Of a stretch of 64,000 nucleotides of DNA, positions 1-64,000 are shown piece by piece. The notes under the pieces are model-generated. The model did not search any database. It was not told the origin of the DNA and was given only the letters and a program-made list of their open reading frames with translations. The stretch's first letter is position 1; each line of letters begins with the position of its first letter. Source of the stretch: Chytridium lagenaria (taxonomy: Eukaryota; Chytridiomycota; Chytridiomycetes; Chytridiales; Chytridiaceae); assembly GCA_025449115.1 (NCBI GenBank), contig JAHLKC010000062.1, positions 1 to 64,000 of the forward strand, given 5' to 3'. The translations under genes were made by a program, and so were the position numbers.

Positions 1-2560
1 TATACTAACGCTTTATTCTAGGATATCTAGATAAATAACGGTCTTCTGCATTATTAATACGTTCTTCTGCATTGTTAAAATCATGACCGTGTCATTCGCT
101 GGCGCGATTCCCGTATGGTTCGGTGACTCCGTCATGACGAAACATCAGTTGGTAAGTCTCCTTTTTGTATCCTTTTTATATCTCGGTCATTTTGTCTGAT
201 ATACTTACGCTTTCTTTTGCGTTATTAAGAACAAGACCGTGTTATTCGTTGGCGCAATTCCCGTTTGGTTCGGTAACTCCGTCATGACGAAACATCGGTT
301 GGTAAGTCTCCTTTTTTGTTTCCTTTTTTTTATCGGTCATTTTGTCCGATATACTAACGCTTTCTTCTGCGTTATTAATATTAAGACTTTGTTATTCGTT
401 GGCGCAATTCCCGTTTGGTTCGGTAACTCCGTCATGACGAAACATCGGTTGGTAAGTCTCCTTTTTTGTTTCCTTTTTTTTTATCGGTCATTTTGTCTGA
501 TATACTTACGCTTTCTTCTGCGTTATTAAGATCAAGACCTTGTTATTCGTTGGCGCGATTCCCGTTTGGTTCAGTCTCTTCGTCATGACAAAACATCGGT
601 TGGTAAGTCTCCTTTTTTTTGTTTTTTTTTTTTTTATCGGTCATTTTGTCCAATATACTAACCCTTTCTTTTTCGTTATTAATATTAAGACTTTGTTATT
701 CGTTGGCGCAAGTTGGTAAGTCTCCTTTCTTGTATCCTTTTTTTTATCGGTCATTTTGTCTGATATACTTACGCTTTCTTCTGCGTTATTAAGATCAAGA
801 TAAGATCAAGACTTTGTTATTCGTTGGCGCGATTCCCGTTTGGTTCGGTCTCTTCGTCATGACGAAACATCGGTTGGTAAGTCTCCTTTTTTGTATCCTT
901 TTTTTTTATCGGTCATTTTGTCTGATATACTTACGCTTTCTTCTGCGTTATTAAGATCAAGACTTTGTTATTCGTTGGCGCGATTCCCGTTTGGTTCGGT
1001 CACTCCGTCATGACGGAACATTGCTTTGTGAGTTTTCCTTTTTTGATGCATTTTTTATGTTGGCCATTTTGTCAGATATACTAACGTTATCTTAACTAAC
1101 GCTTTCTTCTGCGTTATTAAGATCAAGACCGATTAAGATCAAGACCGTGTTATACGTTGGCGCGATTCCCGTTTAGTTTGGTCTCCTCGTCATGACGAAA
1201 CATTGGGTTAGGAGTTTTCCTTTAGTGATACTTTTACTATCTTGGTCATTCTGTCAGATAGACTAACGCTTTCTTCTGCGTCATTAAGATCAAGATCTTG
1301 TTATTCGCTAGCGCTTTTCCCTTTGGGTTCGGTAACTCCGTCATGACGAAACATCGCTTTGTGAGTTTTCCTTTTTTGATGCTTTTTTTATGTTGGCCAT
1401 TTTGTCAGATATACTAACGTTATCTTATGCGTTGTTAAGATCATTACCGTGTTATTCGTTGGCGCGATTCCCATATGGTACGGTCACTCCGTCATGACGA
1501 AACATCGGTTGGTAAGTTTCCTTTTTTGTATACTTTGCTATCTCGGTCAAATTGCAAAATATACTAACGCATTCTTCTGCGTTACAAAGATCAACGTAAG
1601 ATCAAGGCCGTGGTAAACGTTTGCATCATACTCGTTCGGTTTGATCGCTCCGTCACGGCGAAATATTTTTTTGTAAGTTTTCATCTCTCGATACTTTCCT
1701 CCGTCTTTAAGATATACTAACGTTTTCTTCTACCCTATTTAGATCAAGACCGCGTTGCTCCTTTCTATTATTCTGTTCCGTTTGGAGTTCTATTTGTTCA
1801 CTCTGTCATAAATAAACATCGGTTTGTAATTGTTTATTTTTTCTTTCCTACTTTTTTATCTTGGTCATCCCCTTGAAAGTAGTACTCCTCCACGGTATGT
1901 AGATTAGGACCGAGGTAATCGTTTGCGCCATACTCGTTCGGTTTTGGTCGCTCCCGTCACGGCGAAACATAGGTTTGTAGGTTTTCTTTTCTTGATACCC
2001 TAACCTCTTGCTCTTTTATTCTAACGCTTTTTTTCTGAATTTGTAAGATCAAGTTCGAGTAATCGTTTGTGTCATGCCCGTTCAATTCGGTCATTCCGTC
2101 ATGACGAAACATCAATCGGTAAGTTTTCTTTATCTCAATCAGTTTGTAAGGTATCACATCGCTTTCTTCTGCGTTATTTAGATCAATGCCTTGTCATTCG
2201 TTTTTCGTTTGCGTTATGGCCGTTCGGTTCGTTCGCTCCGTCACGGCGAAACATAGGTTTGTAGGTTTCTTTTCTTGATACCCTAACCTCTTGCTCTTTT
2301 ATTCTAACGCTTTTTTTCTGAATTTGTAAGATCAAGTTCGAGGTTAATCGTTTGTGGTCATGCCCGTTCAATTCGGTCATTCCGTCATGACGAAACATCA
2401 ATCGGTAAGTTTTCTTTATCTCAATCAGTTTGTAAGGTATCACATCGCTTTCTTCTGCGTTATTTAGATCAATGCCTTGTCATTCGTTTCGTTTGCGTTA
2501 TGGCCGTTCGGTTCGTTCGCCTCCGTCACGGCGAAACTTTGGTTTGTACATTTCCTTTAT
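1..2560. repeat. ~150-bp satellite array, degenerate
   Basis: Tandem copies of a roughly 150-bp monomer. Each contains the blocks GTTATTCGTTGGCGCGATTC, CGTCATGACGAAACATCGG followed by TTGGTAAGT, a T-rich tract, and ATACTTACGCTTTCTTCTGC. Spacing of the first block is close to 150 bp near positions 240, 390 and 541, and less regular after 700. Copies between about 200 and 1000 are very similar to each other, while those after 1500 diverge and carry CGTCACGGCG in place of CGTCATGACG. There is no convincing gene. Open frames across several monomers arise because 150 is divisible by three. The array sits on the side inferred to face the chromosome end. Confidence 0.9.
1961..2528. repeat. 284-bp higher-order duplication inside the satellite
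   Basis: The block starting GGCGAAACATAGGTTTG at 1961 recurs at 2245 with near-identical sequence over about 284 bp. Two neighbouring diverged monomers were therefore duplicated together. The copies differ by a few one-base insertions or deletions, for example around 2341 and 2355. Confidence 0.85.
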
Positions 2561-2944
2561 TTTCATAATTTTCTTGGTCATTTCGAAGATATACTAACAC
2601 TTTCTTCAACTGTATGTACTAACGCTTTCGTCTACGGTATTTAGACTGTTGCTGCCGTCATGCGCAAGGATGTTCCCCTTCCTGTCACTTTGTCATGGTG
2701 AACTTTTAGTCGAATTTTTTTAAACTCTGTTATTTTTGATAATATGCTATACGTTTACGATGTTTGTTTCCTTCTTCAACTTTCTGTTTTCTTCAAAATA
2801 AAATTCCTAAACCTTGCCCCGTTTGTTGTCCTTTTTTTTTAAAATCCCGTCACGTTCTTTCTATGTTGTTGCTTGTTGGTGCTCTTTTGTTTACATTAAA
2901 GAAATATACACAGACCTGTGGGTCTTTATACCATTGTTTATTGG
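2561..2944. other. Spacer between satellite and minisatellite, no gene seen
   Basis: T-rich sequence with decayed satellite fragments at its left edge (ATACTAACACTTTCTTC near 2590-2620). No reading frame with a recognisable product is present on either strand. Confidence 0.5.
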
Positions 2945-3170
2945 GTACTATTTTGGTCCCGTACTTTGGTCCCATATTGGCCCTACAATTGTCTTAGGCT
3001 TGAGTCAGACAAGGGCCCGCCTTGGTCCCAAATATGTCCCGCCTTGGTCCCATGTAGTTCCCGCCTTGGCCCCATGTAGGTCCCACATTGGTTTCATGTC
3101 GGTCCCGACTTGGTCCTATGTTGGGCCCGCGACGGTCCCACCACGGTCCCGCCTTGGTCAGTAACCGTAT
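2945..3170. repeat. GGTCCC-rich short tandem repeat
   Basis: About a dozen imperfect copies of a unit like CCGCCTTGGTCCCATGTAG, 14-20 bp each. The overlapping open frame is low-complexity and not considered a gene. It abuts the truncated end of the first LINE copy. Confidence 0.75.
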
Positions 3171-3235
3171 TAGGGTCGTAAATTGGGCACGGTCATGTCA
3201 CGGTTCCCCAAAGGGTAGCAACTTAGACCCTCATT

Positions 3236-4186
3236 CTATCTGCTGGTAGCCCAATCCAATTCCGTTCCCACCACCCGTCTAGCCGCAGCCTCCACCTCCA
3301 TCAGTCCTAAGCGTGTCATCACGGCCTCCCGTCCCTCCAGCAACTTATCACGGTACGTCTGTTGGCCCTCCCCTGTTAGTTGCTGGATGTTGATCCTGGA
3401 GAACGGGAGCTTCCATATATTGCCAGGAAGCGTCAGCTGGAGTGTGAGTAACGAATGATCACTCCCCAGCGTCACATCCTCATGCACCACCAGATCCGGT
3501 TCCAGAAGAAGGGCGAGGGTGTTCATAAATACAAAGTCGGTAATCCCTCGTCCTTGATTATGATGTGAATGAGTTGTCCATTTCCCTCTAGATGGTTCTA
3601 ACCGCGTCCACTCAGCATCATCCAACCATGCTTCCATCCATGTCCTCCTCACCGCGTTTCCCACAATCACCGTATCCCCCGTCCTAGCTCCCATCCTCGC
3701 GTTGAAATCCCCTACCACCATTATTGGGGACCCCGCAAAGCGGTCCACAATGGAGTCCAGAAACGTATCAAAGTCGTCCATCATTGTATGTGCTCCCGCC
3801 TGGTTCATCAGCATTGGCGGTAGGTATCCCACCACCACGACCAGTACCCCCACTTTGTATGCTAACCATCTACCGCCATCATCCTTCTCAATCCCCTCTG
3901 TCCTAACCGTCTTTTCCCCAGCCGAACATACTAGAACCCCCCTCTCACCCCGGCGTCCAGTTCCCATTCCTCTAGCCAGCTTTGGTTTGACCGGTGCACA
4001 TCCGTTCATAATTATCTGTCCCATCGGTATCCCATCAGTTGGTGCCATCCAGGTCTCCACCATCATCATCACATCCAAGTCCTCCTCCTCACACGTAGCC
4101 ATCACCGCCTCTGCCTTCCCACTCAACCCTTGTACGTTTATAAATCCTAGTCGTAAAATACTATTGTCTGGGTCGGCATCAACCAT
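3236..4186 (-). pseudogene. U0 ORF2 fragment: APE-type endonuclease domain
   Basis: The chosen ATG (4186) gives a start MVDADPDN and precedes the first endonuclease motif LGFINVQGL. Visible APE/exonuclease-III-like motifs in order are VETWMAPTDG, VGDFNARMG, a GKWTTH...GITDFVF block and the catalytic-type GSDHSLLTL. These enzymes nick target DNA to prime reverse transcription of the element RNA. The frame ends at LDWATSR, where homology with U1 ORF2 also ends, so the reverse transcriptase and zinc-knuckle domains are absent. The ATG overlaps the ORF1 stop as ATGGTTGA. The domain itself is open and has all visible motifs. Confidence 0.85.
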
Positions 4187-6250
4187 CGATGGGTGTAGCG
4201 GCTTGTGCGGCATTTTCGGACATGACGGTGTCATCATCAAGAGCGGTAAACCTGTTTTTAAGTGGTAGGCGAGGGTCTTGGGCGGGAGAGGCGGGGCGTT
4301 TCAAGATCGTTTTTGGCTCCGCAGCCATTCTACCGTCCATCGTGGCTGCCTCAGAGGTCTTCGTGGTGGGTGCTGAGGGGCCAAATACCTGGTTACGAGA
4401 AAATGTGTTAGCAAAGGCATAAATTCCTTCTACCACGGAGGGAGGTAAGTCCCGAGTAACTGCATCCTTGGTGTGTTGTCCACCGCGAGAGTACAGGTTT
4501 CCAAGTCGTTTGACGCAATTGTCATGAGCAGATCGTTTCAACTCAGATGAAGATCGGCCTTGGTTGGATGGGATGTCGGGGATACCAAGGGGATCAAAGT
4601 CCAGCAACAAGCGTCCAGCTTTCCGTAAGGCCTCCTCGACCTCATCAACTTTGTCAGAGCTAACCAACAAATGAACCACGGACCCTCCAACAAAGCTCAT
4701 GTCGATGATGCCATCACCAATGCCAAGTGTCTTGAGTGCTTCACGGATAATGAGGAAGCGTTTAGGCCAGAGGGGGCCAGAAGGAACCGAGGCTTTGAAG
4801 TACACGTTTTCCAAGCGGGTGAGGGTACTACGTGGGAAGCTGCTGCGGAAGACAATACGAGCGGCATCAGAGGCCGTAGCAGAGTTTCGAGATATGTTGC
4901 CGGGCGGCGGCGGCAAAGCTACGTGGTTTATCAGAGGATGATGGCTGAGTAGACGTATCGAATTCTCAGAAAATATACGCGGCGGAGGGCCTCGAGGGGT
5001 GACGGTTGGATGAGGTCGAGATGTCTGAAGAAGACCGGATTCCTGCAAAGTGGCTATGACGTCTTGAACGAGTTGTTGACGGCGTTGGAGAGATTTACGG
5101 ACTTTCTTAGGTTCAGGGACCTCCGCCGAGTTCAACCTCTTCCATGTTCTGATGAGGATTCCTGTTCCCATCTCGTTGGTTTTGGGGCATGGGGAGCCGT
5201 GGGTGCGGAAGAGGTTAAGGCGATCTTGCTGCGTAACGAGGCAAGTTCTTGATCTTTGGATTCTAGCCTGGCGTTCAGGATTGCAACCTGGTCCGTCATT
5301 CGTTGGAGAGCCTTATGAAGATCGGCGTTCTGTTTGTCCATGCGTTCAGCCGTAACTCTGGCCTGTGATTCTCGCTGCTTAGCTTCCTCCCTGATTTCAT
5401 CGAGAGTTCGTTGCATCCTGCTCATCTCTTCAAGGTGTGGGTTGATGGATGGTGAGGACAGGTCGGTTGAGGTGTCCAACGAAGGTTTCTTGCGGGAGGC
5501 CATGTTGTTGTTGTCTTCTCGTTTGATGGGGTGCGAAATTGTCAAACTGTTTTGAGAAGAAAAGGAGAAAAGTGTGATGGAGGGATGGAGACGAGGACTC
5601 AAGTAATGGATATTGGTTAGTAGTAGCGGGGGTCCCTGCTTCTGTGAGCGGTTCGGCAGCTTCGCTGGTAGGTGTAGAGGAGCGGGTGGGTAGGAAAAAG
5701 GAAGAGATAGGACGGGTTTTGGTTGACTGATCAGACTGGGAGGCAGTAAAAACAAATGGTGAAGGTGGGTTGGACGTTTTGGTAAGGGACGGGGGGTTGG
5801 AGAGGATGTACGGCGGAGGGTAGAGTGCCGCAAAGAGGCCAAATCAGCGCGGTTGGCGAGAGAGAGGGATTGGTGAGCAGCTTCCAGCTGGGATCCGATA
5901 TCTATGTAGTCCGAATCCGTTTGTTTCTCCAGTAATCCAATGAACCTTGTGTATTACCACAGGTTTGCCGCCAGCTTTCCCGTCACAGCGCAGTGATAAG
6001 CGTCGGGTTCCAGTTCCAGTGGTAGCTCCAGAGATTCCTTTATTCGTCCACTGAGTGCCTTTTTGGTTACAATTGAAACAAACTAATCTGGTCTTATCTA
6101 GGTTGGCCCAACTTTGTTTTTCGAGAAACTGAAACTGGGTGATGGCCTCAAGCCGATCTACAGGTGTAGATGGCTGTGGAGCGATGGGAGCGGTGTACGG
6201 CTCGGGATGGGTGTTGATGGTGGGTTTCTTTCGTTGCTTTTGGCACTTTG
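4179..6250 (-). CDS. U0 ORF1: nucleic-acid-binding protein with zinc, coiled-coil and RNA-binding regions
   Basis: ORF1 of a LINE is expected to bind element RNA and form the retrotransposition particle. The 5' part (about 6120-5880) encodes a Cys-rich segment with CxxC and the WTNKG signature shared by all units. A conserved ATG near 5504 (MASRKKPS) starts a coiled-coil stretch (MSRMQRTLDEIREE, RLESKDQELASLRSK). The 3' part (5171-4179) has the signature seen in the other copies: IVFRSSFPRST, a GxSVVHLL segment and NCVKRLGNLYSRGGQ. The frames 5842-5132 and 5171-4179 are offset, so one frame change is needed. No ATG precedes the Cys-rich segment in that frame. Confidence 0.75.
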
Positions 6251-6280
6251 CTGGTTTTTTGCAGTGAAAGATTTTTTTTT

Positions 6281-6292
6281 CCCTAACCCTAA
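6281..6292. repeat. Two telomere repeats between U0 and U1
   Basis: CCCTAACCCTAA, flanked on the left by a T-run (5' end of U0 read on the minus strand) and on the right by GCGTAACAATG, the 3' end of U1. Confidence 0.9.
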
Positions 6293-6669
6293 GCGTAACA
6301 ATGAATATATTGTCCCTGACCCGTCAAACTTACGTAAGACTAAGGTGGGCTCTCAAACACATTACAGGCGTGAAAGAGATTAAGCTCGGCACTCCCAAAG
6401 AAAGAAGAAACGCGAAAAACGCGTAAGAAGAATCAACAACACGTACAAAAGATTAGAAGTACACGTGGAAAAGCAGGTAAAGCACGTAAAGAAAAACACA
6501 TAGAGAACCGACGCAGTAAAAGCACGTAATTAAACAGAGATGGGAAAGAGAGTAAGACCAGGGAAGAAAGGAAAGAATAGTAGAGGGAATGAAAACACAA
6601 GATAAAAGAAAATACTAAGTAGAGGAGAGAGAGAGAGAGGAAAAACATGAAAAGTAAGAAAGAAAAACC

Positions 6670-9600
6670 TCACAGAGGCTCTTCAGGAGCCAGTACCCAG
6701 TGTTCCTCTAGCGCCTCCCTCGTAAGTCGTCGTGTCCTTGCCGATATCGCCGCCGCAGTACCCCTTGCCTCATCCAAAATATTGTGAAGTTCTTGTTCTC
6801 GGGTATTGACGGAAGAGTCCCAAAATGGTCGTTGACCAAAACAGCACCATCGAATCCGCTCAACCGCCTCCACACACAGGCGAATTTCAACGCGTGATGA
6901 GTGGTGAAGATCAGCCTTTGGAAGAAAACGAAGTCGGGACAGTAAGGAGTCGATGATGGTGGAGCCAGGAGCGGTGGGAGAGAGGGTGGGAGGTGTGGGA
7001 TGGCAGCGGCTAGAAGAACAGTGGCGCCAGTGCATTCCGTCGTGTGTTCACGGCTTCCCAGGGCGTCATCGTCACAGTTGAGACATGGTTGGTGAAAGGA
7101 GACTCTGCCTAAAGCCCAGCAGACAAGGGCTCGGAATTGGTGGCGGTGGAGCAGAGAACCCGACGCGAGAAGACGGTGACGACGACCCCTGGGTAGCACC
7201 GGGAAGACCTGGGAGGTACGTGGTCCCTCGGCGAGGATGTGGTCAAGGATTGGCGGTGTGCAGCGTCGAAGAAGACCGGAGGGAGGCGTGGAGAGGAGTT
7301 AACTGGGCGACCGGCAGCTGGATGGTGAATAACAGGCCGAAGAAGATTAAAAACAATATTTTGTAAGTAAGGGAAGACAGAAGGCCATAAAGGATTGTGG
7401 TAACGATAAGCAATAAAGGTGGTGCGATAGGTAAGGGAAGAGGGAATGGGGTGTTGACGGGAGTGTCGATAAAGACGTGCGGTGAGGTTACCAGAATCGT
7501 TGCATTGATGAAGACGAAAAAAGAATGAAGCGTTAAGCGTGTGATTGCGAGAAGAAGAGGGACAATATTACAAAGAAGGTGAAGAGATGCAGAACTAGTG
7601 GATCGAGAGACAAAAAATAGAGCGGAGAGCAAGGTTTTGGGTGTTTTGAAGGGGAAGTAATTCGGAACGGGAGAGGGGTCGAAGGGCTAGTCCATATTCA
7701 AAAGGGGCGGATGAACATCTTGTAAAGAAAAAGTGAAAGGGAGGGCCTCATCCCCAGCCATTCATCCCTTTACTACGAAAGAAGTTGATGAGCACATGTG
7801 CTTTACGAACCCTCTTCTCCAGAGAAGCAGGATATCCACTCCAGTTGTATCCATCACCACCCTAAAAATCCAGCCGACCGCACCGGCCTTACAACGGTCC
7901 CCCCATCGTGACGGTGTCATTGCCTGTAATGACGAGTGCGATTTGTTTGGTGCGTATTCGATGCCAACCTCCATCCCCCCAGTCATAGCATTCTTGCGCG
8001 AGACGTTGAAGGCCGGGTAAACGTAGTTGAGAAGATCGTGGTGTCGTCAGCTAGAAGAAGAGAGTTAAGACGGCGACCGCCGCACATGATTGAGGGTACA
8101 TGTTTGAAGTGAAAGGAGACGGGATGGGAGGGGGTTGATGAAAAATAAAAACAAGGATGGAGCCAGACGTGTTCCCTGAAGAAGACCACGGCGTACAGGG
8201 ATGGGAGGTGATTTGCGGTTAAGAACAAGGAGAGAGGCAACATTATAATCAAATAAACATCGAAGTAAAGGAACAACAGAGTCATGAGTTTCAGTGTCGA
8301 AGGCATCACCAGACCAGGGAACTACCGGATGTGCCGGTAAGTTAGCAAAACGGGACCAAAGAAGTCGTCGGTCGACGGTATCGTAAGCTGCCTTGATGTC
8401 GAGGTACATGGTTTTGAGGTTGGGGTGATGTTGGAGTATTTCATGGAGGTTAAAGACTTGATCAAGACAAGAGCGTTGAGCACGGAAGCCTCCCTGTGCG
8501 ATATCGAGGTATGGGAGGATACGCTTGTCCATGACGGGTCGGAAAATGGCTTCAAACACCTTTCGAATGACTGAGATCAAAGAGATAGGGCGATAATTGA
8601 CGACCTCACGATTGCTGCCTTTGTTCTTGTAAACCAATGCCACGTTCGCAACCAGCCATGAGGATGGAACGCAGGTATACATCACCACCAAGTTGAAAAG
8701 AACTTGGAGGGGACCAAGAATTTCAGGGATAGCTTGCGAGAGCATTTCCCCGAAAATTTGATCATCTCCAGTTGCTTTACCCGACGGCGTGTCTCTGAGA
8801 ACCGTATGCATAGTGGCGTCGTTAATCCAGGGTGGGTATGGGAGCACTTGACGAGGGTTGCGGGGGTCGGTGGACCTGAGAAAGTCTTGGTTTGGAATAG
8901 CGGTGCCGGTGGGAAGGGCGCCAAAGGTGTTGTTGAAGTGATCTGCATATTCAGGGAGTTTGTCGGGGTCTAGAGCGCAGTGAGAGCGTTGGTATCGAGT
9001 AAGTTGACATGAAAGAACTTTGGCGGCGACCTGTGGTTTGGCGAGTATGGCGTCGGATCCATGGCGGTAAATACGGGTTTTATGAAGACGGGCTGCGGCA
9101 CGATAGATACGGTTGGCCTCAACACGGTAGCGCCATCGAATAGGTTTGAGTTGTGGAGGTGATTCGATGAAGTCTTGATGGCAGTATGCGCCATTTGGCG
9201 TAAGGCGGCGAGATGCGGTGTGTCAAAACCTGAATGCGGGGTGCCGCCTTTGAATTTGAATCTACCAACAGATTCTTCAGCGGCACGTAGAATCCAGCTA
9301 GAGACAGCTTCTGATGCCTCGTTCACATCATTCTGTCGTTCCTCCCACCCTACCAAAGTATTTGTAACCCTATAACCGGCAACTCTGACCTCCAACAGTC
9401 CCAGCCGCGTCATCAGATCGTCCCTACCCTCCCGAAGCTTATCCCTGAAGTGTATGAGTCCGTCGCCTTCCAGCTTATTGATGTTGATTCTTGAAAACGG
9501 CGGTTTCCAGAATGGCGTCGGTAAAGGTATGTCAACCGTGAGCAAGGAATGATCACTTCCCATCGTATGGTTCTCATGCACCACCAAGTCAGGTGCTAAT

Positions 9601-10270
9601 GGTAGTGCAGCCGTGTTTAAAAATACGAAATCCGTTATGCCGTGACCGTTTCTGGCGTGTGTGGTCCATTTTCCTCGTGAGGGCTCTAACCGTGTCCATT
9701 CTGGATCCTCCATCCAGTTTTGCATCCACATCTTACGATGATTATCCCCGACCGTATTCACATCCCCCGTCAATACCCCCATCCGTGCATTGAAATCACC
9801 CACGATCACTATGGGAGAAGCCGGGTGTTGCAGGCTAATCCCTGCCCTAAAGGCGTCAAAACCCTCCAGCATCGTCCTCGCTGCCGCACCATTACCCGAC
9901 ATAGGCGGTAAATATCCAACAACAATGATTAACAGTCCCACTTTCACCGCCGTCCATTTACCCCCTGCATCAATCCCCAGCACTTCCGCACCAACCTCCT
10001 TCTCTCCAGACGACGTCACTAGTACCCCCCATTGTCCTTTCGTCCCGTTGCTTTCCCATCCACATGCCTGGTGCGAGGTGGAGCCGTACCGTTGACCAGA
10101 ACGCGTTTCAGAGGGATCCCGTCCGTTGGTGACAACCAGGTTTCGACAACGGCCATGAGGTCAATTTCTAATGAGGTACATATGTTAGTAAGTAGTTCGG
10201 CTTTACCTGTTAATCCTTGGGCATTCCAGAAGCCAAGCCGAAGTATGTGATGGTCACCGTCGTCAGACAT
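6670..10270 (-). CDS. U1 ORF2: endonuclease-reverse transcriptase
   Basis: Starts at the ATG overlapping the ORF1 stop (ATGTCTGA). The endonuclease has LGFWNAQGL, VVETWLSPTDG, VGDFNARMG, GITDFVFLN and GSDHSLLTV. Reverse transcriptase motifs follow: NYRPISLISVIRKVFE, the motif-A region YLDIKAAYDTVDRR, LLQGTRLAPSLF and the active-site box LLADDTTI, with Leu where Tyr or Phe is usual. The C-terminal half contains a CX2C...HX3C knuckle (CLNCDDDALGSREHTTEC) and ends at HWVLAPEEPL. The frame is broken into pieces (10270-8970, 8847-8065, about 8020-7250, 7199-6670); whether this is decay or one-base sequence error cannot be settled here. The protein would nick telomere DNA and copy the element onto it. 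Confidence 0.85.
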
Positions 10271-12296
10271 TAACACGAGTGTTAACGTCTGCGGCACCAT
10301 GTGATACATCCATTTCATCCTCAGTGTCGGATAAATGTTCAAACCGATTGGAGTTGGGTGGTTGGTCGGTGGCTGGATCCTCAACCCTGCGTCTGGCAAC
10401 TTTGCGGGGGTAGGCAAAAGGTCGGTCCGTGTCTATAGAAGGGTCAGCATAGCGGAAAACTAAAGCGGTCTCTCGGCGTTGTCGTTCTTCTGCGTACAGG
10501 CGTGCCTGTTCACGCACCTCTCCAGCAAAGGTGTCATCTAAGCCTTCCAAGCAAGCCTGCTTGATCTGTTGCCCTCCACGGCTGTACAGGGCTCCCAATC
10601 TCTTAGCGCAATTGAGTCGGCCTTCCTTTTCTCGTTCAGCGTGGGATTTATTGCTGGCGACATTGAGCTTTGGGACTTCGAGGGGGTCAAAGGAGGGGAG
10701 AAATACCCCTTTGTCGGTCAATTTCTTCTCGATGAAGGCGGCTTTGCTGGCGTCACAAAGGAGGTGGACGACAGATTGACCGATAAAGCTCATTTCGAGT
10801 ACCCCAGAGTCGATGCCGATGGAGATAAGGGCCTTACGGATCATGAGATAACGTTTGGGACCACGTTGTGCGTATCCACGCATATAAATGCTAGTGACGC
10901 CAGGAACTTCGCTGCGTGGATAAGTGCTCCTAAAGACAACTCGGGCAGCATGGTCTGGCGTGGCGTTACCTCGAGCAATTTGTCGGACTGCCGATGCAAA
11001 ACTGATAGGACCAGTGGGAGGACGGTGAGCATTGACATCAAAATGTTCTGAGAACGTCTTCATTGGCGGTCCGGCGGTTTGGAGCGGGATGTTGTTGGGG
11101 TCGATGAAAGCCTTCGTCTTTCATAGCAAGAAGAAGTTCGGCTACAACTGTCTTGGTGAGGTCGGCCTTGAATGCAGCAAGCTTGGTGACTGAGAGATCT
11201 TCAAAGGACTTCCCCATCCTCCGTTTCCATGGCAGTCGGTTTCTCAATGGTCGTATTATGGGAGGTCTTTTCTTGAAGCCGTTGGAGTGGGGATGACATT
11301 GTTGGAGCTGGTGAGGCGGCGGATCTCGTCGTCTTTGTCATCTAGTCGCTTCTGGAGGCGGGAGTTGTCTTCTCTAAGAGCTCGAACTTCCAGTACAAGG
11401 TCCTCCATCCTGGCATCCATCCTGGAAATGATGGCGGTGTAATACTTCATGTTCTCTTCGATGGATGCCGGGAGAGGGCTAGAGGTTGACGGAGCGGTGG
11501 TCGGTGTTTTCTTACCTAAAGGTGTTGACATGTTTGCTGAAGTTAAATTTCCTATAGGGGTTGTCAGTAGGTCACGTGATTGGAAAGAAAAAGCGGAAAG
11601 TCTGGATTGAGTTGGTGGGTGCTTGGTTCCGTCAAGGAGATGGGCGGTGTTGGAGGAGGTGGGTGAAGGAATGGCACTTGCTGCTGAGGTCTGGGATGAG
11701 GACAGGATGGAGAGTGGTGTGGGATAGGGAGGTGGTTGGGTTATGTCAGGGGACGGAGGTGGAAGAGGTGATGCGGTGGGAGGTGCGAGGTGTGCAGGGA
11801 TGGTTGAATGGGGAATGTTGATGGAGGAGGTGTCGGTTTGGTCTATTTGTCGTTTCTTGGGTTGTCGTAGGGTGGCTGACGCCGATCTGGAGATGACTTC
11901 CAATTGCTGATGGGCTGTAGCGATTTGGTGACCGATGTCCAGGTAGTCGGAATCTTGTTGTTGTTGCAAGATGGATACGAGTCGTCCAGTGCTTCCGCAG
12001 GGTTTGGTGAGTGTGCCGTCACAGCGTATCGACAGACGGCGGGCTCCAGTGGCGGCGTGGCTTCCAGATGGGCCTTTGTTTGTCCACTTAACTGCGGTTT
12101 GATCACAAATAGGACAGATCAGCCGAGCCTTATCCAAGTTCTTCCAGCTTAGTCTCTCAAGCTGATGGAACTGGTTGACGGCAGCTGACAGTGGGGATGA
12201 GGGATCAGGGTCGGGATGATGGGAGATGGGGGTTGGGGGCTTCGTCGATGTTTTGGTTTTCAGTTCTTTTGGCACTTTGGATGATTTTTTGTGCAA
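10263..12296 (-). CDS. U1 ORF1: zinc-finger, coiled-coil and RNA-binding-like protein
   Basis: The 5' portion encodes ICPICDQTAVKWTNKGPSG followed by a second Cys pair (CDGTLTKPCG), a putative zinc-binding module. A proline-rich linker follows, then an ATG at about 11530 (NMSTPLGKK) and a coiled coil (MDARMEDLVLEVRAL, LQKRLDDKDDEIRRL). The distal part (11063-10263) carries RVVFRSTYPRSEVPG, SFIGQSVVHLL and NCAKRLGALYSRGGQQ. The most 5' open frame opens with a TTG codon and has no ATG before the zinc module. The first part runs open to 11256, the next short piece is 11247-11038, and the last is 11063-10263, so two frame changes are needed. The stop overlaps the ORF2 ATG. Confidence 0.8.
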
Positions 12297-12310
12297 AAGA
12301 GTTTTTTTTT

Positions 12311-12322
12311 CCCTAACCCTAA
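12311..12322. repeat. Two telomere repeats between U1 and U2
   Basis: CCCTAACCCTAA followed by GCGTAACAAAG, the 3' end of U2. Confidence 0.9.
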
Positions 12323-12701
12323 GCGTAACAAAGAATATATTGTCCCTGACCCGTCAAACGTGATGTAAGACTAAGGTGGGCTCTCGATAACAAAAATACA
12401 GGCGTTAAGAACATATATCAGCACTCCGACATGGTGTAAAAGCGCGATAACGCGTAAAAAGAGACATAAAACGCGTAAAACGACATAAAGACGCGTACCA
12501 AACATTAAGAAGAAGAAAGCATAAAGAGAAAGAAAGAGAAAGAACCGACGCGGCAACCACACCGTAAGTAAAACATGAAACAAGAATAAAGGTAAGACGA
12601 AGCTAGAAAGGAAGCAAGAATATAAGCATAAACTCAGGAAAGAAAAGAGAAAATAGGAAAGGTAAGAAAGGAAAGAGAAAGAAACAAGAGAAAATAAAGC
12701 C

Positions 12702-15700
12702 TCAGAGAGGCTCTTCAGGAGCCAGCACCCAGTGTTCCTCCAGCGCCTCCCTCGTAAGTCGTCGTGTTCTTGCCGAAATTGCTGCTGCCGTACCTCTGGC
12801 CTCGTCGAGAATGTGCTGGAGTTCTTGCTCGCGCGTATTCACCGAAGAGTCCCAAAAAGGCCGTTGTCCGAAGCAACACCACCTGATACGCTCAATGGCC
12901 TCCACACACATGCGAATTTCAACGCGAGTGCTATGGTGGCGATCAACGTTGGGTGGAAAGCGGATGCAGGATAACAGCGAATCGATGATGGTAGATCCTG
13001 GGGCGCGTTGGATTGATGGTGGAAGATGTGGGAAGGCTACGGCGAGAAGAACGTTGGCTCCAGTACATGCGACGGTGTGTTCGCGGTTACCAGGGGTGTC
13101 GTCGTCACAGTTGAGGCACGGTTGATGGTGAGGAACCCTGCCCAGCATCCAGCACACCAAAGCTCTGAATTGATGACGGTGCAGGGTGGAGCCAGAAGCA
13201 ATAAGCCGGTGACGACGATCTCTGGCAAGCACGGGAAAAACTTGAGCTGTGCGAGGTCCAGCATGGCGGAGGTGCAGAAGCGCTTGGGTGTGTGCATTGT
13301 CGAAGAAGATAGGAGGGAGGCGTGGGGAGGAACTTGCTGAACGACCGGCAGCTGGAGTAATAATAGTAAGACGTAAAAGGTTAAAAACAAGATTTTGAAG
13401 ATAAGGAAGAACAGAGGGCCATAAGGGGTTGCGGTGACGGTATGTTGGAGATGAAGTGCAGCGAACTAAAGAGGAGGGTAATATGTGTTGAAGGGAATGC
13501 CGATAAATCCTCGCGGCTAAATTGCCAGAGTCGTTATTTTGATGGATACGAAAGAAGAAGGAGGCGTTTAGGGTATGGTTGCGCGTCGATAGGGGAACAA
13601 TGTTGCACAATAAGTGAAGGGAAGCAATACTGGTGGATCGAGCTACAGAGAAAATGGAACGAAGTGCGAGGTTTTGAGTGTTTTGAAGGGGAAGAATTTC
13701 AGCAGAAGAAAGAGGACGGAGTGCTAAGCCATACTCTACAAGGGGTCTAATAAACATTTTATAAAGAAGGAGGGAAAGGGAAGGGCGCCATCCCCACGCG
13801 TTCATACCCTTACTGCGAAAAAAATTGAATAAGCAAAGTGGCTTTTTTAACGCGCTTCTCCATAGAAGCCGCAATATCAACCCCCGTCGGCGTCATCACC
13901 ATCCCAAGAAACACCGCCGAATTCACTGGTGCAATCACGATCCCCCCCATCGTCACCGGATTATTCCCCGTCACCACCAGAGCAGATTTTGTCGGTGCAT
14001 ACTCAATCCCAACCTCTCGACCCCAATCATAACACGCCGCCGCAAGTCGTTGGACCCCGTCCAAAGTTGTCGACATGATTGTTGTATCGTCCGCTAAAAA
14101 GAGAGAGGTTAATACGGCAACCTCCACACAATATGGTAGGTACATTAGGGAGAGAGCGTAAACGGGAAGAAAGTGGGTTAATGAACAACAAGAATAATGA
14201 TGGTGCTAATCGGGTCCCTTGGAGCAAACCCCGACGTACAGGAATGGGAGGAGACTTGGAACCAAGGACAAGAAGGTAAGCGAGATTATAATCAAACAAA
14301 CAACGGAGAAGAGGGACAACGGAGGTGAGAGTCTCAGTATCAAACGCGTCGCCAGCCCAGGGAACACGTGGAAGAGCAGGTAAGTGGTTAAATTGAGACC
14401 AGAGAAGACGCCGGTCCACCGTGTCATAGGCCGCCTTGATATCTAGGTACATGGTCTTGATGCCGGGGTTGTGTTGGATGATCTCGTGGAGGTTGAAAAC
14501 TTGGTCGAGGCATGAGCGTTGAGCACGAAAGCCTCCTTGGGCCACATCAAGGTAAGGTAGTATGCGACGGTCCAACACAGGTCTGAGTATGGCTTCAAAT
14601 AATTTACGGATCACCGATATAAGCGAAATAGGTCGGTAATTGACGATATCCCTGTTACTCCCCTTATTTTTGAAGACTAATGCCACGTTCGCAACCAACC
14701 ACGAGGATGGAACGCAGTTGTAGACTACGACAAGAATAAAAAGATCTTTGAGAGGGCCCCGGACCTCTGGGATGGCTCTCGAGAGCATCTCTCCAAAGAT
14801 TTGATCCTCCCCAGCCGCTTTACCGGCCGGGGTCTCGCGTAAAACCGTTTCCAGAATGTCGTCGGTGATCCAAGTGGGGCGTTTAGTACCTGACGAGGGA
14901 TTTTGGGATCCGTGGCGGTAAGAAAAGCGTCGTCTGGTAAGGCCGTGCCGGTTGGGAGAGCGCCAAATGTAGATTGAAAATGAGCGGCGTAGGTGTCCAA
15001 ACGGGAGGAGTCGAGAGCACAGTGAGATCGCTGTTGTCTGGCAAGTTGACACGAGATAACTTTTGCGGCGACTTGAGGGTGTGAAAGCATGGCGTCAGAT
15101 TGATTGCGGATACCCGAGTTTTGTGTAGACGGACAGCAGCACGATATAAGCGGTTGGCCTCTGTGCGGTAGCGCCATCGAAGTGGTTTCAAGTCTGGTTG
15201 GGCGTGTACAAAGGTATTGTGTGCTTCTTGCGCCAAATGGCGTAGTGCCGTAAGGTGGGGTGTGTCAAAGCCGGAGTGTGGGAGATCCCCTTTAAACTTG
15301 AACCGACCGACAGAGGCCTCCGCTGCTCCAATTAACCAGTGTACGACGGTATCTGATGCTGCATCGACTGCCCTTTGTCGAACTTCCCATGGTACCAGAG
15401 TATGCGCGTTTCTCATCACCTCGGCATCTTCGCGTAAACCCGTCATTGAGAGAATGACAGCGTCCCGGTTATGGCGTAGCTTGTCGTTAAAGAGAACACG
15501 GCCCTCCTCCACCAGTTTGTGAACGTTAATTCTTGAGAACGCCGGCTTCCAGAAGTCAGTAGGTAGGGGATCTCAAGAGTTAAGAGCGAATGATCACTTC
15601 CCATCGTTATGTCCTCATGAATGATTAATTCAGGCGCCAGTAAAGTGCCGCCGTATTGAGAAAGACGAAATCCGTGATACCATTGCCATTACGTGCATGT

Positions 15701-16304
15701 GTCGTCCATTTCCCCTGTGAAGGCTCCAACCGCGTCCACTCTGCTGAGTCCATCCAAGCATTCATCCACTGGCGCTAACACCATCCCTGTAGTGCCAGTA
15801 TCTCCGTGAGCAACCCCATCCTCGCATTAAAATCCCCACCACCACAATAGGTGATGTGGGGCATTGTAACTAATCCTTCTCTAAAAGCATCAAACCTTCC
15901 AACATTGCCTCGCGTTCACGACATTCCCTCCCATCGGTGGTAAATACCCACAATGATCACGAGAACCCCAACTTTAACTGCCATCCACTTCCTCCAGTAT
16001 CCACCCTAACACTTCTGTCCGAGGTTCTCTTTCACCAGGAGCGGCAAGAAGAACTCCCCATTGGCCCTTTCGGCCTGTTGCGGCTCCATCAACGTGTCGA
16101 GGACGAGGAGGAGCGGTGCCATTAATAACCACACGTCGAAGAGGTATGCCGTCGGTAGGGACAACCATGTTTCAGCTACCGCGATGAGGTCGATATCTAA
16201 GGAAAGACAAGTGTCAGTAAGAAGATCTGCTTTGCCACTTAATCCTTGAGCGTTCCAGAATCCTAGTCGTAAAATATGTTGATCGTTGTCTCAGGCATGA
16301 TCAT
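12702..16304 (-). CDS. U2 ORF2: endonuclease-reverse transcriptase
   Basis: The endonuclease region (16304-15520) is recognisable but chopped into short frames. The reverse transcriptase is open over 15052-14027 with NYRPISLISVIRKLFE, YLDIKAAYDTVDRR, and LLQGTRLAPSLFLLF. The active-site box (LFLADDTTI) lies in the next piece (14145-13810). The C-terminal 392 codons (13880-12702) include the thumb-like region, the knuckle CLNCDDDTPGNREHTVAC and the conserved end HWVLAPEEPL. The spacing of the domains matches U1, so this is the best-preserved copy from the thumb region onward. Confidence 0.85.
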
Positions 16305-18272
16305 GGGTGTGAGTTGTCGGTGTCGACCATTGGAGCCCTCATTTCTTCGTCTTCACTATCCAAATGTTGAAAGCGGTTGGTCGAGGTCGGTAGGGATCCC
16401 TTATCGGTTTCAATGATTCTCTTCTTGAGGATGCGGCGAGGTTCAGCATATGGTCGTTCGCGTTCGTCATTGTCATTCATTGTACCAAAAACCCTTGCGG
16501 CATCACGTTGGGCGCGTTCATCGGCAAAGACCTTGGCCTGTGCACGAATCTCATCGGCAAGTCCCGCATCGACGCCAGCCAAACAAGCTAATTTAACTTG
16601 GTGCCCTCCACGTGCGTATAGACCTCCCAGTCGTTTGATACAGTTATGCCGTCCCTCTTTCACACGTTCTTCTTTAGATTTGCTGCTGGAAACTACGAGG
16701 TCGGGGACTTCAAGAGGATCAAACCCAGGAAGAAAGACGCCTTTGGCGGTTAATCGTTCTTGAATAAATTCAGCTTTGGAGGAGTCGCAAAGGAGATGTA
16801 CAACTGATTTGCCGATAAAGGACATGTCGAGGACACCCGAGGTAATACCAATGGCAAGTAGAGCGTTGCGGATAATGGTATACCGGAGAGGACCCGGTTC
16901 AGCATATCCGCGCATGTAGATGTTGGTGATTCCAGGGACGGTGCTTTTGGGGTAGGTACTACGGAAAACCATACGTGCAGCGTGTTCAGGGGTGGCATCC
17001 CCACGGGCGATTTGGCGGGCGGCGGCAGCAAAACTCATAGGTCCAACAGTGCGGCGAGGGGCATTAACATCAAAGTGCTCAGAAAATATCTTGTGGGGAG
17101 GTCGGCGAGGATTTTGGATTGCTGGGGAATGGTTGGAGAGACCGGCATCCTTCATGGCGGTCAAGAGTTCTGCTACGACGGTTTTGGTGAGGTCTGCCTT
17201 AAATGCGGCCAACTTGGTGGTGGAGAGAGCTTCCAAAACTTCGCCATCTTCAGTATCCATGCCATCAGCGAGGGAGCAGAGGAGGAAGGGTGATCAGGTA
17301 AGGCGGTGTTGACGTGAGAGGTTTGGCGAGTAAGTCGGTTGATTTCTTCATCCTTAGCATCCAGTCTTTTCTGTAGGCGGGCGTTATCATCTCGGAGTCC
17401 CTTGATTTCATCCAGGAGGCTATCAAGGCGAGTATTCATGCGAGAGATGTGTTCGAGGAGAGCGTCTGGGTTGGTTGATTGGGAGGGCATCGTCGGGGGG
17501 ATGGTTTCTTAGAGGATGAGGACATGTTGTTGTTTGTGTCTTTTTGTGTCTGACTTGTCAGGTAATTTCTTGATTGATAGGAAAAAGAGGAAAAACGGTT
17601 GACGGGGGGGGGGAGGTGATGCTTGGTTCGGTGGGGATGGGGATGGATCGATGTTGGTAGAGTAGGTCCGGGAAAGGAGGAAGGGCTGGTGTGGGAGTGG
17701 ATCGTATGGGATATGGGTGTAGGAGTGAGCGGGGAGGAGGTGATGTTAGATGTGCAGGGTGGGATTATCGATGGAAGGGGGGTGAAGTGGGAGAGGATAG
17801 AGGATGAATTAGGCGTGTTGATAGGGACAGGGAGAGGAGGTGACTGGGTCTTGGGTTGGCGGATGGTGGCGGCAGCGGAACGAGAGATGGTTTCGAGGTG
17901 TTGATGGGCGTTGGTAAGTTGTTGGCCAATATCAAGGTAGTCTGAGTCGGTTTGTTTGTTGAGGATGGCGGTGAGTCTTCCAGAGTGTCCACAGGGTTTG
18001 CGGGATGTGCCGTCACAACGGATTGATAGACGGCGGGTGCCAGTAGATGCGTGGGATCCGGATGGACCTTTATTCGTCCAATGTACTCCTTGCTGGTGGC
18101 AGATGGGGCAAATCAAGCGAGACTTATCTAAGCTCTTCCAGCTTTCTTTCTCAAGAAGCTGGAGACGTTGAGCTGCGCTTGGAGGAGGTTTAGGTGCGGT
18201 GTCAGATGGTTGGATGGGGGCGATGGGTGTTTGGGTCTTCGACGATGGTTTGGTTTTCTGATCTTTTGGCAC
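16301..18272 (-). CDS. U2 ORF1: zinc-finger, coiled-coil and RNA-binding-like protein
   Basis: The first 278 codons are open and hold ICPICHQQGVHWTNKGPSG with the second pair CDGTSRKPCG. The open frame begins with GTG; the upstream codons run into a TAG within the telomere repeat, and no ATG occurs before MSSSSKK (near 17525). A coiled coil follows (MNTRLDSLLDEIKGLRD, LQKRLDAKDEEINRL). The 319-codon distal part (17260-16301) has MVFRSTYPKSTVPG, SFIGKSVVHLL and NCIKRLGGLYARGGHQ. The ORF1 stop and ORF2 start overlap as ATGA. Function by family: binding of element RNA and delivery to the target. Confidence 0.8.
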
Positions 18273-18303
18273 TTTGGATGATTTTTGTGCAAAAGAGTTT
18301 TTT

Positions 18304-18315
18304 CCCTAACCCTAA
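18304..18315. repeat. Two telomere repeats between U2 and U3
   Basis: CCCTAACCCTAA followed by GCGTAACAATG, the 3' end of U3. Confidence 0.9.
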
Positions 18316-21300
18316 GCGTAACAATGAATGTATTGTCCCTGACCCGTCAAACTTACGTAAGACTAAGGTGGGCTCTCAAAACACAGTACAGGCGTTAAAA
18401 GACCAAAGTGCGACATTCCAAGAAAAAATAAAAGACGCGTAAAACGCGTAAAAAGAACCAAAAACACGTATGAAATCAAGGAAACACGTAGAACAGCAGG
18501 TAAGTCGCGTAAAAACACATAAAGAACCGGCGCCGTAACCACACAGGACTTTAAACAAGGAAAAAGGTAAGACAAACAAGGAAAGGAAGGATAGTATAGA
18601 AAAGATATCATAAGATGGAGAAAATGCTGAATAGAGGAAGAAAAGAGGAAAGGAAAAAACAAGAAAAGTAAGAAAAGAAAGCCTCACAGAGGCTCTTCAG
18701 GAGCCAGTACCCAGTGTTCCTCTAGCGCCTCCCTCGTAAGCCGCCGTGTTCTTGCCGAGATCGCCGCCGCGGTACCCCGTGCCTCATCCAGAATATTGAA
18801 AAGTTCTTGTTCCCGAGTATTGACGGAAGAGTCCCAAAAGGGTCTTTGGCCAAAGCAGCACCACCGAATCCGCTCAATCGCCTCCACACATAAGCGAATC
18901 TCAACGCGGGATGGGTGGTGACGATCAGCATTTGGAAGGAAGCGCAGGCGGGACAATAAAGAGTCGATGATGGTGGAACCGGGTGCGTTGGGAAGGGATG
19001 GTGGGAGGTGTGGGAGGGCAGCGATTAAGATGGCATTCGCGCCAGTGCACTCCGTCGTGTGTACACGGCTTCCCAGGGTGTCGTCATCGCAATTAAGACA
19101 TGGTTGGTGAAAGGCGACTCTGCCTAAGGCCCAGCAGACAAGGGCTCTAAATTGGTGGCGGTGAAGCAGAGAGCCTGATGCGAGAAGGCGGTGACGGCGA
19201 CACCTGGGTAGCACCGGGAAGACCTGTGAGGTACGTGGTCCCTCGGCGAGGACGTGGTTAAGGATTGTCGGTGTGCGGCATCGAAAAAGACCGGAGGGAG
19301 GCGTGAGAGGGTCCTCTGGGCGACCGGCGACTGGTTGGGAACAATAAGACGGAGAAGGTTAAAAACAATGTTTTGAAGGTAAGGAGTGACAGAGGGCCAT
19401 AAAGGATTATGAAAACGATAATTAAGAGATGTTGAGCGGTGAGTAAGAGAAGTTGGATGGGGTGTTGGCGGGAGTGCCGATAAAGACGAGCTGCAAGGTT
19501 GCTAGAGTCGTTACATTGATGAAGACGGAAAAAGAAGGAAGCGTTGAGGTGTGGTTACGTGAAGATATGGGAACAACATTACAAAGAAGATGGAGGGAGG
19601 CAGAACTAGTAGAACGAGAGACTGAAAAAATAGAACGGAGAGCGAGGGTTTGGGTATTTTGGAGAGGGAGTAGTTCAGTGCGAGATAAAGGTCGAAGAGC
19701 TAAACCATATTCAAAAAGGGGCGAATAAACATCTTATAAAGAAAAAGAGAGAGAAGGTCTCCATCCCCAACTATTCATCCCTTTACTTCGGAAAAAATTG
19801 ATAAGAACCCCTGCCTTTCGAACCCGTTTCTCAAGTGAAGCCGAAATATCTACCCCAGCCGTACCCATCACCACCCCCAAAAAGCCGGCTGAGCGTGTAG
19901 GTCTTACAGTATCCCTCCCATCGTTACGGTGTCGTTTCCTGTGATCACTAGTGCCGACTTGGATGGTGCGTATTCAATGCCGACTTCACGTCCCCAGTCA
20001 AAACACTCCTGTGCGAGGCGTTGAAGTCCTTGTACCGTAGTCGAAAAGATGGTGGTGTCGTAGCTAGAAGAAGAGAGTTAAGACGGCGACCGCCGCAGGT
20101 AATTGAGGGACATGTTGTAAAGAGAGAAGACGGGAAGGAAGAGGGTTAATGAAAATAGAAATAAAGAGGGGCTAGACGTGTTCCCTGGAGAAGTCCACGC
20201 CGTACAGGAATGGGAGGGATTTTCGGTTAAGAACAAGGAGGGAGGCAACATTATGGTCAAACAAACAACGAAGGAGAGGGACGACAGAAGTTGAAGTTTC
20301 AATAGTGAATGCATCCCCTGCCCATGGGACTGCAGGGTGAGCCGGGAGATTTGAAAAACGGGACCAAAGCAGTCTCCTGTCCACGGTATCGTAGGCCGCC
20401 TTAATGTCGAGGTACATAGTCTTCAATCCTGGGTGATGTTGGAGTATCTCGTGAAGGTTGAAGATTTGGTCCAGGCAAGAACGGTGGGCTCGAAAGCCTC
20501 CTTGGGCGATGTCTAGGTAAGGCAGGATACGTTTATCCATGACAGGGCGAAGAATAGCCTCAAACAGCTTCCGAACCACCGAGATTAGCGATATAGGTCT
20601 GTAGTTGACGACTTCTCTATTACTTCCCTTGTTCTTAAAGACTAACGCTACGTTCGCAACCAACCACGAGGATGGAACGCAGTTATATATAACGACCAAA
20701 TTGAAAAGTGTTTGGAGAGGCCCTTGTACTTCAGGGATAGCTCGTGAGAGCATTTCCCCAAAGATTTGGTCATCACCAGCAGCTTTACCAGATGGCGTTT
20801 CTCGTAGAACTTTGGTCATAGTTGCCTCATTGATCCAGGTCGGGTAGGGGAGAACTAGGCGCGGGTTCCGAGGGTCGGTGGATTGTAGAAAAGGTTCATC
20901 AGGGGCCATGGTGCCTGTCGGTAAGGCTCCAAAAGTGTTACCGAAATGTGCCGCATATTCCTCAAGCTTCTCGGGGTCAAGAGCACAGTGTGAGCGCTGG
21001 TGTCGTGTAAGTTGACATGACAGGACCTTGGCTGCGACTTGAGGTTTAGCGAGTATGGCATCAGATCCGTGTCGATATAGTCGCGTCTTGTGTAAACGTG
21101 CTGCTGCCCGATATATGCGGTTAGCCTCAACCCGATACCTCCATCGTAAGGGTTTAAGGTGGGGAGGAGACCCCAAGAAGGATTGGTGAGCCGTGACAGC
21201 CAGTTGACGTAAGGCGGCCAGGTGTGGTGTATCAAATCCCGTGTGTGGGGTACCGCCGCGAAACTTAAAGCGTCCAACAAGTCTTGTGCCGCCTCTATGA

Positions 21301-21874
21301 TCCAGGTTATTACGGCGTCAGAGGCCTCGTTTATCTCTGATTGCCTTTCCTCCCATCCCATTAAGCTATTCGTCACCCTACGACCCGCAGCCCGTACTTC
21401 CAGTAAACCCAATTTCGTCATGACGTCCTGTCTACCCTCCTTCAACCGTTCACGGAACCGTACACATCCTTCTCCTTCAAGTTTGCTGATGTTGATGCGG
21501 GAGAATGGGGGTTTCCAGAATGTAGTCGGTAATGGGATGTCGATTGTGAGTAGAGAGTGATCGCTCCCCATCGTCATGTCCTCGTGCACCACAAGATCGG
21601 GTGCTAATGGGAGTGCCGGCCGTGTTCAAGAAGACGAAATCCGTTATGCCGTTGCCATTCCTCGCGTGAGTGGTCCATTTACCCTTAGAGGGCTCAAGCC
21701 TTGTCCAGCCAGGATCATGGATCCAGTTATGCATCCATGTTTTCCTTTGATTATCCCCAACCGTATTAGAATCCCCGTAAGTACTCCCATCCTTGCATTA
21801 AAGTCACCGACTACAACCATTGGGGATGCCGGGTACTGTTGTTCAATACCGTCTCGAAACGCGTTAAAACCTTC

Positions 21875-22812
21875 TGTGAGATTATTGGATAACCTCACCG
21901 AGAGGCATGAATGCGTCGCTTATATAGACGTCGTGCCATTATCCTTATTTCCTTATTCCCGTTCCATTCTTTTCCCTCTCGGGGGTTTTCATAGTTTTTC
22001 CCCATAGATACGAGAGAGATTTTTATAGAAGGAAGGGCGGTCGACGTGGTATGCCAACTTATGACATGCTACCACGTTGGTCGAGATGCCTGTTGTTGTT
22101 ATTTGATTCCCCTTTATGTATTGTTTTATTATTTGTAGAAAGTTGAATAGATTTACGTACACCTCTTCAGTCCTGGATTAAGCCCTCTGCACATTCAGGC
22201 CAGCCCCTGGTGGGCTGTGCTATCATCTTTCCCATTTATATTCACTATCGTGTGTTGAGTTGTACTAGCGGGTGCTCTGGTTAGCACGCCGCCGAGGGAG
22301 ACTGCGATCCGAACCAAGACATTGTCTAAGAAGGTATGAGCCATGGGAATACGCCTCAAGGGCATGATTCCTTCGAAGGTTTGGTCAGTATAACTACCTC
22401 TGTTCTATTCTCGATGGCTATGACAGGCTATCTAGTTGCCTGTGAGTGGGAGAGCGGCATGAGCAGGGCCCTAGGTAGATGAGATTGAGATAGAACATGT
22501 TAAAACGGCTTATTGCGGCGAATATGAGGCCTGGTACACTCCTTGGAGCGGGATGGAATCCCTTCTCGTAGACCCCTTTCCCCTAGTCACTTTAGATCTA
22601 GTCTCTAGGCATTTCCCTTCCTTTTTTCCCTTTATTATTAACGATTAGAACGAAAACCACAGCAACTTAAACCCCGCTGTCACTAAAGGCAGAATAGGGC
22701 TTGACTCTTGATCTAGGAGTACTTCCTAGACTCTAGTCTCGTCACCTATTATGTGGTTCTCTACCTCTGTATGCCGGGGCTTAGCAGAGGGGGCCATAGA
22801 GAGAACTTCACA
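21875..22812. repeat. Left LTR (938 bp)
   Basis: Starts TGTGAGATTATTGG and ends GAACTTCACA. Directly after it comes GATGGGGCCCAACC, in which TGGGGCCC could be a primer-binding site for a tRNA ending GGGCCCCA. This is a weak suggestion. Confidence 0.88.
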
Positions 22813-25785
22813 GATGGGGCCCAACCTTAACATGGTGGTTTTTATTTCTTTTCGATCTCTTTCATTTTATTAATAACTTTTTATATTTTTACATCATCAT
22901 GTTGCCACGGTTCCCCTCTTTCGAACGACATAATGATCGTCGAATTCGCGCGCACGGTCGCGGCGAGATCGCAAGTCGGGTCTGGGGTCCTCCAACCATT
23001 CCCCCCGCACCTGCATCAACCTGTCAAATTTGCGCCATTTGTGCCACTGACAATTTTGGCACAGGTAAGAGGATGTTTTGAAGTTAGTACATCATCCCTA
23101 CACCCATGGATCTGAAAACCTCGAAGCCCCTGGTGGGCCTAGGTGTGAATAAGGTTCATTTTATGACTCTGTGTAATGCAGGGCTGACTAGAGGTCTGTA
23201 ATGGACCTCTGACCACCTTTACAGAAACTTTCGAGTTTTTGTTTTTCAGAGATCTGTGGCGTCAAGCCACGGAAACTCTTTCAGAAGTTTTAAAAGCTTC
23301 TTGAAAACCCTTTTGAAGGGTATTTTATTATTATTTAAGCTAGAATCGAAACTTTATTCGACTTTTATCTTTCGATTATTTATATTTTTTCAATTTTGTC
23401 GATGAGTTCTGGCTCAACGACGTTGAAAATTAAGATCCTGGTAGATCTATGATCCATCCATCAATGGTAAAAGTTCGTTCGCGCTAGTAATTTTTTAGAC
23501 GATTATATCTACAAAACTGTGTTCTTAATTGCAAATGAACATAGACTTTTTCCCAGCAAATATCTATTGTTACACAAAATTCTTACTTAATGTTAGACCC
23601 CAGGGTCCAACCTGAGGACCTGTATTCCTGTGATCTCAGTCGGGACTCCTCCCGACGGTGGGAGCTTAGATATTCCGAGGTACTTTGGTATGATGTAATG
23701 ATATATCTTTTCAAAATCGTTTTAGAAGTCGTTTTCGACTTTATATGAAGCCTATCAATTTCAAGTATTTTCGAATTAAGATTTCGACGTCAATTCGAAA
23801 CTTTCCCTAATAAACTTCTACAAATAATTCAAAACTAGGAAACTACCTAGAATTCTTTAAAGTTTTTTTAACTTGGATAAGATTTGACGACAAAAACCAT
23901 GTTTTTTGAAATTACAATTTTGTCGTCTAATAAACTTGAAATTTGCACCGTTGGTGCGTAATTGAACAGCGATCATTTTTATATAGGTCGCGTCATCTTG
24001 CGACGCACCGTTCCAGACTTATAACGTTTTGAAAAACGTCGGCATTGGACTTGAGCATTTTTGCTTGATAAATTTGTTAATTTCTTAACAATACAAATGT
24101 TTCGGGTCACCACATCCAATTAGTTGTTGCTAATATAATAACACGGTTATACCTGCCGATAATTATGTATGCAATCTGTCTTACTTATGCGCAGAGCAAC
24201 CCCTTGCTCAATGTTTAAACGGGGTCACTTTTGTGACTTTGAATATAACAAAGCAAATCATAGCCTCATGGTATATGGCTTAAGGAAGGTGCCACTGTTG
24301 CCTTCTTTCATAATATGCACTAGCTAATGGTAGAATATAAAGCTTCTTATTAAAACTTTGACGATCATATAAACTTGATATTATCTTTTGTCACGGAAAT
24401 GATAGCGCATCTGCATTTTTATTATAAATATGCTTTGATTATGGAGCTCAACTTGAACCGGGGCCGTTTAACAGAAGAATGATTCCGTTGGTTAAGGAAA
24501 CTGATTCCTCTAATGACTTTATTGTACTTACATTGCTGGTCAGTGTTGGTCAATGTTGCAATTATGGTTGACGATTAACAGCATATCAACAAAGCTTTAT
24601 GTCATGTATCTTACAATGCGTGCACGTCAATATATTTGGCTTCGCCATTTATCATTTTGTTGGAGACGCTTTGCGCGTACTTCCTCACCCTCCCACCCTT
24701 ATGTGGATATGTGTGTTCTACTTTAAAGAGTGGGTGAACTATTGGAGAGTCATATTCTCGTTTGAGAATCTGAGTCAACTTATCGTTATCTGCGGACTAT
24801 GCGTATAAACATAGTGATTATGTTTCTTGTTAATGACGCCGTGATATTGGTTGTTATAACATTTGAATGTCTTACAAGATAGCAGAAGTGACCATAAACA
24901 AACTTTGACTACCAACGTCGATGCTTAACGCGCAATGAGCAGAGATGTGGAGTAGAATAGGTCTGAATATGTATACACGTCAGTTAAACTTCGTGAAGTA
25001 GTTTAAAGATGATTTATTAAAACAAATTCGTTCAAGTTTGAGAGTTTTCTTTCAAACGTAAAGTGCATTACGTTAAAATAGGATCTTAGGAGTGAGCCTA
25101 TTTTGTTGTACTAAGTATAGTTGTTATATTTCAAGCAGGTTTTGATACTTTGTTGTGTTGAAATGATAATTCGTGACTTATCATGATAAGTACGTGAATT
25201 ATCGCGTTATATAGTTTGTTTACTTACTTGATTAATGTAACAGTTGCTATAAGTAGCTCTGTTAATACAATAGTCCTGATACAGACTCAAGAAGAAGTTG
25301 CTGTGCTGTAACTTTAGCCCATACCACAACACTTGGTTGTTAGAACGCGAGATTCCAACTGCTGTAGTTAGAGATTATTGGCATGCACTGCCAAGACAAA
25401 TGTTAAAGAATTCTTTAAACGATTAGCCCATGTTGATAAGCACGGCATACCTAAACGCGAGAAAGTAGAAACTCGCTTTATGACGCAAGTGATAATGCTG
25501 GCTTCCTTTCTAGCATACGTCAGAAGAAGTCATAGTTCCAGACCCAGAGGTAGAACTTGACAATAGAGTTAATGTGCATGATGCCATTGACCATAATAGG
25601 GACTCACGAGATGTGAATCCAATAGAACTTGTCTCTCCACGTGAAGACATGGAAACAGCTAAGGATGATGATGTACCCTTAGCATTAGAAGACTTTGTGT
25701 TCACTACACTATACTAGTCTATATAAGAATATATATATTTATATCGTAAAACTCACGAGGGACCTTGTTCTCAAGTGTGGGTGCA
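22813..25785. other. LTR element interior, no coding capacity
   Basis: AT-rich sequence with many short inverted segments such as CTTTTGAAGGG near 23310, and no gene of recognisable type. The stretch GAAAACCCTTTTGAA near 23300 recurs near 38816 outside this element. Confidence 0.7.
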
Positions 25786-26698
25786 TGTGAGATTATTGGA
25801 TAACCTCACCGAGAGGCATGAATGCGTCGCTTATATAGACGTCGTGCCATTATCCTTATTTCCTTATTCCCGTTCCATTCTTTTCCCTCTCGGGGGTTTT
25901 CATAGTTTTTCCCCATAATACGAGAGAGATTTTTTATAGAAGAGGGCGGTCGACGTGGTATGCCAACTTATGAATGCTACCACGTTGGTCGAGATGCTTT
26001 GTTGTTATTTGATTCCCCTTTATGTATTGTTTTATTATTTGTAGAAAGGAATAGATTTACGTACACCTCTTCAGTCCTGGATTAAGCCTCTGCACATTCA
26101 GGCCAGCCCCTGGTGGGCTGTGCTATCTCTTTCCCATTATATTCACTATCGTTGTTGAGTGTACTAGCGGGTGCTCTGGTTAGCACGCCCCGAGGAGACT
26201 GCGATCCGAACCAAACATTGTCTAAGAAGGTATGAGCCATGGGAATACGCCTCAAGGCATGATTCCTTCGAAGGTTTGGTCAGTATAACTACCTCTGTTC
26301 TATTTCTCGATGGCTATGGACAGGCTATCTAGTTGCCTGTGAGTGGGAGAGCGGCATGAGCAGGGCCCTAGGTAGATGAGATTGAGATAGAACATGTTAA
26401 AACGCTTATTGCGGCGAATAGAGGCCTGGTACACTCCTTGGAGCGGGATGGAATCCCTTCCGTAGACCCCTTTCCCTAGTCACTTAGATCTAGTCTCTAG
26501 GCATTTCCCTTCTTTTTTCCCTTATTATTAACGATTAGAACGAAACCACAGCAACTTAAATCCCCGCTGTCACTAAAGGCAGAATAGGGCTTGACTCTTG
26601 ATCTAGGAGTATTCCTAGACTCTAGTCTCGTCACCATTATGTGGTTCTCTACCTCTGTATGCCGGGGCTTAGCAGAGGGGCCATAGAGAGAATTCACA
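25786..26698. repeat. Right LTR (913 bp)
   Basis: Same sequence as the left LTR but about 25 bp shorter, with scattered one-base gaps, for example in homopolymers near 25917, 25933 and 26180. Substitutions are fewer than gaps. Confidence 0.88.
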
Positions 26699-27095
26699 CT
26701 TCCAACATCGTCCTGGCCGCACCGCCATTACCTGCCATGGGTGCAGTACCCCACTATAATACCAAGATTCCCACCTTGACAGCCGTCCATTTCCCCCCAG
26801 TATCCACACCCAGCACCTCCAGCCCTATCTCCTTTTCCCCAGGTGACATCAACAGTACTCCCCATTGACCTTTGCGGCCTGTGGCCTTCCCGTCGACGTG
26901 TCTGTTGCGAGGCGGAGCGGTACCATTAACCACCACGCGTTTGAGGGGGATACCGTCGGTTGGCGCGAGCCATGTTTCAACGATAGCCATGAGGTCGATG
27001 TCTAATGAGTACATGTATTAGTAAGTAAATCAGCCTTACCTGTTAATCCTTGGGCATTCCAGAATCCAAGCCGTAGTATATGGTGCTCATCGACG

Positions 27096-29075
27096 TCAGA
27101 CATTAACACGTTTGTTAATATCCGAATCTACATTGGCATCATCCATGTCTTCATCATCGTCTGATAGTTGTGCAAAGCGGTTGGCGTTGGCGGTGTTGCT
27201 GGTGGTGGGCCGGCGACTGGTCGTTTGATGATTTTTTCGGGTGTGCGAAAAGTCTTTCTTCGGTGGGTGAGGGCTCAGTATGGCGGAAAAATGAGTCGGC
27301 ATCACGGCGTTGGCGTTCCTCGGCATACAGACGTGCTTGCTCTTTGACTTCATCGGCGAATGTTTCGTCAAGACCTTCCAGACAGGCCTTTTTAATCTGT
27401 TGTCCTCCTCTGCTGTATAGCGCTCCCAGTCTTTTGGCACAATTAATTCGACCCTCCTTTTCTCGTTCCTCAAGAGATTTGCTGCTGGCGACGTTAATTT
27501 TGGAACTTCGAGAGGGTCAAATGCAGGGATGAGACGCCTTTGTCGGTGAGTTTCTTCTCTATGGCGGCGGCTTTACTGAATCACACATGAGATGAACAAC
27601 TGATTGACCAATGAAGCTCATCTCCATTACGCCGGAATCGATGCCAATAGACAGAAGGGCATTTCTGACCATAAGGTAACGTTTGGGCCTCTTTGGACGT
27701 ATCCCCGCATGTAGACTCGTAACCCCAGGAACTTCACTACGAGGATAGGTGCTCCTAAAGACGACCCTGGCGGCGTGGTCAGGAGTGGCGTTTCCTCTGG
27801 CAATTTGGCGGACAGCGCGGCGAAGCTGATGGACCAGCGGTTGGCGTGGGGCGTTCACATCAAAGTTCACCAAAAAGGTAGGTGGTGGAGGTCTGCGGGC
27901 GTATGCCTGGATGTTGGTCGAGGAATCCTTCTTCTTCATGGCAACTAGGAGTTCCGCAACCACTGTTTTGGTAAGGTCGGCCTTAAAGGCCGCAAGCTTT
28001 GTAGCAGAGAGATCTTCAATGACTTCACCGTCTTCGCGTTCCATGCCATTATCTTCAACTGGGGCTGGGGGGTGGGGTCTTAACAGGTGCGGGTTGGTTG
28101 GTGGGTCCAGGGCTTGGCGTTGAGGCGATGGATTTCGGCATCTTTGTCGTCAAGCGTTTTTGAAGACGGGCGTTATCCTCCTCAGCGCTTTAACTTCGAG
28201 TAGGAGATCTTCCATTCTGGTATCCATTCTAGAAATGATGTTAATATATGTTGCATACTTTCCTCAATGGATGCCGGTGTGAACTGGGTGTGGAGACATG
28301 TTGGACGTTGTCTTCTTTGTCGCGGAGTTGACATGTTTGCGTCAATTAAATTTCCGGTTGGAATTGTCGAGAGATACGTGACTGGAAAGAAAAAGCTGAA
28401 AGCCTGGATTGAATCGTCGAGTGCTTGGTGTCGGGGAGTGGGGATGGGGTGTGGGTTGGAAGAGACGTTGGGGCGAGGGTACTAGGGTGATCGAGGGTGT
28501 ATGCAGGGTGGAGAGTGAACTGGTAGGTGGAGAAGATTGGAGGATGTTGGTAAGCGGGGGTGGGATGGATGGATTTAAGGGAAGTGAGAAGTGTGCAGGG
28601 ATAGTTTGGGAAGAGATGGTGGATGGAGGGGTACAAGGAGGTTCGATGTTACGTTTCTTGGGTTGACGAAGAGTAGCTGAGGCGGTCCTTGAGATGACGT
28701 CGAGTTTTGATGAGCCGCAGCAATTTGTTGTCCAATGTCGAGGTAGTCCGAGTCCTTTTGTTGCTGCAGGATGTTAACAAGGCGTCCAGTGCTTCACAGG
28801 GTCTGGTAAGTGTGCCGTCGCAGCGTATCGAGAGGCGTCGGGTTCCAGTGGCTGCGTGACTTCCAGATGGCCCTTTGTTTGTCCACTTGACGGATTGTTG
28901 ACCACAGATAGGCAGATCAGCCGGGTCTTATCCAAGTTCTTCCAGCTTAGTTTCTCAAGCTGGTGAAACTGGTTGACGGCAGCTGACAATGGGGATGAGT
29001 GATCAGGGTCTGGATGATGGGAGATGGGGTTGATGGCTTCGTCGATATTTGGTTTTCAGTTCTTTTGGCACTTTG
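27096..29075 (-). pseudogene. U3 ORF1, broken
   Basis: The zinc module is recognisable near 28930-28790 (WTNKG-type region, then CDGTL..PC) but shifts frame. The RNA-binding-like region is split into 28044-27559 (VVFRSTYPRSEVPG, SFIGQSVVHLM) and 27473-27096. Compared with U1 ORF1, most breaks are single missing bases, for example GGCAGATC for GGACAGATC near 28910. It overlaps the ORF2 start by 8 nt like U1. Confidence 0.75.
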
Positions 29076-29106
29076 GATGATTTTTGTGCAAAAGAGTTTT
29101 TTTTTT

Positions 29107-29117
29107 CCCTAACCTAA
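29107..29117. repeat. Telomere repeats between U3 and U4, one base short
   Basis: CCCTAACCTAA, one C fewer than the other junctions. This lies in the stretch that shows many one-base gaps. Confidence 0.8.
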
Positions 29118-29438
29118 GTTTATCAAGGTTTATTGTCCCTGACCGTCAAACGTGATGTAAGACTAAGGTGGGCTCTCGATAACAACAATACAAGCGTTAA
29201 AACAAACAGAGCACTCCGACAGGGTGTAAAAGCGCGATAGCGCGTAAAAAAAGAAACAGAAAACGCGTAAAACAATACAAAGACGCGTAACAAAAACATG
29301 GAAAGAAAGAAGCAGGAGTGAAAAGAAAGAACCGACGCGGCAACCACACCGTAAGTAAAGCATAAATGAGAATAAAAGAGATAAGAGAAACCATGAGAAG
29401 GAAGAAAGGAAAGAGAAAGAAACAAGAGAAATAAAGCC

Positions 29439-32400
29439 TCAAAGAGGCTCTTCAGGAGCCAGCACCAGTGTTCTCCAGCGTCTCCCTCGTAAGTCGTCGT
29501 GTTCTTGCCGAAATTGCGGCTGCCGTACCTCTTGCCTCGTCGAGAATGTGCTGGAGTTCCTGCTCGCGCGTATTCACCGAGGAATCCCAAAAAGGCGTTG
29601 TCCGAAGCAACACCACCTGATACGCTCAATAGCCTCCACACACATGCGAATTTCAACGCGAGTGCTATGGTGCGATCAACGTTGGGTGGGAAGCGGATGC
29701 AGGATAACAGCGAATCGATGATGGTGGATCCTGGTGCTCGATGGATTGATGGTCGAAGATGTGGGAAGGCTACGGCGAGAAGAACGTTGGCTCCAGTACA
29801 GGCGACAGTGTGTTCTCGATTACCGGGGGTGTGTCGTCACAGTTGAGGCAAGGTTGATGTGAGAAACCTGCCAGCATCCAGCATACTAAGCTCTGAACTG
29901 ATGTCGGTGAAGGGTGGAGCCGGACGCGATGAGATGATGACGTCTTCCTCGGGCAAGCACAGGAAAGACTTGAGCTGTTCGAGGTCCAAGTGGCGGAGAT
30001 CCAGAAGCGCTCGTGTATGGGCATTATCGAAAACGTAGGAGGGAGGCGGAGAGAGGAACTTGCTGAGCGACCGGCAACTGGAGTAGTAATAATAAGACGT
30101 AAAAGGTTAAAAACAAGATTTTGAAGGTAAGGAAGAACATAGGCCATAATGGGTTGCGATAGCGGTAGGTAGGAGATGAAGTACAGCGAACTAAAGAAGA
30201 GGGTAAAATGTGTTGAAGAGAATGACGATAAATCCGCGCGGCTAAATTGCCGGAGTCATTATTTTGATGGATACGGAAGAAAAAAGAGGAGTTTAGGTGT
30301 GGTTGCGCGTCGATAGAGGAACAATGTTGCACAGTAAATGAAGGGAAGCAATACTGGTAGATCGAGCTACAGAAAAAATGGAGCGGAGTGCTAGGTTCTG
30401 AGTGTTTTGAAGGGGAGGATTTCAGCAGAAGAGAGATCGGAGTGCGAGCCATACTCTACAAGGGGTCGAACAAACATTTTATAAAGAAGGAGGGAGAGGG
30501 AAGGGCGCCATCCCCACGCATTCATACCCTTACTACGAAAAAAGTGAATAAGCAGATTGGCTTTTTTAACGCGCTTCTCCATAGAAGCCGCGATATCAAC
30601 CCCCATCGGCGTCATCACCATCCCAAGAAACACCGCCGAGTTCACTGGTGCAATCACGGTCCCCCCCATCGTCACCGTATTATTCCCCGTCACCACCAGA
30701 GCAGATTTTGTCGGTGCATACTCAATCCCAACCTCGCGACCCCATTCGTAACACGCCGCCGCAAGTCGTTGGACCCCATCCAGAGTTGTCGACAGGATTG
30801 TTGTATCTCAAAAAAGAGAGTTAATGCGGCAACCTCCACATGATATGGTGGGTACATCAGGGAGAGAGCGTAAACGGGAGGAAAGTGGGTTAATGAACAA
30901 CAAAAACAATGATGGTGCTAATCGGGTCCCTTGGAGCAAACCCCGACGTACAGGAATAGGAGGAGACTTGGAACCAAGAACAAGAAGGTAAGCAAGGTTA
31001 TAATCAAAAAGACAACGAAGGAGGGGTACAACGGAGGTGAGAGTCTCGGTGTCAAACGCGTCGCCAGCCCAGGGGACACGAGGGAGGGCCGGTAAGTGGT
31101 TAAATTGAGACCAGAGGAGACGCCGGTCCACCGTGTCATATGCCGCTTTGATGTCCAGATACATGGTCTTGATGCCGGGGTTGTGTTGGATGATCTCGTG
31201 AAGGTTAAAGACTTGATCGAGGCATGAGCGTTGAGCACGGAACCCCCCTTGGGCCACATCGAGATAAGGTAATATCCGCTTGTCCACCACAGGCCTGAAG
31301 ACGGCTTCAAAGAGCTTCCGAACCACTGATATGAGTGAGATGGGACGGTAGTTGACGATATCTCTGTTACTCCCCTTATTCTTGAAGACTAATGCCACGT
31401 TCGCAACCAACCACGAGGATGGAACGCAGTTGTATATAACAACCAGAGTAAAGAGAGCTTTGAGGGGGTTCCGTACCTCAGGAATGGCCCGAGAAAGCAT
31501 CTCCCCAAAGATTTGGTCTTCTCCAGTAGCTTTGCCGGCAGGGGTTTCACGAATAACCATATCCAGAGCAGCATCGTCAAGCCAAGTGGGTGCGGTAAGG
31601 ACTTTTCGGGGTACACGGGGGTCGGTATCGTCAAGAAAACCTTGGTCCGGTAAGGCCGTGCCGGTTGGAAGGGCTCCAAATGTCGATTGAAAATGGGCGC
31701 ATAATCTTCAAGGCGGGAGGGGTCGAGAGCACAGTGGCGCGTTGTTGTCTTGCAAGTTGGCACGAGATGACTTTAGCCGCGACTTGGGGTTGAGAAAGCA
31801 TCCCGTCAGATCTGTAGCGGAACACACGCGTCTTGTGGAGGCGAACAGCAGCTCTGTAAAGGCGGTTAGATTCGTACGGTACCTCCAACGAAGTGGTTTC
31901 AAGTCGGGAGGAGAGGTTAAGAATGCGTTGTGGGCCTCTTGGGTCAGCTGTCGCAGTGCTTTGAGGTGCGGTGTATCAAAGCCAGGGTGTGGAGAGCCCC
32001 TTTGAATTTGAAGCGGCCGACAGAATCTTCAGCAGCTTTAATGAGCCATTGAACGACTGTATCCGATGCTGCATCCACCGCGAGTTGTCTCGTTTCCCAT
32101 GGGATCAAGTTATCCGTGGCTCTTCTCTCTCAGCGGCTTCACCAAGATCATCCAGTATCGTCATCACGTTGGCGTGAGTGTCTCGTAGTTTCCCCGTAAA
32201 GTGTTCTAAGTCCTCGCCTATCAATTTATGTGCATTAATCCGAGAGAAGGTCGGTTTCCAGAAGTCCGTCGGCAATGGGATATCACCGTGAGGAGAGAGT
32301 GATCGCTTCCCATGGTGATATCCTCGTGTATGACTAGGTCTGGTGCCAGATGTAATGCCATGGTGTTCAGGAACACCAGATCGGTAATGCCGTTGCCGTT

Positions 32401-33015
32401 CCTCGCGTGTGTCGTCCATTTCCCCCGTGAAGGCTCCAACCGCGTCCACTCAGCATTTTCCATCCATTCCCTCATCCATCCCCGTCTAACCAGATCCCCC
32501 GTTGTGCCATTATCACCAGTAAGTGCACCCATCCTCGCGTTAAAATCCCCAACCACAACAATCGGTGCTGCAGGGTGTTGTGCTTGAATTCCCCCAGAAA
32601 TGCATCGAAACCCGCCAACATTGCAGCCACATTAACACCATCTCCTCCTATTGGCGGTAGGTAGCCGATGACTAAAACCAGAATCCCTATCTTCACCGCA
32701 GACCATTTTCCCCAGCATCCACTCCTAGCACCTCTATTCTTAGGTCTCTATCCCCCGGGGAGGCCAGAAGTACCCCCCATTGTCCCTTCCGTCCGGTGGC
32801 GGTGCCATCAACGTGTCGAGGTCGAGCAGGTGCGGTCCATTAACAATGACACGGCGAATTGGGACACCGTCGGTAGGTGATAACCAAGTCTCGGCAATGG
32901 CGATGAGGTCGATATCTAAAGAAAGGCAAGTGTCAGTAAGAGTCGGCTTTTCCACTTAGTCCTTGGCGTTCCAGAATCCCAGCCGTAAGATATGATGTTC
33001 GTTGTCCTCAGACAT
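29439..33015 (-). pseudogene. U4 ORF2: endonuclease-reverse transcriptase, broken
   Basis: The start overlaps the ORF1 stop (ATGTCTGA). Endonuclease motifs are present in pieces: ETWLSPTDG near 32880, VGDFNARMG near 32540 and GSDHSLLTV near 32300. Reverse transcriptase is open over 31560-30808 with NYRPISLISVVRKLFE, YLDIKAAYDTVDRR and LLQGTRLAPSLFLLF. The thumb-like region is 30696-30391. The C-terminal domain is recognisable (QPCLNCDD and the HWVLAPEEPL end region) but heavily frame-shifted. Confidence 0.82.
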
Positions 33016-35020
33016 TAACACGTTTGTTAATGCCTGACTCGACTTCATTCGCCATGACTTCATCATCGTCGCTCTCTAAGGTGTGAAAGCGGTTGGAGGA
33101 GGTTGGTGTGGTCTTTGGGGTGTCGTCAGCGTACCGTTTCTTCATGATACTGCGGGGAACTGCTAGGGGTCGGTTTTTTCGACTGTTGGAGTGGGAACGC
33201 CGAAAACTCTAACGGCATCACGCTGGGCTCTTTCGTCAGAGAAGATTTTTGCTTGTGCCGAATTTCGACTATCATTTCTTCGTCTATACCCTCAAGGCAT
33301 GCCGTTTTGATCTGCTGCCCACCTCGAGCATACAATCCACTAAGGCGTTTAATGCAGTTACGCCGGCCTTCTTGCGCTCGTTCTTCTTTGGATTTACTGC
33401 TGGAGACGACGAGTTCAGGGACCTCGAGGGGGTCAAAATTTGGGAGGAACACACCCTTCTTGGTAAGTTGGTTCTGAATGAAGGCGGCCTTGGAGGAATC
33501 ACAGAGGAGGTGTACCACAGATTTGCCGATAAAAGACATATCAGCACACCAGAGTCGATGCCGAGAGTGAAAAGAGCGTTGCGAATAATTGTGTAGCGAA
33601 TGGTCCAGGTTCGGCGTAACCTCTCATGTACAGGTTGGTTATTCCAGGAATATTGCTTCTTGGGTACGTGCTGCGGAAGACCATACGGGCGGCATGTTCG
33701 GGGGTTGCATCTCCTCTGGCGATTTGACGGGCTGCTGCAGCAAAACTGAGATGTCCAGGGGGTGGCCGAGGAGTATTAACGTCGAAGTTTTCCGAAAAGA
33801 TCTTGGGGACGATACGGCGGGGGCCATGTAGGGTGGGGATGACTTGTCAAGTCCAGCTTCTTTCATGGCAGCCAGGAGTTCTTTAACCACATCTTTAGTC
33901 AAGTCGGCTTTGAAGGCGGCAAGCTTGGTGGCAGAGACGGCTTCGAAAACCTCTCCTTCCTCTTCAACCATGTCAACATCGGCTGCGGTGGTAGGAGCGG
34001 GGGGATGGGGCCTTGATGGGAACAGCTGGAGGAGGAGAGGGTTGGTGGGTAATGCGGTGGATTTCGGCATCTTTGTCGTCGAGACGGCGTTGGAGTCGAG
34101 CATTGTCATCCCGGAGTCCTTTCATCTCCTCAAGGAGAGTATCCAAGCGGTAGTCAAACGAGAGATCTGTTCAAGAAGGTTAGTTTGGTCAGTCTGAGTG
34201 GATGGTGTGGAGGTCGATGATGATGAGGAGGTCGCCGTTTTCTTGAAGGATGAGGACATTGTGTCTGATGTGTCTATGTTAGTCGGAATTGTCAATGAGT
34301 CACGTGATCTATGGTAGAAAAAGCGGCAAGACGGTTTGAGATGGTGAGATGTGGGCGGTGTGATGAGGGTTGAAGTGAGATGGTGGTTGGGTAGCGAGTG
34401 GGTGAGGGGTGTTCAAGAGTAGTAGTGTGAAGGGGAGGTGTAGGCGATGTAAGAGCTGTGTGAGGTATAGTGACGGCGTTGTGTGGTGTGGAAATGACGG
34501 AGGATGGTGACGGCGGGAAGTGTGAAAGGATGGATGGGGATGAAGGTGAGAGGGTAGAACTTTTAGGTTGCGTTAAGGGAGTGGAGGATCGTTTTTTGGG
34601 TTGTCGTAAGGCAGCGGCTTCCGATCGGGTTAACACTTCAAGATGTTGGTGTGCCGAGGCAATCTGTTGGCCGATATCGAGATAATCCGAGTCTTGCTGT
34701 TTGAGGAGGATGTTGACGAGTCGTCCAGAGTGGCCGCAAGGGGTTCCAGTAGGGCTACCGTCACAGCGGATGGAGAAGCGACGAGTTCCTGTTGCAGATG
34801 GGCTTCCAGATGGCCTTTATTGGTCCACTTTACTCCAGATTGACGACAGATGGGACAGATAAGGCGGTCTTTGTCCAAAAGCTTCCAGCTTTCTTTCTCA
34901 AGAAGCTGGAGACGTTGAGCGGCGTTTAGAGGAGGAGTGAGCGGTGTTTCAGATGTCTGGGTGGGGCGATGGGTGTTTGGTCTTCAGCGATGGTTTGGTT
35001 TTCAGTTCTTTTGGCACTTT
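33008..35020 (-). pseudogene. U4 ORF1, broken
   Basis: The zinc module is ICPICRQSGVKWTNKG near 34850-34810, followed by the linker and an ATG near 34260 (MSSSFKK). The coiled-coil region lies near 34170-34060. The RNA-binding-like part is recognisable over 34000-33126 (TKLAAFKADLTK, SFIGKSVVHLL, NCIKRLSGLYARGGQQ) in several frames. No ATG precedes the zinc module in its frame. Confidence 0.75.
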
Positions 35021-35063
35021 GGATGATTTTTGTGCAAAAGAGTTTTTTTTTTTTTTTTTTTTT

Positions 35064-35075
35064 CCCTAACCCTAA
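35064..35075. repeat. Two telomere repeats between U4 and U5
   Basis: CCCTAACCCTAA followed by GCGTTTCAAAGG, the 3' end of U5. Confidence 0.9.
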
Positions 35076-37124
35076 GCGTTTCAAAGGTTTTATTATTATC
35101 CCTGACCCGCGCACCCGAGGGTGAACTAAGGTGGGCTTTCGACAATCAGAACATGAGTAAGAAAACATTAAGTGAAGGAGAATAAACACCATAAAGAAAT
35201 AAGTAAAATAAAAAGAAAAGGAAATAAGTCACTGCAACCATCTCTCGACGCGTCATAGAACAAAACGAACGGAAGAAAAGAGGAAAAACATGAGAAGAAA
35301 AGGGAATAGGACCGTAAAACCGAGTGTGGTACATGACAGAGAGTAAAAGGAACCAACAACAAAGCAGGGAATGAAAGGAGAGAAAGGAGGAAAAAGAACC
35401 TCAAAGAGGCTCCTCAGGTGCCAGTACCCAGTGGTCTTCCATTGCCTCCCTCGTAAGCCGCCGAGTCCTTGCCGATACTTGAGGTCCTGCTCCACGCGTC
35501 TCTTCCAGGATTGCTTGAAGTTCTTGATCGCCAGAGTTTGCCGATGTATCCCAGAAAGGTCTTTGGCCGAAGCAACACCAACGAACACGTTCAATCGCCT
35601 CCACACACACGCGTATCTCGGCGCGTGTGGGGTGATGACGATCAACGTTAGGCAGAAATCGGAGCCGGATAAGGAGAGAGTCGATAATAGTGGAGCCAGG
35701 CGCGTCAGGAACCATAGGTAGAAGCCGTGGGTAGGTATTGGCGATAATAGCATGGGATCCAGAGCACTCCACAGTATGGTCACGGCTGCCTGGGGTCTCT
35801 CCGTCACAGTTGAGGCAGGGTTTGTGATTAGCGACACGTCCTAAAGCCCAGACAATGAGGGCGCGCATTTGATGTCGGTGAAGGAGAGACCCAGCTTGAA
35901 GCAAGGGATGCCGGCGACCCCGTGGGAGGACGGTGAAGGTTTGAGATGTGCGGGGTCCCGAGGCACGCATTGAGGTTAAGGCTTGAACGTGAGCGGTCTT
36001 GAAGAAGGCTGGAGGGAGGCAGGCAGAGGACTGTAAGGGACGGCCGCAACTGGAGTAAGTATAACAGGACGAAGAAGGTTAAACACTAAATTTTGTAAAA
36101 GGGGACGGACATGAGGCCAAAGAGGATTGGAATAACGGTATGTAGACAATGAGGTGCGATAAACAAGAGAAGAAGGTTTAGGGTGTTGGAGGGAGTGGCG
36201 GTAAATACGTGCGGCAAGGTGTCCAGCATCGTTATTTTGATGAATACGGAAGAAAAAGGACGCGTTGAGTGTATGGTTGCGAGAGGACATAGGGACTACA
36301 TTAGATAAAAGATGAAGAGAGGCGATACTAGTAGTGCGAGAAACTGAATAAATGGAACGGAGGGCATTATTTTGGGCGTATTGAAGGGGGGAGAGTTCGG
36401 AGGGTGTAAGGGGTCGCAAAGCTAACCCATATTCAATAAGGGGTCGAATAAACATCTGATAGAGAAGAATAGATAAAGAAGGTCTCCATCCCCAGCCATT
36501 CATACCCTTACTTCGGAGGAAATGAATCATTGTCCCAGCCTTCTTAACGCGTTTTTCCAGTGAAGCCACTAAGTCCACCCCCGCCACCGTCATCACCATC
36601 CCCAAGAAAACTGCCGATGCCTTTGGAGTAATCACAACTCCACCCATTATCACGTTATCTTCCCCTCCATCAACAAAAACCGATTTAGCCGGCGCATATT
36701 CAATCCCCACTTCACGACCTCACTCGTAACAAGATGTCGCCAATTGCTGTAGGCCTTCCACCGTATGAGACATTATTGTCGTGTCGTCAGCTAGAAGTAA
36801 AGAGTTAATTCTAAGGCCACCAAGTGTAACTGATGGCACATGCGGCAGTAATCGAAGACGCCGTGGGAGAGGGTCAATAAAAAAAAGAAATAAAGGAGGG
36901 GCAAGTCGGGTGCCTTGCAGTAACCCGCGACGAACAAGAATTGGAGGAGATTTAAAACCGAGCACAAGGAGGTGGGCAACGTTAAAATCAAAAAGGCAAC
37001 GTAGGAGGGGAACAACAGATAATCGGGTTTCACGCTCAAAAGCCGGTCCAGACCATGGGACGAGAGGGTGAGCAGGAAGAGCAGAAAACCGTGACCAGAG
37101 AAGGCGGCGATCAACCGTGTCATA
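35076..37124 (-). mobile_element. LINE unit U5, 5'-truncated, gene-proximal
   Basis: Only the 3' 2.05 kb is present. It begins inside reverse transcriptase motif A and continues to the ORF2 end and 3' UTR. The 5' truncation is typical of incomplete target-primed reverse transcription. It is preceded on the minus strand by CTTAGGGTTAGG and then non-element DNA. Its C-terminal sequence (VANHKPCLNC) differs from subfamilies A and B. Confidence 0.9.
35401..37124 (-). pseudogene. U5 ORF2 fragment: reverse transcriptase C-terminal part
   Basis: Begins at YDTVDRRLLW, continues through LLQGTRLAPPLFLFF and the active-site box LLADDTTI, and then the thumb-like region (36710-35976). The C-terminal knuckle is CLNCDGETPGSRDHTVEC and the end is HWVLAPEEPL at 35401. 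Endonuclease and the first RT motifs are missing. One in-frame stop (near 36720) follows QLATSCYE, and the frame then changes near 35980. It is non-functional by truncation alone. Confidence 0.85.
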
Positions 37125-37136
37125 CCTAACCCTAAG
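37125..37136. repeat. Two telomere repeats at the inner edge of the array
   Basis: CCTAACCCTAAG between truncated U5 and unrelated DNA (TCGAACCTCC). On the minus strand this reads chromosome interior, then TTAGGG repeats, then the truncated LINE. Confidence 0.88.
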
Positions 37137-37268
37137 TCGAACCTCCATGCCATGGCGACGAGAAGGAGCCGGAGCCGACGATGGAGTCAATGCTGAAGGC
37201 GGAGGAAGAGGTCGTTCCAAGGTGAGTTGCTTTTTACGAGCCTCTTTGAACCTTCAGCTGACTTTCGA

Positions 37269-38567
37269 TTAGGACGATATTCCAATCATGGCGGATGGAG
37301 ACGAGAGCACCATCAGAGTAGGTAGGCTCGTCTCCAAGCTGGCGGAGGTGGGTTGACGGGTACCCAGGAGCGACTGGAGCTCAGAGGTACAGTCGACAAG
37401 CAACTCTCTTATCCCACTAATGGTCTTGTAGAGGTATTTGCGACGCTCATCAACGAGTGCAGTGAAGGAGGCGAGCTTCTCGTTACGGTAAGTGGAGTTG
37501 CTCTTAAGCTTACTCTCACTAATATGAACCTCCATGCCTAGGCCTTTCAAGCGCTCCACAAGGTCAAGCACGGCATCGATGTTATATCGGTTGCTGTTTG
37601 GCTCCTTTTCACGAGGGTTGGTGCTAGTGGAGCGGTGACGGGAGGTCGTGGGGTCGTCAAGACGCTGGGGTGGTCTGTCATCACGAGGAGGAGGAGGAGG
37701 AGGTACCCTCGGACGGACTGTGACTAAGGTGAGAGGACTGAGACGACCTTCACTTCGTTGGAGGATAGGGCGATCGCGATCAGCACCTACTAACTCTTCA
37801 TAGGCGGAGGAATCGCCTGCTTTGGGATGGAGGAAGACCTCATCATACTCGATGAGCGGTTCTTTTCCTTTGCCGTTGGAGTGCTCAAAGGTGGCGGGTT
37901 CGAAGCCTGCCTTGAGCTGGTTGGTGGGAGGAGAGTAGCCGACGAGGACCACTTCATCCTCATCCATGGGGGAGGAGTCCCTGGTGTGACGGCGACTGTC
38001 ACGGAGAGGAGCACTAGACGAAGAGGCCAGGTGAAGGAGGCCATCATTACTGACATGGCCAGGATGACGGGAGCCAGAGGAGGCTGGAGTCTTCTTCGAA
38101 ACCGGGGCCTCACGAGAAGGAGGAGGGCAACGGTTGGAGGAGGTTGGGTGGCCTTGAGGATTGTGGGAGAGAATCCTCTGGTGCTGCCCAACGGTGGCGC
38201 CAGGATCAAGGACAGTGATCTTGCGGGCTTCACACTCGGCAGCGTTAAGGTAAGACTCAGAACGATCGTTCCGTCCTCTGTTTTGGTTTCTCAAAAACCT
38301 CGTTAGGTTCTCCTCACAAATAGGTATATGAAAGAGCGCACACTGAGAGTAAAAACCCGAGATCATGCGGGTGGAGGCCTCTCGGATGGCAGGGAGATCG
38401 CGGCCTGCCTTTATGTGGAAGAGGCGGGCATTCTCAGGGATGCCGGCTCTGGTAAGTTTGGGTCTCTTTTTCTCGACCTTTCCTTTTTCTTTGAGTGGGT
38501 AGTCGTCGCTAACCCTTCGTTTTTTGTGCCCCCTTTCCCTCCAGTTTTGATCATCGCGAGAGGACAC
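37269..38567 (-). CDS. Hypothetical proline- and arginine-rich protein
   Basis: A 432-codon open frame with a natural ATG (MSSRDDQNWRERG). The N-terminus is highly basic (GHKKRRV, KKRPKLTR), suggestive of nuclear localisation or nucleic-acid binding. A short ordered-looking segment (FYSQCALFHIPICEENLTRFL) follows. The middle is low-complexity Ser/Pro/Arg with a PPPPPPRDD run, and the C-terminal 100 residues could form a helix-rich or coiled region (VLDLVERLKGLGMEVHISES). I do not recognise the family. It could be a host gene at the array boundary or the gag-like ORF1 of another retroelement; its position next to repeat-rich DNA favours caution. A second possibility is that the true gene is spliced, since GT-AG-like sites occur near 37213-37275 on the plus strand. 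Confidence 0.5.
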   Translation of the reverse strand: MSSRDDQNWRERGHKKRRVSDDYPLKEKGKVEKKRPKLTRAGIPENARLFHIKAGRDLPAIREASTRMISGFYSQCALFHIPICEENLTRFLRNQNRGRNDRSESYLNAAECEARKITVLDPGATVGQHQRILSHNPQGHPTSSNRCPPPSREAPVSKKTPASSGSRHPGHVSNDGLLHLASSSSAPLRDSRRHTRDSSPMDEDEVVLVGYSPPTNQLKAGFEPATFEHSNGKGKEPLIEYDEVFLHPKAGDSSAYEELVGADRDRPILQRSEGRLSPLTLVTVRPRVPPPPPPRDDRPPQRLDDPTTSRHRSTSTNPREKEPNSNRYNIDAVLDLVERLKGLGMEVHISESKLKSNSTYRNEKLASFTALVDERRKYLYKTISGIRELLVDCTSELQSLLGTRQPTSASLETSLPTLMVLSSPSAMIGISS

Positions 38568-38830
38568 TGGGGGAGGAGTTGTGTAAGTGAGTAAGTAACT
38601 GCATATAAGATGCGATCAAGTGTCCTTACTTGTTGTAGTAATAAACTGTTGTCAATAAAGTCTCTTGTCAAATTCTTTATTATTTATGTTTGTGTCGATC
38701 TTGGTATCCACTCTAATAGTGGGTACCAAATCTTTGTATTTTCAAAATATTTTCTAAGTCCCCCACATAAAAAGGGGAGACAGAGATTTTGTCGTCAAGA
38801 CAAGAGGTAAAAGCGAAAACCCTTTTGAAC

Positions 38831-38859
38831 TTTAGAAAGGTCACGTAGACCTTTCTAAA
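38831..38859. other. Perfect 12-bp hairpin
   Basis: TTTAGAAAGGTC, loop ACGTA, then GACCTTTCTAAA. No flanking gene explains it. Confidence 0.7.
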
Positions 38860-40362
38860 TCGTTTTCAAGCACCGCAATAGGGTGCGTTTTCATTGACTT
38901 CTCACACCACCATCACTGGCTTCGGATTTCTAGCCTGGCTATGGTGGTGGGACAAGTATTTTTGTGAGAAATGTAGTGCACCGCAAAGGTACGCTACATA
39001 GTATCATTGACTATACCAAGTCAAATATGAAAAATACGAGCTAGAAGCTCGAAATTTGACGAGGGTGTGTAGAACACGCTCGGATTTAGCTTTAGGAGCA
39101 AGGTGAGGCCTAGAAGTCGAGGGATCGAGTTCTAATAGCCAATGTTTCTCAGTAGATAAGGTAAGAGTCCAGGGACTCAATCTAGAGAGGTAGGTATCAC
39201 TTTAAGCATGACCCACGCGGCGTGAGAACGCGGCATAGTGGTGATGCAGTGATGGTGTGGTCTCTGGTGCCCTTCCATCATCCCAGCCTGTCCCAGAATT
39301 GGAACAATGGCCAGAACAATGGTATGTGACACGAGATGATTCCAGGCATGCATGGAGAGAGGTAGGAGATCCAGGCACATCCAGAACACATCCAGAGGTC
39401 CAGTTTCGGCGGGGGAACGCGTCCAGGTTGGTCCAGAGCGGAGGTGATGTCGGGTTTGCAAAAGAAACAACGAAAAAGAAGCAAAAACCGACGAACTCAC
39501 CAAAACACCCATTTTAGATTGGGCCCCACTGTGATCTTCTCTTGACCCATCCCTCCCTACCTAGCTTCGACTAGGGGGTAGGGGAGAAGAGTAAAGGAGT
39601 TGCTCCAGCAGAGCAAGTCCACAGAGCACCTAGGGACAGGATGTACTCCTGAATCTAAGTGATGTTGTTGTTGTTTGGCGATGGTGTGGTGAGTGATCGC
39701 GAGGTTCTGCTTATTAAAGGGAGAAGGGAACGTGTTTAGTATCTTCATTATCGACTTACCTTGCTTCTAAACCAATATCAGCACCAGATCGTCTCCTGGC
39801 GATCGGGGATGGCTATAGGTCTCCATGCCACCCTACTATGGCACCTTTTGGAACATGGGCTCTCGTTTGCCTCTCAGAGCTTAGAACAGGGTAACCTCAC
39901 TCATTGCCTGCCGTTAGCGCCTGATCATCGGGTCGGAGAGCACCAGAGGTGGAATGTAGCTGACCAAGCCTCGACTAAAGGACACTGTGAATGAGGAGGG
40001 TTCCATCACAGCCTTCTGTCTCAGACGGCCGGATTGCAGCTTCACCAGGTGGTAAGAGGGCAGAGGGGTCGACTGTCATCCAACTAAGAGTGAAGGGGAG
40101 ATCACGCCGCGAGGCCACGCGCGTGGTGATAGAGGATAGGGGATCAACTCAATATCAACTACTTAATTCAACAGGTACAAATTAAATCAAGAAATCTCTC
40201 ATATTAAAGTAATACACAAAATACAAATAAATAATAGACACAACATATGCACACACACATAAACGGCACATATGTGCGCCACCTCCTTCAATAAAACCCT
40301 ATAAACGTGGGGAAAAAGTATATATAAAAAACCCAAAGGGAAAAGAAGGGAGGATTCAATAT

Positions 40363-40382
40363 GACGCGTAAATATACGCGTC
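40363..40382. other. Perfect 8-bp hairpin
   Basis: GACGCGTA, loop AATA, then TACGCGTC, followed by another GACGCG. Confidence 0.65.
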
Positions 40383-40461
40383 GACGCGGGATATAACGGA
40401 ACTCAACGGACTTAGACGGAATGTCCTTATGAGCCATAGGCCATGTGAATAATGTAATTCT

Positions 40462-41992
40462 TCACATGGTCACCACAGTATCGGCGTACTTGAGGGCCTC
40501 ACCTTTAATAATGTCTTGCGAAAATGTTAATGCTCATCAATAAATCCTTACATACCTATTATATGATGAGACACCTCATGGCGGCAGAATGAGACAAAAA
40601 TGCCAGCACGATCCAGCTTCTTTCCGTTCCGTTCATGGTACGTTGTTTGTCCGGCCGTGAACCTCGAAGTGCATTCAACTTCGTCCTGTGTAGCGGGTGT
40701 GGCGGTGTCCTCAGTAGTCCTTGTGAAAAATGACGCCGCGAGAGACGAGGTCCCATAATCTCCGCCTCCTCCTGACTCGATATTGACCTTTTTAGCTGAA
40801 AAGTAGCCATCGACCATCTGTAAGTTGGGGAAGGTAAGTAAGATGTGGGTGCTTAAACTAGGTGCATAATTAGGTAAACATCGATTGACTTACACGAACA
40901 ACAATCCCAACAGTCTTCTGAGATGATCCAGTACAAGGGCACACAGTCCTTCCATGCCCATGCCGCTCGATGACGTCCGGGAGAAAACGGCCGTGCCAAA
41001 CAAGATGATGGAGCTCCGTAAACTGATAGATGGCTTGCAGAAACTTTGGGTAAAGCTCAGACCTGTAATCATCAAACTCTCCGTCATTACTGGTAAACAT
41101 GACCTCGCAGATGGCTTGATAGCTCATGCCTTTGTTCCGACATTTGACAGCTAGATCCAATGTGTGCACTCCAAAGCCTCTATCTAGTTGTTATTAACAA
41201 AGTGATAAAGAGAAAAGACAAAGGTTACCTGGAGAAATGGGTGAACATGGCATGTAGCCATTGCTCATCATGATAACAGCCAGTGAATGGGTATCGCATC
41301 GAAACGCTTGGACTGGAATCGGTTTTCGAAAGCACTTGGAATAAAACAAAATTTCGAAGTTGATCTCACGGGCTTCCACGCAACCACAAGTAATTGTGGT
41401 AAGGCGAGAATCTATGTTGTCCGATGAGTTGTAGTGGGGAAGGTTATGCCGTAAGAAGCGGGAAACGTAAGTTCTCGAAGAGTTGTAAAAAGGCCCTTTT
41501 TTTATCCGCCCGTATTTCTTTTTGGAGACTCGGTATGATGATTCTATGGACGCTGTTCTCGAAGTATATCCATTCATGATGAGAGCCATCATCATCTTCC
41601 TCCCCTTCGTTCTCGTTCACCTCCTCCAGCTCTTCCTCTCTAGTTCCCATCCAGTTACTTGCCTCGATTTCCTCATTATAATGCCTCGATAAATCAACGT
41701 CGCCCAAGGTAACTGCTTCGTCATAATTAATGCCATCAGGTGAGAATAGGTTCTGATGTTGCCGTCGATACCGATTGGCAGCCCCCACTGCTTGACGAGT
41801 TGGATGTGAAATCCCCTCCAGGTCTACTAAAATTGACCTATTCCGTTCTTCCAACCTCCGACGATTCGCCATGAGCTCATCATTGGTCAGATTGAGTCTT
41901 TCCACTATCTCCCCATCCAGCAACACCGTCATTCGCCGTCGGGACTTTGACATTCGGCTTTCCTTGCTCACTCTGAGCTTGTTACGTTTCAT
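40462..41992 (-). pseudogene. KDZ-family transposase, 5' part only
   Basis: Exon 1 (ATG at 41992) encodes a basic start and an acidic region. After a one-base frame change near 41510 (A7 run) comes a CxC segment, TITCGCVEAREINFEIL, and the region IPVQAFRCDTHSLAVIM followed by a proline-rich turn. Introns with GT...AG ends follow near 41230-41180, near 40890-40820 and near 40545-40505. Later exons give LDRAGIFVSFCRHEV, matching the conserved D-x-G...CRH block of Kyakuja-Dileera-Zisupton transposases, and then GEALKYA, which normally follows it. The frame stops at 40462, before the other catalytic residues, so at least half of a usual KDZ protein is missing. It is a truncated DNA transposon gene common in fungi. 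Confidence 0.72.
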
Positions 41993-42620
41993 TTTGAGTT
42001 AATAAATGACTTCGGACAGAAAGAAATTATAACCACTTTTGAAATGCATTAACGTACTTTGCGCGTATGCTCCCTTTATTCGAAGGCTACCGGGACTATT
42101 AAAGCCACGTAAGGGTTGAACCCGTGGTGGCTGAAAGGCTGATAAGAAGCTCATGGCAGGAGCCAGTAACCTCTGCAACTGATGGAGAGTGTAATGGAGT
42201 GAGGTGTCGGTGTGTGAGCGCATGACGGCCTTGCGATGGTAAAAATGATAATTGTTCGATGATGCTGATGATGATGTGATGGATGGCGGTGAGGGTGGTG
42301 ACAGATGCTGGTGATGGATGGCGGTGAGGCCGTCATAAGGCTAACAATGCCGTCATGACGGCGTCGACGGAGTCATGGTTTGAAAAAGTGAAAGGTTTAA
42401 TTAATAAATATTAAAGAATAATCTATTAATGAAGTAAGAAATAATTAATACTAATTAACCCGGACAACAGGAACTTGGTTCCCATAGTTCCAAACTCTTG
42501 GAGCGTCATACACAATTCCGACATGGCGGAATTATGCGGATGGTATGGAGGTACTATATAATGGTTTATTAAAAGAATTAAAAGTCTCTCGGACCCCCCC
42601 GTGGACACGGGTAGATTTGT
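41993..42620. other. Intergenic, short repeats, no gene
   Basis: Contains GATGGCGGTGAGG copies (about 42281 and 42318) and the palindrome GCCGTCATGACGGC at 42349-42362, which also occurs in the inverted-repeat element to the right. Confidence 0.55.
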
Positions 42621-42628
42621 GAAAAACT
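42621..42628. repeat. Left target-site duplication
   Basis: GAAAAACT directly outside the left arm; the identical 8 bp is at 46922-46929. Confidence 0.8.
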
Positions 42629-43311
42629 CACCTAGTTTAGAAAAAAACCTTCACTTGTAACAAGCAAAATTCGTTCGCGGATTTTTGCTTATCACAAATC
42701 CAAATCCCAAATGAAATGAAATGAAGCGGCCCGCAACTTCCCCCCCAAAAATTAAAAAAAATCATGGAAGACAATCCGTAGCGATTTTTGATTTCCGACC
42801 ACCTGGAAAACGGTTCTGGAGCACCTTCCGGATAAAGGAGGAGGAGGAGGAGGAGGAAAGGTGAAAAGGGAAAATTACTATTTGTTTTATTATTTATTTT
42901 ATTTCATTAATAGATTTTATTAATAATTATTAATAATATATTTCTTCCTTTCGCTCTCGAGAGGCCGCCGAAGAGGCCGTCATGACGGCCATCCCACCCC
43001 GCCTCGAATCGCACCCCCGCCTCCCTTCCCTACCATCCACCCCCATCCATCCACCCCCATCCATCCATCCCATCCATCCGGCATCACCACTCCACTACCC
43101 ATCCAGCGCAACCGTCCGCACCCATCCATTCATTCGCTTCTTTCCCATCCATCCATCCACCGGTTCCTCCCATCTCATCCATCAATCTTCTGTCCATCCA
43201 TTCACCCATCCCCCACCCATTCTCCACACCATCTCTTCATCTCCCATCCATACGAATTCCATCTCTCCATCCTCCCATACATCCGAATTCCGTCTCGCCA
43301 TCCTACTCCCT
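42629..43311 (+). repeat. Left inverted arm
   Basis: Contains, from outside in, the TTCACTTGTAACAAGC segment, a GAGGAGG run, an AT-rich TTAATAATTATTAATA tract, the perfect palindrome GGCCGTCATGACGGCC (42975-42990), and then CCATCCATC-type repeats. Similarity to the right arm fades after about 43311. Confidence 0.85.
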
Positions 43312-43484
43312 TCACCTTCTAACCCTCTTCTTACCTATCCCCCGCCTATCGCGGCCCCATCCACCTTTCTTTATTCATCCATTCATCTTTCCATCCATTC
43401 ATTAATTTATCCTTCCCCCCATCATCACCCCTTGTCATATTCACCCACCTGCGTCCATTTCATTAATTCCACTAGTTCTTGATT

Positions 43485-43552
43485 TTTTATCGTGGGGAAC
43501 TCAGTCTCGACCGTTCAGGGGTTCAAATCCCCTGATCAATTCACGACATCTG
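43485..43552 (+). other. tRNA-like T-arm with box B
   Basis: CAGGGGTTCAAATCCCCTG forms a T-arm-like hairpin whose loop matches the pol III box B consensus GGTTCAANNCC. TCGTG upstream could pair with CACGA downstream, but the segment is too short (under 60 nt) and lacks a D-arm and anticodon arm. It is probably a tRNA-derived SINE remnant rather than a tRNA gene. Confidence 0.4.
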
Positions 43553-43559
43553 CTTCCGC

Positions 43560-46010
43560 GTCCATTCACCTACCTTTGCCCCTTCCATTCACTGCCCATC
43601 CGCCCATCCACCGCACATCCATCCATCCATGTACCGCATCATCCATAAATCCTTCATAATCCTTCAGCTTAATTGACCTACTAGGGTCCTACTTTTGTTC
43701 CTATCCCCTTTTACTCTTATGGTCAAACTATTTATCGTGAGCATCACGAAAAGCACCGTAAAAGCACCGTGTCCGTTTGGTAGAAGGTTATAGCAGATAG
43801 GATTTTATGTTTTCGTTTTTAAAATTTCAAATTCTTTAACCTTCACTAAGAACATCTCTACTATTTATCTTTTAATCTCTTCAATTCATCTCTAATAATA
43901 ATTTTAAGTAATGGGTAATAAATTAATAAACAATAAAATTGAGCTGGATTAAAATATTTATAACGCGGAACAAGATTATAATATGGATAAAAGATGCAGT
44001 TTGCTATTGTCAACAGAGTGCAGGCTGGCTTCGGCGGCACACCTTTTTCTCACCAAATTCGTAATAAATATTCAGATTATGAAAAATATTGCAGCGACTT
44101 AGTGAAATTTGACAATATTGAGGTTCTTCTAGGACGTGCCTACATTGATGGCATGCTATTAACGACATTCAATGACACTAAATAATATATGTATAAGCTG
44201 TTATAATATGTGATTAATTGTATTTGATCAGGACAATTGATGTAGATGCCTTCTGAGGTGGGCTGATTAAGTAGAACATGTAAGACGATTTTTTTAACAT
44301 GCATCATTCTCACTCAAATGATGCCCGATCATTCTCATTTTTCTACCAAAATAGGTAACAGATTCTATGTAGGCGCAAACGTAATTTGACCGCGTCAAGA
44401 CTCTGGTTGATGTACTTCATATGGATGTAACTGTTTACAACAATAAAAAATAAAGTGATATTATATAGTTTAGAGCATACAACAACGCGTTGCTTGAGGG
44501 CTCATATTTTCTCATATGTGCTTTATCACTCGTTACAGCTTTGGTGTTAGTATGACGCGTAAAAACGTCTTTTATATTACCTCTTGCTATGTACACCAAA
44601 ATCTTAGGTCTACTTTCAAACTGACGACGTACTTATACAGCCCCCTTGTAAAGTGTTTGAAAATACACCAAATTTCGCTCAGCTTCATAAATTTCACATA
44701 ACATTATGAGATGGAAATTCAAGGCTGTAGTGTGCGGTGACGATAACCTTCATTAAGTAATATCTGTTTTTTGAGATTCCTGAAAATCATTTTTGCTTTT
44801 GACCTCAAGAAATCAACACACCTCACAACCCATCTTCCCATCGCAATCTCAAAAAAGTTGAACCATCCAGCCCAGCACCCCCATATTATTATATTGTTTG
44901 AAGCGTCTCAAGCACATTGATATATTGTCAAAGTAAAGGCTCTGTATAATATCTTTTCAGAACGTTATTTGAAGTAGACAAAAAATTACAAAAATGACCG
45001 TACAGCCTCAACCCATCACGCGATAGACTTTAACGTTTACAATAACTATCATCCGTACTTAAGGAATGTATTATTTAAATTTAGTAGAGTTTTTCCAAAA
45101 AATGACAGTGTTTGGCATCACGCAGTGTTTCTCAGCGCGTTTCAATAGTGTTTTTCTGCAGCGCGTTTCAATAAAGTGTGATATCTTGTTTTTTGAACGT
45201 ATTGGAATCGCAAACTTTGCTAGTACGTGCCAACACAGGATGTAATTTGATGTTGTTAGTAAAACTCTCTAGCTAAAGATTTAAGGGTGCGGCAAATAAT
45301 GCGTGTGGTTTGAATAGAATGTTCCTTCTCGTTAACCATGCTGAACGCGCTTTGGCACGCATATGACATTGCTGCAGCAACTACGGAATGTCATGGATAC
45401 TGCATCCATTGTAGATATAGATATATGAGGCTATCAATACAATCTTTAAGCCACGACGTATATCTGTAAAAGCGCCAGAATGAAGACTGGAGCAAGATTA
45501 GCGAGAATGTTAATGCAGGCACTATAGTGAGAGGAGAGTTTATTTACAACAATGAAAGTTACAATGCAGATGGGCAAAAGATGACAAAGACAAGGATGAC
45601 GGCAATTACACCTGATAACGTTTGCAGTATTTAATCCGTTGGGACATATATAAAGACACAGTTTGTTTGCGAAAACCAAAACGCACATCTGTAACAAGAT
45701 AAGAGACAGAGGAGAAAAAATGATAGTGGAGAAGGTATAGAATATATTTAGTTACATTTAAACTATCATTTACACGCGAAATGTTAACGACGACAAACAC
45801 TTAATTGAGGACGGAGAAGGGAATGCAAATAAATGAATATGTTAAATTATTAAAATAGATGAGCAATTACTCTAGTGGATCAGGCTAAAAGCAATGTTGA
45901 ATGGATAATGAAGGCTGGATGGATGAAAGGATTGTGTAGGAGTTAGTGGAAGTTCGGCGGATGGATTGGGCAAAGGCAGAAGAATAAGTGGGGCAGCGGA
46001 TAATGATGGA
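43560..46010. other. Interior of the inverted-repeat element, no gene seen
   Basis: AT-rich DNA with frames no longer than about 83 codons, none with recognisable motifs. A short internal repeat of GCGTTTCAATA occurs near 45140 and 45160. Confidence 0.55.
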
Positions 46011-46013
46011 CCA

Positions 46014-46062
46014 AAATGACAGTCAAGGGATTTGAACCCCTGATTAGTCAGACCTTCCCCCA
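46014..46062 (-). other. Second tRNA-like T-arm, inverted
   Basis: The minus strand reads AATCAGGGGTTCAAATCCCT, matching the copy at 43513-43535. It is in the mirrored position, so it may be a more decayed inner part of the inverted arms. Confidence 0.4.
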
Positions 46063-46228
46063 AAAGAAAACAAAACAAACAAAAAAGAATTGAATTAACG
46101 GTGTGAAGGCGGGGGAAGTATGGGATGAGCGATGCTGGTGGTCGGTATGGGAACGGACCAACAAATGGATGGATGGAAAGATGAAATGTGGATGATACGG
46201 GATGGGTAAATGGAAGGATGGATGGGAG

Positions 46229-46921
46229 CATGGCGAGACGGAGAGATGGAATTCGGATGTATGGGAGGATGGAGAGATGGAATTCGTATGGATGGGAGAT
46301 GAAGAGATGGTGTGGAGAATGGGTGGGGGATGGGTGAATGGATGGACAGAAGAATGATGGATGAGATGGGAGGAACCAGTGGATGGATGGATGGGGAAAG
46401 GAAGCGGATGAATGGATGGGTGCGGACGGTTGCGCTGGATGGGTAGTGGAGTGGTGATGCCGGATGGATGGGATGGATGGTGGGGTGGATGGCTGGGGGT
46501 GGATGGCTGGGGGTGGATGGTAGCGAAGGGAGGCGGGGATGCGATTCGAGGCGGGGTGGGATGGCCGTCATGACGGCCTCTTCGGCGGCCTCTCGAGAGC
46601 GAAAGGAAGAAATATATTATTAATAATTATTAATAAAATCTATTAATGAAATAAATAATAATAAAACAAATAGTAATTTTCCCTTTTCACCTTCCTCCTC
46701 CTCCTCCTCCTTTATCCGGAAGGTGCTCCAGAACCGTTTTCCCAGGTGGTCGGAAATCAAAAATCGCTACGGATTGTCTTCCATGATTTTTTTAATATTT
46801 TTGGGGGGGAAGTTGCGGGCCGCTTCACATTTCATTTCATTTGGATTTGGATTTGTGATAAGCAAAAATCCGCGAACGAATTTTGCTTGTTACAAGTGAA
46901 GGTTTTTTTCTAAACTAGGTG
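46229..46921 (-). repeat. Right inverted arm
   Basis: Reverse complement of the left arm, including the palindrome at 46563-46578. A few small gaps distinguish the arms. Confidence 0.85.
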
Positions 46922-46929
46922 GAAAAACT
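46922..46929. repeat. Right target-site duplication
   Basis: GAAAAACT directly outside the right arm. Confidence 0.8.
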
Positions 46930-47429
46930 TACCCCGTCTCGCACGGGTAGTACAGTGACAACTTGGTGTAATTTTGAGTCAGATTAAAGCTTCTGTGCTA
47001 CCAGTTGTAGCGATACTGGGTGTGCCCTTTCCTGAACTCATAAACAAGCCATAGGCTGAGTTTCATTTACCCGCACCCTTCACTTCACACACACCCTTTA
47101 TTTTGCTATTGCATTGACACTGGGCGGAGGTACAAGCGTTTGCGACGTGGTCATAACCATCATATTATTTATTCACTTTTGCACCCATAATTATTATATA
47201 AAAGATATGTAGTCCATATGTAATAGTATATGGTTACTGGTATATATATTACCAATCTTGTGCCTTGGCAGCGTTGTCTTTTCTGTTTTCGTAGGCAGAG
47301 TATGTCGACGCGTATGAATAAATATTAAGAAATTTAAGTTAAAGTTACTTTATCCAAGACACATTTCCCTGCGACAGTTAAAACGGTCTTTGGCTGCAGT
47401 CGCTGCCCCTTCTTCCCCACCTCGACAAA
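46930..47429. other. Intergenic, no gene seen
   Basis: Upstream region of the secreted-type gene. It contains an AT-rich TATATATATT stretch near 47240; no promoter can be assigned. Confidence 0.5.
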
Positions 47430-48298
47430 ATGAAGTTGAAGCTCTACTTTGCTCTCACCCTCGTGGTGGTGGCCGTCTTCCTGCAGTTCGTGGTTGCCAA
47501 CGCGAGGAGGGCAAGTTGAATCCAGATGCCACATTGTCCCCTCAACCAGAAAGCGTCTATGAACGGCAACATCGGCGACATCACAGACAACAAACTCTCC
47601 TCGGCAGGAGGCAGCCAAGGCATAGGAACCTTTGTAGAAGACATTGGAGGCGGCTTCAGGTTGGATAGTCAAGGACGGAAGGGTGATGGAAAAGTCCACG
47701 TAGCGGTTCAGAAGAATGGCGTGAGTCGCTAGATTAGATGGTAAACACTGATTCTCGTTTCTCAAGGTCTATAGCGGTCGAACTACTCAAGCACAAGTCG
47801 CCGTGACAGGCGAACCCCATCCCCACACCATCCGAAAGGGACTTCAAAGGTCGCTCAAAACCGGAAGGGTCGTTAACGTGAACGACAGTAAAACGTGCTG
47901 ACGTTGAAAAGAGGTCTTGCGAAGCCAAAGCCGGGCAGCCCGAGGCGAATGCTAGAAAGGCAAAGGCCGAGGAAGTGAGGAAGCGACGCGAAGAGACAAG
48001 GGCTGCTAGGATCAAAAACAATGAGGCCAGGAACAAGGGCCCTGTGGATAGGGAAAAGCCTGGCCATAACCAAGCCCGCACAACTACAAAGACCGGTCAG
48101 CCGAGGACCCGGGTGACTAGAAAGGATAGGGCCGCTGCCAATAGGCTGAAAAATCCGCAGGGACAGCAAAAGAAAAAGGGGAAGCAGGGTGGTGGGAAAC
48201 CCGCTGCAGGTGGTGGTAAACCCCCTCCGGGTGGTGGGAAAGGCGGTGGTAAAGCCGCCGCAGCTGCCGGAGGGGGGAAGAAGAAGGGCCGTAGATGA
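47430..48298 (+). CDS. Putative secreted protein with Lys/Gly-rich tail
   Basis: ATG at 47430 gives MKLKLYFALTLVVVAVFLQF and a VVANA end, a clear signal peptide with cleavage likely after ANA. The next part needs one or two frame changes (EEGKLNPDATLSPQPES, then SAGGSQGIGTFVEDIGG). An intron is visible at 47719-47764 (GTGAGT...CTCAAG), after which the protein continues VYSGRTTQAQVAV. The C-terminal 110 residues are strongly basic (VRKRREETRAARIKNNE) and end in Gly/Lys runs, finishing GGGKKKGRR. I do not recognise the family. Function is unknown; a cell-wall or extracellular polyanion-binding role would fit the charge, but this is only inference. Confidence 0.55.
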
Positions 48299-48457
48299 TC
48301 TTTGATGCAAAAAACGTGGTTGGGGGTTTTTTATTTCCTTTTTGTTTATTTGTCTATTCGTACCAGCGACGAGATTATCTAAAGCAAGGTTTACTTATGT
48401 TGTTGTGAAGAAATATAGTGTTATGAATAGTTTTTATCTTTTTTTGGTGAAATGCTT

Positions 48458-48680
48458 CCCGAGCAACGTTGAGCCCTGTAAAATTCCAAGAAGAAGCAGG
48501 GACATAATCATATCTTAAAGAAATAGCGGAAGTTATCAGGGTCTGAAAAGTTGGCCGATAATCCCCTTCCCGAACAACGTTGGGCCCCGAAAAATTCAAG
48601 AAGAAGCAGGGACATTATCTTAATTTTAAGTAATAGCGGAATTTATTCTGGTCTGATAAGTTTGCCGGTGATTGGATCAT
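48458..48680. repeat. Tandem duplication of about 111 bp
   Basis: Two diverged copies starting CCCGAGCAACGTTGAG (48458) and CCCGAACAACGTTGGG (48569), each followed by AAGAAGAAGCAGGGACAT and TAATAGCGGAA or AAATAGCGGAA. It lies downstream of the secreted-type gene, in non-coding DNA. Confidence 0.8.
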
Positions 48681-48764
48681 CGAGTTCGTTTATTTACTAG
48701 TGTGCATCGAAAGATTGGCACAGAATAAGTAAAGTCGATAAAGTCACGAAATAAAGAAAGGGCT

Positions 48765-49926
48765 TCAACGAGATGAGGGAAACAAAGTATTGTACTCTTT
48801 CAAGATTTCTGAAGCCGATGGAATGTCTTTCGAGTCAGCCGCAGTCATTTTCGTACAAAGGGACTCGAGTTCCGGTGCGTCAAACTTGCGGCCCTATAAT
48901 TCAGTTAGTTAGATAACGGTAAAGCAAAAAAAGGAAAGATGGGAAGGGATATACCTTCAAATCTCTGATAATGTAACTACCCACACAATAAATGTCAAAC
49001 TTGAAGGAGTCATATTCAACATCCGTCTTGCTCCATTCCGGCACATCCATTCGGTAGCGAATTATAGGGGGTAATCCCGAAATCATAGGAGGTTTGTTGG
49101 CGTCAAAGATCACGGCATACTCTAGATTTTTGATACCTTGCATTTCATGTTAGATCTGTAATCATACATCAAAACTCACTCCCTCTGTACTGGGGATCAC
49201 TCCGTTTGAAATTATTCCCTGCAATTAAATCCTCATCAAGGACACGTAGACTGATATTGTGGGAGTGGAGGACACTCAACAACTGAGCGGATTCAAACGA
49301 GATGTCAGAAAAAGAAAGCGAACTTTAAATCTCCACTCACCTCAATCCAGAAGCGATAGGCCACAATCAAGTCTTCCAAACATTTCAATCCTCCAGGATA
49401 ATTGTATGTCCCGACCATGGTTCCTTCTTCAAGAACCAGGACATCGTGATAAGTCGTTTCGATAAGATCCAGTACTTTTGGAAAAACGGTAGGATCCGAA
49501 ACTTGTTTTAAAACGTTCCAAATCTTGAGCTCTTGTGAGCCATGTTTGAGTAGTTTAAGGCCAGCTCGTACACCATCTGGTTGTCTTGTTGCAATGAAAT
49601 AGTAGGCCTAGTAAATGGCAATGGGTTAGATGGAAAACCGATGTTGCTCTTTTAAACTCAACGTCGTATCCGGCATTCCAGATCTTGGTTTCATCCTCTG
49701 GCAATACTTTCCATTTCGCCAACCATGCGGGGTCATCTTCACCTTCAACTGTTTTTCTCTTGTAATCCGCTAGCGTCGGCATGACGTATCCTTTTGCCTC
49801 GATGGCATCTCTGACTTTGACCCAGTCGTCGTAGTGTTGCGGCAGCTTCAACATCTGGATTGTTTGCAGGTTTGACAAATTTCGTTGCGATGATGCCACA
49901 ACTCTTTCAGGTATGGCCTTTAGCAT
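48765..49926 (-). CDS. Divergent protein-kinase-like protein
   Basis: A multi-exon gene. Exon 1 (ATG at 49926) encodes an N-terminal extension with HYDDWVKVRDAIEAKGYVMP and PAWLAKWKVLPEDE. The next exon has a kinase N-lobe (VRAGLKLLKHGSQELKIWNV) in which the GLK lysine and a helix-C glutamate are plausible; no glycine-rich loop is visible. Later exons give LHSHNISLRVLDEDLIAGN, which aligns with the catalytic loop (DLIAGN for DLKPEN, with the usual HRD changed to DED), then AVIFDANKPP in place of DFG. The C-lobe has SFKFDIYCVGSYI and ends PSASEILKEYNTLFPSSR (stop at 48765). Introns at 48894-48954 and about 49146-49188 have GT-AG ends, the latter with CTAAC. Kinase-like proteins of this layout are common in fungi. 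Activity is uncertain. Confidence 0.65.
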
Positions 49927-50600
49927 TTAGGTTCCATGATGCTATGACTTAAGCATGCAGGTGACATATGCTAAAAGTATGGTAACAAAGGCACATGAAG
50001 GAAGCATCCACTTTAAAGGACGTGATTGCTGATCAATATATGTCGGTGGCAGACAGAACGTCCGAAGGTAACCATTTGGTGTTTATGGAAATCCATCCCG
50101 ATGCGAAAGATTCTCCAAACAGCTGCTCCTTTCGAATTGCACCGCAAAAGTACTATTCCAAGCACCTTCAGAACTATCTGTTGATTTACTCGTGAAAAAC
50201 GGATTATGGTTGAGATTTACTCTTTCTAGATTATGGAGAATAGAAGGACAAGTGAAGTAAGAGTCCTGGGATGTAAGAAAAACCCGAACCAAATGAGATG
50301 GAAGATCGACGTTTAAGAAACCGACTCTATTGGAGGAAGTGATTGTTCAAGAGGAGCATGCGACCATCTCTTTGCCCCTCATTCATGTACTCTTGTTTAA
50401 AAAAGAAATATCCGCTTGAAGGAAAACGGCGTCTCTTCTTGATCGACCTTACAAATCATTCTGTAGTGAAGGCATCACATCAGTTTTAGGTGCATGGTTA
50501 AAGCGGTTTGACTTCTGTTCCGTCGCAGCAACAACGCTTCTACAGTATCAATAACTGTATCAGCCAACGATATTTATCTTAATTAAACCTAAGGATCACC
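49927..50600. other. Intergenic region between divergent genes
   Basis: About 670 bp separating the kinase-like gene (minus) from the NIPA gene (plus). Short frames on both strands (50292-50083 minus, 49995-50195 plus) have no recognisable features. An upstream exon of the kinase-like gene cannot be excluded. Confidence 0.45.
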
Positions 50601-52809
50601 ATGTCAACGCCATCCGTTGATGTCCCTTCTTGGTACGGCGTTGTAGGTGTGACACTAGCCCTCTGCTCGGGTTTCTTCATCGGCACTTCATACATCTTGA
50701 AAAAAGAGGCTTGCTAGATTCACAAGCCATCGCAAAAAAGAAGGGGACCCTTGATGAACATGGCAACACCCCAGCCGGGGAGTATCTGAAAAATCCGTTA
50801 TGGTGGAGTGGTTTATTGCTCAGTAAGTTTACACTTCCGTTTAAAGCGTTGTTATTTGCCTTTTGCAAAAATTCCAAACTTTGACGGTTCCTTTAGTGGC
50901 CATTGGGGAAGGTGCTAATTTTGCGGCATACGGCTTTGTTCCAGCTATCCTTGTAACGCCGTTAGGTGCCGTGAGTGTCGTGGTTAGGTAAGTAGGCCTT
51001 CCTTGATATTTATTGAAGCTGATCATTCAAATAGCGCTGTTCTGGCCTCTATATTCCTTAAGGAACGTCTGAGTTTTTCCCGGGAAGGTCGGTTGCGCGC
51101 AATGCCTTATTGGCTCCATCATCATCGTCCTCCATGGCCAACTCAATCTCAGGCTGAAACTCTCCCTGATTTCCTACACTTTGTCATTCAACCAGGTGAA
51201 GATATTATCACAGCGATTAGTTTCTTACGTATTTTTTTTGTTGTTTTTTATTATATTTTCTATAGGTTTTCTTGCCTATGCTTTTATCAGCGTGTTTGTT
51301 TTGCTGTATCTTATATACTATGTGGCGCCACGATACGGGAAAGAAAATCCCATCGTGTATCTTTCCATATGTTCCATCCTTGGTCGTTTATGGTTATTTG
51401 CACAGAAGGTGAGTTTTAAATTCCCCACGCCTTTACTAACGTTCCTTTCGCCCACACAGGATTTGGAGCATCACTGACATATTCCATCCGAAAATGGAAT
51501 GAGGACAACCAATTTCGTTATTGGCAGATTTATCCCCTCATGGTCTTTATGATATTTACGATTCTCTCCGAAATTCATTTTCTGAACAAGGCTCTCCACC
51601 TCTTCTCTACGGCCGTAGTAACCCCAGTATACTACGTTTTCTTCACAACATCAACCATGGTCAGTTCGACGGTCCTCTTTCGTGGCTTCCCCGTCGCATC
51701 CGTCCAATCCGGAATCACCGTCCTATTTGGCTTCCTCACCATCGTTGGTGGTGTTGCCTTACTGTTCCAATATAGTGTCAAAGTGACCCGATTGACAGCT
51801 CTTCATAAAGCCAAAGCTGCGGCGAGAAACAGCCCAAGGACATTGATGACGCGGATATGGAGGAAGGTTTTGCGCCTGTCACAGGGATGGTGACGGCGGC
51901 TTCTGGGGCCGCATATGGAGTTGATGGCGCGGATTATCACGGTGAAGACTGGGCGTTTGAGATTGAGGACAATAATGCTGAGTGGGATGCAAATGGGGGA
52001 GCAACGCGGGTATGGGGTGGGAAGAGTCGTGCAGAAATGGGTGGGGTGATGGGTGGGTGGTATTACGGTGACAGGATGGCCAAACGGAAAGAACGGGGAC
52101 TTACAGTTAGAAGAAAACCGTCGTGCGCAAATGCCGAGGTTGTGGAAGACGTTTAATCGAATGAGAAAGGGGGGCAACTTGGGGAATGGCAATACCAGCA
52201 ATATGATAGAGAAGTTTTGGCTCAACGTCTTCGGATACTATAGGGTCGATCGATTCTACCGTTCCGTCACAAAACCTTTCAGCATCGGTTTTGTCATTAG
52301 GACCTCAAAAGATGCCCAAACACCGCCAGTCAAAGTCCCAGTTCCTGCATTCACGACTGGTATACGTCAAAAAGATGTGTTGCCTACCGCACCAGCTGAG
52401 GTTGCAGTATCGGGATTCCAGAGATCCGCAGAGATTTAGACCGGAAGCAACCGCAAACTCGAGATCCCCGCCTACGCAAGCTTACCAAACTACAGGGTCG
52501 CAAAACGCGTCAAATATATCTTCAAGTCCAAGAAAGCGTTACTCTGATAATAGCAAAGGTCGCCATGAGAGTTACAATCAAGAAAGAAATGATGGTAAAG
52601 ATTTAGAAGAGGCTCCGCCATCCGAGCTTTCAAAACTAAGTCCTACTGGCGTACGCACCAAGCGAGCACAATTTCCCCCTCTTTTAGACGAATCAAACCA
52701 GGGGAACCGTTCAGACAAACACATCCATTCAAGGGCATCTGTTCTAGAGCCAGTACGAGGGAAACAAGAAGGTGGGTCTACAAGTGGAAGGCGGGCTATT
52801 AAGTCGTAG
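50601..52809 (+). CDS. NIPA-type magnesium transporter, with frame changes
   Basis: Multi-pass membrane Mg2+ transporter of the NIPA family. The ATG at 50601 starts MSTPSVDVPSWYG, then TM1 (LALCSGFFIGTSYILKK). Family hallmarks follow: LWWSGLLLMAIGEGANFAAY, TPLGAVSVVVSAVLASIFL, the VAPRYGKENPIVYLSICS region, and VVTPVYYVFFTTSTM. Introns are 50823-50896, 50988-51034, 51196-51265 and 51409-51459; the last has a perfect TACTAAC branch site. The reading frame slips by one base at least four times (A6 near 50700, near 51080, near 51123, near 51385), although splice sites and motifs are kept. After the last membrane segment a long tail continues to 52809, also across frame changes. Either the consensus has errors or this is a recent pseudogene. 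Confidence 0.85.
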
Positions 52810-53127
52810 TGAGAGGAACGCCGACTCCTCAATATAAATAAAGAAAATCCCCGCTCAGTTTTTTTATTTTTTCGTTGCAACGCCCGCGGCTTCGTAAAAT
52901 TCGGCAAGGCGGCACAAAAGGTTGCCTTCTCCTTCTTGCCCTTCGATACAGGTCATGGCGCGGGCGAGAAGAAAGGAATAAGGGAGAAGGCAAAGGGGTT
53001 CTACCTATGTGCCTTTAACGCTGATTCCATCCTATTTTTAGTAACCTGCTTAACCTTAATGAATTTGCCATGTCATTCGATTGCGGCGAATACTGTTGTT
53101 GCATTTTTATTAAGCTATCTCACTGCA

Positions 53128-53177
53128 CAATCACCCACACACCCTCACACACATACACATACACACATACACACACG
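53128..53177. repeat. CA-rich microsatellite
   Basis: An imperfect run of CACACA units with CATACA interruptions, directly beyond the stop of CSN4. Confidence 0.85.
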
Positions 53178-53184
53178 TAATGTT

Positions 53185-54849
53185 TCACGCCGTGCTAAAC
53201 TTGGAAAGGATCCATTCTGGGTGCCTATGAGAGAAAAAAAATGGTTAACGCAAAAGATAAAGTCCGCCAGATAACCACGAAAAATGTTAACAGATAAAAC
53301 GCCAAGCTTTTCCAACAAACTAAAAAAAAAAAAAAAAAAAAAAAGGAACAAACAACCAAAAAAAATGCTATAAATGACTACATACTTTGCATTAATCTTC
53401 CCCACGAGCGCGTCCACGTGATGACACAAAGCCGCAATCCTCGCATTCCAATCTTCCAACACAAAAGACCCTCCAGGCGTAAACGAAATCAATCGATCAA
53501 TTTGATCAATCGTTCCATTCACCCTCCCCTCTCCAATCATCCTCGACGCAATCTGTTCAGCCTGGTCAGCATTAATCCCCAGCAAAACTCCAAGCTCATC
53601 AAACGTGATATGATTGTAAAGCCTGGACGCAGCGAGAATGTTATGCTCTACAACAGCCCTGTCCAATACAGTACCATTTCCAACTGCCGCTGCTGCATCT
53701 CCACCACCAACTTTGGCGAGATGGTGAGGCTTGAGCGTTGCAGCAAAGGCCTCCACTTCCGATCGACCGAGCAACCGGTCAAGGTACATTTTTTCGAGAA
53801 CAGCAAACAAACCCCCAGCACCTCCACCCCCTGACGCTGTGGTGAAATTGTCTCTCACGCGTTCATCCCTGTATAAAGTAGCAAGGAGGCGACTACGTTG
53901 CGGTCCAGCCGGAGCAAGCACGCAACAGGAAACCGCCTGTCCGAGACACGAAATCTTCTCCTCCTCACTCATCTCAGGTATATACGACAACTCATGGTAC
54001 TTTGAAGCCGCCACGAGAAACTGTCGCTTAAAATCTGCGAGGCGCGCTTGAGATCCCTTGAACTGGAGTTGAAGCACGCGAAGCTGGGAGGGACCTTGGG
54101 TGACTGAGGATGCGGCGGCAATTTCCTTGTCCTTGCCGACAAACAGGAGCGAGGCGCGGTTGATATAAGCTTCGGCAGAAACAGAGTCTTCGTCTTCGAG
54201 GAAGAGACGGACAATGTGGATATAGATGCGAAGACGATATTCGTCGCTAATGTTCCGGTGACCAGAGTCGAGAGGGATGCCTTGAAGAACTCGGGCGGCT
54301 TCAGTCCAGTTCTCCTCTTCTTCGTAAATTTCGGCGAGTTTTTCTCGGATAATGGATATCTATGTTTGAGTGGTGATGGGGGTCATACCGAGTTTGTGAG
54401 CGAAATAGCGTAGGCATGCGTTAGCGATGGTAAAGAAAAATGGTGTCCAATAGTTCAATGAAAAAGACTGCAATAAAAATGATGTGTTATCCCTTACCTG
54501 CTCTTCATAAGCCACTGTCCTCCCATGAATCTTCTCCAATGTAAACAAAACGCCTCTTTCGCAACCTCTCTCACCGCGTCCTCCCTCCTGATACCTTTAA
54601 CCCTTCATCAATCCAAGCCGAAAAAGTCTGCACAAGATCCTGAAGTAGCTGTCTGGATACCACCAATCCAATGGATTCCTCAACGATATGGGATACGTAA
54701 TGCTTGAGTTCGTTGAGGAGAGAGGGAAACTTGGATGCGGTTGTGTGGTTGGTGAGAGAGCTTGTTAGTAGGTCGTGGTATTGGGAGGTGCGGTTGGCGG
54801 GTTGAGGGATGGAGGAGGCGATGGAGGTGAGTTGGTCAGTGATGGACAT
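53185..54849 (-). CDS. CSN4: COP9 signalosome complex subunit 4
   Basis: A PCI-domain subunit of the COP9 signalosome, the complex that removes NEDD8 from cullin-RING ligases. Exon 1 is 54498-54849 ([11 protein letters not shown]...VAYEEQ), exon 2 is 53386-54359 and exon 3 is 53185-53224 ([12 protein letters not shown]). Family signatures: [55 protein letters not shown], the winged-helix part [20 protein letters not shown], and [12 protein letters not shown]. Within exon 1 the frame slips twice (near 54597 and 54555) between LKVSGG and TLEKIHGRT; restoring family sequence would need two single bases, suggesting consensus error. Intron 2 contains a run of 23 A. It is transcribed divergently from the COA3 gene. 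Confidence 0.92.
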
Positions 54850-54911
54850 TGCTTTTTTGAGAGCTTTGAATGCGTTCTTTCTTGAAAATTTGTCCTACTA
54901 CCCACATCAAA
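54850..54911. promoter_or_regulatory. 62-bp shared upstream region of CSN4 and COA3
   Basis: The two start codons point away from each other with only 62 bp between them, so initiation signals of both genes must overlap or lie within the 5' coding regions. No TATA box is evident. Confidence 0.5.
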
Positions 54912-55536
54912 ATGTCTGCACCAGCAAAGGCCACCATCAACATTCACACTGTAAGCCTATCCAACTCCTTTTCACTTTCATAAACTTCAAACGGAATGGG
55001 ATTATTTGTTAGCACCAATTCCTGTAGTGGCTTTATTCCAATCTCCGTCTCCGTTGAGATGTGTAGTTTAATCTCTCCTCAACATGTTTCCGCTTTGTGG
55101 CATGCAAGCTCTCTTTGCCACATTGAATTCAGATCGTCCGACACCTACCTCAATATTCACAACATAATCTTCTAGATCCCCGACGATCAAGCATACGCCA
55201 ACCTCAGGACTCTTGAAAAGCAGCTCCCAGCTGATCAATTTGAGATTCTTAGGGAAAGAGTCATGAAGCCTTACAGAACACGAAACCTTGCGCTCGGATT
55301 AACTTTGGTCGGATTCACTGGGGCTATGTGTAAGTTTTATTTTTACTTTCATTTCTCCTATTTTGTTTTGCGATTTTGGAGTAAGCGAATTGGGGTTGTT
55401 TTTATGTTCTTAGCATTTATGAAATATTTTCGTAAGCTAACTATGACGGGCTTAATTCATAGTTGCGTACTCCATGTATAAGACCAAGATTGAGGACTTT
55501 GACAGCGTTGTCAGGCAGTCCAAGTCTGACGCTTAA
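54912..55536 (+). CDS. COA3: Cytochrome c oxidase assembly factor 3 (COA3-like)
   Basis: A small mitochondrial inner-membrane protein that in yeast and human promotes Cox1 maturation for complex IV. Exons are 54912-54950 (MSAPAKATINIHT), 55176-55329 and 55463-55536; all junctions are GT-AG, and the spliced product is about 88 codons with no break. The matrix-side part has QLPADQFEILRERV, then the family-typical PYRTRNLALGLTLVGFTGAM, where an Arg/Asn-rich stretch leads into the single membrane helix. After the helix comes FAYSMYKTKIEDFDSVV. Size and layout match COA3/CCDC56. Confidence 0.82.
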
Positions 55537-56325
55537 TCTCATCATATTCCCTGCATTGGGATGGAAAGAGGATTCTGAATTCTCTCATCGGTTTTCATCA
55601 CTTTTTCCCTTCACTTCACTTACTTGAATATGCCGGGACATCAAAGCTCCCTTGTACAATATCTTCTAGTTTAAATAAAAGCATAAGAAAAACCACTCGA
55701 AATCATTGTCATAAATCAAAAAGCTAACAAAACAATTCAAAATCATTCGGTCATCGATTCGCTTTCGCAGAACACACGATATGGTCTTTTTTATGCGAAA
55801 GACAAATACAAGCCAGTCTCGAAACTTGGTAACAGTAAACATGCCATCACCAGTTTAATCGAGGTTCCTATGACTTAACTCTATGTTTCATCTTTCTTTC
55901 TCCTTTCTCAAATTTCGCGCTGGCTGTCACCGCAATTTTAACCGTTCTTATTTCCACGCTGTTTATTGCTGTATGGCAAACTCTCTCAACATTGCCTGTA
56001 CAATGCCCCTCGGATGCCTCGAAAGCTGTATGGGACATCACATTTTGTCCTGCACCCTATTTATACATACCCTTTCGATTTTTTTACTCAATTGTGACCT
56101 GTTCGATGCTTTTGATTACTTACTATTCTTATTCGATTCTGTTTTTTTTGTCTCTCCCAGTGCGACTCGATCAAGTATCAGTAACCGCCTATTGGGCAGT
56201 TATAGACTGCCCGTCTACCTATCTACTTAGCGCGCAAAAAATGTATCAGATTCATTCCATCTCAGATTGATCTCCCTCTTTCAGACATGAGTTAGAAATT
56301 TGTTGGAAAAACAGAGAAAAAAAAA
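55537..56325. other. Intergenic, no gene seen
   Basis: A T-rich stretch with frames such as 55883-56230 that encode only cysteine/phenylalanine-rich low-probability sequence. It probably includes the COA3 3' UTR and the mL40 promoter. Confidence 0.5.
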
Positions 56326-56781
56326 ATGCTGTCGACACCTCTTCGCCTTCTCACCCAAACCCGTGCGGCATCCCGCATCGCTGCAACCTCCTCCTCCAAA
56401 TCCCGCAGAGACCCCGGAATCACCGACAAACGATACCAAGTCATCAAAGAAATGCTTTACAAGCCCAACGCCCCTCGTCAGATCCCAAAACCGTCCACGG
56501 AAGCCGCTGACCGCGCAGAGATAATTGAGCGGGTGTGGTGTCTCACGAAAATCAAGGAAGCGAGAGAGATTGAGGCTGAGACGTTGAGGAAGTATCGGGC
56601 TATGAGGGTGGCGATGGAGGAGTTGAAGAAAACGGATGAGAGGTTGTATCTTGGGACTGGCGCTGTTACGGAGGGTGGGGGGGTGGATGAGCAGGGGAGA
56701 ATCGAGACTTTGTTTCCAAGAAGGTTGAGAGTACCGACGGAAACCCCTCCAACGGGGGGCTGGGAATATGAACGGAAGTGA
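56326..56781 (+). CDS. Mitochondrial large-subunit ribosomal protein mL40
   Basis: An intact 151-codon frame without introns. The N-terminus MLSTPLRLLTQTRAASRIAA is Arg/Ser-rich without acidic residues, a typical mitochondrial presequence. It is followed by DPGITDKRYQVIKEMLYKPN, a central charged helix (VWCLTKIKEAREIEAETLRK) and the C-terminal LFPRRLRVPTETPP. This pattern fits mL40, known as MRPL28 in yeast and MRPL40 in animals, a structural protein of the mitochondrial ribosome. It is one of the few conserved genes here without a frame change. Confidence 0.75.
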   Translation: MLSTPLRLLTQTRAASRIAATSSSKSRRDPGITDKRYQVIKEMLYKPNAPRQIPKPSTEAADRAEIIERVWCLTKIKEAREIEAETLRKYRAMRVAMEELKKTDERLYLGTGAVTEGGGVDEQGRIETLFPRRLRVPTETPPTGGWEYERK

Positions 56782-57339
56782 AAGAGCGGAACGAAACGGT
56801 TTTCCTGAACTAAATCGTCACATTGTTCTGGATCGCAGCATAAAATAATGACGATGCGGTGCTTTGGACAGCGTATCGCCTGCACACAATCATGCCTTTC
56901 CTACATATCAACAAATACAACCACATGAAAACACAAGAGGCATAGAGGAACAAAGTCAAGATGAGCTCGAGGGGAGCAAATAATCAAGAGCATGCTGTAA
57001 ATGTAGACGGGAAAAGAAATATAAACGTCGAAATCCCTTAAACTAGCATGATTCATTGAAAACACTAATGTATTTAGTATTTAATGGCCATTGAAAGCCC
57101 CCACCCCCATCCCCACCCGCCCAAAAAAAAGTACTAAAAAAAAACAAAAAACACCAAGTAAAATAACAAAGAAATGTGACGAAGAAATGATGGTAAGCTC
57201 AAGGCAAGAGTAATGGAAACACACATTTGCAAAACGTAAGTCTCATGCACCAACGGATCATAAAGTGGTAAAAGGATGAAGGGTAGGAGCGAGGCTCCCA
57301 GCGCTCTCCTGGGGCTCAAAAGATACTGACTTCACCATG
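56782..57339. other. Convergent 3' region of mL40 and HGPRT
   Basis: The two genes face each other. Contains A-runs near 57125-57150 and no gene. Confidence 0.5.
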
Positions 57340-58235
57340 TTAAAGCACACCAGTCGCGTATTTAACTTTTCCGGTCTCGGAAAATAAACGCAAATGTGGT
57401 CCAAGTCCCGGAAAACTTCGTTGTAGTCAAGGGCATAACCGACAACAAAGAGATCAGGGATGGCGAAACCAACGTAATCGGGACTGATAGAAACAAAAAA
57501 ATAAGCAATGAATTTAATAATTATTCAAAGCACTTCCAGGCAAGCAAAAAAAAAAAATAAATAAAAAAAATCATAGTTCTCTGGCACACTCACATGTACT
57601 TGTTGCTTCTAGGGGTCTTCTTGAGGAGGAGGGAGACAACCTTGATGCTAGCAGGTTCGTATTGACGAAGACGGTTGATCAAAGCCACCATAGTCTGACC
57701 CGAATCTACGATATCTTCAACGATCAAGAGGTCCTTTCCACGGAAGGCCGCCCAACTCTTCCTCTGAAAGCGAGATCTTGACGTTTCCAGTTGACTGATC
57801 GTTTTCATAGCTCTTAACCTTGATAAACTCGAATGAAAGAGGGACTAAAAGACATTAAGTTTGCGTCAATAAAAAGGAAGGCTTACTTGACTTGTTGTTG
57901 GAGTTCTTAAGCTTTTTAAGATTGGCCATGAGATCTGCGAAGAAGACAGAAGCACCCTTTAACACGCAGCAGGCGACAACAGGGTTAACGCAGTCCTTAG
58001 CAATGTCGTGAGCAAGCTTCTCCACGCGATCAGAATGAGGCCGTGGGGAATGAGGACCTGACGAGAGTGGCATGCTTAGCAAAAGTGCTCGGACACAGAG
58101 CGCAAGGGCTGCAAAGTCTTTTAAGCGATACTTACAGATCTCGACGTCATCGGCATAGTGGGTGGGGACGAGGAAGTTGGACAGAGGAAGCGACTGCTCG
58201 TCCTTGATGTCAATCCAGTTCTGAGGTGAGGACAT
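57340..58235 (-). CDS. Hypoxanthine-guanine phosphoribosyltransferase
   Basis: Purine salvage enzyme that joins hypoxanthine or guanine to PRPP to give IMP or GMP. Exon 1 is 58136-58235 ([14 protein letters not shown]). Next, 57887-58057 holds the substrate region VLIPHGLI and [11 protein letters not shown], which lie in two frames, plus [12 protein letters not shown]. Then 57594-57844 has [17 protein letters not shown] and the PRPP loop [14 protein letters not shown], and 57340-57483 has [20 protein letters not shown] and the end KVKYATGVL. Introns are 58058-58135, 57845-57886 and 57484-57593. Single-base slips occur near 58045, near 57750 (before RGKDLLIV) and near 57378. All active-site motifs are present, so the gene is most likely functional and the slips are consensus errors. 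Confidence 0.9.
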
Positions 58236-58773
58236 GATAAGTGAAGTTACTTTTTTTTTTTCTGTGATTTATTGTTTGGGCCCTGACAACTTTTGTCATA
58301 AAATCACCTACGTCACTTTAAAAACGTTCCATTATGCTGGAATGACCATGTACTTATTCTACCAAAGAAGTGTGAGCATGGTCTAATCGGTGTTTGATCA
58401 ATAATCTAACAACACGTTTTAAATTTGAAGCACCGGGCGGAGATTGAACGGAAATTGTAATGATTATTTTTTACTGCACATACAATTCTTCACGCTTCAC
58501 AACTTACTGAGGATTTTCACTCTAAAACGTTTTACAAATCTATAAGATGCCCGCAACCAATATATATACCAGATATAAGCAATGAAGGTAAAATAGGATA
58601 GGCACGCATTAAACACTTGTGATTTTTAATGCAATAACAAGAACACTGGTAAAGCATCCCAGCCATCTCACCAAACGTACACAAAAAACACACCACTCTC
58701 CCCCACACACCCTTTCCTCATCTACATCAACAACAAATAAACAAGCAAAACGCACAAGGACGGGGCGAGTTGT
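58236..58773. other. Intergenic between HGPRT and uL23
   Basis: Promoter side of HGPRT and 3' flank of uL23, with a T-run just upstream of the HGPRT ATG. No gene seen. Confidence 0.5.
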
Positions 58774-59707
58774 TTAGATGAAGCCAATCTTGTTGGCAAC
58801 GTCGAGGGCCTCAACGTCAGCGGTGAGGCGGGACGTAAGCCTTCTTGGTGCCATCGGGCCTGTTGTGTAAATAGTAAAGTGGTGAGCTTATACTGAATCA
58901 TAAAAAGGCTTAAACTGTTGCAGCAATAAACGTGTCTAAGATTTCTGGATGCACACATCCAAACACCCAGTTTCGCACAGTGACATCCATTTACTCCACC
59001 GATGTCCAAAAAATTTACCTGATGAGGGTCCTGATCTTGAGGGTCTCAACATCATAAAGCTTCTTGACAGCCTCCTTAATCTGCCTCTTGTTGGCCTTCA
59101 CATCACAGATGAAGACAAGAGTGTTGTGCTCCTCAATGTTCTTCATGGCGCTCTCCGTGTTAAGGGGGAAACGGATGACCCTGTAAGCGTCAAGGGCCGA
59201 AGTGCGGGGGACAGAGCGACGGGGGTACTTGGGGAACCTGGCGAGCTTGAGGGTCTTGGGGAGGTGGAAGGTGGTGGTGGTGCGGACCTTGCGGATCACC
59301 TTGCCAGAGGTACCCTTAAGAGTGGCCTTCTTGGCAGCGGCGGCCTTCTTGACGGCGGCATCTGTTTGAAGTTTTTGGAAAAATCCAGAAATCGAGTCAG
59401 GACTCTGCGGCTCTAATCCTAGTTTGCCGCTCCGTTTCCTCCATCTCATAATCTCGCAATGCGTCGTCGACGATGAGCACAGCATGTCGAATTTACACAA
59501 CAGTTTCCTCGAGACATCCAACTTTTCGACATGGATATTGTCTCTCTTGTCCATCCCACCATGATATATGCAGCATTCCTCCGTGCTTCCTTCCCTCACA
59601 ATCCTGCCTCAGGCTCACTTTCTCCCTCCAATCCTGTTGAAGTCGACGTCCAATGCATGGCATCCGATGCTTACCCTTCTTGACGGTGGTGTTCTTGGGG
59701 GGGCCAT
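58774..59707 (-). CDS. Large-subunit ribosomal protein uL23 (L23a/L25)
   Basis: A cytosolic ribosomal protein near the peptide exit tunnel. Exon 1 is 59675-59707 ([11 protein letters not shown]), exon 2 is 59019-59361 and exon 3 is 58774-58859. The Lys/Ala-rich start leads to [20 protein letters not shown] and the family core [39 protein letters not shown], ending DVANKIGFI. In exon 1 a C7 run is one base short for the frame, and in exon 3 one extra C (near 58832) shifts [11 protein letters not shown] out of frame. The 313-bp first intron is long for this window. Confidence 0.93.
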
Positions 59708-60291
59708 CGAGGATGATGTGTTGAATTTGATCAGAATTCGAAGAGGCAGAAAAAGCCACACCTTGAACCTCTCCCTATGTTTCTTTCAGCCAATCAAATC
59801 AAAGACGTTTCCCTCTTTTTTTTTCCAAAATGTTTGCTTCTTCTGACAATCTCATTATAAGTTTATTGGTTTTTTTGGTTTGTCTTATTTAAATAAATGT
59901 TCAAGTGTGCCATAAATATTTACTTCCCTAAACTTCGGGTACTGCAACGTCCTTTCGTATATAAAATTATCGTCGTAACTACGCAAGCCTTTAGAATGAA
60001 CGTTTTGATAAAAACCATAACAGTTTAAAATGAGAATTCACACCTCACACCTCTTTATTAATCTGTACACGTTCAACAGAGCAATGCTGAACAACACCAA
60101 CCCCATCCAAATTCAACAACCCCAAGTGCATCGCCGGTCTTGACACTTTACTCTCCATTTTTTTACGATGCCATTCAACTCTCGCAGTGTCATGCGTCCT
60201 ACACATACCGAAAAGTAAAGAAAAGATAACGTTTAACGAGGGAAAAAAATGTGAAAACCGAGAAATAAATGGAAAGCGACTATTGTATCAT
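59708..60291. other. Intergenic upstream of uL23
   Basis: A/T-rich with pyrimidine tracts; no coding potential recognised. Confidence 0.45.
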
Positions 60292-61436
60292 TCATTTGTC
60301 GCGCTTCGACTCACCATTCCGCTGACCACCACTTGCTTGTTCAAAATTGGTTGGACTGGTCTTGAAAAGAACGAGTTTTGCTTTTGAAGTTTCTGGAAAA
60401 AGTTTCTGGTGAAGAGCTATGACAGAGACCTCCTGATAATAAAGCATGTAATCAGCGAAAGTTCGTTACTATGATATTACCTCAACACCTCCAACTGTTC
60501 CGATCTGTCCGAACTAAAATCGTAATGGTTGGATAAGGAGACAAAGCGCGCCAAAATCAATAAACTTTTCCCAAGGCAGTCGAAAAAAAAGCGCATGAAG
60601 AATATATTGTACAAAACCTCTTACCCCCTCAGCGACCATCAAGAATCCCGTCAACGCCAATTTCCTTACATCCCACACTGCCAGCGTATTCCACGGTGTC
60701 GTGACCCCACTCAGGGGTACTGCAGTATCAGAACTCGCTTTCCCGTCGTTACTTTCCGAAAACTGATGGCCGTCAAGGTATTTTCCAACAACTAACGTAT
60801 CTACGACAATGTTAGAGCCTCGGTAGATGGCATGAAACCACCGTTTTCCAACATCGAATCTAATGTGTCCATCTCCCAACGCTCGACCGCCATCTCAATC
60901 GATCTGAAACAAATACGCCTCATCCCCAACTTTGCAGCTACATGAACGAGTTGATTCAGGGCTGGAATAAAGTTTCCTAATTAAAAAAAATGAGTTCTTC
61001 ATTTTCTGCGCCTTTTGAAAGAATACAAACATATAAAATAAAAAAAACACACCCCATTCCGATACTTGAATAACAATACCCGACGGCATCTTGTCAGATA
61101 ATACAGCCCGCTTGTGATGATCTTCCTCCGCCTCCTTCACTGCAACCACGACAGCATCAAGAAGGGGTTTATCAATACTCGGCACCTAACGTGCTTTAAT
61201 TAATATAAAAAAAAGGCAGCAAAGCATCAACGTACGGCCACAGCAACTACTTCTGACACTTCCAAAGCAGACGCGACGCACTCTTTCAGCCTCAAGATAT
61301 CCACGCCATGCGGTTCAGGGTACGCGTCGGAGTTCAAGGGTATGGAGGATGCGATGAGGGGAGTTGGAAATGCATTGTTGCGATGGATGCGGAGGGCGGT
61401 GATTAGGCCTGGAATATGGGTATGTGAGGTTGACAT
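60292..61436 (-). CDS. Conserved protein of unknown function, multi-exon
   Basis: ATG at 61436 (MSTSHTHIPGLITALRIHRN). The parts are about 61436-61236, 61190-61073 (SIDKPLLDAVVVAVKEAEED), 60975-60620 and two short last exons ending at 60292. The third part has FIPALNQLVHVAAKLGMRRI, then after a one-base slip near 60835 NIVVDTLVVGKYLDGHQF and the striking GVTTPWNTLAVWDVRKLALT-GFL segment. After an intron comes FGQIGTVGGVE and EVSVIALHQKLFPETSKAKL. No signal peptide or membrane segment is evident. The PWNTLAVW and GTVGGVEE blocks look strongly conserved, possibly a glycosyltransferase-like fold, but I cannot name the family. Confidence 0.6.
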
Positions 61437-63016
61437 CTTTTTCAATATGTGAGACAGGAGGCGAGATGGTGAACGTTTAGGCACGATAAGAGTGAGAAAA
61501 GAAAGACAGCCGAAGTCTATTAAATAAAGAAAGCAAGAGTAAAGTTGGATGAAAGAAGTTGAGGTGACTGAAGGCTGATGGGTGATGCTTAAGACGGTAA
61601 AGCCAACCTTGTGAACGAACAAGAGAGAGATTGTGTGTGTGTGCAGTGTCAGATAGATCCTCTTTTGTTCCAGTGGGTTTGGGACGATGGTTAAATAGAG
61701 CTCAGTTTGGGGAGTCGATTTGTTCAAGGGTGGTGGGTAGTGGATGGGAGGTCTAGGCTTTCTTGGTCCGTCGGTCAGCGGTGTTTAAGAAATGATGGGA
61801 CGCATGCAGGTTATAACTATTTATGCCCCACTGTGAGGGAATCAATCTGGGAAGGAAAGACCACTAATATATTGTGTAACCAATAGATACATGACAAGTA
61901 CAATTAGTGGCGGGGAACCTCCGTCACACCCACACCCAAAAAAATAAAAATCCTCCAACCTCCAAGCCCACATTTGGCCTTTTCCTCCGCATCTTTTAAT
62001 GAGCCAACATATTGGCATCATCCTGATAGTTAGGTCACCACCGCTCCATCGCATGAGAAGACGTTCAAAGTGAAAACCGATAGGCTTCACTTGGGCTTCA
62101 TTTGACTTGTTAAGTTTAAAAGTGCAACTTTCATTTGACACCACCATCTTTACCGTTATTGGAATGAAGACTACTTTAGGAGTTCCCCTTTTTATTTAAA
62201 GCTATTCCTTTACTACACATGTAGAGACGAGGTAATGCGCGCTGGACCTGCGCTTTCGTTACAGCAGTCCGCTTACTACAGGGAACTTGCTTTACAGAAG
62301 ATTCTCTATTGTCTTCAATCTTACTAGTGTTAGCCGTTTCTCCTTGCATTCTTAAAGCGTAAACTAACAAGAACGTAGGTGATGATGTTGTTGAACTTTT
62401 TTGTAAATAATAAAAAAGAACGCTATCAAGAACGCAGATTCCCAAGTCGTTGTCGTTGTGTGGATCATTTGCTGGCCATAATTAAGTCGAGAACGCTTGA
62501 TGTAGTGGTGGTGATGGGAGCTTTGAGAACGGCTTTCACATAATACATAATAGCTGAAGCTGATGATGGTGAAAGAACATGTTGGATTATAAGCATCTAG
62601 GGACTGTGGTGGGTACAGTCGAAGTGCAGCGAGAATATTCAATAAGAGTTATCAGCAAATGACGCGAGATCAAATGCGATGGTTGCGTCGGATGTGTAAC
62701 TGACTAATACGTGCCTTCGGAAACAATAAACTTATTTCTCCCCGCGTTTTTCTCTTCTTTTCTCTCTAATGAAACAAACGAAAACAAAAATCAAAACCTT
62801 CTATATCATCATGATGCCTCCTTCTGTTCGCAAAATCTTTCGAGTCAAATTGGCAGAAGCAGAGCGTTTATTGCAAAAAAAATCATACAACAAAGTGACA
62901 GCAAAAGGGAAAGACTACACATCCATGCAAAGGGGTCGCAACACAGCCTAAAGAAAAGAAAAAAAAAAAAAAAACATAACCACAACATAAACAAAAGTTT
63001 TCAAAAGAAAACCTTA
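61437..63016. other. Stretch without supported genes
   Basis: Several short frames occur on both strands (for example 62445-62176 and 62642-62364 minus; 62769-62951 plus), none with a recognised motif. The plus frame at 62769 includes VRKIFRVKLAEAERLLQKKS, which could be part of a small gene, but its upstream sequence is low-complexity. Confidence 0.4.
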
Positions 63017-64000
63017 TCAACTTATCCAACCACCCCACCTCAACACCTCTTCCTCCCTCATCCTCCAAACCTCCTCAACAGCAACCCCACAAGCAACTCC
63101 CAACTCCTGATACGCCTCTGGCATCTCCCCCCTCAACACCCTTAACGCCGCGACATTTTTGCAAACATCTCTTCATTCCATAAATCACTCATGATTTCAT
63201 GCGCGTAAGCGTGGAAGGTGACGATGGCGGATGGGAGATTCAGGTGACGCGATTTTGACCAGAATATTAGGAGGATGCGGGTGAGCGTGACGGCGTCTAG
63301 AGGGGAAGGGGAGGCGTTGAGGAGGAGGACGAGGTTGGAGGTTGAGATGTGGGAGAGGGTGAAGGTTGGGGAGAGGATGATGGTACGCCAGTGTTCGTGG
63401 AACCTAATGTTGAAAAACGGTTATTAAAAGAATCGTTCACAAACTAAAATAAAATAAATGAAAGCCGCAACAAAATAAAAGGAGCCGCGATGACGAATAC
63501 GAAAAAACGCAGACTTACATTTTTCTCAACCCATCCAACATCCCCTCAACCCCAAATACACCGCATCACTCCAAATCCCTGTAAACCTCTTCTCCGCCTC
63601 CCCGACCGTCACCCCAATCCTCCTCACATGTTTTCCTTCCACACCAACACCATCCGCGTACCACTCGTACAATTCTCTCATACACACCAAGAACGCATCC
63701 GCATCTCCCGAGGGCGGGTGCAGGTCAATGACAGGAATATTGACGGCGCCAAGCTTGTACGTAGGGGTTGTAGGAGTTGCAGTGGGGAGGAGAAGGGGAA
63801 GGGTTGTGAGAACTTGGGAGTGGAGGGGGAAGATGTGGAGGGGGTTGGTGAGACGGATGACAATGTCAGCGGTTGCGAGGTCGGAGAGTATGAGACTGGT
63901 TGAAAGCGGCGGTGACGTGGTTGGTTGTGAAATGGACGATGGTGCTGTTTGGTATGAGAATGGCGAAGGAGAGAAAGCGGTTTACCTGATACATTGACCG
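63017..64000 (-). CDS. Partial hypothetical protein, 5' end outside window
   Basis: At least two exons on the minus strand. The first visible one includes LGAVNIPVIDLHPPSGDADA, ELYEWYADGVGVEG and YLGLRGMLDGLRK; after an intron (about 63404-63520) comes FHEHWRTIILSPTFTLSH, a Leu-rich segment (LVLLLNASPSPLDAVTLTRI) and, after a one-base slip near 63155 (A5 run), ALRVLRGEMPEAYQELGVAC. The stop is at 63017. The HLHPPS-like motif followed by a short helical ladder resembles uncharacterised fungal proteins. No enzyme motif is seen. Confidence 0.5.

Follow-up and report, generated by a model that had tools for sequence, protein, structure and literature searches.

The window, that is, the whole 64-kb stretch of Chytridium lagenaria DNA that was analysed, contains an array of LINEs which very probably belong to a site-specific APE-type family with the landing site N|TTAGGGTTAGG(G), the arrays being built through target-site duplication (TSD). 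By protein mapping the array consists of six LINE copies, all on the minus strand, in agreement with the first-pass annotation. Copies 2 (6293..12310), 3 (12323..18303), and 5 (29118..35063, with an A-run of 21 nt at its 5' end) are full length. In copy 4 (18316..29106) an LTR element splits the region that encodes the endonuclease, and copy 6 (35076..37124) is 5'-truncated and starts within the reverse transcriptase (RT). Copy 1 (3236..6280) lacks the 3' part; it is truncated inside ORF2, with RT and 3' end absent, and retains the zinc motif (5828-6134), the coiled coil (4692-5072), and the ORF2 endonuclease (3245-4213). Its low-coordinate boundary was placed where the similarity to ORF2 stops; past this boundary 22-bp and 150-bp tandem repeats are found.

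The exact sequence CCCTAACCCTAA occurs four times in the 64 kb, at 6281, 12311, 18304, and 35064, compared with a mean of 0.01 in 100 shuffles. These positions are junctions between copies and read (TTAGGG)2 on the minus strand (6281..6292, 12311..12322, 18304..18315, and 35064..35075). The motif without one base is present at 29107-29117 and 37125-37135; the former is the 11-nt junction target TTAGGTTAGGG and the latter the target copy TTAGGGTTAGG, both on the minus strand, the second one lying 5' of the truncated copy 6 and bordered by a non-LINE flank. The initial description of about two repeats at every junction holds exactly for four of the five internal junctions, the remaining one being a base short. 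The junctions are 6030, 5993, 10802, and 5958 bp apart, and the unit length of 5.95-6.02 kb given at first roughly fits the units that have no insertion (6030, 5993, and 5958 bp). An A-run of variable length (9, 9, 6, 10, and 21 nt) separates the repeats from the following element's 5' end.

Each LINE unit of about 6.0 kb consists of an ORF1 region, in which a zinc-finger-like motif and a coiled coil were recognized by eye, followed by ORF2 with endonuclease and RT and a CCHC-like motif close to its end (also by eye). In the ORF2 of the C40 copy (1077 aa), residues 26-252 match PF03372 and residues 568-792 match PF00078. The claim of an APE-endonuclease LINE on a telomere-repeat motif in a fungus is supported. 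A family profile matched LINE-1 ORF2p across the endonuclease and RT domains (E=2.6e-46) and, weakly, the R1Bm endonuclease structure (E=0.0021); the endonuclease alone gave nothing at E<=1 against PDB sequences, and no relative was found in viral contigs. The window elements are APE-type LINEs, with an N-terminal APE-like endonuclease followed by the RT in one ORF2. As expected of this type, the 3' end is constant and some copies are truncated at the 5' end (copy 6 keeps its 3' end). The element ends with a terminal C, and no poly(A) is present at the 3' junction.

The two-repeat motif, exact or one base short, is found at nearly all element ends that were read. In 246,423 bases searched, all 33 element-flanking tracts of at least two exact repeats comprise exactly two TTAGGG, and none has three or more; this count concerns mismatch-free tracts outside the short loci L091-L103, and four of 37 rows were set aside, in which the loose pattern had picked up telomere tracts (on C9 and C129). 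With an element-internal probe 22 3' ends were found, followed by 12 nt of repeat in 19 cases and by the 11-nt variant in three. In all 22 the boundary lies directly before TTAGGG (the C62 variant at 29 kb being read as TTAGG-TTAGGG). At the other side 30 of the 34 5' ends found were read: exact (TTAGGG)2 precedes 26, a one-base-shorter form three, and a weak look-alike the single one without the motif, on contig C49. The 5' flank TTAGGGTAGGGG on C69 differs from the plain motif that this contig shows farther in the 3' direction. The sequence TTAGGGTTAGGGAAAA is present 29 times in the genome, its reversed control not once. Exactly-two-repeat tracts number about 147 in the genome, and at least 33 of them flank these LINEs.

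Two kinds of site were found both with and without an element. Site A, a 106-bp subtelomeric repeat beginning TTAGGGTTAGGCGC, exists in 13 full copies, of which six are empty and seven carry an element 3' end at one common base. TTAGGGTTAGGCGC is a one-base-short variant of the target and is the same in filled and empty copies. Site B, TATTTTTA|TTAGGGTTAGGG|TGG, is empty at one place on C253 and filled on C278 and C174 (two of its five places were uninformative). Empty sites A and B are isolated two-repeat motifs, and the element 3' ends abut them exactly. Since the empty sites already hold two repeats, the repeats at the junctions come from the target, which is a motif of two repeats. The first-pass annotation had also assigned the repeats to target DNA and not to element RNA, which the variant shared by filled and empty copies of site A confirms, but it had taken the telomere itself for the target. 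A long-telomere target has to be rejected for the copies seen, as none of the 33 element-adjacent tracts found has three or more repeats and the empty sites are isolated motifs.

We considered whether the repeats could nevertheless be element sequence, the RNA ending in (UUAGGG)2 that is co-copied on insertion and the A-run behind it representing a poly(A) tail. The motif does follow every one of the 22 3' ends, and an A-run comes next at most element-element junctions. However, the A-run is absent at the four LINE 3' ends adjoining non-element DNA (C3, C40, C174, and C278) and precedes all five element 5' ends that come after non-element DNA. A-runs thus accompany 5' ends, not 3' ends, and the poly(A) reading was rejected. 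Together with the identical 11-nt variant at filled and empty site A copies and the motif on both sides of copy 6, whose 5' flank is non-LINE DNA, this makes an element-borne origin of the repeats very unlikely.

Another explanation would be that the LINEs insert anywhere in true telomere tracts and that breakage or slippage later shortens the inner tracts to about two repeats. Such shortening has been proposed for unstable interstitial telomeres in the blast fungus, where, in the available text, stable interstitial tracts run from AGGG to at most (TTAGGG)2, and tracts of all kinds from half a repeat to over 20 (PMC7367193). A LINE on C129, broken within the RT and capped by telomere repeats at its 3' side, also speaks for such trimming. 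Trimming should however leave varied lengths, whereas all 33 detected tracts are exactly two repeats long and most other junctions are off by one base; moreover, empty sites A and B hold two repeats already. We therefore regard trimming as improbable.

As the motif is also present 5' of the elements, a target-site duplication of 11-12 bp is the simplest reading. The duplication was assembled from separate 5' and 3' flanks, since at no locus did the two outer flanks of an insertion both agree with a single empty allele; the flanks and the spacers are compatible with a TSD of 11-12 bp. The 106-bp repeat around the LINE copy on C3 was first considered to be a 107-bp target duplication, a reading dropped because the repeat has the same two ends at other loci. 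In the mechanism we propose, the predicted endonuclease would nick the CCCTAA strand where the motif starts, the RNA 3' end with its terminal C would be reverse transcribed from that nick, and the second strand would be cut 11-12 nt downstream, yielding the duplication. Each insertion would leave an intact landing site on either side, so that arrays could grow at constant spacing: later copies of any lineage would enter the regenerated sites and form head-to-tail arrays with constant spacers. On the simplest reading, growth through a regenerated TSD would resemble that of Drosophila R1, for which the available text describes head-to-tail arrays in which the TSD, about 14 bp long (11 or 13 in one lineage), forms the constant spacer, some of the 5' junctions carrying non-templated nucleotides (PMC2718515). 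The likeness would be one of mechanism only, namely tandem arrays with constant short spacers; R1 resides in the 28S rDNA of arthropods, whereas the chytrid flanks that were read consist of the telomere motif, of other elements, or of DNA that is subtelomeric or of another kind.

The arrays might also stem from the copying of a single unit, whether by tandem duplication or by break-induced replication, as the accessible part of PMC7367193 puts forward for a MoTeR end whose spacers are identical. Unit length and spacers are indeed constant: among 23 intervals on nine contigs, 19 measure 5.87-6.07 kb, three 2.0-2.25 kb, and one has the LTR insert (the C9 interval and the C9/C129 rows, telomere tracts matched by the loose pattern, were left out). 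But RT copies on the same contig differ by 15-37% in DNA (15 pairs, top identity 0.85), while pairs on different contigs reach an identity of 0.999, and the 2.0-2.25 kb units alternate with full LINEs. Among 29 RT segments taken from 116 matched rows, only one has its nearest relative on its own contig, the shuffled mean being 1.09. On this relatedness local tandem duplication was rejected, and an origin of the arrays from one copied unit appears extremely doubtful.

Near-identical copies were instead found in different arrays. Copy 2 has a twin at C120:20.0-26.0 kb (identity 98.2%) with 6.0 kb in common and different neighbours on both sides. Their alignment shows 32 mismatches versus 75 gap openings; the assembly thus contains many small gaps in these repeats. 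Six such pairs were compared, three of them in part, with both ends read closely for C62/C120. In the pairs C24/C120 and C40/C120 the neighbouring DNA is also similar for about 130-320 bp, and ectopic exchange between ends may have contributed to pairs other than C62/C120.

The copies also include diverged lineages. The RT protein of the lineage at C24:345 kb, C331, and C30 is 49-68% identical to that of window copy 2. Among diverged lineages dN/dS is 0.04-0.14 (pairs with unsaturated dS from 10 RT segments), which rules out neutral decay as the cause of 30% divergence; the value of 0.58 for the young pair L032-L038 rests on very few changes. Partial proteins of another chytrid, Chytriomyces confervae, show 39-40% identity. 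A few RT relatives are located at a distance from contig ends (C39:80 kb and a fragment at C24:76 kb); many relatives were counted by RT match alone, including ones only 33-38% identical, and targets refer to the ends that were read. We are inclined to see here a guild in which long-diverged APE-LINE lineages and ORF2-less derivatives share a 12-bp two-repeat pad that each insertion duplicates, forming R1-like arrays in a self-built interstitial-telomere niche that adjoins the true telomere tract but is separate from it.

Judged by contig ends, which may not be chromosome ends, the 3' side faces the nearest end on C62, C120, C24, C172, C69, C29, C30, and C114 and faces away on C40, C3, and C174, three of the 11 arrays that lie on larger contigs. 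The C40 and C3 arrays sit on a subtelomeric repeat whose motif is opposite in direction to the telomere. Because sites are expected on both sides of each insertion and three of 11 arrays face away, the outward stacking claimed at first is not shown.

By phylogeny, the RTs of TRAS and SART belong to the R1 clade. As far as the available text goes, these elements combine an APE-like endonuclease, ORF1 plus ORF2, and a telomere-repeat target, inserting within the repeat at C/T of CCTAA or T/A of TTAGG, and SART1 requires a minimum of three repeats as well as using poly(A) (PMC7265360, PMC4700185). The chytrid LINE shares the APE-like endonuclease, the ORF1 region and ORF2, and the telomere-repeat motif; unlike TRAS/SART, its boundary precedes the first T of the motif, and unlike SART1, its empty sites hold two repeats and its 3' junction is without poly(A). 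MoTeR1/2 and FoTeR are likewise fungal, telomere-associated, and bordered by TTAGGG at both ends, and MoTeR forms head-to-tail arrays with a short companion, MoTeR2, comparable to the 2.0-2.25 kb units. In the portions at hand, however, they carry a C-terminal REL endonuclease and group with CRE, SLACS, and Cnl1, and MoTeR 5' ends point to the chromosome end, the spacers ranging from half a repeat to over 20 (PMC7367193, PMC12857005), whereas the chytrid ORF2 has an APE domain and the 3' side is toward the nearest contig end, not necessarily a chromosome end, in eight of 11 arrays. HeT-A and TART, also LINEs at chromosome ends, belong to a fly that lacks telomerase and are added by retrotransposition directly to the end, according to the text available (PMC7265360); the chytrid genome keeps ordinary TTAGGG telomere tracts, and its LINE enters an internal motif.

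A literature search that mostly did not reach subscription papers returned no APE-type telomere-motif LINE in fungi and nothing on LINEs of C. lagenaria; the fungal telomere LINEs it returned are, in the text available, REL-type, to which an APE-type case would be added. If correct, our reading joins telomere-motif targeting to TSD-driven self-stacking, a combination not found in the literature compared. It suggests a simple rule: where the duplication is as long as the target, the target regenerates. Such a rule would let a LINE occupy chromosome ends while staying out of the telomere tract and would scatter numerous short interstitial telomere motifs close to the ends of chromosomes, in regions open to breakage and healing.

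Two minor features remain to be described. From 32 distinct 3' tails kept, trimming gave 28, of which 22 were distinct, and 17 of these 22 entered a consensus RNA fold. It contained seven pairs, none changed on both sides, at an energy near zero, so a conserved RNA fold is not supported; single-sequence folding gave a hairpin in five of five tails, which is weak evidence. The 4.8-kb insertion in copy 4 (21875..26698, no strand assigned) is LTR-retrotransposon-like, with LTRs at about 21875-22812 and 25786-26698 that have TG..CA ends; CTTC is duplicated at the target (21871-21874 and 26699-26702), and the limits were read by eye. The longest stop-to-stop ORF fully within it is 94 aa.

The LINE array reported in the first-pass annotation is real: a BLAST search with one unit against the window, together with protein mapping, placed six minus-strand copies between 3236 and 37124. 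Three of them are full-length, a fourth is complete but split by an LTR element, and the remaining two lack the 3' part and the 5' part, respectively. The splitting element (21875-26698, inside copy 4) is an LTR-retrotransposon-like sequence of 4.8 kb whose LTRs measure ~0.9 kb. It has TG..CA termini and a duplicated CTTC, and the longest ORF lying wholly within it has 94 aa. Genome-wide pattern counts gave TTAGGG as the telomere repeat. CCCTAACCCTAA is found four times in the window (0.01 expected), each time at a junction, and the motifs at the other two junctions are each one base shorter.

The same junctions were found throughout the genome (41.9 Mb, 356 contigs). A 98-bp 3' probe that excluded the repeats located 22 places on 11 contigs; TTAGGGTTAGGG follows exactly in 19 of them and an 11-nt variant in three, and a longer repeat tract after the element 3' end was found at none of the 22. 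A 5' probe located 34 places, and at the 30 where the sequence was read TTAGGGTTAGGG precedes the element in 26, a one-base-shorter form in three (C62:29 kb, C24:348 kb and C69) and a weak look-alike in one (C49). Within 246,423 bases examined, all 33 element-adjacent tracts with at least two exact repeats have two. Subtracting pattern counts from one another yields, for the whole genome, about 255 tracts with at least two repeats and 108 with at least three, hence about 147 with exactly two (25 matches were obtained with the reversed 12-mer as control); many of these about 147 no doubt sit inside degenerate telomere tracts. TTAGGGTTAGGGAAAA matched 29 times in the genome and its reversed control not once. 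As a side observation, (TTAGGG)4 has 357 plus-strand matches and zero minus-strand matches in the whole genome. This places the long telomere tracts exclusively at one type of contig end, a peculiarity of this assembly.

The junction repeats could be target DNA or part of the element RNA, and empty sites decide between the two. Site A is a 106-bp repeat starting with TTAGGGTTAGGCGC and ending with TATAAC, present at 40 places (13 full length) and often close to contig ends (e.g. C3:599818, C40:17401 and C61; loci L091-L100). In thirteen copies the outer edge bears the two-repeat telomere motif. Six of the 13 are empty and preceded by ordinary upstream repeat (two on C61, C3:601.0 kb, C39, C51, C33); in the seven filled ones the element 3' ends all lie at one identical base. 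Two subfamilies of the LINE under study fill the copies at C40 and C3:599.9 kb, and related 3' ends fill those on C331, C27, C155, C9 and C152. The 11-nt form of the motif at site A is identical in empty and filled copies. Site B, TATTTTTA|TTAGGGTTAGGGTGG, was located at five places. The one at C253:0.86 kb is empty, and those on C278 and C174 are filled; of the remaining two, one has N in its upstream sequence and the other is a partial match only. Since the empty sites already carry the repeats, these pre-exist insertion at the 3' side, and the view that they are target DNA holds. What must be changed is the target itself, which is the two-repeat motif instead of the telomere tract. An A-run is found at 5' ends even after non-element DNA (C293, C172, C114, C69, C49) and is missing from the four LINE 3' ends that adjoin non-element DNA; we therefore assign it to the 5' junction and reject its reading as a poly(A) tail.

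The orientation of the elements appears to follow the motif. The 3' side had been expected to face the chromosome end. On the larger contigs it points to the nearest contig end on C62, C120, C24, C172, C69, C29, C30 and C114 and away from it on C40, C3 and C174; as contig ends may differ from chromosome ends, these counts are soft evidence. The site A motif lies on the plus strand at left contig ends and on the minus strand at right ones, i.e. opposite to the telomere, and the C40 and C3 arrays are located on site A, which indicates that element orientation follows the motif. There are also relatives at a distance from contig ends, among them C39:80 kb and a fragment at C24:76 kb. At the right end of C129 (L049) a LINE broken within the RT has its 3' side joined directly to degenerate TTAGGG repeats, which looks like a healed chromosome end.

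Empty sites carry one motif and elements one on each side. The 3'-side motif is found throughout, the 5'-side motif at C293, C172, C114 and C62:37125, and even the 5'-truncated copy 6 has both. Insertion would duplicate 11-12 bp of target, and such a target-site duplication, pieced together from separate flanks, is the simplest account that we infer for the two-sided motif. Later copies would then insert into existing junction motifs, building head-to-tail arrays. Of 23 junction-to-junction intervals, 19 measure 5.87-6.07 kb, three 2.0-2.25 kb and one, the LTR-split copy, 10.8 kb. Among 29 RT copies the nearest relative lies on the same contig for one (shuffled mean 1.09; many contigs carry one copy only), and RT identity reaches 0.999 between contigs versus 0.85 within a contig. 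Copy 2 shares 98.2% identity with its twin at C120:20.0-26.0 kb along an alignment of 6.1 kb. Their left and right neighbours differ; each end of both copies carries the two-repeat motif, but the 5' junction run is not identical (A9 versus G+A10). Such a pattern is expected if a copy inserted recently and precisely into existing junctions. Two other near-identical pairs remain alike over about 130-320 bp of neighbouring sequence, and the comparison of three further pairs covered them in part only; these five pairs speak neither for nor against such an insertion. The Drosophila R1 arrays described in PMC2718515 are tandem, with a 14-bp target-site duplication as spacer, and arise by insertion into that duplication. 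The chytrid arrays resemble this process, but their target is a telomere motif. The proposed mechanism is known from R1; here it would act on a telomere motif, in a fungus and with an APE enzyme, and the literature that we read reports no target of this kind for it.

In the C40 copy, ORF2 runs for 1077 residues without a stop and contains an endonuclease domain and an RT domain. An RNase H domain was found neither in it nor in the precomputed domains of the 120 relatives listed. In an alignment of 35 sequences G169-D170-N172, S250-D251-H252 and A752-D753-D754, which we take to be catalytic residues, are nearly invariant. Similarity to the ORF2 end goes on in another frame in the C40 copy; given the many small assembly gaps in the LINE repeats, single broken frames prove little. 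Pairwise comparison of ten stop-free RT segments gave dN of about 0.09-0.46 and dS from 1.4 to saturated, excluding the young pair L032-L038 (dN 0.006, dS 0.011). The dN/dS of 0.04-0.14, where computable, rejects decay as the source of the 30% divergence, which instead reflects old lineages kept under selection.

A 2.25-kb unit at C24:348158-350420 (L090, L082) retains the LINE 5' end (461 bp aligned) and the final 43 bp of the LINE. The reading frames listed for it are ORF1-like, with no ORF2 among them. It is a non-autonomous companion of the LINE and recalls MoTeR2 beside MoTeR1. Intervals of 2.0-2.2 kb also occur on C120 and C293.

On C62 (214,405 bp; its first 64 kb form the window), tandem satellites of ~150 and 286 bp (62-2640) lie distal to the array, past the 3'-truncated outermost copy. 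The innermost copy adjoins an ORF of 448 aa (37269-38615), for which Pfam gave no match. A stretch 64.5% identical to this region precedes the first element on C69 (upstream flank L087), so that two arrays adjoin one gene or repeat family. Further inward, the protein encoded at 53145-54359, which is 100% identical to a Chytridium lagenaria sequence over the aligned 81% of the query and so identifies this chytrid fungus as the host, is COP9 signalosome subunit 4-like.
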